Part shown: in pieces, positions 1-64,000 of the stretch
Position numbering within the stretch: position 1 is the stretch's first letter
Layout of the letters: every line of letters starts with the position of its first letter
NCBI GenBank assembly: GCA_026874595.1
Contig: CM049309.1
Coordinates: forward strand, 12,698,576 to 12,762,575
Reading direction: 5' to 3'
DNA: 64,000 nt
From: Sipunculus nudus
Lineage: Eukaryota > Annelida > Sipuncula > Golfingiida > Sipunculidae
Notes under the pieces: generated by a model
What the model was told of the DNA's origin: nothing
Databases searched by the model: none
Seen by the model: only the letters and a program-made list of their open reading frames with translations
Translations under genes and position numbers: made by a program

Positions 1-80
1 ATCAACACGTAAAAGCACCGAGTGCACGAAATATAAGCAAATACATAGATGTAATATATTATAGCACCTAAAGAGTTGTG

Positions 81-143
81 AACCTAATATTTGAGGCGCT
101 GCTCATGCAGCAGGCATGCAGAATGTCCTCTGGAAATTAGGTT
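81..143. other. Nested inverted repeats at the 3' end of the gene
   Basis: Outer arms AACCTAAT (81-88) and ATTAGGTT (136-143) enclose an inner GCTGC/GCAGC stem with a 4-base loop. The outer arm overlaps the stop codon (TAA on the minus strand at 142-144). In RNA this could fold as a 3'-UTR hairpin. Units 4, 5 and 9 carry a base change in the inner stem, and units 7, 12 and 20 one in the outer arm. Confidence 0.5.
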
Positions 144-1344
144 AAAAAGGAAACTGTTTGTGAAACTGGCTGAGCACCGTCTGGGTCTGTTCAGCAGGGA
201 TGAGGGCCATGAGCTCCAGGGCATCTCTCATTCTCTTGAGCGTTTCATAGTTGTCTCTGCCCGTGACCGTCAGAGTGAAGACTTCCATATCACCTACTTT
301 CCTCCGCTTGTCCATCGTGGCACCGACCTGCGGAGCCCCAAGACCTGTGGCTTTTCTTTTCTGGCCCGCCTGTGGACCTGTCTTCTCATCCACCCGACGG
401 TCCCGACCGGGGCAGGCACAGATTCGGACCTCGGCAGACTGTCTGCCCAGCACTTGCCCCTGGTGTTCCAGCGTGAAGATGACCCTGAGAGGGCGTCTGT
501 TCAGTCCACCCACACAGGAAGAGAAGCACATGAACTGGTAGAGGTTGGTGATCCATTGGTTACCCGCTTGTGGTGTCTGATGAGATATAATGACTGACTG
601 CCTGCGCGTTTCGGGGTCCTCGTAGTACCGGGAAAGTGAATGTTCGCATCGCAGCAGGTGGGATGGTGCTGGGTGGTTGTCGTTGAACTCGCTTGTACCG
701 GCGTGGTTTGGACATCGGGTGACGATCTCCTGCACGTTGTCCGGTTTGACATAGACAGGCATGGCTCTGATAATACTACCACTGGGAGGTGGGGTGGCCG
801 TGGTGAACTTGACCGGACAAGCATTGGCCATGCGCACATAGAGTTTATTCAGAGCTGGTGAGTAGGTCCAGTTGGCAGATTTGGTGTCCTTGACTGGCTG
901 TTCGAAACCCACCTGGAAGCCGTAGTGGCCTGGGTATGCCGTGGCAGACGGCAGGTAGTGCTGCTGACCTGTGGCTGGAGAAGCCTGCGGTGACGGGGTT
1001 GATGTGGTCAGGGGTACAGGGATTTGCGAGTCCGCTGCTCTGTCACTCATGTCACGTGACGCATTGGCTTCCAGCAGATCCTGTACGCTGTCGGCATGAG
1101 TGTAATATTCTTCGGGATCCGTTTTCAGAAGATCGGCGTGTGGACGGCCGAGAACTCCCTCCACGTCCGCCGTGCTGAGTGGACAGAGGTCCTCCGAATC
1201 CGAACCGGAACTGAGCGAATGCCACAGCTGATCCACCTCATCTGAAACACCGTATTGCTCGGTGTCTTCTAGCACAAACGCTGGTTGCTTTTTCGCCGGG
1301 CTGGTTTGAAGATCGGTCCGATGATAGTGCATGAATGAAGTCAT
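142..1344 (-). CDS. p53/p63/p73-family transcription factor, copy 1 (intact, 400 aa)
   Basis: Sequence-specific transcription factor expected to act in the nucleus as a tetramer in stress, cell-cycle or apoptosis control. Seen in order: acidic activation region with an LWHSL motif (residues 40-44); Pro/Ser/Thr-rich linker (about 104-136); DNA-binding domain (about 137-322); basic nuclear-localisation clusters (329-331 and 346-349); tetramerisation domain (about 353-386). Zinc ligands C211, H214, C273 and C277 are present. Residues aligning with human K120, R175, R248, R273, R280 and R282 are K155, R210, R283, R307, R314 and R316. There is no SAM domain. The ATG has A at -3 and lies about 80 bp downstream of a TATA element. 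Private changes: D32G, S130Y, T174N, E202D, H203N and P254S, several in the DNA-binding domain. No intron interrupts the frame. Family assignment is certain; the choice between p53 and p63/p73 type rests mainly on the tetramerisation domain. Confidence 0.95.
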   Translation of the reverse strand: MTSFMHYHRTDLQTSPAKKQPAFVLEDTEQYGVSDEVDQLWHSLSSGSDSEDLCPLSTADVEGVLGRPHADLLKTDPEEYYTHADSVQDLLEANASRDMSDRAADSQIPVPLTTSTPSPQASPATGQQHYLPSATAYPGHYGFQVGFEQPVKDTKSANWTYSPALNKLYVRMANACPVKFTTATPPPSGSIIRAMPVYVKPDNVQEIVTRCPNHAGTSEFNDNHPAPSHLLRCEHSLSRYYEDPETRRQSVIISHQTPQAGNQWITNLYQFMCFSSCVGGLNRRPLRVIFTLEHQGQVLGRQSAEVRICACPGRDRRVDEKTGPQAGQKRKATGLGAPQVGATMDKRRKVGDMEVFTLTVTGRDNYETLKRMRDALELMALIPAEQTQTVLSQFHKQFPF

Positions 1345-1669
1345 TTTTTTTCAGTTATTGTGAATAGCAGGATGTTGTTATGTGAAAAGCGGCTCGGATA
1401 CTGCAGTCAATTACGGGAAGTGGGTATATATATTTGACCATTGTATTTAAAGTGATAAGTATTTCCTGAAGAGCGGTCAGTTCATAAGGCGTTGTTGAGA
1501 GTAGATATCTAGCGCAGTCTGGTACTCGCCATCGCAGAACCTATTGGACACGGTCCATTACTCTCAACCGATCACATCACAGGGCGTGGGAGGAATGATA
1601 AGGTCGGGGCGCCCGGTGCGGGCAGGGCCGTCCCGGTCCACTGCTTCTCACTCGGAACCGGGCAAGCCT
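1345..1669 (-). promoter_or_regulatory. Promoter of copy 1: TATA element, CCAAT box, p53 half-site
   Basis: On the minus strand, upstream of the ATG, there is a TATA-like run at 1425-1434, so the 5' UTR would be about 50 nt if transcription starts about 30 bp downstream of it. An inverted CCAAT lies at 1543-1547. At 1660-1669 GGGCAAGCCT matches the p53-family half-site RRRCWWGYYY at 10 of 10 positions. Promoter function is inferred from position and motifs. A single half-site is expected by chance about once per unit length. Confidence 0.6.
1543..1547 (-). promoter_or_regulatory. CCAAT box, unit 1
   Basis: The plus strand reads ATTGG, so the gene strand reads CCAAT, about 110 bp upstream of the TATA element. 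It is a candidate NF-Y site and recurs at the same place in the other units. Confidence 0.45.
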
Positions 1670-2120
1670 CTTGATTATCATTACCAGTGCTCAGTTAAGG
1701 GAAATGACTTCAAACGGAGACTTAAACAATCGCAATGTTCTTGCAGTGTAACAGTGAGAAGATTATTACTCGGAGACCGCATTTAAATGCAGTTCAGAAA
1801 AGAGGGACAATCATCATTAATTCATGCAGTCGCTGGTATTTTGCCGCTGTTGCGCTGAAACTAAACAACCATTTTAATTATCCTAGTGATACATAATAAA
1901 ATAACAACAATTCAGTACAAGTACACGTGATGAGGTTTATTTAACAGGTTTGACTCAAGTGAATGATATTTTTTTAATGAATTCTATTTGGGCCGAATCG
2001 AAAAAAAAAATCTTATCTTCTCGTAATGATTTCTATTTTATGTGCTCCTCGATTAGAATTATAAAGGGTGACACTAAAATTACCATTTTAAACGTAAAAT
2101 GTTCGAAAGATTTTTGGCTA

Positions 2121-2143
2121 TTTTTTTTTTTTTTTTTTTTTTT
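2121..2143. repeat. T-tract of 23, unit 1 (A-tract on the gene strand)
   Basis: A homopolymer on the plus strand, followed directly by AGGCTC. It lies about 780 bp upstream of gene 1 and about 1.33 kb downstream of the stop codon of gene 2. On the gene strand it reads as a poly(A) run, which could be an old retroposition tail or a microsatellite. Its length differs between units. Confidence 0.9.
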
Positions 2144-2274
2144 AGGCTCATGGATTGACAGCGGTGATGTCATCCGGTGTGGGCGAAGTAACCAGCGACT
2201 AGGATAACCGCTGAGGAAACAGCTTCCGTAACTGACAGGCTTTAATAAATTAACAACTATATTTGTTCTCTTCT

Positions 2275-2302
2275 CACACACACATTCACGCGCGCACATG
2301 CA
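2275..2302. repeat. Alternating CA/CG run, unit 1
   Basis: A (CA)5 run, an interrupting TT, then an alternating purine-pyrimidine CACGCGCGCACATGCA stretch. Such sequence can adopt Z-form DNA; that is inference. Units 13 and 15 have one extra CA. Confidence 0.6.
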
Positions 2303-2697
2303 GTGAATCAATTTTTAATATATTAATGCGCACGATAAGAATAAAGAGATATATACATATCACCAATTAACATATATATTTTACTGCAGTGTCGCTGAAT
2401 ATACGTCAGGTGAAGACATCATGCAGTTCTTACATCAAACATTGCCGGCAGTCTGACCGACACGCACATGCATGTAAAAGTTTAAACAAACCAAAATGAG
2501 TCGTCAAGAAAAATCGACAAGTAACATCCAAAAATGCAGTTACCAATAAAAATACATTTTAACCAATACCTGCAGAAATAAAAAAAAATTTCCTAACCGC
2601 TTTGATGTAATACCGAGCAAAAGATCAAAGGCTGTTGTTTGTAAATTTGATGAAATTCGGAATTTTATTTTTGGTTCACCAAAGGCAATATCAAAAC

Positions 2698-2709
2698 GAT
2701 AACGTTATC
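2698..2709. other. Perfect 12-bp palindrome GATAACGTTATC
   Basis: Self-complementary word in the spacer. It is not conserved: some units read CAATAACG and units 10 and 18 read GATAATG, so a protein-binding role is doubtful. Confidence 0.5.
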
Positions 2710-2889
2710 AAAAATAACTCCGACAAATTCACATGGCATTTTTATGTGTGACATTGAAAGTTTGGGTTGAGTTACAGAATTAATCGGAAACGAGCTCGAT
2801 ATACAGGAAAGCGGCCCTTCATTTTCATGTTCCGCTGCACTCTTGTAAAGGCCGAGGATTAATTTGCGGGAACAACTTTTGTTTTGCTA

Positions 2890-2903
2890 TTGTACCGGTA
2901 CAA
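2890..2903. other. Perfect 14-bp palindrome TTGTACCGGTACAA
   Basis: Self-complementary spacer word found unchanged in every unit I compared. It could be a dimeric protein-binding site or a small cruciform; function unknown. Confidence 0.6.
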
Positions 2904-3211
2904 AAGGCGACTTTGTCTGGGCCTGCGTATTCAGAAAATGAGATATCCTGGGTTCCATCATCTTTTAATAGTGGGCTTTATATTTTGCGGGATTTATTTC
3001 ACGAGCCCCGGGCAAAGACTGCAACAAAGTATTCATGTTCGGAAAGCGCGTACTGCATTGAGTCTCTATATATATAGTCTCTTGTATTGATAATGATGTA
3101 ATCGCATGATTTTAATAAGGAAAATGGGTTACCAGAATTCGTAACAGACAGGATTTTCTGCATATTTATTGAAGATAAATGACAATAATATCTGACAGTG
3201 GGTTGAAAATA

Positions 3212-3217
3212 TTTATT
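3212..3217 (-). terminator. Candidate poly(A) signal for gene 2
   Basis: The gene strand reads AATAAA about 260 bp beyond the stop codon. A second AATAAA lies at 3165-3170. Equivalent pairs recur downstream of genes 3-20. Actual cleavage sites are unknown. Confidence 0.45.
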
Positions 3218-3475
3218 ATAATATAATTGAATATGTCAAGCAAATGAAATAGTTTATGTAGCAACAATATTGACATAACCCGCAACAATTTACATGTACA
3301 CAAGGATGTTAGAAAAATATTGTTATTTTAGTGGATCAACACGTAAAAGCACCGAGTGCACGAAATATAAGCATATACATAGATGTAATATATTATAGCA
3401 CCTAAAGAGTTGTGAACCTAATATTTGAGGCGCTGCTCATGCAGCAGGCATGCAGAATGTCCTCTGGAAATTAGG

Positions 3476-4678
3476 TTAAAAAGGAAACTGTTTGTGAAAC
3501 TGGCTGAGCACCGTCTGGGTCTGTTCAGCAGGGATGAGGGCCATGAGCTCCAGGGCATCTCTCATTCTCTTGAGCGTTTCATAGTTGTCTCTGCCCGTGA
3601 CCGTCAGAGTGAAGACTTCCATATCACCTACTTTCCTCCGCTTGTCCATCGTGGCACCGACCTGCGGAGCCCCAAGACCTGTGGCTTTTCTTTTCTGGCC
3701 CGCCTGTGGACCTGTCTTCTCATCCACCCGACGGTCCCGACCGGGGCAGGCACAGATTCGGACCTCGGCAGACTGTCTGCCCAGCACTTGCCCCTGGTGT
3801 TCCAGCGTGAAGATGACCCTGAGAGGGCGTCTGTTCAGTCCACCCACACAGGAAGAGAAGCACATGAACTGGTAGAGGTTGGTGATCCATTGGTTACCCG
3901 CTTGTGGTGTCTGATGAGGTAAAATGACTGACTGCCTGAGCGTTTCGGGGTCCTCGTAGTACCGGGAAAGTGAATGTTCGCATCGCAGCAGGTGGGATGG
4001 TGCTGGGTGGTTGTCGTTGAACTCGCTTGTACCGGCGTGGTTTGGACATCGGGTGACGATCTCCTGCACGTGTTCCGGCTTGACATAGACAGGCATGGCT
4101 CTGATAATACTACCGCTGGGAGGTGGGGTGGCCGTGGTGAACTTGACCGGACAAGCAGTGGCCATGCGCACATAGAGTTTATTCAGAGCTGGTGAGTAGG
4201 TCCAGTTGGCAGATTTGGTGTCCTTGACTGGCTGTTCGAAACCCACCTGGAAGCCGTAGTGGCCTGGGTATGCCGTGGCAGACGGCAGGGAGTGCTGCTG
4301 GCCTGTGGCTGGAGAAGCCTGCGGTGACGGGGTTGATGTGGTCAGGGGTACAGGGATTTGCGAGTCCGCTGCTCTGTCACTCATGTCACGTGACGCATTG
4401 GCTTCCAGCAGATCCTGTACGCTGTCGGCATGAGTGTAATATTCTTCGTGATCCGTTTTCAGAAGATCGGCGTGTGGACGGCCGAGAACTCCCTCCACGT
4501 CCGCCGTGCTGAGTGGACAGAGGTCCTCCGAATCCGAACCGGAACTGAGCGAATGCCACAGCTGATCCACCTCATCTGAAACATCCTATTGCTCGGTGTC
4601 TTCTAGCTCAAACGCTGGTTGCTTTTTCGCCGGGCTGGTTTGAAGATCGGTCCGATGATAGTGCATGAATGAAGTCAT
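3476..4678 (-). pseudogene. p53-family gene copy 2, nonsense codon at position 31
   Basis: All 401 codon positions are present, but codon 31 (Tyr in most copies) is TAG on the gene strand (4586-4588; G to C on the plus strand at 4586). The next in-frame ATG is M99, so re-initiation would give a product of about 302 residues. That product would lack the activation region but keep the DNA-binding and tetramerisation domains, resembling a delta-N form. A reading frame drawn from 4570 begins at GTG, not a likely start in an animal gene. Other changes: V24E, P77H, R247L, I253L. Poly(A) signal candidate AATAAA at 3212-3217. Confidence 0.93.
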
Positions 4679-5003
4679 TTTTTTTCAGTTATTGTGAATA
4701 GCAGGATGTTGTTATGTGAAAAGCGGCTCGGATACTGCAGTCAATTACGGGAAGTGGGTATATATATTTGACCATTGTATTTAAAGTGATAAGTATTTCC
4801 TGAAGAGCGGTCAGTTCATAAGGCGTTGTTGAGAGTAGATATCTAGCGCAGTCTGGTACTCGCCATCGCAGAACCTATTGGACACGGTCCATTACTCTCA
4901 ACCCATCACATCACAGGGCGTGGGAGGAATGATTAGGTCGGGGCGCCCGGTGCGGGCAGGGCCGTCCCGGTCCACTGCTTCTCACTCGGAACCGGGCAAG
5001 CCT
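4679..5003 (-). promoter_or_regulatory. Promoter of copy 2
   Basis: TATA element at 4759-4768; perfect p53-family half-site at 4994-5003. The promoter is intact even though the gene is not. Confidence 0.55.
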
Positions 5004-6808
5004 CTTGATTATCATTACCAGTGCTCAGTTAAGGGAAATGACTTCAAACGGAGACTTAAACAATCGCAATGTTCTTGCAGTGTAACAGTGAGAAGATTAT
5101 TACTCGGAGACCGCATTTAAATGCAGTTCAGAAAAGAGGGACAATCATCATTAATTCATGCAGTCGCTGGTATTTTGCCGCTGTTGCGCTGAAACTAAAC
5201 AACCATTTTAATTATCCTAGTGATACATAATAAAATAACAACAATTCAGTACAAGTACACGTGATGAGGTTTATTTAACAGGTTTGACTCAAGTGAATAA
5301 TATTTTTTTAATGAATTCTTTTTGGGCCGAATCGAAAAAAAAAATCTTATCTTCTCGTAATGATTTCTATTTTATGTGCTCCTCGATTAGAATTATAAAG
5401 GGTGACACTAAAATTACCATTTTAAACGTAAAATGTTCGAAAGATTTTTGGCTATTTTTTTTTTTTTTTTTTTTTAGGCTCATGGATTGACAGCGGTGAT
5501 GTCATCCGGTGTGGGCGAAGTAACCAGCGACTAGGATAACCGCTGAGGAAACAGCTTCCGTAACTGACAGGCTTTAATAAATTAACAACTATATTTGTTC
5601 TCTTCTCACACACACATTCACGCGCGCACATGCAGTGAATCAATTTTTAATATATTAATGCGCAAGATAAGAATAAAGAGATATATACATATCACCAATT
5701 AACATATATATTTTACTGCAGTGTCGCTGAATATACGTCAGGTGAAGACATCATGCAGTTCTTACATCAAACATTGCCGGCAGTCTGACCGACACGCACA
5801 TGCATGTAAAAGTTTAAACAAACCAAAATGAGTCGTCAAGAAAAATCGACAAGTAACATCCAAAAATGCAGTTACCAATAAAAATACCTTTTAACCAATA
5901 CCTGCAGAAATAAAAAAAAAAATTCCTAACCGCTTTGATGTAATACCGAGCAAAAGATCAAAGGCTGTTGTTTGTAAATTTGATGAAATTCGGAATTTTA
6001 TTTTTGGTTCACCAAAGGCAATATCAAAACAATAACGTTATCAAAAATAACTCCGACAAATTCACATGGCATTTTTATGTGTGACATTGAAAGTTTGGGT
6101 TGAGTTACAGAATTAATCGGAAACGAGCTCGATATACAGGAAAGCGGCCCTTCATTTTCATGTTCCGCTGCACTCTTGTAAAGGCCGAGGATTAATTTGC
6201 GGGAACAACTTTTGTTTTGCTATTGTACCGGTACAAAAGGCGACTTTGTCTGGGCCTGCGTATTCAGAAAACGAGATATCCTGGGTTCCATCATCTTTTA
6301 ATAGTGGGCTTTATATTTTGCGGGATTTATTTCACGAGCCCCGGGCAAAGACTGCAACAAAGTATTCATGTTCGGAAAGCGCGTACTGCATTGAGTCTCT
6401 ATATATATAGTCTCTTGTATTGATAATGATGTAATCGCATGATTTTAATAAGGAAAATGGGTTACCAGAATTCGTAACAGACAGGATTTTCTCCATATTT
6501 ATTGAAGATAAATGACAATAATATCTGACAGTGGGTTGAAAATATTTATTATAATATAATTGAATATGTCAAGCAAATGAAATAGTTTATGTAGCAACAA
6601 TATTGACATAACCCGCAACAATTTACATGTACACAAGGATGTTAGAAAAATATTGTTATTTTAGTGGATCAACACGTAAAAGCACCGAGTGCACGAAATA
6701 TAAGCAAATACATAGATGTAATATATTTTAGCACCTAAAGAGTTGTGAACCTAATATTTGAGGCGCTGCTCATGCAGCAGGCATGCAGAATGTCCTCTGG
6801 AAATTAGG

Positions 6809-8011
6809 TTAAAAAGAAAACTGTTTGTGAAACTGGCTGAGCACCGTCTGGGTCTGTTCAGCAGGGATGAGGGCCATGAGCTCCAGGGCATCTCTCATTC
6901 TCTTGAGCGTTTCATAGTTGTCTCTGCCCGTGACCGTCAGAGTGAAGACTTCCATATCACCTACTTTCCTCCGCTTGTCCATCGTGGCACCGACCTGCGG
7001 AGCCCCAAGACCTGTGGCTTTTCTTTTCTGGCCCGCCTGTGGACCTGTCTTCTCATCCACCCGACGGTCCCGACCGGGGCAGGCACAGATTCGGACCTCG
7101 GCAGACTGTCTGCCCAGCACTTGCCCCTGGTGTTCCAGCGTGAAGATGACCCTGAGAGGGCGTCTGTTCAGTCCACCCACACAGGAAGAGAAGCACATGA
7201 ACTGGTAGAGGTTGGTGATCCATTGGTTACCCGCTTGTGGTGTCTCATGAGGTATAATGACTGACTGCCTGCGCGTTTCGGGGTCCTCGTAGTACCGGGA
7301 AAGTGAATGTTCGCATCGCAGCAGGTGGGATGGTGCTGGGTGGTTGTCGTTGAACTCGCTTGTACCGGCGTGGTTTGGACATCGGGTGACGATCTCCTGC
7401 ACGTGTTCCGGTTTGACATAGACAGGCATGGCTCTCATAATACTACCGCTGGGAGGTGGGGTGGCCGTGGTGAACTTGACCGGACAAGCAGTGGCCATGC
7501 GCACATAGAGTTTATTCAGAGCTGGTGAGTAGGTCCAGTTGGCAGATTTGGTGTCCTTGACTGGCTGTTCGAAACCCACCTGGAAGCCGTAGTAGCCTGG
7601 GTATGCCGTGGCAGACGGCAGGGAGTGCTGCTGGCCTGTGGCTGGAGAAGCCTGCGGTGACGGGGTTGATGTGGTCAGGGGTACAGGGATTTGCGAGTCC
7701 GCTGCTCTGTCACTCATGTCACGTGACGCATCGGCTTCCAGCAGATCCTGTACGCTGTCGGCATGAGTGTAATATTCTTCGGGATCCGTTTTCAGAAGAT
7801 CGGCGTGTGGACGGCCGAGAACTCCCTCCACGTCCGCCGTGCTGAGTGGACAGAGGTCCTCCGAATCCGAACCGGAACTGAGCGAATGCCACAGCTGATC
7901 CACCTCATCTGAAACATCGTTTTGCTCGGTGTCTTCTAGCACAAACGCTGGTTGCTTTTTCGCCGGGCTGGTTTGAAGATTGGTCCGATGATAGTGCATG
8001 AATGAAGTCAT
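6809..8011 (-). CDS. p53-family transcription factor, copy 3 (intact, 400 aa)
   Basis: All functional residues listed for copy 1 are kept. Differences from the majority: D11N, Y31N, H140Y, I192M, Q256E and P399S. The protein is identical to copy 8. The Y31N change lies in the activation region, just before the LWHSL motif. AATAAA at 6545-6550 downstream. Confidence 0.94.
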   Translation of the reverse strand: MTSFMHYHRTNLQTSPAKKQPAFVLEDTEQNDVSDEVDQLWHSLSSGSDSEDLCPLSTADVEGVLGRPHADLLKTDPEEYYTHADSVQDLLEADASRDMSDRAADSQIPVPLTTSTPSPQASPATGQQHSLPSATAYPGYYGFQVGFEQPVKDTKSANWTYSPALNKLYVRMATACPVKFTTATPPPSGSIMRAMPVYVKPEHVQEIVTRCPNHAGTSEFNDNHPAPSHLLRCEHSLSRYYEDPETRRQSVIIPHETPQAGNQWITNLYQFMCFSSCVGGLNRRPLRVIFTLEHQGQVLGRQSAEVRICACPGRDRRVDEKTGPQAGQKRKATGLGAPQVGATMDKRRKVGDMEVFTLTVTGRDNYETLKRMRDALELMALIPAEQTQTVLSQFHKQFSF

Positions 8012-8337
8012 TTTTTTTTCAGTTATTGTGAATAGCAGGATGTTGTTATGTGAAAAGCGGCTCGGATACTGCAGTCAATTACGGGAAGTGGGTATATATA
8101 TTTGACCATTGTATTTAAAGTGATAAGTATTTCCTGAAGAGCGGTCAGTTCATAAGGCGTTGTTGAGAGTAGATATCTAGCGCAGTCTGGTACTCGCCAT
8201 CGCAGAACCTATTGGACACGGTCCATTACTCTCAACCCATCACATCACAGGGCGTGGGAGGAATGATTAGGTCGGGGCGCCCGGTGCGGGCAGGGCCGTC
8301 CCGGTCCACTGCTTCTCACTCGGAACCGGGCAAGCCT
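8012..8337 (-). promoter_or_regulatory. Promoter of copy 3
   Basis: TATA element at 8093-8102; perfect p53-family half-site at 8328-8337. Confidence 0.55.
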
Positions 8338-10148
8338 CTTGATTATCATTACCAGTGCTCAGTTAAGGGAAATGACTTCAAACGGAGACTTAAACAATCG
8401 CAATGTTCTTGCAGTGTAACAGTGAGAAGATTATTACTCGGAGACCGCATTTAAATGCAGTTCAGAAAAGAGGGACAATCATCATTAATTCATGCAGTCG
8501 CTGGTATTTTGCCGCTGTTGCGCTGAAACTAAACAACCATTTTAATTATCCTAGTGTTACATAATAAAATAACAACAATTCAGTACAAGTACACGTGATG
8601 AGGTTCATTTAACAGGTTTGACTCAAGTGAATAATATTTTTTTAATGAATTCTATTTGGGCCGAATCGAAAAAAAAATCTTATCTTCTCGTAATGATTTC
8701 TATTTTATGTGCTCCTCGATTAGAATTATAAAGGGTGACACTAAAACTACCATTTTAAACGTAAAATGTTCGAAAGATTTTTGGCTATTTTTTTTTTTTT
8801 TTTTTTTTTTTTTAGGCTCATGGATTGACAGCGGTGATGTCATCCGGTGTGGGCGAAGTAACCAGCGACTAGGATAACCGCTGAGGAAACAGCTTCCGTA
8901 ACTGACAGGCTTTAATAAATTAACAACTATATTTGTTCTCTTCTCACACACACATTCACGCGCGCACATGCAGTGAATCAATTTTTAATATATTAATGCG
9001 CACGATAAGAATAAAGAGATATATACATATCACCAATTAACATATATATTTTACTGCAGTGTCGCTGAATATACGTCAGGTGAAGACATCATGCAGTTCT
9101 TACATCAAACATTGCCGGCAGTCTGACCGACACGCACATGCATGTAAAAGTTTAAACAAACCAAAATGAGTCGTCAAGAAAAATCGACAAGTAACATCCA
9201 AAATGCAGTTACCAATAAAAATACATTTTAACCAATACCTGCAGAAATAAAAAAAAATTTCCTAACCGCTTTGATGTAATACCGAGCAAAAGATCAAAGG
9301 CTGTTGTTTGTAAATTTGATGAAATTCGGAATTTTATTTTTGGTTCACCAAAGGCAATATCAAAACAATAACGTTATCAAAAATAACTCCGACAAATTCA
9401 CATGGCATTTTTATGTGTGACATTGAAAGTTTGGGTTGAGTTACAGAATTAATCGGAAACGAGCTCGATATACAGGAAAGCGGCCCTTCATTTTCATGTT
9501 CCGCTGCACTCTTGTAAAGGCCGAGGATTAATTTGCGGGAACAACTTTTGTTTTGCTATTGTACCGGTACAAAAGGCGACTTTGTCTGAGCCTGCGTATT
9601 CAGAAAATGAGATATCCTGGGTTCCATCATCTTTTAATAGTGGGCTTTATATTTTGCGGGATTTATTTCACGAGCCCCGGGCAAAGACTGCAACAAAGTA
9701 TTCATGTTCGGAAAGCGCGTACTGCATTGAGTCTCTATATATATAGTCTCCTGTATTGATAATGATGTAATCGCATGATTTTAATAAGGAAAATGGGTTA
9801 CCAGAATTCGTAACAGACAGGATTTATTTTCTCCATATTTATTGAAGATAAATGACAATAATATCTGACAGTGGGTTGAAAATATTTATTATAATATAAT
9901 TGAATATGTCAAGCAAATGAAATAGTTTATGTAGCAACAATATTGACATAACCCGCAACAATTTACATGTACACAAGGATGTTAGAAAAATATTGTTATT
10001 TTAGTGGATCAACACGTAAAAGCACCGAGTGCACGAAATATAAGCAAATACATAGATGTAATATATTATAGCACCTAAAGAGTTGTGAACCTAATATTTG
10101 AGGCGCTGCTCATGCATCAGGCATGCAGAATGTCCTCTGGAAATTAGG

Positions 10149-11351
10149 TTAAAAAGGAAACTGTTTGTGAAACTGGCTAAGCACCGTCTGGGTCTGTTCA
10201 GCAGGGATGAGGGCCATGAGCTCCAGGGCATCTCTCATTCTCTTGAGCGTTTCATAGTTGTCTCTGCCCGTGACCGTCAGAGTGAAGACTTCCATATCAC
10301 CTACTTTCCTCCGCTTGTCCATCGTGGCACCGACCTGCGGAGCCCCAAGACCTGTGGCTTTTCTTTTCTGGCCCGCCTGTGGACCTGTCTTCTCATCCAC
10401 CCGACGGTCCCGACCGGGGCAGGCACAGATTCGGACCTCGGCAGACTGTCTGCCCAGCACTTGCCCCTGGTGTTCCAGCGTGAAGATGACCCTGAGAGGG
10501 CGTCTGTTCAGTCCACCCACACAGGAAGAGAAGCACATGAACTGGTAGAGGTTGGTGATCCATTGGTTACCCGCTTGTGGTGTCTGATGAGGTATAATGA
10601 CTGACTGCCTGCGCGTTTCGGGGTCCTCGTAGTACCGGGAAAGTGAATGTTCGCATCGCAGCAGGTGGGATGGTGCTGGGTGGTTGTCGTTGAACTCGCT
10701 TGTACCGGCGTGGTTTGGACATCGGGTGACGATCTCCTGCACGTGTTCCGGTTTGACATAGACAGGCATGGCTCTCATAATACTACCGCTGGGAGGTGGG
10801 GTGGCCGTGGTGAACTTGACCGGACAAGCAGTGGCCATGCGCACATAGAGTTTATTCAGAGCTGGTGAGTAGGTCCAGTTGGCAGATTTGGTGTCCTTGA
10901 CTGGCTGTTCGAAACCCACCTGGAAGCCGTAGTGGCCTGGGTATGCCGTGGCAGACGGCAGGGAGTGCTGCTGGCCTGTGGCTGGAGAAGCCTGCGGTGA
11001 CGGGGTTGATGTGGTCAGGGGTACAGGGATTTGCGAGTCCGCTGCTCTGTCACTCATGTCACGTGACGCATCGGCTTCCAGCAGATCCTGTACGCTGTCG
11101 GCATGAGTGTAATATTCTTCGGGATCCGTTTTCAGAAGATCGGCGTGTGGACGGCCGAGAACTCCCTCCACGTCCGCCGTGCTGAGTGGACAGAGGTCCT
11201 CCGAATCCGAACCGGAACTGAGCGAATGCCACAGCTGATCCACCTCATCTGAAACATCGTATTGCTCGGTGTCTTCTAGCACAAACGCTGGTTGCTTTCT
11301 CGCCGGGCTGGTTTGAAGATGGGTCCGATGATAGTGCATGAATGAAGTCAT
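10149..11351 (-). CDS. p53-family transcription factor, copy 4 (intact, 400 aa)
   Basis: Full-length frame with D11H, K18R and I192M. All zinc ligands and DNA-contact residues are kept. Copies 7, 12 and 20 share its D11H/K18R N-terminus where visible, which makes this the closest intact relative of the frameshifted copies. AATAAA at 9885-9890. Confidence 0.94.
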   Translation of the reverse strand: MTSFMHYHRTHLQTSPARKQPAFVLEDTEQYDVSDEVDQLWHSLSSGSDSEDLCPLSTADVEGVLGRPHADLLKTDPEEYYTHADSVQDLLEADASRDMSDRAADSQIPVPLTTSTPSPQASPATGQQHSLPSATAYPGHYGFQVGFEQPVKDTKSANWTYSPALNKLYVRMATACPVKFTTATPPPSGSIMRAMPVYVKPEHVQEIVTRCPNHAGTSEFNDNHPAPSHLLRCEHSLSRYYEDPETRRQSVIIPHQTPQAGNQWITNLYQFMCFSSCVGGLNRRPLRVIFTLEHQGQVLGRQSAEVRICACPGRDRRVDEKTGPQAGQKRKATGLGAPQVGATMDKRRKVGDMEVFTLTVTGRDNYETLKRMRDALELMALIPAEQTQTVLSQFHKQFPF

Positions 11352-11675
11352 TTTTTTCAGTTATTGTGAATAGCAGGATGTTGTTATGTGAAAAGCGGCT
11401 CGGATACTGCAGTCAATTACGGGAAGTGGGTATATATATTTGACCATTGTATTTAAAGTGATAAGTATTTCCTGAAGAGCGGTCAGTTCATAAGGCGTTG
11501 TTGAGAGTAGATATCTAGTGCAGTCTGGTACTCGCCATCGCAGAACCTATTGGACACGGTCCATTACTCTCAACCCATCACATCACAGGGCGTGGGAGGA
11601 ATGATTAGGTCGGGGCGCCCGGTGCGGGCAGGGCCGTCCCGGTCCACTGCTTCTCACTCGGAACCGGGCAAGCCT
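11352..11675 (-). promoter_or_regulatory. Promoter of copy 4
   Basis: TATA element at 11431-11440; perfect p53-family half-site at 11666-11675. The base near 11519 is T (TAGTGCAG), a marker shared with units 7 and 12. Confidence 0.55.
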
Positions 11676-13499
11676 CTTGATTATCATTACCAGTGCTCAG
11701 TTAAGGGAAATGACTTCAAACGGAGACTTAAACAATCGCAATGTTCTTGCAGTGTAACAGTGAGAAGATTATTACTCGGAGACCGCATTTAAATGCAGTT
11801 CAGAAAAGAGGGACAATCATCATTAATTCATGCAGTCGCTGGTATTTTGCCGCTGTTGCGCTGAAACTAAACAACCATTTTAATTATCCTAGTGATACAT
11901 AATAAAATAACAACAATTCAGTACAAGTACACGTGATGAGGTTTATTTAACAGGTTTGACTCAAGTGAATAATATTTTTTTAATGAATTCTTTTTGGGCC
12001 GAATCGAAAAAAAAATCTTATCTTCTCGTAATGATTTCTATTTTATGTGCTCCTCGATTAGAATTATTAGAATTATTAGAAGGGTGACACTAAAATTACC
12101 ATTTTAAACGTAAAATGTTCGAAAGATTTTTGGCTATTTTTTTTTTTTTTTTTTTTTTTTTTTAGGCTCATGGATTGACAGCGGTGATGTCATCCGGTGT
12201 GGGCGAAGTAACCAGCGACTAGGATAACCGCTGAGGAAACAGCTTCCGTAACTGACAGGCTTTAATAAATTAACAACTATATTTGTTCTCTTCTCACACA
12301 CACATTCACGCGCGCACATGCAGTGAATCAATTTTTAATATATTAATGCGCAAGATAAGAATAAAGAGATATATACATATCACCAATTAACATATATATT
12401 TTACTGCAGTGTCGCTGAATATACGTCAGGTGAAGACATCATGCAGTTCTTACATCAAACATTGCCGGCAGTCTGACCGACACGCACATGCATGTAAAAG
12501 TTTAAACAAACCAAAATGAGTCGTCAAGAAAAATCGACAAGTAACATCCAAAAATGCAGTTACCAATAAAAATACATTTTAACCAATACCTGCAGAAATA
12601 AAAAAAAATTTCCTAACCGCTTTGATGTAATACCGAGCAAAAGATCAAAGGCTGTTGTTTGTAAATTTGATGAAATTCGGAATTTTATTTTTGGTTCACC
12701 AAAGGCAATATCAAAACGATAACGTTATCAAAAATAACTCCGACAAATTCACATGGCATTTTTATGTGTGACATTGAAAGTTTGGGTTGAGTTACAGAAT
12801 TAATCGGAAACGAGCTCGATATACAGGAAAGCGGCCCTTCATTTTCATGTTCCGCTGCACTCTTGTAAAGGCCGAGGATTAATTTGCGGGAACAACTTTT
12901 GTTTTGCTATTGTACCGGTACAAAAGGCGACTTTGTCTGAGCCTGCGTATTCAGAAAACGAGATATCCTGGGTTCCATCATCTTTTAATAGTGGGCTTTA
13001 TATTTTGCGGGATTTATTTCACGAGCCCCGGGCAAAGACTGCAACAAAGTATTCATGTTCGGAAAGCGCGTACTGCATTGAGTCTCTATATATATAGTCT
13101 CCTGTATTGATAATGATGTAATCGCATGATTTTAATAAGGAAAATGGGTTACCAGAATTCGTAACAGACAGGATTTATTTTCTCCATATTTATTGAAGAT
13201 AAATGACAATAATATCTGACAGTGGGTTGAAAATATTTATTATAATATAATTGAATATGTCAAGCAAATGAAATAGTTTATGTAGCAACAATATTGACAT
13301 AACCCGCAACAATTTACATGTACACAAGGATGTTAGAAAAATATTGTTATTTTAGTGGATCAACACGTAAAAGCACCGAGTGCACGAAATATAAGCAAAT
13401 ACATAGATGTAATAGATTATAGCACCTAAAGAGTTGTGAACCTAATATTTGAGGCGCTGCTCATGCATCAGGCATGCAGAATGTCCTCTGGAAATTAGG

Positions 13500-14447
13500 T
13501 TAAAAAGGAAACTGTTTGTGAAACTGGCTAAGCACCGTCTGGGTCTGTTCAGCAGGGATGAGGGCCATGAGCTCCAGGGCATCTCTCATTCTCTTGAGCG
13601 TTTCATAGTTGTCTCTGCCCGTGACCGTCAGAGTGAAGACTTCCATATCACCTACTTTCCTCCGCTTGTCCATCGTGGCACCGACCTGCGGAGCCCCAAG
13701 ACCTGTGGCTTTTCTTTTCTGGCCCGCCTGTGGACCTGTCTTCTCATCCACCCGACGGTCCCGACCGGGGCAGGCACAGATTCGGACCTCGGCAGACTGT
13801 CTGCCCAGCACTTGCCCCTGGTGTTCCAGCGTGAAGATGACCCTGAGAGGGCGTCTGTTGAGTCCACCCACACAGGAAGAGAAACACATGAACTGGTAGA
13901 GGTTGGTGATCCATTGGTTACCCGCTTGTGGTGTCTGATGAGGTATAATGACTGACTGCCTGCGCGTTTCGGGGTCCTCGTAGTACCGGGAAAGTGAATG
14001 TTCGCATCGCAGCAGGTGGGATGGTGCTGGGTGGTTGTCGTTGAACTCGCTTGTACCGGCGTGGTTTGGACATCAGGTGACGATCTCCTGCACGTGTTCC
14101 GGTTTGACATAGACAGGCATGGCTCTGATAATACTACCGCTGGGAGGTGGGGTGTCACGTGACGCATTGGCTTCCAGCAGATCCTGTACGCTGTCGGCAT
14201 GAGTGTAATATTCTTCGTGATCCGTTTTCAGAAGATCGGCGTGTGGACGGCCGAGAACTCCCTCCACGTCCGCCGTGCTGAGTGGACAGAGGTCCTCCGA
14301 ATCCGAACCGGAACTGAGCGAATGCCACAGCTGATCCACCTCATCTGAAACATCGTATTGCTCGGTGTCTTCTAGCTCAAACGCTGGTTGCTTTTTCGCC
14401 GGGCTGGTTTGAAGATCGGTCCGATGATAGTGCATGAATGAAGTCAT
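13500..14447 (-). pseudogene. p53-family gene copy 5, 85-codon deletion plus nonsense codon
   Basis: Residues 99-183 are missing in frame: D98 is joined to T184 at about 14153/14154. This removes the proline-rich linker and the first part of the DNA-binding domain, including K155. After the junction, R210 (human R175 position) is TGA instead of CGA (14073-14075). The N-terminal frame gives 124 residues, and a remnant frame from M272 to F400 remains (13500-13889). The encoded product would be an activation-region fragment without DNA-binding or tetramerisation domains. The V24E change is shared with copies 2, 9, 10 and 18. AATAAA at 13236-13241. Confidence 0.95.
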
Positions 14448-14773
14448 TTTTTTTTCAGTTATTGTGAATAGCAGGATGTTGTTATGTGAAAAGCGGCTCG
14501 GATACTGCAGTCAATTACGGGAAGTGGGTATATATATTTGACCATTGTATTTAAAGTGATAAGTATTTCCTGAAGAGCGGTCAGTTCATAAGGCGTTGTT
14601 GAGAGTAGATATCTAGCGCAGTCTGGTACTCGCCATCGCAGAACCTATTGGACACGGTCCATTACTCTCAACCCATCACATCACAGGGCGTGGGAGGAAT
14701 GATTAGGTCGGGGCGCCCGGTGCGGGCAGGGCCGTCCCGGTCCACTGCTTCTCACTCGGAACCGGGCAAGCCT
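14448..14773 (-). promoter_or_regulatory. Promoter of copy 5
   Basis: TATA element at 14529-14538; perfect p53-family half-site at 14764-14773. Intact in front of a broken gene. Confidence 0.5.
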
Positions 14774-16572
14774 CTTGATTATCATTACCAGTGCTCAGTT
14801 AAGGGAAATGACTTCAAACGGAGACTTAAACAATCGCAATGTTCTTGCAGTGTAACAGTGAGAAGATTATTACTCGGAGACCGCATTTAAATGCAGTTCA
14901 GAAAAGAGGGACAATCATCATTAATTCATGCAGTCGCTGGTATTTTGCCGCTGTTGCGCTGAAACTAAACAACCATTTTAATTATCCTAGTGATACATAA
15001 TAAAATAACAACAATTCAGTACAAGTACACGTGATGAGGTTTATTTAACAGGTTTGACTCAAGTGAATAATATTTTTTTAATGAATTCTTTTTGGGCCGA
15101 ATCGAAAAAAAAAATCTTATCTTCTCGTAATGATTTCTATTTTATGTGCTCCTCGATTAGAATTATAAAGGGTGACACTAAAATTACCATTTTAAACGTA
15201 AAATGTTCGAAAGATTTTTGGCTATTTTTTTTTTTTTTTTAGGCTCATGGATTGACAGCGGTGATGTCATCCGGTGTGGGCGAAGTAACCAGCGACTAGG
15301 ATAACCGCTGAGGAAACAGCTTCCGTAACTGACAGGCTTTAATAAATTAACAACTATATTTGTTCTCTTCTCACACACACATTCACGCGCGCACATGCAG
15401 TGAATCAATTTTTAATATATTAATGCGCAAGATAAGAATAAAGAGATATATACATATCACCAATTAACATATATATTTTACTGCAGTGTCGCTGAATATA
15501 CGTCAGGTGAAGACATCATGCAGTTCTTACATCAAACATTGCCGGCAGTCTGACCGACACGCACATGCATGTAAAAGTTTAAACAAACCAAAATGAGTCG
15601 TCAAGAAAAATCGACAAGTAACATCCAAAAATGCAGTTACCAATAAAAATACATTTTAACCAATACCTGCAGAAATAAAAAAAAATTTCCTAACCGCTTT
15701 GATGTAATACCGAGCAAAAGATCAAAGGCTGTTGTTTGTAAATTTGATGAAATTCGGAATTTTATTTTTGGTTCACCAAAGGCAATATCAAAACAATAAC
15801 GTTATCAAAAATAACTCCGACAAATTCACATGGCATTTTTATGTGTGACATTGAAAGTTTGGGTTGAGTTACAGAATTAATCGGAAACGAGCTCGATATA
15901 CAGGAAAGCGGCCCTTCATTTTCATGTTCCGCTGCACTCTTGTAAAGGCCGAGGATTAATTTGCGGGAACAACTTTTGTTTTGCTATTGTACCGGTACAA
16001 AAGGCGACTTTGTCTGGGCCTGCGTATTCAGAAAACGAGATATCCTGGGTTCCATCATCTTTTAATAGTGGGCTTTATATTTTGCGGGATTTATTTCACG
16101 AGCCCCGGGCAAAGACTGCAACAAAGTATTCATGTTCGGAAAGCGCGTACTGCATTGAGTCTCTATATATATAGTCTCTTGTATTGATAATGATGTAATC
16201 GCATGATTTTAATAAGGAAAATGGGTTACCAGAATTCGTAACAGACAGGATTTTCTCCATATTTATTGAAGATAAATGACAATAATATCTGACAGTGGGT
16301 TGAAAATATTTATTATAATATAATTGAATATGTCAAGCAAATGAAATAGTTTATGTAGCAACAATATTGACATAACCCGCAACAATTTACATGTACACAA
16401 GGATGTTAGAAAAATATTGTTATTTTAGTGGATCAACACGTAAAAGCACCGAGTGCACGAAATATAAGCAAATACATAGATGTAATATATTATAGCACCT
16501 AAAGAGTTGTGAACCTAATATTTGAGGCGCTGCTCATGCAGCAGGCATGCAGAATGTCCTCTGGAAATTAGG

Positions 16573-17775
16573 TTAAAAAGAAAACTGTTTGTGAAACTGG
16601 CTGAGCACCGTCTGGGTCTGTTCAGCAGGGATGAGGGCCATGAGCTCCAAGGCATCTCTCATTCTCTTGAGCGTTTCATAGTTGTCTCTGCCCGTGACCG
16701 TCAGAGTGAAGACTTCCATATCACCTACTTTCCTCCGCTTGTCCATCGTGGCACCGACCTGCGGAGCCCCAAGACCTGTGGCTTTTCTTTTCTGGCCCGC
16801 CTGTGGACCTGTCTTCTCATCCACCCGACGGTCCCGACCGGGGCAGGCACAGATTCGGACCTCGGCAGACTGTCTGCCCAGCACTTGCCCCTGGTGTTCC
16901 AGCGTGAAGATGACCCTGAGAGGGCGTCTGTTCAGTCCACCCACACAGGAAGAGAAGCACATGAACTGGTAGAGGTTGGTGATCCATTGGTTACCCGCTT
17001 GTGGTGTCTGATGAGGTATAATGACTGACTGCCTGCGCGTTTCGGGGTCCTCGTAGTACCGGGAAAGTGAATGTTCGCATCGCAGCAGGTGGGATGGTGC
17101 TGGGTGGTTGTCGTTGAACTCGCTTGTACCGGCGTGGTTTGGACATCGGGTGACGATCTCCTGCACGTGTTCCGGTTTGACATAGACAGGCATGGCTCTC
17201 ATAATACTACCGCTGGGAGGTGGGGTGGCCGTGGTGAACTTGACCGGACAAGCAGTGGCCATGCGCACATAGAGTTTATTCAGAGCTGGTGAGTAGGTCC
17301 AGTTGGCAGATTTGGTGTCCTTGACTGGCTGTTCGAAACCCACCTGGAAGCCGTAGTAGCCTGGGTATGCCGTGGCAGACGGCAGGGAGTGCTGCTGGCC
17401 TGTGGCTGGAGAAGCCTGCGGTGACGGGGTTGATTTGGTCAGGGGTACAGGGATTTGCGAGTCCGCTGCTCTGTCACTCATGTCACGTGACGCATCGGCT
17501 TCCAGCAGATCCTGTACGCTGTCGGCATGAGTGTAATATTCTTCGGGATCCGTTTTCAGAAGATCGGCGTGTGGACGGCCGAGAACTCCCTCCACGTCCG
17601 CCGTGCTGAGTGGACAGAGGTCCTCCGAATCCGAACCGGAACTGAGCGAATGCCACAGCTGATCCACCTCATCTGAAACATCGTTTTGCTCGGTGTCTTC
17701 TAGCACAAACGCTGGTTGCTTTTTCGCCGGGCTGGTTTGAAGATTGGTCCGATGATAGTGCATGAATGAAGTCAT
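16573..17775 (-). CDS. p53-family transcription factor, copy 6 (intact, 400 aa)
   Basis: Changes from the majority: D11N, Y31N, T114K (in the linker), H140Y, I192M and P399S. The protein is identical to copies 11 and 19. All zinc and DNA-contact residues are kept. AATAAA at 16309-16314. Confidence 0.94.
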   Translation of the reverse strand: MTSFMHYHRTNLQTSPAKKQPAFVLEDTEQNDVSDEVDQLWHSLSSGSDSEDLCPLSTADVEGVLGRPHADLLKTDPEEYYTHADSVQDLLEADASRDMSDRAADSQIPVPLTKSTPSPQASPATGQQHSLPSATAYPGYYGFQVGFEQPVKDTKSANWTYSPALNKLYVRMATACPVKFTTATPPPSGSIMRAMPVYVKPEHVQEIVTRCPNHAGTSEFNDNHPAPSHLLRCEHSLSRYYEDPETRRQSVIIPHQTPQAGNQWITNLYQFMCFSSCVGGLNRRPLRVIFTLEHQGQVLGRQSAEVRICACPGRDRRVDEKTGPQAGQKRKATGLGAPQVGATMDKRRKVGDMEVFTLTVTGRDNYETLKRMRDALELMALIPAEQTQTVLSQFHKQFSF

Positions 17776-18101
17776 TTTTTTTTCAGTTATTGTGAATAGC
17801 AGGATGTTGTTATGTGAAAAGCGGCTCGGATACTGCAGTCAATTACGGGAAGTGGGTATATATATTTGACCATTGTATTTAAAGTGATAAGTATTTCCTG
17901 AAGAGCGGTCAGTTCATAAGGCGTTGTTGAGAGTAGATATCTAGCGCAGTCTGGTACTCGCCATCGCAGAACCTATTGGACACGGTCCATTACTCTCAAC
18001 CCATCACATCACAGGGCGTGGGAGGAATGATTAGGTCGGGGCGCCCGGTGCGGGCAGGGCCGTCCCGGTCCACTGCTTCTCACTCGGAACCGGGCAAGCC
18101 T
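17776..18101 (-). promoter_or_regulatory. Promoter of copy 6
   Basis: TATA element at 17857-17866; perfect p53-family half-site at 18092-18101. Confidence 0.55.
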
Positions 18102-19907
18102 CTTGATTATCATTACCAGTGCTCAGTTAAGGGAAATGACTTCAAACGGAGACTTAAACAATCGCAATGTTCTTGCAGTGTAACAGTGAGAAGATTATTA
18201 CTCGGAGACCGCATTTAAATGCAGTTCAGAAAAGAGGGACAATCATCATTAATTCATGCAGTCGCTGGTATTTTGCCGCTGTTGCGCTGAAACTAAACAA
18301 CCATTTTAATTATCCTAGTGATACATAATAAAATAACAACAATTCAGTACAAGTACACGTGATGAGGTTCATTTAACAGGTTTGACTCAAGTGAATAATA
18401 TTTTTTTAATGAATTCTATTTGGGCCGAATCGAAAAAAAAATCTTATCTTCTCGTAATGATTTCTATTTTATGTGCTCCTCGATTAGAATTATAAAGGGT
18501 GACACTAAAACTACCATTTTAAACGTAAAATGTTCGAAAGATTTTTGGCTATTTTTTTTTTTTTTTTTTTTTTTTTAGGCTCATGGATTGACAGCGGTGA
18601 TGTCATCCGGTGTGGGCGAAGTAACCAGCGACTAGGATAACCGCTGAGGAAACAGCTTCCGTAACTGACAGGCTTTAATAAATTAACAACTATATTTGTT
18701 CTCTTCTCACACACACATTCACGCGCGCACATGCAGTGAATCAATTTTTAATATATTAATGCGCACGATAAGAATAAAGAGATATATACATATCACCAAT
18801 TAACATATATATTTTACTGCAGTGTCGCTGAATATACGTCAGGTGAAGACATCATGCAGTTCTTACATCAAACATTGCCGGCAGTCTGACCGACACGCAC
18901 ATGCATGTAAAAGTTTAAACAAACCAAAATGAGTCGTCAAGAAAAATCGACAAGTAACATCCAAAATGCAGTTACCAATAAAAATACATTTTAACCAATA
19001 CCTGCAGAAATAAAAAAAAATTTCCTGACCGCTTTGATGTAATACCGAGCAAAAGATCAAAGGCTGTTGTTTGTAAATTTGATGAAATTCGGAATTTTAT
19101 TTTTGGTTCACCAAAGGCAATATCAAAACAATAACGTTATCAAAAATAACTCCGACAAATTCACATGGCATTTTTATGTGTGACATTGAAAGTTTGGGTT
19201 GAGTTACAGAATTAATCGGAAACGAGCTCGATATACAGGAAAGCGGCCCTTCATTTTCATGTTCCGCTGCACTCTTGTAAAGGCCGAGGATTAATTTGCG
19301 GGAACAACTTTTGTTTTGCTATTGTACCGGTACAAAAGGCGACTTTGTCTGGGCCTGCGTATTCAGAAAATGAGATATCCTGGGTTCCATCATCTTTTAA
19401 TAGTGGGCTTTATATTTTGCGGGATTTATTTCACGAGCCCCGGGCAAAGACTGCAACAAAGTATTCATGTTCGGAAAGCGCGTACTGCATTGAGTCTCTA
19501 TATATATAGTCTCCTGTATTGATAATGATGTAATCGCATGATTTTAATAAGGAAAATGGGTTACCAGAATTCGTAACAGACAGGATTTTCTCCATATTTA
19601 TTGAAGATAAATGACAATAATATCTGACAGTGGGTTGAAAATATTTATTATAATATAATTGAATATGTCAAGCAAATGAAATAGTTTATGTAGCAACAAT
19701 ATTGACATAACCCGCAACAATTTACATGTACACAAGGATGTTAGAAAAATATTGTTATTTTAGTGGATCAACACGTAAAAGCACCGAGTGCACGAAATAT
19801 AAGCAAATACATAGATGTAATATATTATAGCACCTAAAGAGTTGTGAACCTAATATTTGAGGCGCTGCTCATGCAGCAGGCATGCAGAATGTCCTCTGGA
19901 AAATAGG

Positions 19908-21111
19908 TTAAAAAGGAAACTGTTTGTGAAACTGGCTAAGCACCGTCTGGGTCTGTTCAGCAGGGATGAGGGCCATGAGCTCCAGGGCATCTCTCATTCT
20001 CTTGAGCGTTTCATAGTTGTCTCTGCCCGTGACCGTCAGAGTGAAGACTTCCATATCACCTACTTTCCTCCGCTTGTCCATCGTGGCACCGACCTGCGGA
20101 GCCCCAAGACCTGTGGCTTTTCTTTTCTGGCCCGCCTGTGGACCTGTCTTCTCATCCACCCGACGGTCCCGACCAGGGGCAGGCACAGATTCGGACCTCG
20201 GCAGACTGTCTGCCCAGCACTTGCCCCTGGTGTTCCAGCGTGAAGATGACCCTGAGAGGGCGTCTGTTCAGTCCACCCACACAGGAAGAGAAGCACATGA
20301 ACTGGTAGAGGTTGGTGATCCATTGGTTACCCGCTTGTGGTGTCTGATGAGGTATAATGACTGACTGCCTGCGCGTTTCGGGGTCCTCGTAGTACCGGGA
20401 AAGTGAATGTTCGCATCGCAGCAGGTGGGATGGTGCTGGGTGGTTGTCGTTGAACTCGCTTGTACCGGCGTGGTTTGGACATCGGGTGACGATCTCCTGC
20501 ACGTGTTCCGGTTTGACATAGACAGGCATGGCTCTGATAATACTACCGCTGGGAGGTGGGGTGGCCGTGGTGAACTTGACCGGACAAGCAGTGGGCATGC
20601 GCACATAGAGTTTATTCAGAGCTGGTGAGTAGGTCCAGTTGGCAGATTTGGTGTCCTTGACTGGCTGTTCGAAACCCACCTGGAAGCCGTAGTGGCCTGG
20701 GTATGCCGTGGCAGACGGCAGGGAGTGCTGCTGCCCTGTGGCTGGAGAAGCCTGCGGTGACGGGGTTGATGTGGTCAGGGGTACAGGGATTTGCGAGTCC
20801 GCTGCTCTGTCACTCATGTCACGTGACGCATCGGCTTCCAGCAGATCCTGTACGCTGTCGGCATGAGTGTAATATTCTTCGGGATCCGTTTTCAGAAGAT
20901 CGGCGTGTGGACGGCCGAGAACTCCCTCCACGTCCGCCGTGCTGAGTGGACAGAGGTCCTCCGAATCCGAACCGGAACTGAGCGAATGCCACAGCTGATC
21001 CACCTCATCTGAAACATCGTATTGCTCGGTGTCTTCTAGCACAAACGCTGGTTGCTTTCTCGCCGGGCTGGTTTGAAGATGGGTCCGATGATAGTGCATG
21101 AATGAAGTCAT
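19908..21111 (-). pseudogene. p53-family gene copy 7, 1-bp insertion truncating to 319 aa
   Basis: An extra A on the plus strand at 20175 shifts the frame after P312. Seven unrelated residues follow before a stop at 20152. The 319-residue product keeps the activation region and most of the DNA-binding domain, including the zinc ligands, R283 and R307. It loses R314 and R316, the nuclear-localisation clusters and the whole tetramerisation domain. The C-terminal frame downstream is otherwise undamaged. Other changes: D11H, K18R and A173P. AATAAA at 19644-19649. It could be a dead gene or a truncated isoform; expression would decide. Confidence 0.93.
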
Positions 21112-21435
21112 TTTTTTCAGTTATTGTGAATAGCAGGATGTTGTTATGTGAAAAGCGGCTCGGATACTGCAGTCAATTACGGGAAGTGGGTATATATATT
21201 TGACCATTGTATTTAAAGTGATAAGTATTTCCTGAAGAGCGGTCAGTTCATAAGGCGTTGTTGAGAGTAGATATCTAGTGCAGTCTGGTACTCGCCATCG
21301 CAGAACCTATTGGACACGGTCCATTACTCTCAACCCATCACATCACAGGGCGTGGGAGGAATGATTAGGTCGGGGCGCCCGGTGCGGGCAGGGCCGTCCC
21401 GGTCCACTGCTTCTCACTCGGAACCGGGCAAGCCT
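21112..21435 (-). promoter_or_regulatory. Promoter of copy 7
   Basis: TATA element at 21191-21200; perfect p53-family half-site at 21426-21435. Confidence 0.5.
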
Positions 21436-23250
21436 CTTGATTATCATTACCAGTGCTCAGTTAAGGGAAATGACTTCAAACGGAGACTTAAACAATCGCA
21501 ATGTTCTTGCAGTGTAACAGTGAGAAGATTATTACTCGGAGACCGCATTTAAATGCAGTTCAGAAAAGAGGGACAATCATCATTAATTCATGCAGTCGCT
21601 GGTATTTTGCCGCTGTTGCGCTGAAACTAAACAACCATTTTAATTATCCTAGTGATACATAATAAAATAACAACAATTCAGTACAAGTACACGTGATGAG
21701 GTTTATTTAACAGGTTTGACTCAAGTGAATAATATTTTTTTAATGAATTCTTTTTGGGCCGAATCGAAAAAAAAATCTTATCTTCTCGTAATGATTTCTA
21801 TTTTATGTGCTCCTCGATTAGAATTATTAGAATTATTAGAAGGGTGACACTAAAATTACCATTTTAAACGTAAAATGTTCTAAAGATTTTTGGCTATTTT
21901 TTTTTTTTTTTTTTTTTTAGGCTCATGGATTGACAGCGGTGATGTCATCCGGTGTGGGCGAAGTAACCAGCGACTAGGATAACCGCTGAGGAAACAGCTT
22001 CCGTAACTGACAGGCTTTAATAAATTAACAACTATATTTGTTCTCTTCTCACACACACATTCACGCGCGCACATGCAGTGAATCAATTTTTAATATATTA
22101 ATGCGCAAGATAAGAATAAAGAGATATATACATATCACCAATTAACATATATATTTTACTGCAGTGTCGCTGAATATACGTCAGGTGAAGACATCATGCA
22201 GTTCTTACATCAAACATTGCCGGCAGTCTGACCGACACGCACATGCATGTAAAAGTTTAAACAAACCAAAATGAGTCGTCAAGAAAAATCGACAAGTAAC
22301 ATCCAAAAATGCAGTTACCAATAAAAATACATTTTAACCAATACCTGCAGAAATAAAAAAAAATTTCCTAACCGCTTTGATGTAATACCGAGCAAAAGAT
22401 CAAAGGCTGTTGTTTGTAAATTTGATGAAATTCGGAATTTTATTTTTGGTTCACCAAAGGCAATATCAAAACGATAACGTTATCAAAAATAACTCCGACA
22501 AATTCACATGGCATTTTTATGTGTGACATTGAAAGTTTGGGTTGAGTTACAGAATTAATCGGAAACGAGCTCGATATACAGGAAAGCGGCCCTTCATTTT
22601 CATGTTCCGCTGCACTCTTGTAAAGGCCGAGGATTGATTTGCGGGAACAACTTTTGTTTTGCTATTGTACCGGTACAAAAGGCGACTTTGTCTGGGCCTG
22701 CGTATTCAGAAAATGAGATATCCTGGGTTCCATCATCTTTTAATAGTGGGCTTTATATTTTGCGGGATTTATTTCACGAGCCCCGGGCAAAGACTGCAAC
22801 AAAGTATTCATGTTCGGAAAGCGCGTACTGCATTGAGTCTCTATATATATAGTCTCCTGTATTGATAATGATGTAATCGCATGATTTTAATAAGGAAAAT
22901 GGGTTACCAGAATTCGTAACAGACAGGATTTTCTCCATATTTATTGAAGATAAATGACAATAATATCTGACAGTGGGTTGAAAATATTTATTATAATATA
23001 ATTGAATATGTCAAGCAAATGAAATAGTTTATGTGGCAACAATATTGACATAACCCGCAACAATTTACATGTACACAAGGATGTTAGAAAAATATTGTTA
23101 TTTTAGTGGATCAACACGTAAAAGCACCGAGTGCACGAAATATAAGCAAATACATAGATGTAATATATTTTAGCACCTAAAGAGTTGTGAACCTAATATT
23201 TGAGGCGCTGCTCATGCAGCAGGCATGCAGAATGTCCTCTGGAAATTAGG

Positions 23251-24453
23251 TTAAAAAGAAAACTGTTTGTGAAACTGGCTGAGCACCGTCTGGGTCTGTT
23301 CAGCAGGGATGAGGGCCATGAGCTCCAGGGCATCTCTCATTCTCTTGAGCGTTTCATAGTTGTCTCTGCCCGTGACCGTCAGAGTGAAGACTTCCATATC
23401 ACCTACTTTCCTCCGCTTGTCCATCGTGGCACCGACCTGCGGAGCCCCAAGACCTGTGGCTTTTCTTTTCTGGCCCGCCTGTGGACCTGTCTTCTCATCC
23501 ACCCGACGGTCCCGACCGGGGCAGGCACAGATTCGGACCTCGGCAGACTGTCTGCCCAGCACTTGCCCCTGGTGTTCCAGCGTGAAGATGACCCTGAGAG
23601 GGCGTCTGTTCAGTCCACCCACACAGGAAGAGAAGCACATGAACTGGTAGAGGTTGGTGATCCATTGGTTACCCGCTTGTGGTGTCTCATGAGGTATAAT
23701 GACTGACTGCCTGCGCGTTTCGGGGTCCTCGTAGTACCGGGAAAGTGAATGTTCGCATCGCAGCAGGTGGGATGGTGCTGGGTGGTTGTCGTTGAACTCG
23801 CTTGTACCGGCGTGGTTTGGACATCGGGTGACGATCTCCTGCACGTGTTCCGGTTTGACATAGACAGGCATGGCTCTCATAATACTACCGCTGGGAGGTG
23901 GGGTGGCCGTGGTGAACTTGACCGGACAAGCAGTGGCCATGCGCACATAGAGTTTATTCAGAGCTGGTGAGTAGGTCCAGTTGGCAGATTTGGTGTCCTT
24001 GACTGGCTGTTCGAAACCCACCTGGAAGCCGTAGTAGCCTGGGTATGCCGTGGCAGACGGCAGGGAGTGCTGCTGGCCTGTGGCTGGAGAAGCCTGCGGT
24101 GACGGGGTTGATGTGGTCAGGGGTACAGGGATTTGCGAGTCCGCTGCTCTGTCACTCATGTCACGTGACGCATCGGCTTCCAGCAGATCCTGTACGCTGT
24201 CGGCATGAGTGTAATATTCTTCGGGATCCGTTTTCAGAAGATCGGCGTGTGGACGGCCGAGAACTCCCTCCACGTCCGCCGTGCTGAGTGGACAGAGGTC
24301 CTCCGAATCCGAACCGGAACTGAGCGAATGCCACAGCTGATCCACCTCATCTGAAACATCGTTTTGCTCGGTGTCTTCTAGCACAAACGCTGGTTGCTTT
24401 TTCGCCGGGCTGGTTTGAAGATTGGTCCGATGATAGTGCATGAATGAAGTCAT
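23251..24453 (-). CDS. p53-family transcription factor, copy 8 (intact, 400 aa)
   Basis: The protein is identical to copy 3, including Q256E, which no other copy has. All functional residues are kept. AATAAA at 22987-22992. Confidence 0.94.
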   Translation of the reverse strand: MTSFMHYHRTNLQTSPAKKQPAFVLEDTEQNDVSDEVDQLWHSLSSGSDSEDLCPLSTADVEGVLGRPHADLLKTDPEEYYTHADSVQDLLEADASRDMSDRAADSQIPVPLTTSTPSPQASPATGQQHSLPSATAYPGYYGFQVGFEQPVKDTKSANWTYSPALNKLYVRMATACPVKFTTATPPPSGSIMRAMPVYVKPEHVQEIVTRCPNHAGTSEFNDNHPAPSHLLRCEHSLSRYYEDPETRRQSVIIPHETPQAGNQWITNLYQFMCFSSCVGGLNRRPLRVIFTLEHQGQVLGRQSAEVRICACPGRDRRVDEKTGPQAGQKRKATGLGAPQVGATMDKRRKVGDMEVFTLTVTGRDNYETLKRMRDALELMALIPAEQTQTVLSQFHKQFSF

Positions 24454-24779
24454 TTTTTTTTCAGTTATTGTGAATAGCAGGATGTTGTTATGTGAAAAGC
24501 GGCTCGGATACTGCAGTCAATTACGGGAAGTGGGTATATATATTTGACCATTGTATTTAAAGTGATAAGTATTTCCTGAAGAGCGGTCAGTTCATAAGGC
24601 GTTGTTGAGAGTAGATATCTAGCGCAGTCTGGTACTCGCCATCGCAGAACCTATTGGACACGGTCCATTACTCTCAACCCATCACATCACAGGGCGTGGG
24701 AGGAATGATTAGGTCGGGGCGCCCGGTGCGGGCAGGGCCGTCCCGGTCCACTGCTTCTCACTCGGAACCGGGCAAGCCT
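24454..24779 (-). promoter_or_regulatory. Promoter of copy 8
   Basis: TATA element at 24535-24544; perfect p53-family half-site at 24770-24779. The inferred crossover between unit types lies in or just upstream of this promoter. Confidence 0.55.
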
Positions 24780-26601
24780 CTTGATTATCATTACCAGTGC
24801 TCAGTTAAGGGAAATGACTTCAAACGGAGACTTAAACAATCGCAATGTTCTTGCAGTGTAACAGTGAGAAGATTATTACTCGGAGACCGCATTTAAATGC
24901 AGTTCAGAAAAGAGGGACAATCATCATTAATTCATGCAGTCGCTGGTATTTTGCCGCTGTTGCGCTGAAACTAAACAACCATTTTAATTATCCTAGTGAT
25001 ACATAATAAAATAACAACAATTCAGTACAAGTACACGTGATGAGGTTTATTTAACAGGTTTGACTCAAGTGAATAATATTTTTTTAATGAATTCTTTTTG
25101 GGCCGAATCGAAAAAAAAATCTTATCTTCTCGTAATGATTTCTATTTTATGTGCTCCTCGATTAGAATTATTAGAATTATTAGAAGGGTGACACTAAAAT
25201 TACCATTTTAAACGTAAAATGTTCGAAAGATTTTTGGCTATTTTTTTTTTTTTTTTTTTTTTTTTAGGCTCATGGATTGACAGCGGTGATGTCATCCGGT
25301 GTGGGCGAAGTAACCAGCGACTAGGATAACCGCTGAGGAAACAGCTTCCGTAACTGACAGGCTTTAATAAATTAACAACTATATTTGTTCTCTTCTCACA
25401 CACACATTCACGCGCGCACATGCAGTGAATCAATTTTTAATATATTAATGCGCAAGATAAGAATAAAGAGATATATACATATCACCAATTAACATATATA
25501 TTTTACTGCAGTGTCGCTGAATATACGTCAGGTGAAGACATCATGCAGTTCTTACATCAAACATTGCCGGCAGTCTGACCGACACGCACATGCATGTAAA
25601 AGTTTAAACAAACCAAAATGAGTCGTCAAGAAAAATCGACAAGTAACATCCAAAAATGCAGTTACCAATAAAAATACATTTTAACCAATACCTGCAGAAA
25701 TAAAAAAAAATTTCCTAACCGCTTTGATGTAATACCGAGCAAAAGATCAAAGGCTGTTGTTTGTAAATTTGATGAAATTCGGAATTTTATTTTTGGTTCA
25801 CCAAAGGCAATATCAAAACGATAACGTTATCAAAAATAACTCCGACAAATTCACATGGCATTTTTATGTGTGACATTGAAAGTTTGGGTTGAGTTACAGA
25901 ATTAATCGGAAACGAGCTCGATATACAGGAAAGCGGCCCTTCATTTTCATGTTCCGCTGCACTCTTGTAAAGGCCGAGGATTAATTTGCGGGAACAACTT
26001 TTGTTTTGCTATTGTACCGGTACAAAAGGCGACTTTGTCTGAGCCTGCGTATTCAGAAAACGAGATATCCTGGGTTCCATCATCTTTTAATAGTGGGCTT
26101 TATATTTTGCGGGATTTATTTCACGAGCCCCGGGCAAAGACTGCAACAAAGTATTCATGTTCGGAAAGCGCGTACTGCATTGAGTCTCTATATATATAGT
26201 CTCCTGTATTGATAATGATGTAATCGCATGATTTTAATAAGGAAAATGGGTTACCAGAATTCGTAACAGACAGGATTTATTTTCTCCATATTTATTGAAG
26301 ATAAATGACAATAATATCTGACAGTGGGTTGAAAATATTTATTATAATATAATTGAATATGTCAAGCAAATGAAATAGTTTATGTAGCAACAATATTGAC
26401 ATAACCCGCAACAATTTACATGTACACAAGGATGTTAGAAAAATATTGTTATTTTAGTGGATCAACACGTAAAAGCACCGAGTGCACGAAATATAAGCAA
26501 ATACATAGATGTAATAGATTATAGCACCTAAAGAGTTGTGAACCTAATATTTGAGGCGCTGCTCATGCATCAGGCATGCAGAATGTCCTCTGGAAATTAG
26601 G

Positions 26602-27549
26602 TTAAAAAGGAAACTGTTTGTGAAACTGGCTAAGCACCGTCTGGGTCTGTTCAGCAGGGATGAGGGCCATGAGCTCCAGGGCATCTCTCATTCTCTTGAG
26701 CGTTTCATAGTTGTCTCTGCCCGTGACCGTCAGAGTGAAGACTTCCATATCACCTACTTTCCTCCGCTTGTCCATCGTGGCACCGACCTGCGGAGCCCCA
26801 AGACCTGTGGCTTTTCTTTTCTGGCCCGCCTGTGGACCTGTCTTCTCATCCACCCGACGGTCCCGACCGGGGCAGGCACAGATTCGGACCTCGGCAGACT
26901 GTCTGCCCAGCACTTGCCCCTGGTGTTCCAGCGTGAAGATGACCCTGAGAGGGCGTCTGTTGAGTCCACCCACACAGGAAGAGAAACACATGAACTGGTA
27001 GAGGTTGGTGATCCATTGGTTACCCGCTTGTGGTGTCTGATGAGGTATAATGACTGACTGCCTGCGCGTTTCGGGGTCCTCGTAGTACCGGGAAAGTGAA
27101 TGTTCGCATCGCAGCAGGTGGGATGGTGCTGGGTGGTTGTCGTTGAACTCGCTTGTACCGGCGTGGTTTGGACATCAGGTGACGATCTCCTGCACGTGTT
27201 CCGGTTTGACATAGACAGGCATGGCTCTGATAATACTACCGCTGGGAGGTGGGGTGTCACGTGACGCATTGGCTTCCAGCAGATCCTGTACGCTGTCGGC
27301 ATGAGTGTAATATTCTTCGTGATCCGTTTTCAGAAGATCGGCGTGTGGACGGCCGAGAACTCCCTCCACGTCCGCCGTGCTGAGTGGACAGAGGTCCTCC
27401 GAATCCGAACCGGAACTGAGCGAATGCCACAGCTGATCCACCTCATCTGAAACATCGTATTGCTCGGTGTCTTCTAGCTCAAACGCTGGTTGCTTTTTCG
27501 CCGGGCTGGTTTGAAGATCGGTCCGATGATAGTGCATGAATGAAGTCAT
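26602..27549 (-). pseudogene. p53-family gene copy 9, same deletion and nonsense as copy 5
   Basis: The same loss of residues 99-183 (junction about 27255/27256) and the same R210-to-stop change (27175-27177) as copy 5. The two therefore descend from one broken unit by segmental duplication, not by independent damage. Frames visible: 124-residue N-terminal part (27175-27549) and a C-terminal remnant from M272 (26602-26991). AATAAA at 26338-26343. Confidence 0.95.
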
Positions 27550-27875
27550 TTTTTTTTCAGTTATTGTGAATAGCAGGATGTTGTTATGTGAAAAGCGGCT
27601 CGGATACTGCAGTCAATTACGGGAAGTGGGTATATATATTTGACCATTGTATTTAAAGTGATAAGTATTTCCTGAAGAGCGGTCAGTTCATAAGGCGTTG
27701 TTGAGAGTAGATATCTAGCGCAGTCTGGTACTCGCCATCGCAGAACCTATTGGACACGGTCCATTACTCTCAACCCATCACATCACAGGGCGTGGGAGGA
27801 ATGATTAGGTCGGGGCGCCCGGTGCGGGCAGGGCCGTCCCGGTCCACTGCTTCTCACTCGGAACCGGGCAAGCCT
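27550..27875 (-). promoter_or_regulatory. Promoter of copy 9
   Basis: TATA element at 27631-27640; perfect p53-family half-site at 27866-27875. Confidence 0.5.
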
Positions 27876-29675
27876 CTTGATTATCATTACCAGTGCTCAG
27901 TTAAGGGAAATGACTTCAAACGGAGACTTAAACAATCGCAATGTTCTTGCAGTGTAACAGTGAGAAGATTATTACTCGGAGACCGCATTTAAATGCAGTT
28001 CAGAAAAGAGGGACAATCATCATTAATTCATGCAGTCGCTGGTATTTTGCCGCTGTTGCGCTGAAACTAAACAACCATTTTAATTATCCTAGTGATACAT
28101 AATAAAATAACAACAATTCAGTACAAGTACACGTGATGAGGTTTATTTAACAGGTTTGACTCAAGTGAATAATATTTTTTTAATGAATTCTTTTTGGGCC
28201 GAATCGAAAAAAAAAATCTTATCTTCTCGTAATGATTTCTATTTTATGTGCTCCTCGATTAGAATTATAAAGGGTGACACTAAAATTACCATTTTAAACG
28301 TAAAATGTTCGAAAGATTTTTGGCTATTTTTTTTTTTTTTTTTAGGCTCATGGATTGACAGCGGTGATGTCATCCGGTGTGGGCGAAGTAACCAGCGACT
28401 AGGATAACCGCTGAGGAAACAGCTTCCGTAACTGACAGGCTTTAATAAATTAACAACTATATTTGTTCTCTTCTCACACACACATTCACGCGCGCACATG
28501 CAGTGAATCAATTTTTAATATATTAATGCGCAAGATAAGAATAAAGAGATATATACATATCACCAATTAACATATATATTTTACTGCAGTGTCGCTGAAT
28601 ATACGTCAGGTGAAGACATCATGCAGTTCTTACATCAAACATTGCCGGCAGTCTGACCGACACGCACATGCATGTAAAAGTTTAAACAAACCAAAATGAG
28701 TCGTCAAGAAAAATCGACAAGTAACATCCAAAAATGCAGTTACCAATAAAAATACATTTTAACCAATACCTGCAGAAATAAAAAAAAATTTCCTAACCGC
28801 TTTGATGTAATACCGAGCAAAAGATCAAAGGCTGTTGTTTGTAAATTTGATGAAATTCGGAATTTTATTTTTGGTTCACCAAAGGCAATATCAAAACAAT
28901 AACGTTATCAAAAATAACTCCGACAAATTCACATGGCATTTTTATGTGTGACATTGAAAGTTTGGGTTGAGTTACAGAATTAATCGGAAACGAGCTCGAT
29001 ATACAGGAAAGCGGCCCTTCATTTTCATGTTCCGCTGCACTCTTGTAAAGGCCGAGGATTAATTTGCGGGAACAACTTTTGTTTTGCTATTGTACCGGTA
29101 CAAAAGGCGACTTTGTCTGGGCCTGCGTATTCAGAAAACGAGATATCCTGGGTTCCATCATCTTTTAATAGTGGGCTTTATATTTTGCGGGATTTATTTC
29201 ACGAGCCCCGGGCAAAGACTGCAACAAAGTATTCATGTTCGGAAAGCGCGTACTGCATTGAGTCTCTATATATATAGTCTCTTGTATTGATAATGATGTA
29301 ATCGCATGATTTTAATAAGGAAAATGGGTTACCAGAATTCGTAACAGACAGGATTTTCTCCATATTTATTGAAGATAAATGACAATAATATCTGACAGTG
29401 GGTTGAAAATATTTATTATAATATAATTGAATATGTCAAGCAAATGAAATAGTTTATGTAGCAACAATATTGACATAACCCGCAACAATTTACATGTACA
29501 CAAGGATGTTAGAAAAATATTGTTATTTTAGTGGATCAACACGTAAAAGCACCGAGTGCACGAAATATAAGCAAATACATAGATGTAATATATTATAGCA
29601 CCTAAAGAGTTGTGAACCTAATATTTGAGGCGCTGCTCATGCAGCAGGCATGCAGAATGTCCTCTGGAAATTAGG

Positions 29676-30878
29676 TTAAAAAGAAAACTGTTTGTGAAAC
29701 TGGCTGAGCACCGTCTGGGTCTGTTCAGCAGGGATGAGGGCCATGAGATCCAAGGCATCTCTCATTCTCTTGAGCGTTTCATAGTTGTCTCTGCCCGTGA
29801 CCGTCAGAGTGAAGACTTCCATATCACCTACTTTCCTCCGCTTGTCCATCGTGGCACCGACCTGCGGAGCCCCAAGACCTGTGGCTTTTCTTTTCTGGCC
29901 CGCCTGTGGACCTGTCTTCTCATCCACCCGACGGTCCCGACCGGGGCAGGCACAGATTCGGACCTCGGCAGACTGTCTGCCCAGCACTTGCCCCTGGTGT
30001 TCCAGCGTGAAGATGACCCTGAGAGGGCGTCTGTTCAGTCCACCCACACAGGAAGAGAAGCACATGAACTGGTAGAGGTTGGTGATCCATTGGTTACGCG
30101 CTTGTGGTGTCTGATGAGGTATAATGACTGACTGCCTGCGCGTTTCGGGGTCCTCGTAGTACCGGGAAAGTGAATGTTCGCATCGCAGCAGGTGGGATGG
30201 TGCTGGGTGGTTGTCGTTGAACTCGCTTGTACCGGCGTGGTTTGGACATCGGGTGACGATCTCCTGCACGTGTTCCGGTTTGACATAGACAGGCATGGCT
30301 CTCATAATACTACCGCTGGGAGGTGGGGTGGCCGTGGTGAACTTGACCGGACAAGCAGTGGCCATGCGCACATAGAGTTTATTCAGAGCTGGTGAGTAGG
30401 TCCAGTTGGCAGATTTGGTGTCCTTGACTGGCTGTTCGAAACCCACCTGGAAGCCGTAGTAGCCTGGGTATGCCGTGGCAGACGGCAGGGAGTGCTGCTG
30501 GCCTGTGGCTGGAGAAGCCTGCGGTGACGGGGTTGATGTGGTCAGGGGTACAGGGATTTGCGAGTCCGCTGCTCTGTCACTCATGTCACGTGACGCATCG
30601 GCTTCCAGCAGATCCTGTACGCTGTCGGCATGAGTGTAATATTCTTCGGGATCCGTTTTCAGAAGATCGGCGTGTGGACGGCCGAGAACTCCCTCCACGT
30701 CCGCCGTGCTGAGTGGACAGAGGTCCTCCGAATCCGAACCGGAACTGAGCGAATGCCACAGCTGATCCACCTCATCTGAAACATCGTATTGCTCGGTGTC
30801 TTCTAGCTCAAACGCTGGTTGCTTTTTCGCCGGGCTGGTTTGAAGATCGGTCCGATGATAGTGCATGAATGAAGTCAT
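29676..30878 (-). CDS. p53-family transcription factor, copy 10 (intact, 400 aa)
   Basis: Changes from the majority: V24E (activation region), H140Y, I192M, G261R (DNA-binding domain), E377D (tetramerisation helix) and P399S. The protein is identical to copy 18. Zinc ligands and contact arginines are kept. AATAAA at 29412-29417. Confidence 0.94.
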   Translation of the reverse strand: MTSFMHYHRTDLQTSPAKKQPAFELEDTEQYDVSDEVDQLWHSLSSGSDSEDLCPLSTADVEGVLGRPHADLLKTDPEEYYTHADSVQDLLEADASRDMSDRAADSQIPVPLTTSTPSPQASPATGQQHSLPSATAYPGYYGFQVGFEQPVKDTKSANWTYSPALNKLYVRMATACPVKFTTATPPPSGSIMRAMPVYVKPEHVQEIVTRCPNHAGTSEFNDNHPAPSHLLRCEHSLSRYYEDPETRRQSVIIPHQTPQARNQWITNLYQFMCFSSCVGGLNRRPLRVIFTLEHQGQVLGRQSAEVRICACPGRDRRVDEKTGPQAGQKRKATGLGAPQVGATMDKRRKVGDMEVFTLTVTGRDNYETLKRMRDALDLMALIPAEQTQTVLSQFHKQFSF

Positions 30879-31203
30879 TTTTTTTCAGTTATTGTGAATA
30901 GCAGGATGTTGTTATGTGAAAAGCGGCTCGGATACTGCAGTCAATTACGGGAAGTGGGTATATATATTTGACCATTGTATTTAAAGTGATAAGTATTTCC
31001 TGAAGAGCGGTCAGTTCATAAGGCGTTGTTGAGAGTAGATATCTAGCGCAGTCTGGTACTCGCCATCGCAGAACCTATTGGACACGGTCCATTACTCTCA
31101 ACCCATCACATCACAGGGCGTGGGAGGAATGATTAGGTCGGGGCGCCCGGTGCGGGCAGGGCCGTCCCGGTCCACTGCTTCTCACTCGGAACCGGGCAAG
31201 CCT
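30879..31203 (-). promoter_or_regulatory. Promoter of copy 10
   Basis: TATA element at 30959-30968; perfect p53-family half-site at 31194-31203. Confidence 0.55.
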
Positions 31204-33007
31204 CTTGATTATCATTACCAGTGCTCAGTTAAGGGAAATGACTTTAAACGGAGACTTAAACAATCGCAATGTTCTTGCAGTGTAACAGTGAGAAGATTAT
31301 TACTCGGAGACCGCATTTAAATGCAGTTCAGAAAAGAGGGACAATCATCATTAATTCATGCAGTCGCTGGTATTTTGCCGCTGTTGCGCTGAAACTAAAC
31401 AACCATTTTAATTATCCTAGTGATACATAATAAAATAACAACAATTCAGTACAAGTACACGTGATGAGGTTTATTTAACAGGTTTGACTCAAGTGAATAA
31501 TATTTTTTAATGAATTCTTTTTGGGCCGATTCGAAAAAAAAAATCTTATCTTCTCGTAATGATTTCTATTTTATGTGCTCCTCGATTAGAATTATAAAGG
31601 GTGACACTAAAATTACCATTTTAAACGTAAAATGTTCGAAAGATTTTTGGCTATTTTTTTTTTTTTTTTTTTTTTAGGCTCATGGATTGACAGCGGTGAT
31701 GTCATCCGGTGTGGGCGAAGTAACCAGCGACTAGGATAACCGCTGAGGAAACAGCTTCCGTAACTGACAGGCTTTAATAAATTAACAACTATATTTGTTC
31801 TCTTCTCACACACACATTCACGCGCGCACATGCAGTGAATCAATTTTTAATATATTAATGCGCAAGATAAGAATAAAGAGATATATACATATCACCAATT
31901 AACATATATATTTTACTGCAGTGTCGCTGAATATACGTCAGGTGAAGACATCATGCAGTTCTTACATCAAACATTGCCGGCAGTCTGACCGACACGCACA
32001 TGCATGTAAAAGTTTAAACAAACCAAAATGAGTCGTCAAGAAAAATCGACAAGTAACATCCAAAAATGTAGTTACCAATAAAAATACATTTTAACCAATA
32101 CCTGCAGAAATAAAAAAAAATTTCCTAACCGCTTTGATGTAATACCGAGCAAAAGATCAAAGGCTGTTGTTTGTAAATTTGATGAAATTCGGAATTTTAT
32201 TTTTGGTTCACCAAAGGCAATATCAAAACGATAATGTTATCAAAAATAACTCCGACAAATTCACATGGCATTTTTATGTGTGACATTGAAAGTTTGGGTT
32301 GAGTTACAGAATTAATCGGAAACGAGCTCGATATACAGGAAAGCGGCCCTTCATTTTCATGTTCCGCTGCACTCTTGTAAAGGCCGAGGATTAATTTGCG
32401 GGAACAACTTTTGTTTTGCTATTGTACCGGTACAAAAGGCGACTTTGTCTGGGCCTGCGTATTCAGAAAACGAGATATCCTGGGTTCCATCATCTTTTAA
32501 TAGTGGGCTTTATATTTTGCGGGATTTATTTCACGAGCCCCGGGCAAAGACTGCAACAAAGTATTCATGTTCGGAAAGCGCGTACTGCATTGAGTCTCTA
32601 TATATATAGTCTCTTGTATTGATAATGATGTAATCGCATGATTTTAATAAGGAAAATGGGTTACCAGAATTCGTAACAGACAGGATTTTCTCCATATTTA
32701 TTGAAGATAAATGACAATAATATCTGACAGTGGGTTGAAAATATTTATTATAATATAATTGAATATGTCAAGCAAATGAAATAGTTTATGTAGCAACAAT
32801 ATTGACATAACCCGCAACAATTTACATGTACACAAGGATGTTAGAAAAATATTGTTATTTTAGTGGATCAACACGTAAAAGCACCGAGTGCACGAAATAT
32901 AAGCAAATACATAGATGTAATATATTATAGCACCTAAAGAGTTGTGAACCTAATATTTGAGGCGCTGCTCATGCAGCAGGCATGCAGAATGTCCTCTGGA
33001 AATTAGG

Positions 33008-34210
33008 TTAAAAAGAAAACTGTTTGTGAAACTGGCTGAGCACCGTCTGGGTCTGTTCAGCAGGGATGAGGGCCATGAGCTCCAGGGCATCTCTCATTCT
33101 CTTGAGCGTTTCATAGTTGTCTCTGCCCGTGACCGTCAGAGTGAAGACTTCCATATCACCTACTTTCCTCCGCTTGTCCATCGTGGCACCGACCTGCGGA
33201 GCCCCAAGACCTGTGGCTTTTCTTTTCTGGCCCGCCTGTGGACCTGTCTTCTCATCCACCCGACGGTCCCGACCGGGGCAGGCACAGATTCGGACCTCGG
33301 CAGACTGTCTGCCCAGCACTTGCCCCTGGTGTTCCAGCGTGAAGATGACCCTGAGAGGGCGTCTGTTCAGTCCACCCACACAGGAAGAGAAGCACATGAA
33401 CTGGTAGAGGTTGGTGATCCATTGGTTACCCGCTTGTGGTGTCTGATGAGGTATAATGACTGACTGCCTGCGCGTTTCGGGGTCCTCGTAGTACCGGGAA
33501 AGTGAATGTTCGCATCGCAGCAGGTGGGATGGTGCTGGGTGGTTGTCGTTGAACTCGCTTGTACCGGCGTGGTTTGGACATCGGGTGACGATCTCCTGCA
33601 CGTGTTCCGGTTTGACATAGACAGGCATGGCTCTCATAATACTACCGCTGGGAGGTGGGGTGGCCGTGGTGAACTTGACCGGACAAGCAGTGGCCATGCG
33701 CACATAGAGTTTATTCAGAGCTGGTGAGTAGGTCCAGTTGGCAGATTTGGTGTCCTTGACTGGCTGTTCGAAACCCACCTGGAAGCCGTAGTAGCCTGGG
33801 TATGCCGTGGCAGACGGCAGGGAGTGCTGCTGGCCTGTGGCTGGAGAAGCCTGCGGTGACGGGGTTGATTTGGTCAGGGGTACAGGGATTTGCGAGTCCG
33901 CTGCTCTGTCACTCATGTCACGTGACGCATCGGCTTCCAGCAGATCCTGTACGCTGTCGGCATGAGTGTAATATTCTTCGGGATCCGTTTTCAGAAGATC
34001 GGCGTGTGGACGGCCGAGAACTCCCTCCACGTCCGCCGTGCTGAGTGGACAGAGGTCCTCCGAATCCGAACCGGAACTGAGCGAATGCCACAGCTGATCC
34101 ACCTCATCTGAAACATCGTTTTGCTCGGTGTCTTCTAGCACAAACGCTGGTTGCTTTTTCGCCGGGCTGGTTTGAAGATTGGTCCGATGATAGTGCATGA
34201 ATGAAGTCAT
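33008..34210 (-). CDS. p53-family transcription factor, copy 11 (intact, 400 aa)
   Basis: The protein is identical to copies 6 and 19 (D11N, Y31N, T114K, H140Y, I192M, P399S). At DNA level it differs from copy 6 at a silent site: CCAGGGCAT here against CCAAGGCAT near 16646. AATAAA at 32744-32749. Confidence 0.94.
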   Translation of the reverse strand: MTSFMHYHRTNLQTSPAKKQPAFVLEDTEQNDVSDEVDQLWHSLSSGSDSEDLCPLSTADVEGVLGRPHADLLKTDPEEYYTHADSVQDLLEADASRDMSDRAADSQIPVPLTKSTPSPQASPATGQQHSLPSATAYPGYYGFQVGFEQPVKDTKSANWTYSPALNKLYVRMATACPVKFTTATPPPSGSIMRAMPVYVKPEHVQEIVTRCPNHAGTSEFNDNHPAPSHLLRCEHSLSRYYEDPETRRQSVIIPHQTPQAGNQWITNLYQFMCFSSCVGGLNRRPLRVIFTLEHQGQVLGRQSAEVRICACPGRDRRVDEKTGPQAGQKRKATGLGAPQVGATMDKRRKVGDMEVFTLTVTGRDNYETLKRMRDALELMALIPAEQTQTVLSQFHKQFSF

Positions 34211-34536
34211 TTTTTTTTCAGTTATTGTGAATAGCAGGATGTTGTTATGTGAAAAGCGGCTCGGATACTGCAGTCAATTACGGGAAGTGGGTATATATAT
34301 TTGACCATTGTATTTAAAGTGATAAGTATTTCCTGAAGAGCGGTCAGTTCATAAGGCGTTGTTGAGAGTAGATATCTAGCGCAGTCTGGTACTCGCCATC
34401 GCAGAACCTATTGGACACGGTCCATTACTCTCAACCCATCACATCACAGGGCGTGGGAGGAATGATTAGGTCGGGGCGCCCGGTGCGGGCAGGGCCGTCC
34501 CGGTCCACTGCTTCTCACTCGGAACCGGGCAAGCCT
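34211..34536 (-). promoter_or_regulatory. Promoter of copy 11
   Basis: TATA element at 34292-34301; perfect p53-family half-site at 34527-34536. Confidence 0.55.
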
Positions 34537-36343
34537 CTTGATTATCATTACCAGTGCTCAGTTAAGGGAAATGACTTCAAACGGAGACTTAAACAATCGC
34601 AATGTTCTTGCAGTGTAACAGTGAGAAGATTATTACTCGGAGACCGCATTTAAATGCAGTTCAGAAAAGAGGGACAATCATCATTAATTCATGCAGTCGC
34701 TGGTATTTTGCCGCTGTTGCGCTGAAACTAAACAACCATTTTAATTATCCTAGTGATACATAATAAAATAACAACAATTCAGTACAAGTACACGTGATGA
34801 GGTTCATTTAACAGGTTTGACTCAAGTGAATAATATTTTTTTAATGAATTCTATTTGGGCCGAATCGAAAAAAAAATCTTATCTTCTCGTAATGATTTCT
34901 ATTTTATGTGCTCCTCGATTAGAATTATAAAGGGTGACACTAAAACTACCATTTTAAACGTAAAATGTTCGAAAGATTTTTGGCTATTTTTTTTTTTTTT
35001 TTTTTTTTTTTTAGGCTCATGGATTGACAGCGGTGATGTCATCCGGTGTGGGCGAAGTAACCAGCGACTAGGATAACCGCTGAGGAAACAGCTTCCGTAA
35101 CTGACAGGCTTTAATAAATTAACAACTATATTTGTTCTCTTCTCACACACACATTCACGCGCGCACATGCAGTGAATCAATTTTTAATATATTAATGCGC
35201 ACGATAAGAATAAAGAGATATATACATATCACCAATTAACATATATATTTTACTGCAGTGTCGCTGAATATACGTCAGGTGAAGACATCATGCAGTTCTT
35301 ACATCAAACATTGCCGGCAGTCTGACCGACACGCACATGAATGTAAAAGTTTAAACAAACCAAAATGAGTCGTCAAGAAAAATCGACAAGTAACATCCAA
35401 AATGCAGTTACCAATAAAAATACATTTTAACCAATACCTGCAGAAATAAAAAAAAATTTCCTGACCGCTTTGATGTAATACCGAGCAAAAGATCAAAGGC
35501 TGTTGTTTGTAAATTTGATGAAATTCGGAATTTTATTTTTGGTTCACCAAAGGCAATATCAAAACAATAACGTTATCAAAAATAACTCCGACAAATTCAC
35601 ATGGCATTTTTATGTGTGACATTGAAAGTTTGGGTTGAGTTACAGAATTAATCGGAAACGAGCTCGATATACAGGAAAGCGGCCCTTCATTTTCATGTTC
35701 CGCTGCACTCTTGTAAAGGCCGAGGATTAATTTGCGGGAACAACTTTTGTTTTGCTATTGTACCGGTACAAAAGGCGACTTTGTCTGGGCCTGCGTATTC
35801 AGAAAATGAGATATCCTGGGTTCCATCATCTTTTAATAGTGGGCTTTATATTTTGCGGGATTTATTTCACGAGCCCCGGGCAAAGACTGCAACAAAGTAT
35901 TCATGTTCGGAAAGCGCGTACTGCATTGAGTCTCTATATATATAGTCTCCTGTATTGATAATGATGTAATCGCATGATTTTAATAAGGAAAATGGGTTAC
36001 CAGAATTCGTAACAGACAGGATTTTCTCCATATTTATTGAAGATAAATGACAATAATATCTGACAGTGGGTTGAAAATATTTATTATAATATAATTGAAT
36101 ATGTCAAGCAAATGAAATAGTTTATGTAGCAACAATATTGACATAACCCGCAACAATTTACATGTACACAAGGATGTTAGAAAAATATTGTTATTTTAGT
36201 GGATCAACACGTAAAAGCACCGAGTGCACGAAATATAAGCAAATACATAGATGTAATATATTATAGCACCTAAAGAGTTGTGAACCTAATATTTGAGGCG
36301 CTGCTCATGCAGCAGGCATGCAGAATGTCCTCTGGAAAATAGG

Positions 36344-37547
36344 TTAAAAAGGAAACTGTTTGTGAAACTGGCTAAGCACCGTCTGGGTCTGTTCAGCAGG
36401 GATGAGGGCCATGAGCTCCAGGGCATCTCTCATTCTCTTGAGCGTTTCATAGTTGTCTCTGCCCGTGACCGTCAGAGTGAAGACTTCCATATCACCTACT
36501 TTCCTCCGCTTGTCCATCGTGGCACCGACCTGCGGAGCCCCAAGACCTGTGGCTTTTCTTTTCTGGCCCGCCTGTGGACCTGTCTTCTCATCCACCCGAC
36601 GGTCCCGACCAGGGGCAGGCACAGATTCGGACCTCGGCAGACTGTCTGCCCAGCACTTGCCCCTGGTGTTCCAGCGTGAAGATGACCCTGAGAGGGCGTC
36701 TGTTCAGTCCACCCACACAGGAAGAGAAGCACATGAACTGGTAGAGGTTGGTGATCCATTGGTTACCCGCTTGTGGTGTCTGATGAGGTATAATGACTGA
36801 CTGCCTGCGCGTTTCGGGGTCCTCGTAGTACCGGGAAAGTGAATGTTCGCATCGCAGCAGGTGGGATGGTGCTGGGTGGTTGTCGTTGAACTCGCTTGTA
36901 CCGGCGTGGTTTGGACATCGGGTGACGATCTCCTGCACGTGTTCCGGTTTGACATAGACAGGCATGGCTCTGATAATACTACCGCTGGGAGGTGGGGTGG
37001 CCGTGGTGAACTTGACCGGACAAGCAGTGGGCATGCGCACATAGAGTTTATTCAGAGCTGGTGAGTAGGTCCAGTTGGCAGATTTGGTGTCCTTGACTGG
37101 CTGTTCGAAACCCACCTGGAAGCCGTAGTGGCCTGGGTATGCCGTGGCAGACGGCAGGGAGTGCTGCTGCCCTGTGGCTGGAGAAGCCTGCGGTGACGGG
37201 GTTGATGTGGTCAGGGGTACAGGGATTTGCGAGTCCGCTGCTCTGTCACTCATGTCACGTGACGCATCGGCTTCCAGCAGATCCTGTACGCTGTCGGCAT
37301 GAGTGTAATATTCTTCGGGATCCGTTTTCAGAAGATCGGCGTGTGGACGGCCGAGAACTCCCTCCACGTCCGCCGTGCTGAGTGGACAGAGGTCCTCCGA
37401 ATCCGAACCGGAACTGAGCGAATGCCACAGCTGATCCACCTCATCTGAAACATCGTATTGCTCGGTGTCTTCTAGCACAAACGCTGGTTGCTTTCTCGCC
37501 GGGCTGGTTTGAAGATGGGTCCGATGATAGTGCATGAATGAAGTCAT
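36344..37547 (-). pseudogene. p53-family gene copy 12, same 1-bp insertion as copy 7
   Basis: Extra A on the plus strand at 36611. The 319-residue frame ends at 36588. D11H, K18R and A173P are shared with copy 7, so the lesion was copied by duplication. Same predicted loss of the nuclear-localisation and tetramerisation regions. AATAAA at 36080-36085. Confidence 0.93.
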
Positions 37548-37871
37548 TTTTTTCAGTTATTGTGAATAGCAGGATGTTGTTATGTGAAAAGCGGCTCGGA
37601 TACTGCAGTCAATTACGGGAAGTGGGTATATATATTTGACCATTGTATTTAAAGTGATAAGTATTTCCTGAAGAGCGGTCAGTTCATAAGGCGTTGTTGA
37701 GAGTAGATATCTAGTGCAGTCTGGTACTCGCCATCGCAGAACCTATTGGACACGGTCCATTACTCTCAACCCATCACATCACAGGGCGTGGGAGGAATGA
37801 TTAGGTCGGGGCGCCCGGTGCGGGCAGGGCCGTCCCGGTCCACTGCTTCTCACTCGGAACCGGGCAAGCCT
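37548..37871 (-). promoter_or_regulatory. Promoter of copy 12
   Basis: TATA element at 37627-37636; perfect p53-family half-site at 37862-37871. Confidence 0.5.
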
Positions 37872-39687
37872 CTTGATTATCATTACCAGTGCTCAGTTAA
37901 GGGAAATGACTTCAAACGGAGACTTAAACAATCGCAATGTTCTTGCAGTGTAACAGTGAGAAGATTATTACTCGGAGACCGCATTTAAATGCAGTTCAGA
38001 AAAGAGGGACAATCATCATTAATTCATGCAGTCGCTGGTATTTTGCCGCTGTTGCGCTGAAACTAAACAACCATTTTAATTATCCTAGTGATACATAATA
38101 AAATAACAACAATTCAGTACAAGTACACGTGATGAGGTTTATTTAACAGGTTTGACTCAAGTGAATAATATTTTTTTAATGAATTCTTTTTGGGCCGAAT
38201 CGAAAAAAAAATCTTATCTTCTCGTAATGATTTCTATTTTATGTGCTCCTCGATTAGAATTATTAGAATTATTAGAAGGGTGACACTAAAATTACCATTT
38301 TAAACGTAAAATGTTCTAAAGATTTTTGGCTATTTTTTTTTTTTTTTTTTTTTTTAGGCTCATGGATTGACAGCGGTGATGTCATCCGGTGTGGGCGAAG
38401 TAACCAGCGACTAGGATAACCGCTGAGGAAACAGCTTCCGTAACTGACAGGCTTTAATAAATTAACAACTATATTTGTTCTCTTCTCACACACACATTCA
38501 CGCGCGCACATGCAGTGAATCAATTTTTAATATATTAATGCGCAAGATAAGAATAAAGAGATATATACATATCACCAATTAACATATATATTTTACTGCA
38601 GTGTCGCTGAATATACGTCAGGTGAAGACATCATGCAGTTCTTACATCAAACATTGCCGGCAGTCTGACCGACACGCACATGCATGTAAAAGTTTAAACA
38701 AACCAAAATGAGTCGTCAAGAAAAATCGACAAGTAACATCCAAAAATGCAGTTACCAATAAAAATACATTTTAACCAATACCTGCAGAAATAAAAAAAAA
38801 TTTCCTAACCGCTTTGATGTAATACCGAGCAAAAGATCAAAGGCTGTTGTTTGTAAATTTGATGAAATTCGGAATTTTATTTTTGGTTCACCAAAGGCAA
38901 TATCAAAACGATAACGTTATCAAAAATAACTCCGACAAATTCACATGGCATTTTTATGTGTGACATTGAAAGTTTGGGTTGAGTTACAGAATTAATCGGA
39001 AACGAGCTCGATATACAGGAAAGCGGCCCTTCATTTTCATGTTCCGCTGCACTCTTGTAAAGGCCGAGGATTGATTTGCGGGAACAACTTTTGTTTTGCT
39101 ATTGTACCGGTACAAAAGGCGACTTTGTCTGGGCCTGCGTATTCAGAAAATGAGATATCCTGGGTTCCATCATCTTTTAATAGTGGGCTTTATATTTTGC
39201 GGGATTTATTTCACGAGCCCCGGGCAAAGACTGCAACAAAGTATTCATGTTCGGAAAGCGCGTACTGCATTGAGTCTCTATATATATAGTCTCCTGTATT
39301 GATAATGATGTAATCGCATGATTTTAATAAGGAAAATGGGTTACCAGAATTCGTAACAGACAGGATTTTCTCCATATTTATTGAAGATAAATGACAATAA
39401 TATCTGACAGTGGGTTGAAAATATTTATTATAATATAATTGAATATGTCAAGCAAATGAAATAGTTTATGTGGCAACAATATTGACATAACCCGCAACAA
39501 TTTACATGTACACAAGGATGTTAGAAAAATATTGTTATTTTAGTGGATCAACACGTAAAAGCACCGAGTGCACGAAATATAAGCAAATACATAGATGTAA
39601 TATATTATAGCACCTAAAGAGTTGTGAACCTAATATTTGAGGCGCTGCTCATGCAGCAGGCATGCAGAATGTCCTCTGGAAATTAGG

Positions 39688-40890
39688 TTAAAAAGGAAAC
39701 TGTTTGTGAAACTGGCTAAGCACCGTCTGGGTCTGTTCAGCAGGGATGAGGGCCATGAGCTCCAGGGCATCTCTCATTCTCTTGAGCGTTTCATAGTTGT
39801 CTCTGCCCGTGACCGTCAGAGTGAAGACTTCCATATCACCTACTTTCCTCCGCTTGTCCATCGTGGCACCGACCTGCGGAGCCCCAAGACCTGTGGCTTT
39901 TCTTTTCTGGCCCGCCTGTGGACCTGTCTTCTCATCCACCCGACGGTCCCGACCGGGGCAGGCACAGATTCGGACCTCGGCAGACTGTCTGCCCAGCACT
40001 TGCCCCTGATGTTCCAGCGTGAAGATGACCCTGAGAGGGCGTCTGTTGAGTCCACCCACACAGGAAGAGAAGCACATGAACTGGTAGAGGTTGGTGATCC
40101 ATTGGTTACCCGCTTGTGGTGTCTGATGAGGTATAATGACTGACTGCCTGCGCGTTTCGGGGTCCTCGTAGTACCGGGAAAGTGAATGTTCGCATCGCAG
40201 CAGGTGGGATGGTGCTGGGTGGTTGTCGTTGAACTCGCTTGTACCGGCGTGGTTTGGACATCGGGTGACGATCTCCTGCACGTGTTCCGGCTTGACATAG
40301 ACAGGCATGGCTCTGATAATACTACCGCTGGGAGGTGGGGTGGCCGTGGTGAACTTGACCGGACAAGCAGTGGCCATGCGCACATAGAGTTTATTCAGAG
40401 CTGGTGAGTAGGTCCAGTTGGCAGATTTGGTGTCCTTGACTGGCTGTTCGAAACCCACCTGGAAGCCGTAGTGGCCTGGGTATGCCGTGGCAGACGGCAG
40501 GGAGTGCTGCTGGCCTGTGGCTGGAGAAGCCTGCGGTGACGGGGTTGATGTGGTCAGGGGTACAGGGATTTGCGAGTCCGCTGCTCTGTCACTCATGTCA
40601 CGTGACGCATCGGCTTCCAGCAGATCCTGTTCGCTGTCGGCATGAGTGTTATATTCTTCGGGATCCGTTTTCAGAAGATCGGCGTGTGGACGGCCGAGAA
40701 CTCCCTCCACGTCCGCCGTGCTGAGTGGACAGAGGTCCTCCGAATCCGAACCGGAACTGAGCGAATGCCACAGCTGATCCACCTCATCTGAAACATCGTA
40801 TTGCTCGGTGTCTTCCAGCACAAACGCTGGTTGCTTTCTCGCCGGGCTGGTTTGAAGATCGGTCCGATGATAGTGCATGAATGAAGTCAT
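39688..40890 (-). CDS. p53-family transcription factor, copy 13 (intact, 400 aa)
   Basis: Changes from the majority: K18R, Y81N and V87E, all in the N-terminal acidic region. The DNA-binding and tetramerisation domains match the majority. AATAAA at 39424-39429. Confidence 0.94.
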   Translation of the reverse strand: MTSFMHYHRTDLQTSPARKQPAFVLEDTEQYDVSDEVDQLWHSLSSGSDSEDLCPLSTADVEGVLGRPHADLLKTDPEEYNTHADSEQDLLEADASRDMSDRAADSQIPVPLTTSTPSPQASPATGQQHSLPSATAYPGHYGFQVGFEQPVKDTKSANWTYSPALNKLYVRMATACPVKFTTATPPPSGSIIRAMPVYVKPEHVQEIVTRCPNHAGTSEFNDNHPAPSHLLRCEHSLSRYYEDPETRRQSVIIPHQTPQAGNQWITNLYQFMCFSSCVGGLNRRPLRVIFTLEHQGQVLGRQSAEVRICACPGRDRRVDEKTGPQAGQKRKATGLGAPQVGATMDKRRKVGDMEVFTLTVTGRDNYETLKRMRDALELMALIPAEQTQTVLSQFHKQFPF

Positions 40891-41216
40891 TTTTTTTTCA
40901 GTTATTGTGAATAGCAGGATGTTGTTATGTGAAAAGCGGCTCGGATACTGTAGTCAATTACGGGAAGTGGGTATATATATTTGACCATTGTATTTAAAGT
41001 GATAAGTATTTCCTGAAGAGCGGTCAGTTCATAAGGCGTTGTTGAGAGTAGATATCTAGCGCAGTCTGGTACTCGCCATCGCAGAACCTATTGGACACGG
41101 TCCATTACTCTCAACCCATCACATCACAGTGCGTGGGAGGAATGATTAGGTCGGGGCGCCCGGTGCGGGCAGGGCCGTCCCGGTCCACTGCTTCTCACTC
41201 GGAACCGGGCAAGCCT
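40891..41216 (-). promoter_or_regulatory. Promoter of copy 13
   Basis: TATA element at 40972-40981; perfect p53-family half-site at 41207-41216. One private change (TGTAGTC for TGCAGTC) near 40950. Confidence 0.55.
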
Positions 41217-43020
41217 CTTGATTATCATTACCAGTGCTCAGTTAAGGGAAATGACTTCAAACGGAGACTTAAACAATCGCAATGTTCTTGCAGTGTAACA
41301 GTGAGAAGATTATTACTCGGAGACCGCATTTAAATGCAGTTCAGAAAAGAGGGACAATCATCATTGATTCATGCAGTCGCTGGTATTTTGCCGCTGTTGC
41401 GCTGAAACTAAACAACCATTTAAATTATCCTAGTGATACATAATAAAATAACAACAATTCAGTACAAGTACACGTGATGAGGTTTATTTAACAGGTTTGA
41501 CTCAAGTGAATAATATTTTTTTAATGAATTCTATTTGGGCCGAATCGGAAAAAAAATCTTATCTTCTCGTAATGTTTTCTATTTTATGTGCTCCTCGATT
41601 AGAATTATAAAGGGTGACACTAAAATTACCATTTTAAACGTAAAATGTTCGAAAGATTTTTGGCTATGTTTTTTTTTTTTTTTTTTAGGCTCATGGATTG
41701 ACAGCGGTGATGTCATCCGGTGTGGGCGAAGTAACCAGCGACTAGGATAACCGCTGAGGAAACAGCTTCCGTAACTGACAGGCTTTAATAAATTAACAAC
41801 TATATTTGTTCTCTTCTCACACACACACATTCACGCGCGCACATGCAGTGAATCAATTTTTAATATATTAATGCGCAAGATAAGAATAAAGAGATATATA
41901 CATATCACCAATTAACATATATATTTTACTGCAGTGTCGCTGAATATACGTCAGGTGAAGACATCATGCAGTTCTTACATCAAACATTGCCGGCAGTCTG
42001 ACCGACACGCACATGCATGTAAAAGTTTAAACAAACCAAAATGAGTCGTCAAGAAAAATCGACAAGTAACATCCAAAAATGCAGTTACCAATAAAAATAC
42101 ATTTTAACCAACACCTGTAGAAATAAAAAAAAAATTCCTAACCGCTTTGATGTAATACCGAGCAAAAGATCAAAGGCTGTTGTTGGTAAATTTGATGAAA
42201 TTCGGAATTTTATTTTTGGTTCACCAAAGGCAATATCAAAACGATAACGTTATCAAAAATAACTCCGACAAATTCACATGGCATTTTTATGTGTGACATT
42301 GAAAGTTTGGGTTGAGTTACAGAATTAATCGGAAACGAGCTCGATATACAGGAAAGCGGCCCTTCATTTTCATGTTCCGCTGCACTCTTGTAAAGGCCGA
42401 GGATTAATTTGCGGGAACAACTTTTGTTTTGCTATTGTACCGGTACAAAAGGCGACTTTGTCTGGGCCTGCGTATTCAGAAAATGAGATATCCTGGGTTC
42501 CATCATCTTTTAATAGTGGGCTTTATATTTTGCGGGATTTATTTCACGAGCCCCGGGCAAAGACTGCAACAAAGTATTCATGTTCGGAAAGCGCGTACTG
42601 CATTGAGTCTCTATATATATAGTCTCCTGTATTGATAATGATGTAATCGCATGATTTTAATAAGGAAAATGGGTTACCAGAATTCGTAACAGACAGGATT
42701 TTCTCCATATTTATTGAAGATAAATGACAATAATATCTGACAGTGGGTTGAAAATATTTATTATAATATAATTGAATATGTCAAGCAAATGAAATAGTTT
42801 ATGTAGCAACAATATTGACATAACCCGCAACAATTTACATGTACACAAGGATGTTAGAAAAATATTGTTATTTTAGTGGATCAACACGTAAAAGCACCGA
42901 GTGCACGAAATATAAGCAAATACATAGATGTAATATATTATAGCACCTAAAGAGTTGTGAACCTAATATTTGAGGCGCTGCTCATGCAGCAGGCATGCAG
43001 AATGTCCTCTGGAAATTAGG

Positions 43021-44223
43021 TTAAAAAGGAAACTGTTTGTGAAACTGGCTAAGCACCGTCTGGGTCTGTTCAGCAGGGATGAGGGCCATGAGCTCCAGGG
43101 CATCTCTCATTCTCTTGAGCGTTTCATAGTTGTCTCTGCCCGTGACCGTCAGAGTGAAGACTTCCATATCACCTACTTTCCTCCGCTTGTCCATCGTGGC
43201 ACCGACCTGCGGAGCCCCAAGACCTGTGGCTTTTCTTTTCTGGCCCGCCTGTGGACCTGTCTTCTCATCCACCCGACGGTCCCGACCGGGGCAGGCACAG
43301 ATTCGGACCTCGGCAGACTGTCTGCCCAGCACTTGCCCCTGGTGTTCAAGCGTGAAGATGACCCTGAGAGGGCGTCGGTTGAGTCCACCCACACAGGAAG
43401 AGAAGCACATGAACTGGTAGAGGTTGGTGATCCATTGGTTACCCGCTTGTGGTGTCTGATGAGGTATAATGACTGACTGCCTGCGCGTTTCGGGGTCCTT
43501 GTAGTACCGGGAAAGTGAATGTTCGCATCGCAGCAGGTGGGATGGTGCTGGGTGGTTGTCGTTGAACTCGCTTGTACCGGCGTGGTTTGGACATCGGGTG
43601 ACGATCTCCTGCACGTGTTCCGGCTTGACATAGACAGGCATGGCTCTGATAATACTACCGCTGGGAGGTGGGGTGGCCGTGGTGAACTTGACCGGACAAG
43701 CAGTGGCCATGCGCACATAGAGTTTATTCAGAGCTGGTGAGTAGGTCCAGTTGGCAGATTTGGTGTCCTTGACTGGCTGTTCGAAACCCACCTGGAAGCC
43801 GTAGTGGCCTGGGTATGCCGTGGCAGACGGCAGGGAGTGCTGCTGGCCTGTGGCTGGAGAAGCCTGCGGTGACGGGGTTGATGTGGTCAGGGGTACAGGG
43901 ATTTGCGAGTCCGCTGCTCTGTCACTCATGTCACGTGACGCATCGGCTTCAAGCAGATCCTGTACGCTGTCGGCATGAGTGTTATATTCTTCGGGATCCG
44001 TTTTCAGAAGATCGGCGTGTGGACGGCCGAGAACTCCCTCCACGTCCGCCGTGCTGAGTGGACAGAGGTCCTCCGAATCCGAACCGGAACTGAGCGAATG
44101 CCACAGCTGATCCACCTCATCTGAAACATCGTATTGCTCGGTGTCTTCCAGCACAAACGCTGGTTGCTTTCTCGCCGGGCTGGTTTGAAGATCGGTCCGA
44201 TGATAGTGCATGAATGAAGTCAT
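43021..44223 (-). CDS. p53-family transcription factor, copy 14 (intact, 400 aa)
   Basis: Changes from the majority: K18R, Y81N (shared with copy 13) and E242K in the DNA-binding domain, a charge reversal outside the known contact residues. AATAAA at 42757-42762. Confidence 0.94.
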   Translation of the reverse strand: MTSFMHYHRTDLQTSPARKQPAFVLEDTEQYDVSDEVDQLWHSLSSGSDSEDLCPLSTADVEGVLGRPHADLLKTDPEEYNTHADSVQDLLEADASRDMSDRAADSQIPVPLTTSTPSPQASPATGQQHSLPSATAYPGHYGFQVGFEQPVKDTKSANWTYSPALNKLYVRMATACPVKFTTATPPPSGSIIRAMPVYVKPEHVQEIVTRCPNHAGTSEFNDNHPAPSHLLRCEHSLSRYYKDPETRRQSVIIPHQTPQAGNQWITNLYQFMCFSSCVGGLNRRPLRVIFTLEHQGQVLGRQSAEVRICACPGRDRRVDEKTGPQAGQKRKATGLGAPQVGATMDKRRKVGDMEVFTLTVTGRDNYETLKRMRDALELMALIPAEQTQTVLSQFHKQFPF

Positions 44224-44548
44224 TTTTTTTCAGTTATTGTGAATAGCAGGATGTTGTTATGTGAAAAGCGGCTCGGATACTGCAGTCAATTACGGGAAGT
44301 GGGTATATATATTTGACCATTGTATTTAAAGTGATAAGTATTTCCTGAAGAGCGGTCAGTTCATAAGGCGTTGTTGAGAGTAGATATCTAGCGCAGTCTG
44401 GTACTCGCCATCGCAGAACCTATTGGACACGGTCCATTACTCTCAACCCATCACATCACAGGGCGTGGGAGGAATGATTAGGTCGGGGCGCCCGGTGCGG
44501 GCAGGGCCATCCCGGTCCACTGCTTCTCACTCGGAACCGGGCAAGCCT
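44224..44548 (-). promoter_or_regulatory. Promoter of copy 14
   Basis: TATA element at 44304-44313; perfect p53-family half-site at 44539-44548. Confidence 0.55.
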
Positions 44549-46352
44549 CTTGATTATCATTACCAGTGCTCAGTTAAGGGAAATGACTTCAAACGGAGAC
44601 TTAAACAATCGCAATGTTCTTGCAGTGTAACAGTGAGAAGATTATTACTCGGAGACCGCATTTAAATGCAGTTCAGAAAAGAGGGACAATCATCATTAAT
44701 TCATGCAGTCGCTGGTATTTTGCCGCTGTTGCGCTGCAACTAAACAACCATTTAAATTATCCTAGTGATACATAATAAAATAACAACAATTGAGTACAAG
44801 TACACGTGATGAGGTTTATTTAACAGGTTTGACTCAAGTGAATAATATTTTTTTAATGAATTCTATTTGGGCCGAATCGAAAAAAAAATCTTATCTTCTC
44901 GTAATGTTTTCTATTTTATGTGCTCCTCGATTAGAATTATAAAGGGTGACACTAAAATTACCATTTTAAACGTAAAATGTTCGAAAGATTTTTGGCTATG
45001 TTTTTTTTTTTTTTTTTTTTAGGCTCATGGATTGACAGCGGTGATGTCATCCGGTGTGGGCGAAGTAACCAGCGACTAGGATAACCGCTGAGGAAACAGC
45101 TTCCGTAACTGACAGGCTTTAATAAATTAACAACTATATTTGTTCTCTTCTCACACACACATTCACGCGCGCACATGCAGTGAATCAATTTTTAATATAT
45201 TAATGCGCAAGATAAGAATAAAGAGATATATACATATCACCAATTAACATATATATTTTACTGCAGTGTCGCTGAATATACGTCAGGTGAAGACATCATG
45301 CAGTTCTTACATCAAACATTGCCGGCAGTCTGACCGACACGCACATGCATGTAAAAGTTTAAACAAACCAAAATGAGTCGTCAAGAAAAATCGACAAGTA
45401 ACATCCAAAAATGCAGTTACCAATAAAAATACATTTTAACCAATACCTGCAGAAATAAAAAAAAATTTCCTAACCGCTTTGATGTAATACCGAGCAAAAG
45501 ATCAAAGGCTGTTGTTTGTAAATTTGATGAAATTCGGAATTTTATTTTTGGTTCACCAAAGGCAATATCAAAACGATAACGTTATCAAAAATAACTCCGA
45601 CAAATTCACATGGCATTTTTATGTGTGACATTGAAAGTTTGGGTTGAGTTACAGAATTAATCGGAAACGAGCTCGATATACAGGAAAGCGGCCCTTCATT
45701 TTCATGTTCCGCTTCACTCTTGTAAAGGCCGAGGATTAATTTGCGGGAACAACTTTTGTTTTGCTATTGTACCGGTACAAAAGGCGACTTTGTCTGGGCC
45801 TGCGTATTCAGAAAATGAGATATCCTGGGTTCCATCATCTTTTAATAGTGGGCTTTATATTTTGCGGGATTTATTTCACGAGCCCCGGGCAAAGACTGCA
45901 ACAAAGTATTCATGTTCGGAAAGCGCGTACTGCATTGAGTCTCTATATATATAGTCTCTTGTATTGATAATGATGTAATCGCATGATTTTAATAAGGAAA
46001 ATGGGTTACCAGAATTCGTAACAGACAGGATTTTCTCCATATTTATTGAAGATAAATGACATTAATATCTGACAGTGGGTTGAAAATATTTATTATAATA
46101 TAATTGAATATGTCAAGCAAATGAAACAGTTTATGTAGCAACAATATTGACATAACCCGCAACAATTTACATGTACACAAGGATGTTAGAAAAATATTGT
46201 TATTTTAGTGGATCAACACGTAAAAGCACCGAGTGCACGAAATATAAGCAAATACATAGATGTAATATATTATAGCACCTAAAGAGTTGTGAACCTAATA
46301 TTTGAGGCGCTGCTCATGCAGCAGGCATGCAGAATGTCCTCTGGAAATTAGG

Positions 46353-47555
46353 TTAAAAAGGAAACTGTTTGTGAAACTGGCTGAGCACCGTCTGGGTCTG
46401 TTCAGCAGGGATGAGGGCCATGAGCTCCAGGGCATCTCTCATTCTCTTGAGCGTTTCATAGTTGTCTCTGCCCGTGACCGTCAGAGTGAAGACTTCCATA
46501 TCACCTACTTTCCTCCGCTTGTCCATCGTGGCACCGACCTGCGGAGCCCCAAGACCTGTGGCTTTTCTTTTCTGGCCCGCCTGTGGACCTGTCTTCTCAT
46601 CCACCCGACGGTCCCGACCGGGGCAGGCACAGATTCGGACCTCGGCAGACTGTCTGCCCAGCACTTGCCCCTGGTGTTCCAGCGTGAAGATGACCCTGAG
46701 AGGGCGTCTGTTGAGTCCACCCACACAGGAAGAGAAGCACATGAACTGGTAGAGGTTGGTGATCCATTGGTTACCCGCTTGTGGTGTCTGATGAGGTATA
46801 ATGACTGACTGCCTGCGCGTTTCGGGGTCCTCGTAGTACCGGGAAAGTGAATGTTCGCATCGCAGCAGGTGGGATGGTGCTGGGTGGTTGTCGTTGAACT
46901 CGCTTGTACCGGCGTGGTTTGGACATCGGGTGACGATCTCCTGCACGTGTTCCGGCTTGACATAGACAGGCATGGCTCTGATAATACTACCGCTGGGAGG
47001 TGGGGTGGCCGTGGTGAACTTGACCGGACAAGCAGTGGCCATGCGCACATAGAGTTTATTCAGAGCTGGTGAGTAGGTCCAGTTGGCAGATTTGGTGTCC
47101 TTGACTGGCTGTTCGAAACCCACCTGGAAGCCGTAGTGGCCTGGGTATGCCGTGGCAGACGGCAGGGAGTGCTGCTGGCCTGTGGCTGGAGAAGCCTGCG
47201 GTGACGGGGTTGATGTGGTCAGGGGTACAGGGATTTGCGAGTCCGCTGCTCTGTCACTCATGTCACGTGACGCATCGGCTTCCAGCAGATCCTGTACGCT
47301 GTCGGCATGAGTGTAATATTCTTCGGGATCCGTTTTCAGAAGATCGGCGTGTGGACGGCCGAGAACTCCCTCCACGTCCGCCGTGCTGAGTGGACAGAGG
47401 TCCTCCGAATCCGAACCGGAACTGAGCGAATGCCACAGCTGATCCACCTCATCTGAAACATCGTATTGCTCGGTGTCTTCTAGCACAAACGCTGGTTGCT
47501 TTTTCGCCGGGCTGGTTTGAAGATCGGTCCGATGATAGTGCATGAATGAAGTCAT
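46353..47555 (-). CDS. p53-family transcription factor, copy 15 (intact, matches the majority residue throughout)
   Basis: This copy carries the most common residue at every position where copies vary in my comparison. It is therefore the best single representative of the array protein and probably closest to the ancestral sequence of the 13-17 group. Activation motif LWHSL at 40-44; zinc ligands C211, H214, C273, C277; contact arginines R283, R307 and R314 all present. AATAAA at 46089-46094. Confidence 0.95.
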   Translation of the reverse strand: MTSFMHYHRTDLQTSPAKKQPAFVLEDTEQYDVSDEVDQLWHSLSSGSDSEDLCPLSTADVEGVLGRPHADLLKTDPEEYYTHADSVQDLLEADASRDMSDRAADSQIPVPLTTSTPSPQASPATGQQHSLPSATAYPGHYGFQVGFEQPVKDTKSANWTYSPALNKLYVRMATACPVKFTTATPPPSGSIIRAMPVYVKPEHVQEIVTRCPNHAGTSEFNDNHPAPSHLLRCEHSLSRYYEDPETRRQSVIIPHQTPQAGNQWITNLYQFMCFSSCVGGLNRRPLRVIFTLEHQGQVLGRQSAEVRICACPGRDRRVDEKTGPQAGQKRKATGLGAPQVGATMDKRRKVGDMEVFTLTVTGRDNYETLKRMRDALELMALIPAEQTQTVLSQFHKQFPF

Positions 47556-47880
47556 TTTTTTTCAGTTATTGTGAATAGCAGGATGTTGTTATGTGAAAAG
47601 CGGCTCGGATACTGCAGTCAATTACGGGAAGTGGGTATATATATTTGACCATTGTATTTAAAGTGATAAGTATTTCCTGAAGAGCGGTCAGTTCATAAGG
47701 CGTTGTTGAGAGTAGATATCTAGCGCAGTCTGGTACTCGCCATCGCAGAACCTATTGGACACGGTCCATTACTCTCAACCCATCACATCACAGGGCGTGG
47801 GAGGAATGATTAGGTCGGGGCGCCCGGTGCGGGCAGGGCCGTCCCGGTCCACTGCTTCTCACTCGGAACCGGACAAGCCT
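47556..47880 (-). promoter_or_regulatory. Promoter of copy 15
   Basis: TATA element at 47636-47645. The half-site at 47871-47880 reads GGACAAGCCT, one base different from all other units yet still 10 of 10 for RRRCWWGYYY. Confidence 0.55.
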
Positions 47881-49690
47881 CTTGATTATCATTACCAGTG
47901 CTCAGTTTAGGGAAATGACTTCAAACGGAGACTTAAACAATCGCAATGTTCTTGCAGTGTAACAGTGAGAAGATTATTACTCGGAGACCGCATTTAAATG
48001 CAGTTCAGAAAAGAGGGACAATCATCATTAATTCATGCAGTCGCTGGTATTTTGCCGCTGTTGCGCTGAAACTAAACAACCATTTTAATTATCCTAGTGA
48101 TACATAATAAAATAACAACAATTCAGTACAAGTACACGTGATGAGGTTTATTTAACAGGTTTGACTCAAGTGAATAATATTTTTTTTAATGAATTCTATT
48201 TGGGCCGAATCGAAAAAAAAATCTTATCTTCTCGTAATGTTTTCTATTTTATGTGCTCCTCGATTAGAATTATAAAGGGTGACACTAAAATTACCATTTT
48301 AAACGTAAAATGTTCGAAAGATTTTTGGCTATGTTTTTTTTTTTTTTTTTTTTTTTAGGCTCATGGCTTGACAGCGGTGATGTCATCCGGTGTGGGCGAA
48401 GTAACCAGCGACTAGGATAACCGCTGAGGAAACAGCTTCCGTAACTGACAGGCTTTAATAAATTAACAACTATATTTGTTCTCTTCTCACACACACACAT
48501 TCACGCGCGCACATGCAGTGAATCAATTTTTAATATATTAATGCGCAAGATAAGAATAAAGAGATATATACATATCACCAATTAACATATATATTTTACT
48601 GCAGTGTCGCTGAATATACGTCAGGTGAAGACATCATGCAGTTCTTACATCAAACATTGCCGGCAGTCTGACCGACACGCACATGCATGTAAAAGTTTAA
48701 ACAAAAAAAAATGAGTCGTCAAGAAAAATCGACAAGTAACATCCAAAAATGCAGTTACCAATAAAAATACATTTTAACCAACACCTGCAGAAATAAAAAA
48801 AAATTTCCTAACCGCTTTGATGTAATACCGAGCAAAAGATCAAAGGCTGTTGTTTGTAAATTTGATGAAATTCGGAATTTTATTTTTGGTTCACCAAAGG
48901 CAATATCAAAACGATAACGTTATCAAAAATAACTCCGACAAATTCACATGGCATTTTTATGTGTGACATTGAAAGTTTGGGTTGAGTTACAGAATTAATC
49001 GGAAACGGGCTATATATACAGGAAAGCGGCCCTTCATTTTCATGTTCCGCTGCACTCTTGTAAAGGCCGAGGATTCATTTGCGGGAACAACTTTTGTTTT
49101 GCTATTGTACCGGTACAAAAGGCGACTTTGTCTGGGCCTGCGTATTCAGAAAATGAGATATCCTGGGTTCCATCATCTTTTAATAGTGGGCTTTATATTT
49201 TGCGGGATTTATTTCACGAGCCCCGGGCAAAGACTGCAACAAAGTATTCATGTTCGGAAAGCGCGTACTGCATTGAGTCTCTATATATATAGTCTCCTGT
49301 ATTGATAATGATGTAATCGCATGATTTTAATAAGGAAAATGGGTTACCAGAATTCGTAACAGACAGGATTTTCTCCATATTTATTGAAGATAAATGACAA
49401 TAATATCTGACAGTGGGTTGAAAATATTTATTATAATATAATTGAATATGTCAAGCAAATGAAATAGTTTATGTAGCAACAATATTGACATAACCCGCAA
49501 CAATTTACATGTACACAAGGATGTTAGAAAAATATTGTTATTTTAGTGGATCAACACGTAAAAGCACCGAGTGCACGAAATATAAGCAAATGCATAGATG
49601 TAATATATTATAGCACCTAAAGAGTTGTGAACCTAATATTTGAGGCGCTGCTCATGCAGCAGGCATGCAGAATGTCCTCTGGAAATTAGG

Positions 49691-50893
49691 TTAAAAAGGA
49701 AACTGTTTGTGAAACTGGCTAAGCACCGTCTGGGTCTGTTCAGCAGGGATGAGGGCCATGAGCTCCAGGGCATCTCTCATTCTCTTGAGCGTTTCATAGT
49801 TGTCTCTGCCCGTGACCGTCAGAGTGAAGACTTCCATATCACCTACTTTCCTCCGCTTGTCCATCGTGGCACCGACCTGCGGAGCCCCAAGACCTGTGGC
49901 TTTTCTTTTCTGGCCCGCCTGTGGACCTGTCTTCTCATCCACCCGACGGTCCTGACCGGGGCAGGCACAGATTCTAACCTCGGCAGACTGTCTGCCCAGC
50001 ACTTGCCCCTGGTGTTCCAGCGTGAAGATGACCCTGAGAGGGCGTCTGTTGAGTCCACCCACACAGGAAGAGAAGCACATGAACTGGTAGAGGTTGGTGA
50101 TCCATTGGTTACCCGCTTGTGGTGTCTGATGAGGTATAATGACTGACTGCCTGCGCGTTTCGGGGTCCTCGTAGTACCGGGAAAGTGAATGTTCGCATCG
50201 CAGCAGGTGGGATGGTGCTGGGTGGTTGTCGTTGAACTCGCTTGTACCGGCGTGGTTTGGACATCGGGTGACGATCTCCTGCACGTGTTCCGGCTTGCCA
50301 TAGACAGGCATGGCTCTGATAATACTACCGCTGGGAGGTGGGGTGGCCGTGGTGAACTTGACCGGACAAGCAGTGGCCATGCGCACATAGAGTTTATTCA
50401 GAGCTGGTGAGTAGGTCCAGTTGGCAGATTTGGTGTCCTTGACTGGCTGTTCGAAACCCACCTGGAAGCCGTAGTGGCCTGGGTATGCCGTGGCAGACGG
50501 CAGGGAGTGCTGCTGGCCTGTGGCTGGAGAAGCCTGCGGTGACGGGGTTGATGTGGTCAGGGGTACAGGGATTTGCGAGTCCGCTGCTCTGTCACTCATG
50601 TCACGTGACGCATCGGCTTCCAGCAGATCCTGTACGCTGTCGGCATGAGTGTAATATTCTTCGGGATCCGTTTTCAGAAGATCGGCGTGTGGACGGCCGA
50701 GAACTCCCTCCACGTCCGCCGTGCTGAGTGGACAGAGGTCCTCCGAATCCGAACCGGAACTGAGCGAATGCCACAGCTGATCCACCTCATCTGAAACATC
50801 GTATTGCTCGGTGTCTTCCAGCACAAACGCTGGTTGCTTTCTCGCCGGGCTGGTTTGAAGATCGGTCCGATGATAGTGCATGAATGAAGTCAT
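49691..50893 (-). CDS. p53-family transcription factor, copy 16 (full length, DNA-contact mutant R314Q)
   Basis: The open frame is complete, but R314, aligning with human p53 R280, is Gln (codon CAG at 49952-49954; elsewhere CGG). In human p53 R280 contacts DNA in the major groove and is recurrently mutated in tumours, so loss of DNA binding is likely. The tetramerisation domain is intact, so a dominant-negative effect on other copies is possible (inference). V199G is a second change in the DNA-binding domain. R307 is kept although its codon has changed (AGA for CGA), next to a silent change in V306. K18R is also present. AATAAA at 49427-49432. Confidence 0.93.
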   Translation of the reverse strand: MTSFMHYHRTDLQTSPARKQPAFVLEDTEQYDVSDEVDQLWHSLSSGSDSEDLCPLSTADVEGVLGRPHADLLKTDPEEYYTHADSVQDLLEADASRDMSDRAADSQIPVPLTTSTPSPQASPATGQQHSLPSATAYPGHYGFQVGFEQPVKDTKSANWTYSPALNKLYVRMATACPVKFTTATPPPSGSIIRAMPVYGKPEHVQEIVTRCPNHAGTSEFNDNHPAPSHLLRCEHSLSRYYEDPETRRQSVIIPHQTPQAGNQWITNLYQFMCFSSCVGGLNRRPLRVIFTLEHQGQVLGRQSAEVRICACPGQDRRVDEKTGPQAGQKRKATGLGAPQVGATMDKRRKVGDMEVFTLTVTGRDNYETLKRMRDALELMALIPAEQTQTVLSQFHKQFPF

Positions 50894-51218
50894 TTTTTTT
50901 CAGTTATTGTGAATAGCAGGATGTTGTTATGTGAAAAGCGGCTCGGATACTGCAGTCAATTACGGTAAGTGGGTATATATATTTGACCATTGTATTTAAA
51001 GTGATAAGTATTTCCTGAAGAGCGGTCAGTTCATAAGGCGTTGTTGAGAGTAGATATCTAGCGCAGTCTGGTACTCGCCATCGCAGAACCTATTGGACAC
51101 GGTCCATTACTCTCAACCCATCACATCACAGGGCGTGGGAGGAATGATTAGGTCGGGGCGCCCGGTGCGGGCAGGGCCGTCCCGGTCCACTGCTTCTCAC
51201 TCGGAACCGGGCAAGCCT
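50894..51218 (-). promoter_or_regulatory. Promoter of copy 16
   Basis: TATA element at 50974-50983; perfect p53-family half-site at 51209-51218. Confidence 0.55.
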
Positions 51219-53020
51219 CTTGATTATCATTACCAGTGCTCAGTTAAGGGAAATGACTTCAAACGGAGACTTAAACAATCGCAATGTTCTTGCAGTGTAA
51301 CAGTGAGAAGATTATTACTCGGAGACCGCATTTAAATGCAGTTCAGAAAAGAGGGACAATCATCATTAATTCATGCAGTCGCTGGTATTTTGCCGCTGTT
51401 GCGCTGCAACTAAACAACCATTTAAATTATCCTAGTGATACATAATAAAATAACAACAATTCAGTACAAGTACACGTGATGAGGTTTATTTAACAGGTTT
51501 GACTCAAGTGAATAATATTTTTTTAATGAATTCTATTTGGGCCGAATCGAAAAAAAAATCTTATCTTCTCGTAATGTTTTCTATTTTATGTGCTCCTCGA
51601 TAAGAATTATAAAGGGTGACACTAAAATTACCATTTTAAACGTAAAATGTTCGAAAGATTTTTGGTTATGTTTTTTTTTTCTTTTTTAGGCTCATGGATT
51701 GGCAGCGGTGATGTCATCCGGTGTGGGCGAAGTAACCAGCGACTAGGATAACCGCTGAGGAAACAGCTTTCGTAACTGACAGGCTTTAATAAATTAACAA
51801 CTATATTTGTTCTCTTCTCACACACACATTCACGCGCGCACATGCAGTGAATCAATTTTTAATATATTAATGCGCAAGATAAGAATAAAGAGATATATAC
51901 ATATTACCAATTAACATATATATTTTACTGCAGTGTCGCTGAATATACGTCAGGTGAAGACATCATGCAGTTCTAACATCAAACATTGCCGGCAGTCTGA
52001 CCGACACGCACATGCATGTAAAAGTTTAAACAAACCAAAATGAGTCGTCAAGAAAAAATCGACAAGTAACATCCAAAAATGCAGTTACCAATAAAAATAC
52101 ATTTTAACCAATACCTGCAGAAATAAAAAAAAATTTCCTAACCGCTTTGATGTAATACCGAGCAAAAGATCAAAGGCTGTTGTTTGTAAATTTGATGAAA
52201 TTCGGAATTTTATTTTTGGTTCACCAAAGGCAATATCAAAACGATAACGTTATCAAAAATAACTCCGACAAATTCACATGGCATTTTTATGTGTGACATT
52301 GAAAGTTTGGGTTGAGTTACAGAATTAATCGGAAACGAGCTCGATATACAGGAAAGCGGCCCTTCATTTTCATGTTCCGCTGCACTCTTTTAAAGGCCGA
52401 GGATTAATTTGCGGGAACAACTTTTGTTTTGCTATTGTACCGGTACAAAAGGCGACTTTGTCTGGGCCTGCGTATTCAGAAAATGAGATATCCTGGGTTC
52501 CATCATCTTTTAATAGTGGGCTTTATATTTTGCGGGATTTATTTCACGAGCCCCGGGCAAAGACTGCAACAAAGTATTCATGTTCGGAAAGCGCGTACTG
52601 CATTGAGTCTCTATATATATAGTCTCTTGTATTGATAATGATGTAATCGCATGATTTTAATAAGGAAAATGGGTTACCAGAATTCGTTACAGACAGGATT
52701 TTCTCCATATTTATTGAAGATAAATGACAATAATATCTGACAGTGGGTTGAAAATATTTATTATAATATAATTGAATATGTCAAGCAAATGAAATAGTTT
52801 ATGTAGCAACAATATTGACATAACCCGCAACAATTTACATGTACACAAGGATGTTAGAAAAATATTGTTATTTTAGTGGATCAACACGTAAAAGCACCGA
52901 GTGCACGAAATATAAGCAAATACATAGATGTAATATATTATAGCACCTAAAGAGTTGTGAACCTAATATTTGAGGCGCTGCTCATGCAGCAGGCATGCAG
53001 AATGTCCTCTGGAAATTAGG

Positions 53021-54223
53021 TTATAAAGGAAACTGTTTGTGAAACTGGCTGAGCACCGTCTGGGTCTGTTCAGCAGGGATGAGGGCCATGAGCTCCAGGG
53101 CATCTCTCATTCTCTTGAGCGTTTCATAGTTGTCTCTGCCCGTGACCGTCAGAGTGAAGACTTCCATATCACCTACTTTCCTCCGCTTGTCCATCGTGGC
53201 ACCGACCTGCGGAGTCCCAAGACCTGTGGCTTTTCTTTTCTGGCCCGCCTGTGGACCTGTCTTCTCATCCACCCGACGGTCCCGACCGGGGCAGGCACAG
53301 ATTCGGACCTCGGCAGACTGTCTGCCCAGCACTTGCCCCTGGTGTTCCAGCGTGAAGATGACCCTGAGAGGGCGTCTGTTGAGTCCACCCACACAGGAAG
53401 AGAAGCACATGAACTGGTAGAGGTTGGTGATCCATTGGTTACCCGCTTGTGGTGTCTGATGAGGTATAATGACTGACTGCCTGCGCGTTTCGGGGTCCTC
53501 GTAGTACCGGGAAAGTGAATGTTCGCATCGCAGCAGGTGGGATGGTGCTGGGTGGTTGTCGTTGAACTCGCTTGTACCGGCGTGGTTTGGACATCGGGTG
53601 ACGATCTCCTGCACGTGTTCCGGCTTGACATAGACAGGCATGGCTCTGATAATACTACCGCTGGGAGGTGGGGTGGCCGTGGTGAACTTGACCGGACAAG
53701 CAGTGGCCATGCGCACATAGAGTTTATTCAGAGCTGGTGAGTAGGTCCAGTTGGCAGATTTGGTGTCCTTGACTGGCTGTTCGAAACCCACCTGGAAGCA
53801 GTAGTGGCCTGGGTATGCCGTGGCAGACGGCAGGGAGTGCTGCTGGCCTGTGGCTGGAGAAGCCTGCGGTGACGGGGTTGATGTGGTCAGGGGTACAGGG
53901 ATTTGCGAGTCCGCTGCTCTGTCACTCATGTCACGTGACGCATCGGCTTCCAGCAGATCCTGTACGCTGTCGGCATGAGTGTAATATTCTTCGGGATCCG
54001 TTTTCAGAAGATCGGCGTGTGGACGGCCGAGAACTCCCTCCACGTCCGCCGTGCTGAGTGGACAGAGGTCCTCCGAATCCGAACCGGAACTGAGCGAATG
54101 CCACAGCTGATCCACCTCATCTGAAACATCGTATTGCTCGGTGTCTTCTAGCACAAACGCTGGTTGCTTTTTCGCCGGGCTGGTTTGAAGATCGGTCCGA
54201 TGATAGTGCATGAATGAAGTCAT
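53021..54223 (-). CDS. p53-family transcription factor, copy 17 (intact, 400 aa)
   Basis: Private changes: G142C at the start of the DNA-binding domain, in the otherwise invariant HYGF stretch; A337T between the two basic clusters; and F400L at the last residue. A new cysteine in the DNA-binding domain is unusual for this array. Other functional residues are kept. AATAAA at 52757-52762. Confidence 0.94.
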   Translation of the reverse strand: MTSFMHYHRTDLQTSPAKKQPAFVLEDTEQYDVSDEVDQLWHSLSSGSDSEDLCPLSTADVEGVLGRPHADLLKTDPEEYYTHADSVQDLLEADASRDMSDRAADSQIPVPLTTSTPSPQASPATGQQHSLPSATAYPGHYCFQVGFEQPVKDTKSANWTYSPALNKLYVRMATACPVKFTTATPPPSGSIIRAMPVYVKPEHVQEIVTRCPNHAGTSEFNDNHPAPSHLLRCEHSLSRYYEDPETRRQSVIIPHQTPQAGNQWITNLYQFMCFSSCVGGLNRRPLRVIFTLEHQGQVLGRQSAEVRICACPGRDRRVDEKTGPQAGQKRKATGLGTPQVGATMDKRRKVGDMEVFTLTVTGRDNYETLKRMRDALELMALIPAEQTQTVLSQFHKQFPL

Positions 54224-54551
54224 TTTTTTTTTCAGTTATTGTGAATAGCAGGATGTTGTTATGTGAAAAGCGGCTCGGATACTGCAGTCAATTACGGGAA
54301 GTGGATATATATATTTGACCATTGTATTTAAAGTGATAAATATTTTTCTGAAGAGCGGTCAGTTCATAAGGCGTTGTTGAGAGTAGATATCTAGCGCAGT
54401 CTGGTACTCGCCATCGCAGAACCTATTGGACACGGTCCATTACTTTCAACCCATCACATCACAGGGCGTGGGAGGAATGATTAGGTCGGGGCGCCCGGTG
54501 CGGGCAGGGCCGTCCCGGTCCACTGCTTCTCACTCGGAACCGGGCAAGCCT
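54224..54551 (-). promoter_or_regulatory. Promoter of copy 17
   Basis: TATA element at 54306-54315, extended one step by a G-to-A change; perfect p53-family half-site at 54542-54551. The T run next to the ATG is the longest of the array. Confidence 0.55.
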
Positions 54552-56349
54552 CTTGATTATCATTACCAGTGCTCAGTTAAGGGAAATGACTTCAAACGGA
54601 GAATTAAACAATCGCAATGTTCTTGCAGTGTAACAGTGAGAAGATTATTACTCGGAGACCGCATTTAAATGCAGTTCAGAAAAGAGGGACAATCATCATT
54701 AATTCATGCAGTCGCTGGTATTTTGCCGCTGTTGCGCTGAAACTAAACAACCATTTTAATTATCCTAGTGATACATAATAAAATAACAACAATTCAGTAC
54801 AAGTACACGTGATGAGGTTTATTTAACAGGTTTGACTCAAGTAAATAATATTTTTTTAATGAATTCTATTTGGGCCGAATCGAAAAAAAAATCTTATCTT
54901 CTCGTAATGTTTTCTATTTTATGTGCTCCTCGATTAGAATTATAAAGGGTGACACTAAAATTACCATTTTAAACGTAAAATGTTTTGAAAGATTTTTGGC
55001 TATTTTTTTTTTTTTTTTAGGCTCATGGATTGACAGCGGTGATGTCATCCGGTGTGGGCGAAGTAACCAGCGACTAGGATAACCGCTGAGGAAACAGCTT
55101 CCGTAACTGACAGGCTTTAATAAATTAACAACTATATTTGTTCTCTTCTCACACACACATTCACGCGCGCACATGCAGTGAATCAATTTTAATATATTAA
55201 TGCGCAAGATAAGAATAAAGAGATATATACATATCACCAATTAACATATATATTTTACTGCAGTGTCGCTGAATATACGTCAGGTGAAGACATCATGCAG
55301 TTCTTACATCAAACATTGCCGGCAGTCTGACCGACACGCACATGCATGTAAAAGTTTAAACAAACCAAAATGAGTCGTCAAGAAAAATCGACAAGTAACA
55401 TCCAAAAATGCAGTTACCAATAAAAATACATTTTAACCAATACCTGCAGAAATAAAAAAAAATTTCCTAACCGCTTTGATGTAATACCGAGCAAAAGATC
55501 AAAGGCTGTTGTTTGTAAATTTGATGAAATTCGGAATTTTATTTTTGGTTCACCAAAGGCAATATCAAAACAATAACGTTATCAAAAATAACTCCGACAA
55601 ATTCACATGGCATTTTTATGTGTGACATTGAAAGTTTGGGTTGAGTTACAGAATTAATCGGAAACGAGCTCGATATACAGGAAAGCGGCCCTTCATTTTC
55701 ATGTTCCGCTGCACTCTTGTAAAGGCCGAGGATTAATTTGCGGGAACAACTTTTGTTTTGCTATTGTACCGGTACAAAAGGCGACTTTGTCTGGGCCTGC
55801 GTATTCAGAAAACGAGATATCCTGGGTTCCATCATCTTTTAATAGTGGGCTTTATATTTTGCGGGATTTATTTCACGAGCCCCGGGCAAAGACTGCAACA
55901 AAGTATTCATGTTCGGAAAGCGCGTACTGCATTGAGTCTCTATATATATAGTCTCTTGTATTGATAATGATGTAATCGCATGATTTTAATAAGGAAAATG
56001 GGTTACCAGAATTCGTAACAGACAGGATTTTCTCCATATTTATTGAAGATAAATGACAATAATATCTGACAGTGGGTTGAAAATATTTATTATAATATAA
56101 TTGAATATGTCAAGCAAATGAAATAGTTTATGTAGCAACAATATTGACATAACCCGCAACAATTTACATGTACACAAGGATGTTAGAAAAATATTGTTAT
56201 TTTAGTGGATCAACACGTAAAAGCACCGAGTGCACGAAATATAAGCAAATACATAGATGTAATATATTATAGCACCTAAAGAGTTGTGAACCTAATATTT
56301 GAGGCGCTGCTCATGCAGCAGGCATGCAGAATGTCCTCTGGAAATTAGG

Positions 56350-57552
56350 TTAAAAAGAAAACTGTTTGTGAAACTGGCTGAGCACCGTCTGGGTCTGTTC
56401 AGCAGGGATGAGGGCCATGAGATCCAAGGCATCTCTCATTCTCTTGAGCGTTTCATAGTTGTCTCTGCCCGTGACCGTCAGAGTGAAGACTTCCATATCA
56501 CCTACTTTCCTCCGCTTGTCCATCGTGGCACCGACCTGCGGAGCCCCAAGACCTGTGGCTTTTCTTTTCTGGCCCGCCTGTGGACCTGTCTTCTCATCCA
56601 CCCGACGGTCCCGACCGGGGCAGGCACAGATTCGGACCTCGGCAGACTGTCTGCCCAGCACTTGCCCCTGGTGTTCCAGCGTGAAGATGACCCTGAGAGG
56701 GCGTCTGTTCAGTCCACCCACACAGGAAGAGAAGCACATGAACTGGTAGAGGTTGGTGATCCATTGGTTACGCGCTTGTGGTGTCTGATGAGGTATAATG
56801 ACTGACTGCCTGCGCGTTTCGGGGTCCTCGTAGTACCGGGAAAGTGAATGTTCGCATCGCAGCAGGTGGGATGGTGCTGGGTGGTTGTCGTTGAACTCGC
56901 TTGTACCGGCGTGGTTTGGACATCGGGTGACGATCTCCTGCACGTGTTCCGGTTTGACATAGACAGGCATGGCTCTCATAATACTACCGCTGGGAGGTGG
57001 GGTGGCCGTGGTGAACTTGACCGGACAAGCAGTGGCCATGCGCACATAGAGTTTATTCAGAGCTGGTGAGTAGGTCCAGTTGGCAGATTTGGTGTCCTTG
57101 ACTGGCTGTTCGAAACCCACCTGGAAGCCGTAGTAGCCTGGGTATGCCGTGGCAGACGGCAGGGAGTGCTGCTGGCCTGTGGCTGGAGAAGCCTGCGGTG
57201 ACGGGGTTGATGTGGTCAGGGGTACAGGGATTTGCGAGTCCGCTGCTCTGTCACTCATGTCACGTGACGCATCGGCTTCCAGCAGATCCTGTACGCTGTC
57301 GGCATGAGTGTAATATTCTTCGGGATCCGTTTTCAGAAGATCGGCGTGTGGACGGCCGAGAACTCCCTCCACGTCCGCCGTGCTGAGTGGACAGAGGTCC
57401 TCCGAATCCGAACCGGAACTGAGCGAATGCCACAGCTGATCCACCTCATCTGAAACATCGTATTGCTCGGTGTCTTCTAGCTCAAACGCTGGTTGCTTTT
57501 TCGCCGGGCTGGTTTGAAGATCGGTCCGATGATAGTGCATGAATGAAGTCAT
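56350..57552 (-). CDS. p53-family transcription factor, copy 18 (intact, 400 aa)
   Basis: The protein is identical to copy 10 (V24E, H140Y, I192M, G261R, E377D, P399S). AATAAA at 56086-56091. Confidence 0.94.
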   Translation of the reverse strand: MTSFMHYHRTDLQTSPAKKQPAFELEDTEQYDVSDEVDQLWHSLSSGSDSEDLCPLSTADVEGVLGRPHADLLKTDPEEYYTHADSVQDLLEADASRDMSDRAADSQIPVPLTTSTPSPQASPATGQQHSLPSATAYPGYYGFQVGFEQPVKDTKSANWTYSPALNKLYVRMATACPVKFTTATPPPSGSIMRAMPVYVKPEHVQEIVTRCPNHAGTSEFNDNHPAPSHLLRCEHSLSRYYEDPETRRQSVIIPHQTPQARNQWITNLYQFMCFSSCVGGLNRRPLRVIFTLEHQGQVLGRQSAEVRICACPGRDRRVDEKTGPQAGQKRKATGLGAPQVGATMDKRRKVGDMEVFTLTVTGRDNYETLKRMRDALDLMALIPAEQTQTVLSQFHKQFSF

Positions 57553-57877
57553 TTTTTTTCAGTTATTGTGAATAGCAGGATGTTGTTATGTGAAAAGCGG
57601 CTCGGATACTGCAGTCAATTACGGGAAGTGGGTATATATATTTGACCATTGTATTTAAAGTGATAAGTATTTCCTGAAGAGCGGTCAGTTCATAAGGCGT
57701 TGTTGAGAGTAGATATCTAGCGCAGTCTGGTACTCGCCATCGCAGAACCTATTGGACACGGTCCATTACTCTCAACCCATCACATCACAGGGCGTGGGAG
57801 GAATGATTAGGTCGGGGCGCCCGGTGCGGGCAGGGCCGTCCCGGTCCACTGCTTCTCACTCGGAACCGGGCAAGCCT
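57553..57877 (-). promoter_or_regulatory. Promoter of copy 18
   Basis: TATA element at 57633-57642; perfect p53-family half-site at 57868-57877. Confidence 0.55.
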
Positions 57878-59680
57878 CTTGATTATCATTACCAGTGCTC
57901 AGTTAAGGGAAATGACTTCAAACGGAGACTTAAACAATCGCAATGTTCTTGCAGTGTAACAGTGAGAAGATTATTACTCGGAGACCGCATTTAAATGCAG
58001 TTCAGAAAAGAGGGACAATCATCATTAATTCATGCAGTCGCTGGTATTTTGCCGCTGTTGCGCTGAAACTAAACAACCATTTTAATTATCCTAGTGATAC
58101 ATAATAAAATAACAACAATTCAGTACAAGTACACGTGATGAGGTTTATTTAACAGGTTTGACTCAAGTGAATAATATTTTTTAATGAATTCTTTTTGGGC
58201 CGATTCGAAAAAAAAAATCTTATCTTCTCGTAATGATTTCTATTTTATGTGCTCCTCGATTAGAATTATAAAGGGTGACACTAAAATTACCATTTTAAAC
58301 GTAAAATGTTCGAAAGATTTTTGGCTATTTTTTTTTTTTTTTTTTTTTAGGCTCATGGATTGACAGCGGTGATGTCATCCGGTGTGGGCGAAGTAACCAG
58401 CGACTAGGATAACCGCTGAGGAAACAGCTTCCGTAACTGACAGGCTTTAATAAATTAACAACTATATTTGTTCTCTTCTCACACACACATTCACGCGCGC
58501 ACATGCAGTGAATCAATTTTTAATATATTAATGCGCAAGATAAGAATAAAGAGATATATACATATCACCAATTAACATATATATTTTACTGCAGTGTCGC
58601 TGAATATACGTCAGGTGAAGACATCATGCAGTTCTTACATCAAACATTGCCGGCAGTCTGACCGACACGCACATGCATGTAAAAGTTTAAACAAACCAAA
58701 ATGAGTCGTCAAGAAAAATCGACAAGTAACATCCAAAAATGTAGTTACCAATAAAAATACATTTTAACCAATACCTGCAGAAATAAAAAAAAATTTCCTA
58801 ACCGCTTTGATGTAATACCGAGCAAAAGATCAAAGGCTGTTGTTTGTAAATTTGATGAAATTCGGAATTTTATTTTTGGTTCACCAAAGGCAATATCAAA
58901 ACGATAATGTTATCAAAAATAACTCCGACAAATTCACATGGCATTTTTATGTGTGACATTGAAAGTTTGGGTTGAGTTACAGAATTAATCGGAAACGAGC
59001 TCGATATACAGGAAAGCGGCCCTTCATTTTCATGTTCCGCTGCACTCTTGTAAAGGCCGAGGATTAATTTGCGGGAACAACTTTTGTTTTGCTATTGTAC
59101 CGGTACAAAAGGCGACTTTGTCTGGGCCTGCGTATTCAGAAAACGAGATATCCTGGGTTCCATCATCTTTTAATAGTGGGCTTTATATTTTGCGGGATTT
59201 ATTTCACGAGCCCCGGGCAAAGACTGCAACAAAGTATTCATGTTCGGAAAGCGCGTACTGCATTGAGTCTCTATATATATAGTCTCTTGTATTGATAATG
59301 ATGTAATCGCATGATTTTAATAAGGAAAATGGGTTACCAGAATTCGTAACAGACAGGATTTTCTCCATATTTATTGAAGATAAATGACAATAATATCTGA
59401 CAGTGGGTTGAAAATATTTATTATAATATAATTGAATATGTCAAGCAAATGAAATAGTTTATGTAGCAACAATATTGACATAACCCGCAACAATTTACAT
59501 GTACACAAGGATGTTAGAAAAATATTGTTATTTTAGTGGATCAACACGTAAAAGCACCGAGTGCACGAAATATAAGCAAATACATAGATGTAATATATTA
59601 TAGCACCTAAAGAGTTGTGAACCTAATATTTGAGGCGCTGCTCATGCAGCAGGCATGCAGAATGTCCTCTGGAAATTAGG

Positions 59681-60883
59681 TTAAAAAGAAAACTGTTTGT
59701 GAAACTGGCTGAGCACCGTCTGGGTCTGTTCAGCAGGGATGAGGGCCATGAGCTCCAGGGCATCTCTCATTCTCTTGAGCGTTTCATAGTTGTCTCTGCC
59801 CGTGACCGTCAGAGTGAAGACTTCCATATCACCTACTTTCCTCCGCTTGTCCATCGTGGCACCGACCTGCGGAGCCCCAAGACCTGTGGCTTTTCTTTTC
59901 TGGCCCGCCTGTGGACCTGTCTTCTCATCCACCCGACGGTCCCGACCGGGGCAGGCACAGATTCGGACCTCGGCAGACTGTCTGCCCAGCACTTGCCCCT
60001 GGTGTTCCAGCGTGAAGATGACCCTGAGAGGGCGTCTGTTCAGTCCACCCACACAGGAAGAGAAGCACATGAACTGGTAGAGGTTGGTGATCCATTGGTT
60101 ACCCGCTTGTGGTGTCTGATGAGGTATAATGACTGACTGCCTGCGCGTTTCGGGGTCCTCGTAGTACCGGGAAAGTGAATGTTCGCATCGCAGCAGGTGG
60201 GATGGTGCTGGGTGGTTGTCGTTGAACTCGCTTGTACCGGCGTGGTTTGGACATCGGGTGACGATCTCCTGCACGTGTTCCGGTTTGACATAGACAGGCA
60301 TGGCTCTCATAATACTACCGCTGGGAGGTGGGGTGGCCGTGGTGAACTTGACCGGACAAGCAGTGGCCATGCGCACATAGAGTTTATTCAGAGCTGGTGA
60401 GTAGGTCCAGTTGGCAGATTTGGTGTCCTTGACTGGCTGTTCGAAACCCACCTGGAAGCCGTAGTAGCCTGGGTATGCCGTGGCAGACGGCAGGGAGTGC
60501 TGCTGGCCTGTGGCTGGAGAAGCCTGCGGTGACGGGGTTGATTTGGTCAGGGGTACAGGGATTTGCGAGTCCGCTGCTCTGTCACTCATGTCACGTGACG
60601 CATCGGCTTCCAGCAGATCCTGTACGCTGTCGGCATGAGTGTAATATTCTTCGGGATCCGTTTTCAGAAGATCGGCGTGTGGACGGCCGAGAACTCCCTC
60701 CACGTCCGCCGTGCTGAGTGGACAGAGGTCCTCCGAATCCGAACCGGAACTGAGCGAATGCCACAGCTGATCCACCTCATCTGAAACATCGTTTTGCTCG
60801 GTGTCTTCTAGCACAAACGCTGGTTGCTTTTTCGCCGGGCTGGTTTGAAGATTGGTCCGATGATAGTGCATGAATGAAGTCAT
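59681..60883 (-). CDS. p53-family transcription factor, copy 19 (intact, 400 aa)
   Basis: The protein is identical to copies 6 and 11 (D11N, Y31N, T114K, H140Y, I192M, P399S). AATAAA at 59417-59422. Confidence 0.94.
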   Translation of the reverse strand: MTSFMHYHRTNLQTSPAKKQPAFVLEDTEQNDVSDEVDQLWHSLSSGSDSEDLCPLSTADVEGVLGRPHADLLKTDPEEYYTHADSVQDLLEADASRDMSDRAADSQIPVPLTKSTPSPQASPATGQQHSLPSATAYPGYYGFQVGFEQPVKDTKSANWTYSPALNKLYVRMATACPVKFTTATPPPSGSIMRAMPVYVKPEHVQEIVTRCPNHAGTSEFNDNHPAPSHLLRCEHSLSRYYEDPETRRQSVIIPHQTPQAGNQWITNLYQFMCFSSCVGGLNRRPLRVIFTLEHQGQVLGRQSAEVRICACPGRDRRVDEKTGPQAGQKRKATGLGAPQVGATMDKRRKVGDMEVFTLTVTGRDNYETLKRMRDALELMALIPAEQTQTVLSQFHKQFSF

Positions 60884-61209
60884 TTTTTTTTCAGTTATTG
60901 TGAATAGCAGGATGTTGTTATGTGAAAAGCGGCTCGGATACTGCAGTCAATTACGGGAAGTGGGTATATATATTTGACCATTGTATTTAAAGTGATAAGT
61001 ATTTCCTGAAGAGCGGTCAGTTCATAAGGCGTTGTTGAGAGTAGATATCTAGCGCAGTCTGGTACTCGCCATCGCAGAACCTATTGGACACGGTCCATTA
61101 CTCTCAACCCATCACATCACAGGGCGTGGGAGGAATGATTAGGTCGGGGCGCCCGGTGCGGGCAGGGCCGTCCCGGTCCACTGCTTCTCACTCGGAACCG
61201 GGCAAGCCT
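60884..61209 (-). promoter_or_regulatory. Promoter of copy 19
   Basis: TATA element at 60965-60974; perfect p53-family half-site at 61200-61209. Confidence 0.55.
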
Positions 61210-62874
61210 CTTGATTATCATTACCAGTGCTCAGTTAAGGGAAATGACTTCAAACGGAGACTTAAACAATCGCAATGTTCTTGCAGTGTAACAGTGAGAA
61301 GATTATTACTCGGAGACCGCATTTAAATGCAGTTCAGAAAAGAGGGACAATCATCATTAATTCATGCAGTCGCTGGTATTTTGCCGCTGTTGCGCTGAAT
61401 CTAAACAACCATTTTAATTATCCTAGTGATACATAATAAAATAACAACAATTCAGTACAAGTACACGTGATGAGGTTCATTTAACAGGTTTGACTCAAGT
61501 GAATAATATTTTTTTAATGAATTCTATTTGGGCCGAATCGAAAAAAAAATCTTATCTTCTCGTAATGATTTCTATTTTATGTGCTCCTCGATTAGAATTA
61601 TAAAGGGTGACACTAAAACTACCATTTTAAACGTAAAATGTTCGAAAGATTTTTGGCTATTTTTTTTTTTTTTTTTTTTTTTTTAGGCTCATGGATTGAC
61701 AGCGGTGATGTCATCCGGTGTGGGCGAAGTAACCAGCGACTAGGATAACCGCTGAGGAAACAGCTTCCGTAACTGACAGGCTTTAATAAATTAACAACTA
61801 TATTTGTTCTCTTCTCACACACACATTCACGCGCGCACATGCAGTGAATCAATTTTTAATATATTAATGCGCACGATAAGAATAAAGAGATATATACATA
61901 TCACCAATTAACATATATATTTTACTGCAGTGTCGCTGAATATACGTCAGGTGAAGACATCATGCAGTTCTTACATCAAACATTGCCGGCAGTCTGACCG
62001 ACACGCACATGCATGTAAAAGTTTAAACAAACCAAAATGAGTCGTCAAGAAAAATCGACAAGTAACATCCAAAATGCAGTTACCAATAAAAATACATTTT
62101 AACCAATACCTGCAGAAATAAAAAAAAATTTCCTGACCGCTTTGATGTAATACCGAGCAAAAGATCAAAGGCTGTTGTTTGTAAATTTGATGAAATTCGG
62201 AATTTTATTTTTGGTTCACCAAAGGCAATATCAAAACAATAACGTTATCAAAAATAACTCCGACAAATTCACATGGCATTTTTATGTGTGACATTGAAAG
62301 TTTGGGTTGAGTTACAGAATTAATCGGAAACGAGCTCGATATACAGGAAAGCGGCCCTTCATTTTCATGTTCCGCTGCACTCTTGTAAAGGCCGAGGATT
62401 AATTTGCGGGAACAACTTTTGTTTTGCTATTGTACCGGTACAAAAGGCGACTTTGTCTGGGCCTGCGTATTCAGAAAATGAGATATCCTGGGTTCCATCA
62501 TCTTTTAATAGTGGGCTTTATATTTTGCGGGATTTATTTCACGAGCCCCGGGCAAAGACTGCAACAAAGTATTCATGTTCGGAAAGCGCGTACTGCATTG
62601 AGTCTCTATATATATAGTCTCCTGTATTGATAATGATGTAATCGCATGATTTTAATAAGGAAAATGGGTTACCAGAATTCGTAACAGACAGGATTTTCTC
62701 CATATTTATTGAAGATAAATGACAATAATATCTGACAGTGGGTTGAAAATATTTATTATAATATAATTGAATATGTCAAGCAAATGAAATAGTTTATGTA
62801 GCAACAATATTGACATAACCCGCAACAATTTACATGTACACAAGGATGTTAGAAAAATATTGTTATTTTAGTGG

Positions 62875-64000
62875 ATCAACACGTAAAAGCACCGAGTGCA
62901 CGAAATATAAGCAAATACATAGATGTAATATATTATAGCACCTAAAGAGTTGTGAACCTAATATTTGAGGCGCTGCTCATGCAGCAGGCATGCAGAATGT
63001 CCTCTGGAAAATAGGTTAAAAAGGAAACTGTTTGTGAAACTGGCTAAGCACCGTCTGGGTCTGTTCAGCAGGGATGAGGGCCATGAGCTCCAGGGCATCT
63101 CTCATTCTCTTGAGCGTTTCATAGTTGTCTCTGCCCGTGACCGTCAGAGTGAAGACTTCCATATCACCTACTTTCCTCCGCTTGTCCATCGTGGCACCGA
63201 CCTGCGGAGCCCCAAGACCTGTGGCTTTTCTTTTCTGGCCCGCCTGTGGACCTGTCTTCTCATCCACCCGACGGTCCCGACCAGGGGCAGGCACAGATTC
63301 GGACCTCGGCAGACTGTCTGCCCAGCACTTGCCCCTGGTGTTCCAGCGTGAAGATGACCCTGAGAGGGCGTCTGTTCAGTCCACCCACACAGGAAGAGAA
63401 GCACATGAACTGGTAGAGGTTGGTGATCCATTGGTTACCCGCTTGTGGTGTCTGATGAGGTATAATGACTGACTGCCTGCGCGTTTCGGGGTCCTCGTAG
63501 TACCGGGAAAGTGAATGTTCGCATCGCAGCAGGTGGGATGGTGCTGGGTGGTTGTCGTTGAACTCGCTTGTACCGGCGTGGTTTGGACATCGGGTGACGA
63601 TCTCCTGCACGTGTTCCGGTTTGACATAGACAGGCATGGCTCTGATAATACTACCGCTGGGAGGTGGGGTGGCCGTGGTGAACTTGACCGGACAAGCAGT
63701 GGGCATGCGCACATAGAGTTTATTCAGAGCTGGTGAGTAGGTCCAGTTGGCAGATTTGGTGTCCTTGACTGGCTGTTCGAAACCCACCTGGAAGCCGTAG
63801 TGGCCTGGGTATGCCGTGGCAGACGGCAGGGAGTGCTGCTGCCCTGTGGCTGGAGAAGCCTGCGGTGACGGGGTTGATGTGGTCAGGGGTACAGGGATTT
63901 GCGAGTCCGCTGCTCTGTCACTCATGTCACGTGACGCATCGGCTTCCAGCAGATCCTGTACGCTGTCGGCATGAGTGTAATATTCTTCGGGATCCGTTTT
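62875..64000 (-). repeat. Array unit 20 (subfamily F, cut by window edge)
   Basis: The first 1126 bp of a unit matching units 7 and 12. It shows that the array continues to the right. Confidence 0.97.
63016..64000 (-). pseudogene. p53-family gene copy 20, partial, same 1-bp insertion as copies 7 and 12
   Basis: The start codon lies beyond the right edge. The extra A on the plus strand is at 63283, and the shifted frame stops at 63260. A173P is shared with copies 7 and 12. AATAAA at 62752-62757. Confidence 0.93.

Follow-up and report, generated by a model that had tools for sequence, protein, structure and literature searches.

The human D4Z4 repeat has a unit of about 3.3 kb. It is described as a macrosatellite carrying a retrogene for the transcription factor DUX4 in each unit (PMC5849414). 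In primates, ELOA3 is reported as an array of a transcription-regulator retrogene with concerted evolution and variable edge copies (PMC10664989). In the elephant, by the account in PMC5061548, one retroposition and subsequent segmental duplication gave 19 TP53 retrogenes beside one TP53 gene, and the increase in copies came after a stop had arisen in the first one ahead of the DNA-binding domain (DBD). Among annelids, Capitella and Helobdella are listed with one p53-family gene each (PMC8901663).

The locus of Sipunculus nudus described here shares features with all of these. Like D4Z4, it has a transcription-factor retrogene in each unit (3.33 kb here), but the gene is of the p53 family and not a double homeobox, the host is an invertebrate, and the spacer CpG is undepleted. 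Like ELOA3, it is a tandem retrogene array of a transcription regulator with concerted evolution and variable edge copies; unlike ELOA3, where 93-97% of frames are intact and dN/dS is below 1, it has 66% intact frames and no constraint detected among copies. As in the elephant, a p53 retrogene was amplified at the DNA level. However, the elephant copies are embedded in extensive segmental duplications, whereas here at least 140 compact units stand head to tail. Most of these have a complete DBD, and where the array was read, over half its length, the frames are mostly complete too. The sequence-only reading of this DNA had proposed a route distinct from that of the elephant; the compact 3.3-kb array and the intact frames do differ, while retrogene origin and DNA-level amplification are common to both. 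The annelid pattern of a single gene contrasts with at least 148 intronless DBD copies, some truncated, in addition to one intron-containing gene. No comparable p53 array was found in the literature searched.

Results

A p53-family gene fills a 459-kb array

The window, which is the whole 64-kb stretch that was analysed, holds 20 copies of the gene, all on the minus strand and spaced by 3.09-3.34 kb (Table 1). Fourteen of them have a complete 400-codon open reading frame (ORF); the remaining six comprise one copy with an early stop, two with a deletion and a stop, two with an insertion and one cut by the edge, which its open frame shows to be truncated in the same way. By their position, all 18 window ORFs of at least 200 aa are copies of the p53 gene. 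The earlier count of at least 20 same-orientation copies, 14 with all 400 codons, was therefore confirmed, and the array proved larger. In the 1.43-Gb assembly, the gene runs head to tail for about 459 kb on C4, roughly 7 times the window size. Performing a whole-genome PF00870 profile search, we find at least 140 p53 DBDs on C4, some of them truncated. The interval C4:12.528-12.983 Mb contains 141 of the 150 scored rows and, as one copy spans two rows, 140 domain copies; this is a lower bound, since 150 of 176 candidates were scored.

Unit statistics were taken from 70 complete units in the left half of the C4 array (about half of the ~140). The repeat unit is about 3.33 kb long (mode 3,329 bp, 11 of 70), and unit length variants are present in the C4 array. 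Every copy in the 262 kb read and in the window is same-strand and tandem. The full 400-codon frame is intact in 46 of the 70 units, in keeping with the earlier description of tandem and mostly full-length copies; among the 24 that are not intact, two have lost the ATG.

Table 1. Coordinates of gene copies and selected elements in the window.
Feature	Position	Strand	Description
Copy 1	142..1344	-	Intact 400-codon ORF
Copy 2	3476..4678	-	Stop at codon 31; in-frame 364-aa ORF from later GTG
Copy 3	6809..8011	-	Intact; search reference; DBD residues 136-322, tetramerisation 346-385
Spacer, copies 3-4	8012..10148	-	~2.13 kb; promoter-like stretch of copy 3 beside ATG at 8011
TATATA of copy 3	~8094-8099	-	Placed from unit consensus
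CCAAT of copy 3	~8210-8214	-	Placed from unit consensus
Copy 4	10149..11351	-	Intact
Copy 5	13500..14447	-	In-frame 255-bp deletion and stop at consensus codon 210; frame of 124 codons
Copy 6	16573..17775	-	Intact
Copy 7	19908..21111	-	1-bp insertion; frame ends at codon 319
Copy 8	23251..24453	-	Intact
Copy 9	26602..27549	-	Copy 5 type: 255-bp deletion and stop at codon 210
Copy 10	29676..30878	-	Intact
Copy 11	33008..34210	-	Intact
Copy 12	36344..37547	-	Copy 7 type: 1-bp insertion; frame ends at codon 319
Copy 13	39688..40890	-	Intact
Copy 14	43021..44223	-	Intact
Copy 15	46353..47555	-	Intact
Copy 16	49691..50893	-	Intact
Copy 17	53021..54223	-	Intact
Copy 18	56350..57552	-	Intact
Copy 19	59681..60883	-	Intact
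Copy 20	63016..64000	-	Cut by right window edge; truncated type, 322-aa open frame in whole genome

The array encodes a short p53-like protein

One intact copy matches the Pfam P53 DBD (PF00870) with E=2e-63 (214 bits; cut-off 27) and P53_tetramer (PF07710) with E=2.4e-12, which upholds the p53-family identity proposed from the letters. Genome-wide, PF07710 gives at least 146 matches (150 of 158 candidates scored). The nearest solved structure is the Alvinella DBD 7pc6 (325 bits), followed by p63 (238); an AlphaFold model built from four sequences was uninformative (mean pLDDT 37). Comparing two array copies with one copy each from C5 and C2, we find C211, H214, C273, S276, C277, R283, R307, C311 and R314 invariant. 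We take these residues to be the zinc ligands and DNA contacts, by their positions in human p53. Across the 70 units, R314 and R316 are changed in two each, and stops occur at R210 in four and at R283 in one. The stops presumably fall at the equivalents of human R175 and R248, and the changes at those of R280 and R282.

The N-terminal region carries VDQLWHSL in C4 copies and LEDLWQSI in C5, with W41 invariant in the four sequences; we compared them with F..W..L, which we assume to be the MDM2-type transactivation motif. The SWIB/MDM2 domain has one match, on C13. The array protein ends directly after the tetramerisation domain, without a SAM domain or any further Pfam match. Near the intron-containing gene on C15, no SAM_2 was found among 23 matches out of 101 candidates, a search that an exon-split domain could escape. 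SAM is described as lacking in vertebrate p53 and is thus unnecessary for family membership (PMC8901663).

The array gene belongs to an old intronless family

The genome search that the sequence-only reading had suggested for an intron-containing gene led to C15, which carries such a relative. Its DBD is 86% identical to Alvinella p53, making it the counterpart of the annelid p53/p63/p73-type gene. Five exons with AG/GT borders are colinear with the array gene, which is uninterrupted across them and hence intronless as claimed; the exons compared are those of the DBD and tetramerisation region, not those upstream of the DBD. An intronless copy alongside an intron-bearing relative is the pattern of a retrogene, and the absence of introns supports an origin of the array gene by retroposition. 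Given the age of the copy and its position within an array, a poly-A remnant or target-site duplication is not expected to survive. Further intronless copies lie on C5 (seven) and C2 (one). In the tree, C4 and C5 group with bootstrap 93 and C4, C5 and C2 with bootstrap 76; as the C2 grouping rests on the latter value, two retropositions are possible.

We compared the C4 and C5 DBDs by codon position and counted 37/25/106 differences, with dN 0.18 against dS of about 2. These values support strong purifying selection on the C4/C5 retrogene lineage for a long time. Judged by them, the array gene comes from an older group of intronless genes that was once under strong constraint.

Single copies appear to drift within the array

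Polymorphic DBD positions within the array are spread evenly over the codon (18/18/18), in contrast to the C4-C5 divergence (p=1.5e-4). Among the 70 units, pN/pS is 0.85 (0.57-1.35), an interval that spans 1. We observed 70 nonsynonymous and 31 synonymous changes and 4 stops, against 92, 35 and 6 expected from the spacer spectrum; the stops are not depleted in these units (6.0 expected, or 4.7 after scaling). Diversity is equal in coding sequence and spacer. When all distinct indels are counted, the coding part has 9 in 1,203 bases and the spacer 53 in 2,129 (p=2.5e-4), a shortage that would suggest some constraint. Outside homopolymer and dinucleotide runs, indel places number 6 in 1,114 coding bases against 14 in 1,741 spacer bases, and the shortage loses its significance (p=0.49). 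Selection on each copy is unsupported, since amino-acid changes and stops are undepleted and coding diversity matches that of the spacer. This within-array neutrality is equally compatible with the absence of any product.

Promoter-like sequence and spacer

In every one of the 70 complete units, 19 of which lie within the window, TATATA is found 86-90 bases upstream of the ATG. This supports a TATA-type promoter sequence in each unit, as had been read from the window. In the spacer consensus, no p53 response element matches at 17/20 or better (1.8 expected). With the threshold lowered to 16/20, there are 9 matches, where 200 first-order Markov resamplings predict 11.0; self-regulation through such elements thus shows no sign at 17/20 or better. 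The spacer CpG observed/expected ratio is 1.06, hence not depleted, and CpG transitions (12/156 against 44/637 elsewhere) are in no clear excess. The spacer therefore bears no trace of germline methylation, and we rejected methylation-driven decay on these grounds. In the coding sequence, CpG transitions (13/140) are about twice as frequent as non-CpG ones (24/536; no formal test).

The units are homogenised

Mean pairwise divergence of the 70 units is 0.77%, and 39 distinguishable unit types occur among them. Long multi-unit blocks share 99.7-99.97% identity; two overlapping blocks of ~40 kb and ~39 kb recur at a distance of ~121-124 kb, with identities of 99.93% and 99.70%, the near-identical stretches lying at about C4:12.562-12.632 Mb and C4:12.687-12.753 Mb. 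At the left edge, the spacer is diverged (95%, then fragments of 66-80%), a decay typical of array ends. Homogenised kilobase-scale units, head to tail with one gene each, make up a gene-bearing macrosatellite, and the p53-gene array looks like one of the DUX4 kind. Of 140 spacer candidates, the 40 that were scored all lie inside the C4 array, and among them an origin of the unit from a transposon finds no support. A putative non-LTR reverse-transcriptase-like ORF lies outside the array, ~7-9 kb beyond its left end.

Discussion

We favour, with a probability of roughly 0.7, an old functional retrogene that grew through unequal exchange into a macrosatellite of homogenised units, in which single copies now drift almost freely. 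Long ago, the mRNA of the genome's p53/p63/p73-type gene would have been reverse-transcribed, a step that the data support. Its intronless descendants appear to have kept TATA-like promoters and a short protein with N-terminal region, DBD and tetramerisation domain (in the array copy, without SAM) under long purifying selection. The C4 descendant would then have become the 3.33-kb unit and multiplied to the at least 140 copies present, unequal exchange and/or conversion probably keeping them similar, as the near-identical multi-unit blocks suggest. In the 70 units, single copies vary almost unconstrained and about two thirds are intact, which is expected when one in a hundred is dispensable. 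Each intact unit may use its TATA promoter for transcription, perhaps with germline or early-embryo regulation by analogy with D4Z4/DUX4. Together the units would supply a pooled tetrameric factor of p53 type, which defective copies may dilute. Such a putative pooled product is plausible.

A bolder extension of this macrosatellite reading, which we offer tentatively and hold rather unlikely, is a DUX4-like use. About 90 intact units (an upper estimate, if the rate of 46/70 holds over 140) would be activated jointly in germ cells or the early embryo, and the burst of short, SAM-less p53 would cull damaged cells or drive a stage programme. The copy number would then be a heritable dial and the broken copies dominant-negative diluters.

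The strongest rival, somewhat unlikely in our view, is an inert gene-derived satellite, amplified by chance in a recombination-prone repeat, making no useful protein and owing its open frames to recent spread. The equal diversity, the pN/pS near 1, the undepleted stops and the 24 broken copies, two through ATG loss, agree with it. However, the gene was long constrained before spreading, and the spacer lacks a germline methylation trace, although coding CpG transitions are raised about twofold. The TATATA kept in all 70 units also speaks against inertness, though drift at below 1% divergence would spare it too.

An array selected for dosage, with copies kept for high p53-like output that might serve in the response to DNA damage or in germ cells, we consider improbable. 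The open frames in the window and the 70 units, the conserved zinc and DNA-contact residues of the aligned copies, the constant TATATA and the fewer coding indels when simple runs are included would fit it. Yet amino-acid changes and stops show no detectable depletion, and some copies are hit at the presumed equivalents of human R175, R248, R280 and R282. For ELOA3, comparable and thought functional, 93-97% of frames are reported to be intact and dN/dS to be below 1 (PMC10664989). The sequence-only reading had left the choice between dosage and a gene-derived satellite; the satellite fits better, and per-copy selection for dosage is unsupported.

An assembly artefact, in which repeat misassembly or joining of two haplotypes inflated a few real units, is very improbable. 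Haplotype joining could yield the recurring ~40/39-kb blocks, but the 39 unit types in 70, the length variants, the decayed left end and the 64-98 Mb contigs indicate that most units are real, and even half of them would still be dozens. Multiplication of the p53 gene by a transposon or virus-like element instead of unequal exchange is scarcely credible, for despite the reverse-transcriptase-like ORF nearby, the 40 scored spacer matches (of 140 candidates) are confined to the C4 array, the copies in the window and the 262 kb read are same-strand and tandem, and every window ORF of at least 200 aa is a p53 copy by position.

The dosage of the p53 family is usually regarded as narrowly bounded, and the elephant with its 20 TP53 copies as an extreme case; here there are at least 140, with about two thirds of those read complete. 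The array is thus a natural test of how animals tolerate, silence or use an extreme p53-family copy number. As a macrosatellite built on a transcription-factor retrogene far from mammals, it suggests that the DUX4-type arrangement may recur and need not be a mammalian oddity.

An intronless p53-family gene sits in a homogenised tandem array

We searched a single assembly (1.4265 Gb, 153 contigs) and show that an intronless p53-family gene sits in a homogenised tandem array. The sequence-only reading had described 20 same-orientation copies, 14 of them with all 400 codons open. The ORF and copy positions confirmed both counts for the window (C4:12,698,576-12,762,575), all copies lying on the minus strand at a spacing of ~3.33 kb. 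Searching the genome with the PF00870 profile of the p53 DNA-binding domain (DBD), we found at least 150 matches (150 of 176 candidates scored). The rows on C4 represent at least 140 domain copies, two rows being one split copy; some copies are truncated or carry stops. A genome search with the spacer gave 140 first-look candidates, and all 40 that were scored fell inside the C4 array.

Locations of p53-family loci and associated features (PF00870 rows: 150 of 176 candidates scored)
Feature	Contig	Position	Observation
PF00870 rows, array	C4	12.528-12.983 Mb	at least 141
Unit-matching sequence	C4	~12,525,981 to 12,985,440	~459 kb
Source of the units read	C4	12,500,001-12,762,575	joined 262 kb
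Open frame near left array end (L010)	C4	~12,516,540-12,519,180, minus	880 codons
PF00870 rows, two small clusters (L029-L033)	C5	15.98-16.01 and 29.05-29.07 Mb	7
PF00870 row	C2		1
Lone divergent intronless gene (L034)	C2	22967049-22967804	uninterrupted, 380 codons
PF00870 row, intron-containing gene	C15		1
Substitution-free stretch	array CDS	1010-1125	116 bases

Seventy complete units, about half of the array, were cut from the joined sequence. Their length was mostly 3,320-3,343 bp, with short types of 3,094-3,096 and 2,938-2,940 bp. The 400-codon frame was open in 46 of the 70, and the ATG was lost in 2 of the 24 non-open units. A TATA-type promoter sequence, claimed earlier for each copy, was indeed found in every unit read: TATATA begins 86-90 bases upstream of the start codon in 70/70. 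The unit consensus has CCAAT at -203, and the spacer contains five AATAAA motifs, the first ~260 bases past the stop codon. Blastn of the spacer against the fetched C5 and C2 flanks gave no match.

Against Pfam, one intact window copy scored E 2e-63 for the P53 domain and E 2.4e-12 for P53 tetramerisation. The solved structure most like the array protein was the Alvinella pompejana p53 DBD (7pc6; 325 bits; PMC8901663); human p63 scored 238 bits. Judged by its p53 genes, the host would be an annelid or some other lophotrochozoan.

Homogenisation and the array end

Pairwise divergence among the 70 units averaged 0.77% (maximum 1.54%), and a 0.2% threshold separated 39 unit types. Adjacent 16.5-kb blocks were 99.88% identical, and a 17.2-kb match at 99.97% recurred with a step of ~15.9 kb. 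Two overlapping blocks of ~40 and ~39 kb repeat ~121-124 kb away at 99.93% and 99.70%. Such a block pattern is what unequal exchange would be expected to produce; haplotype joining could be the source of part of the long repeated block. At the left end the spacer continues at 95%, followed by 66-80% similar fragments without detectable CDS, a decayed edge of the kind array ends usually have. By eye, the L010 open frame nearby resembles a non-LTR retrotransposon endonuclease/reverse transcriptase.

An intron-containing gene and other intronless families

The proposed search for an intron-containing p53 gene found one on C15, with the DBD and tetramerisation region over five exons and AG/GT borders. 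Its DBD shares 86% identity with that of Alvinella and 71% with the array consensus. Set beside C15 by eye, with no gaps introduced, the array gene reads continuously through the C15 splice junctions, which bears out its intronless state, and stops near the end of the C15 tetramerisation exon.

The C5 clusters form a separate intronless p53 family, in which divergence and constraint are both greater than in the C4 array. Of the seven copies, five were fetched; four are uninterrupted (435, 388, 432 and 432 codons, starting at the first Met) and the fifth has two in-frame stops. The C5 copies have flanks in common and were thus multiplied at the DNA level. Over the DBD, the C2 copy and the array consensus share 61% identity; the C2 copy has a TATA-like stretch upstream.

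In a tree of 10 DBDs (JTT+G4, human p63 root), support was 93 for C4 with C5, 76 for C2 with these two, and 98 for C15 with Alvinella. The intronless family branches outside C15 and Alvinella. It may therefore be older than the split between them, with long-branch attraction as a caution.

The DBD was constrained between families, and variation inside the array looks nearly neutral

Comparing C4 with the C5 copy L029, we counted 37/25/106 DBD differences at codon positions 1/2/3 over 195 codons (NG86 dN 0.18; dS ~2, near saturation). Among C5 copies, DBD dN/dS was 0.2-0.6 (NG86). The DBD was under constraint between families.

Inside the array, nucleotide diversity was 0.0079 in coding sequence and 0.0077 in spacer. 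Of the coding variants in the 70 units, 70 were nonsynonymous, 31 were synonymous and 4 created a stop; the spacer mutation spectrum predicted 92.4, 34.8 and 6.0. The nonsynonymous/synonymous ratio against this expectation was 0.85 (Poisson bootstrap 0.57-1.35; binomial p=0.44), on variants that are partly non-independent, as the units have common ancestry, and from half of the array. Polymorphic DBD positions were distributed 18/18/18, unlike the 37/25/106 of divergence (Fisher p=1.5e-4). Distinct indels numbered 9 in coding sequence versus 53 in spacer (p=2.5e-4). Outside simple runs this gap loses significance (6 places per 1,114 coding bases versus 14 per 1,741 spacer bases, p=0.49); run content accounts for most of it.

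The substitution-free CDS stretch lies about where the tetramerisation domain begins; not even a synonymous substitution was seen there in 70 units, and ~10 were expected at the CDS average. Noticed post hoc, it may be a conversion hot spot or reflect DNA-level constraint.

Bacterial genes in the assembly

COX1 gave nine matches of near-equal score on eight contigs (C60, C61, C62, C66, C72, C74, C75, C89). The loci read on C60-C62 (L036-L038) were near-identical bacterial genes, one at most 58% identical to GTDB loci among the matches listed; C123 carries another bacterial oxidase. Several strains of one bacterium seem to be present, perhaps symbionts.

Origin and possible use of the array

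Among the open-access papers listed, no p53-family tandem array came up in titles or abstract openings; the literature consulted also took in PMC5061548, on elephant TP53 copies, and PMC12403961. As a working model, D4Z4/DUX4 comes nearest (PMC5849414). ELOA3 resembles the array closely in structure, but 93-97% of its frames are intact (PMC10664989), against 66% in the C4 units read.

The data support a history in which retroposition of a p53-family gene would have come first, long purifying constraint on the retrogene lineage next, and amplification into the tandem array last. The TATA promoter would drive transcription of the units, whose products would tetramerise, so that intact and broken copies would mix. 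Among the 70 units, stops fell at codon 210 in 4 (one type) and codon 283 in 1, and residue changes at codons 314 and 316 in 2 each. These four codons are presumably the counterparts of human p53 R175, R248, R280 and R282. The missense units (314, 316), if expressed, might be dominant negatives. Judged from their sequences, individual copies look dispensable, and the array, if used, would be used loosely or rarely.
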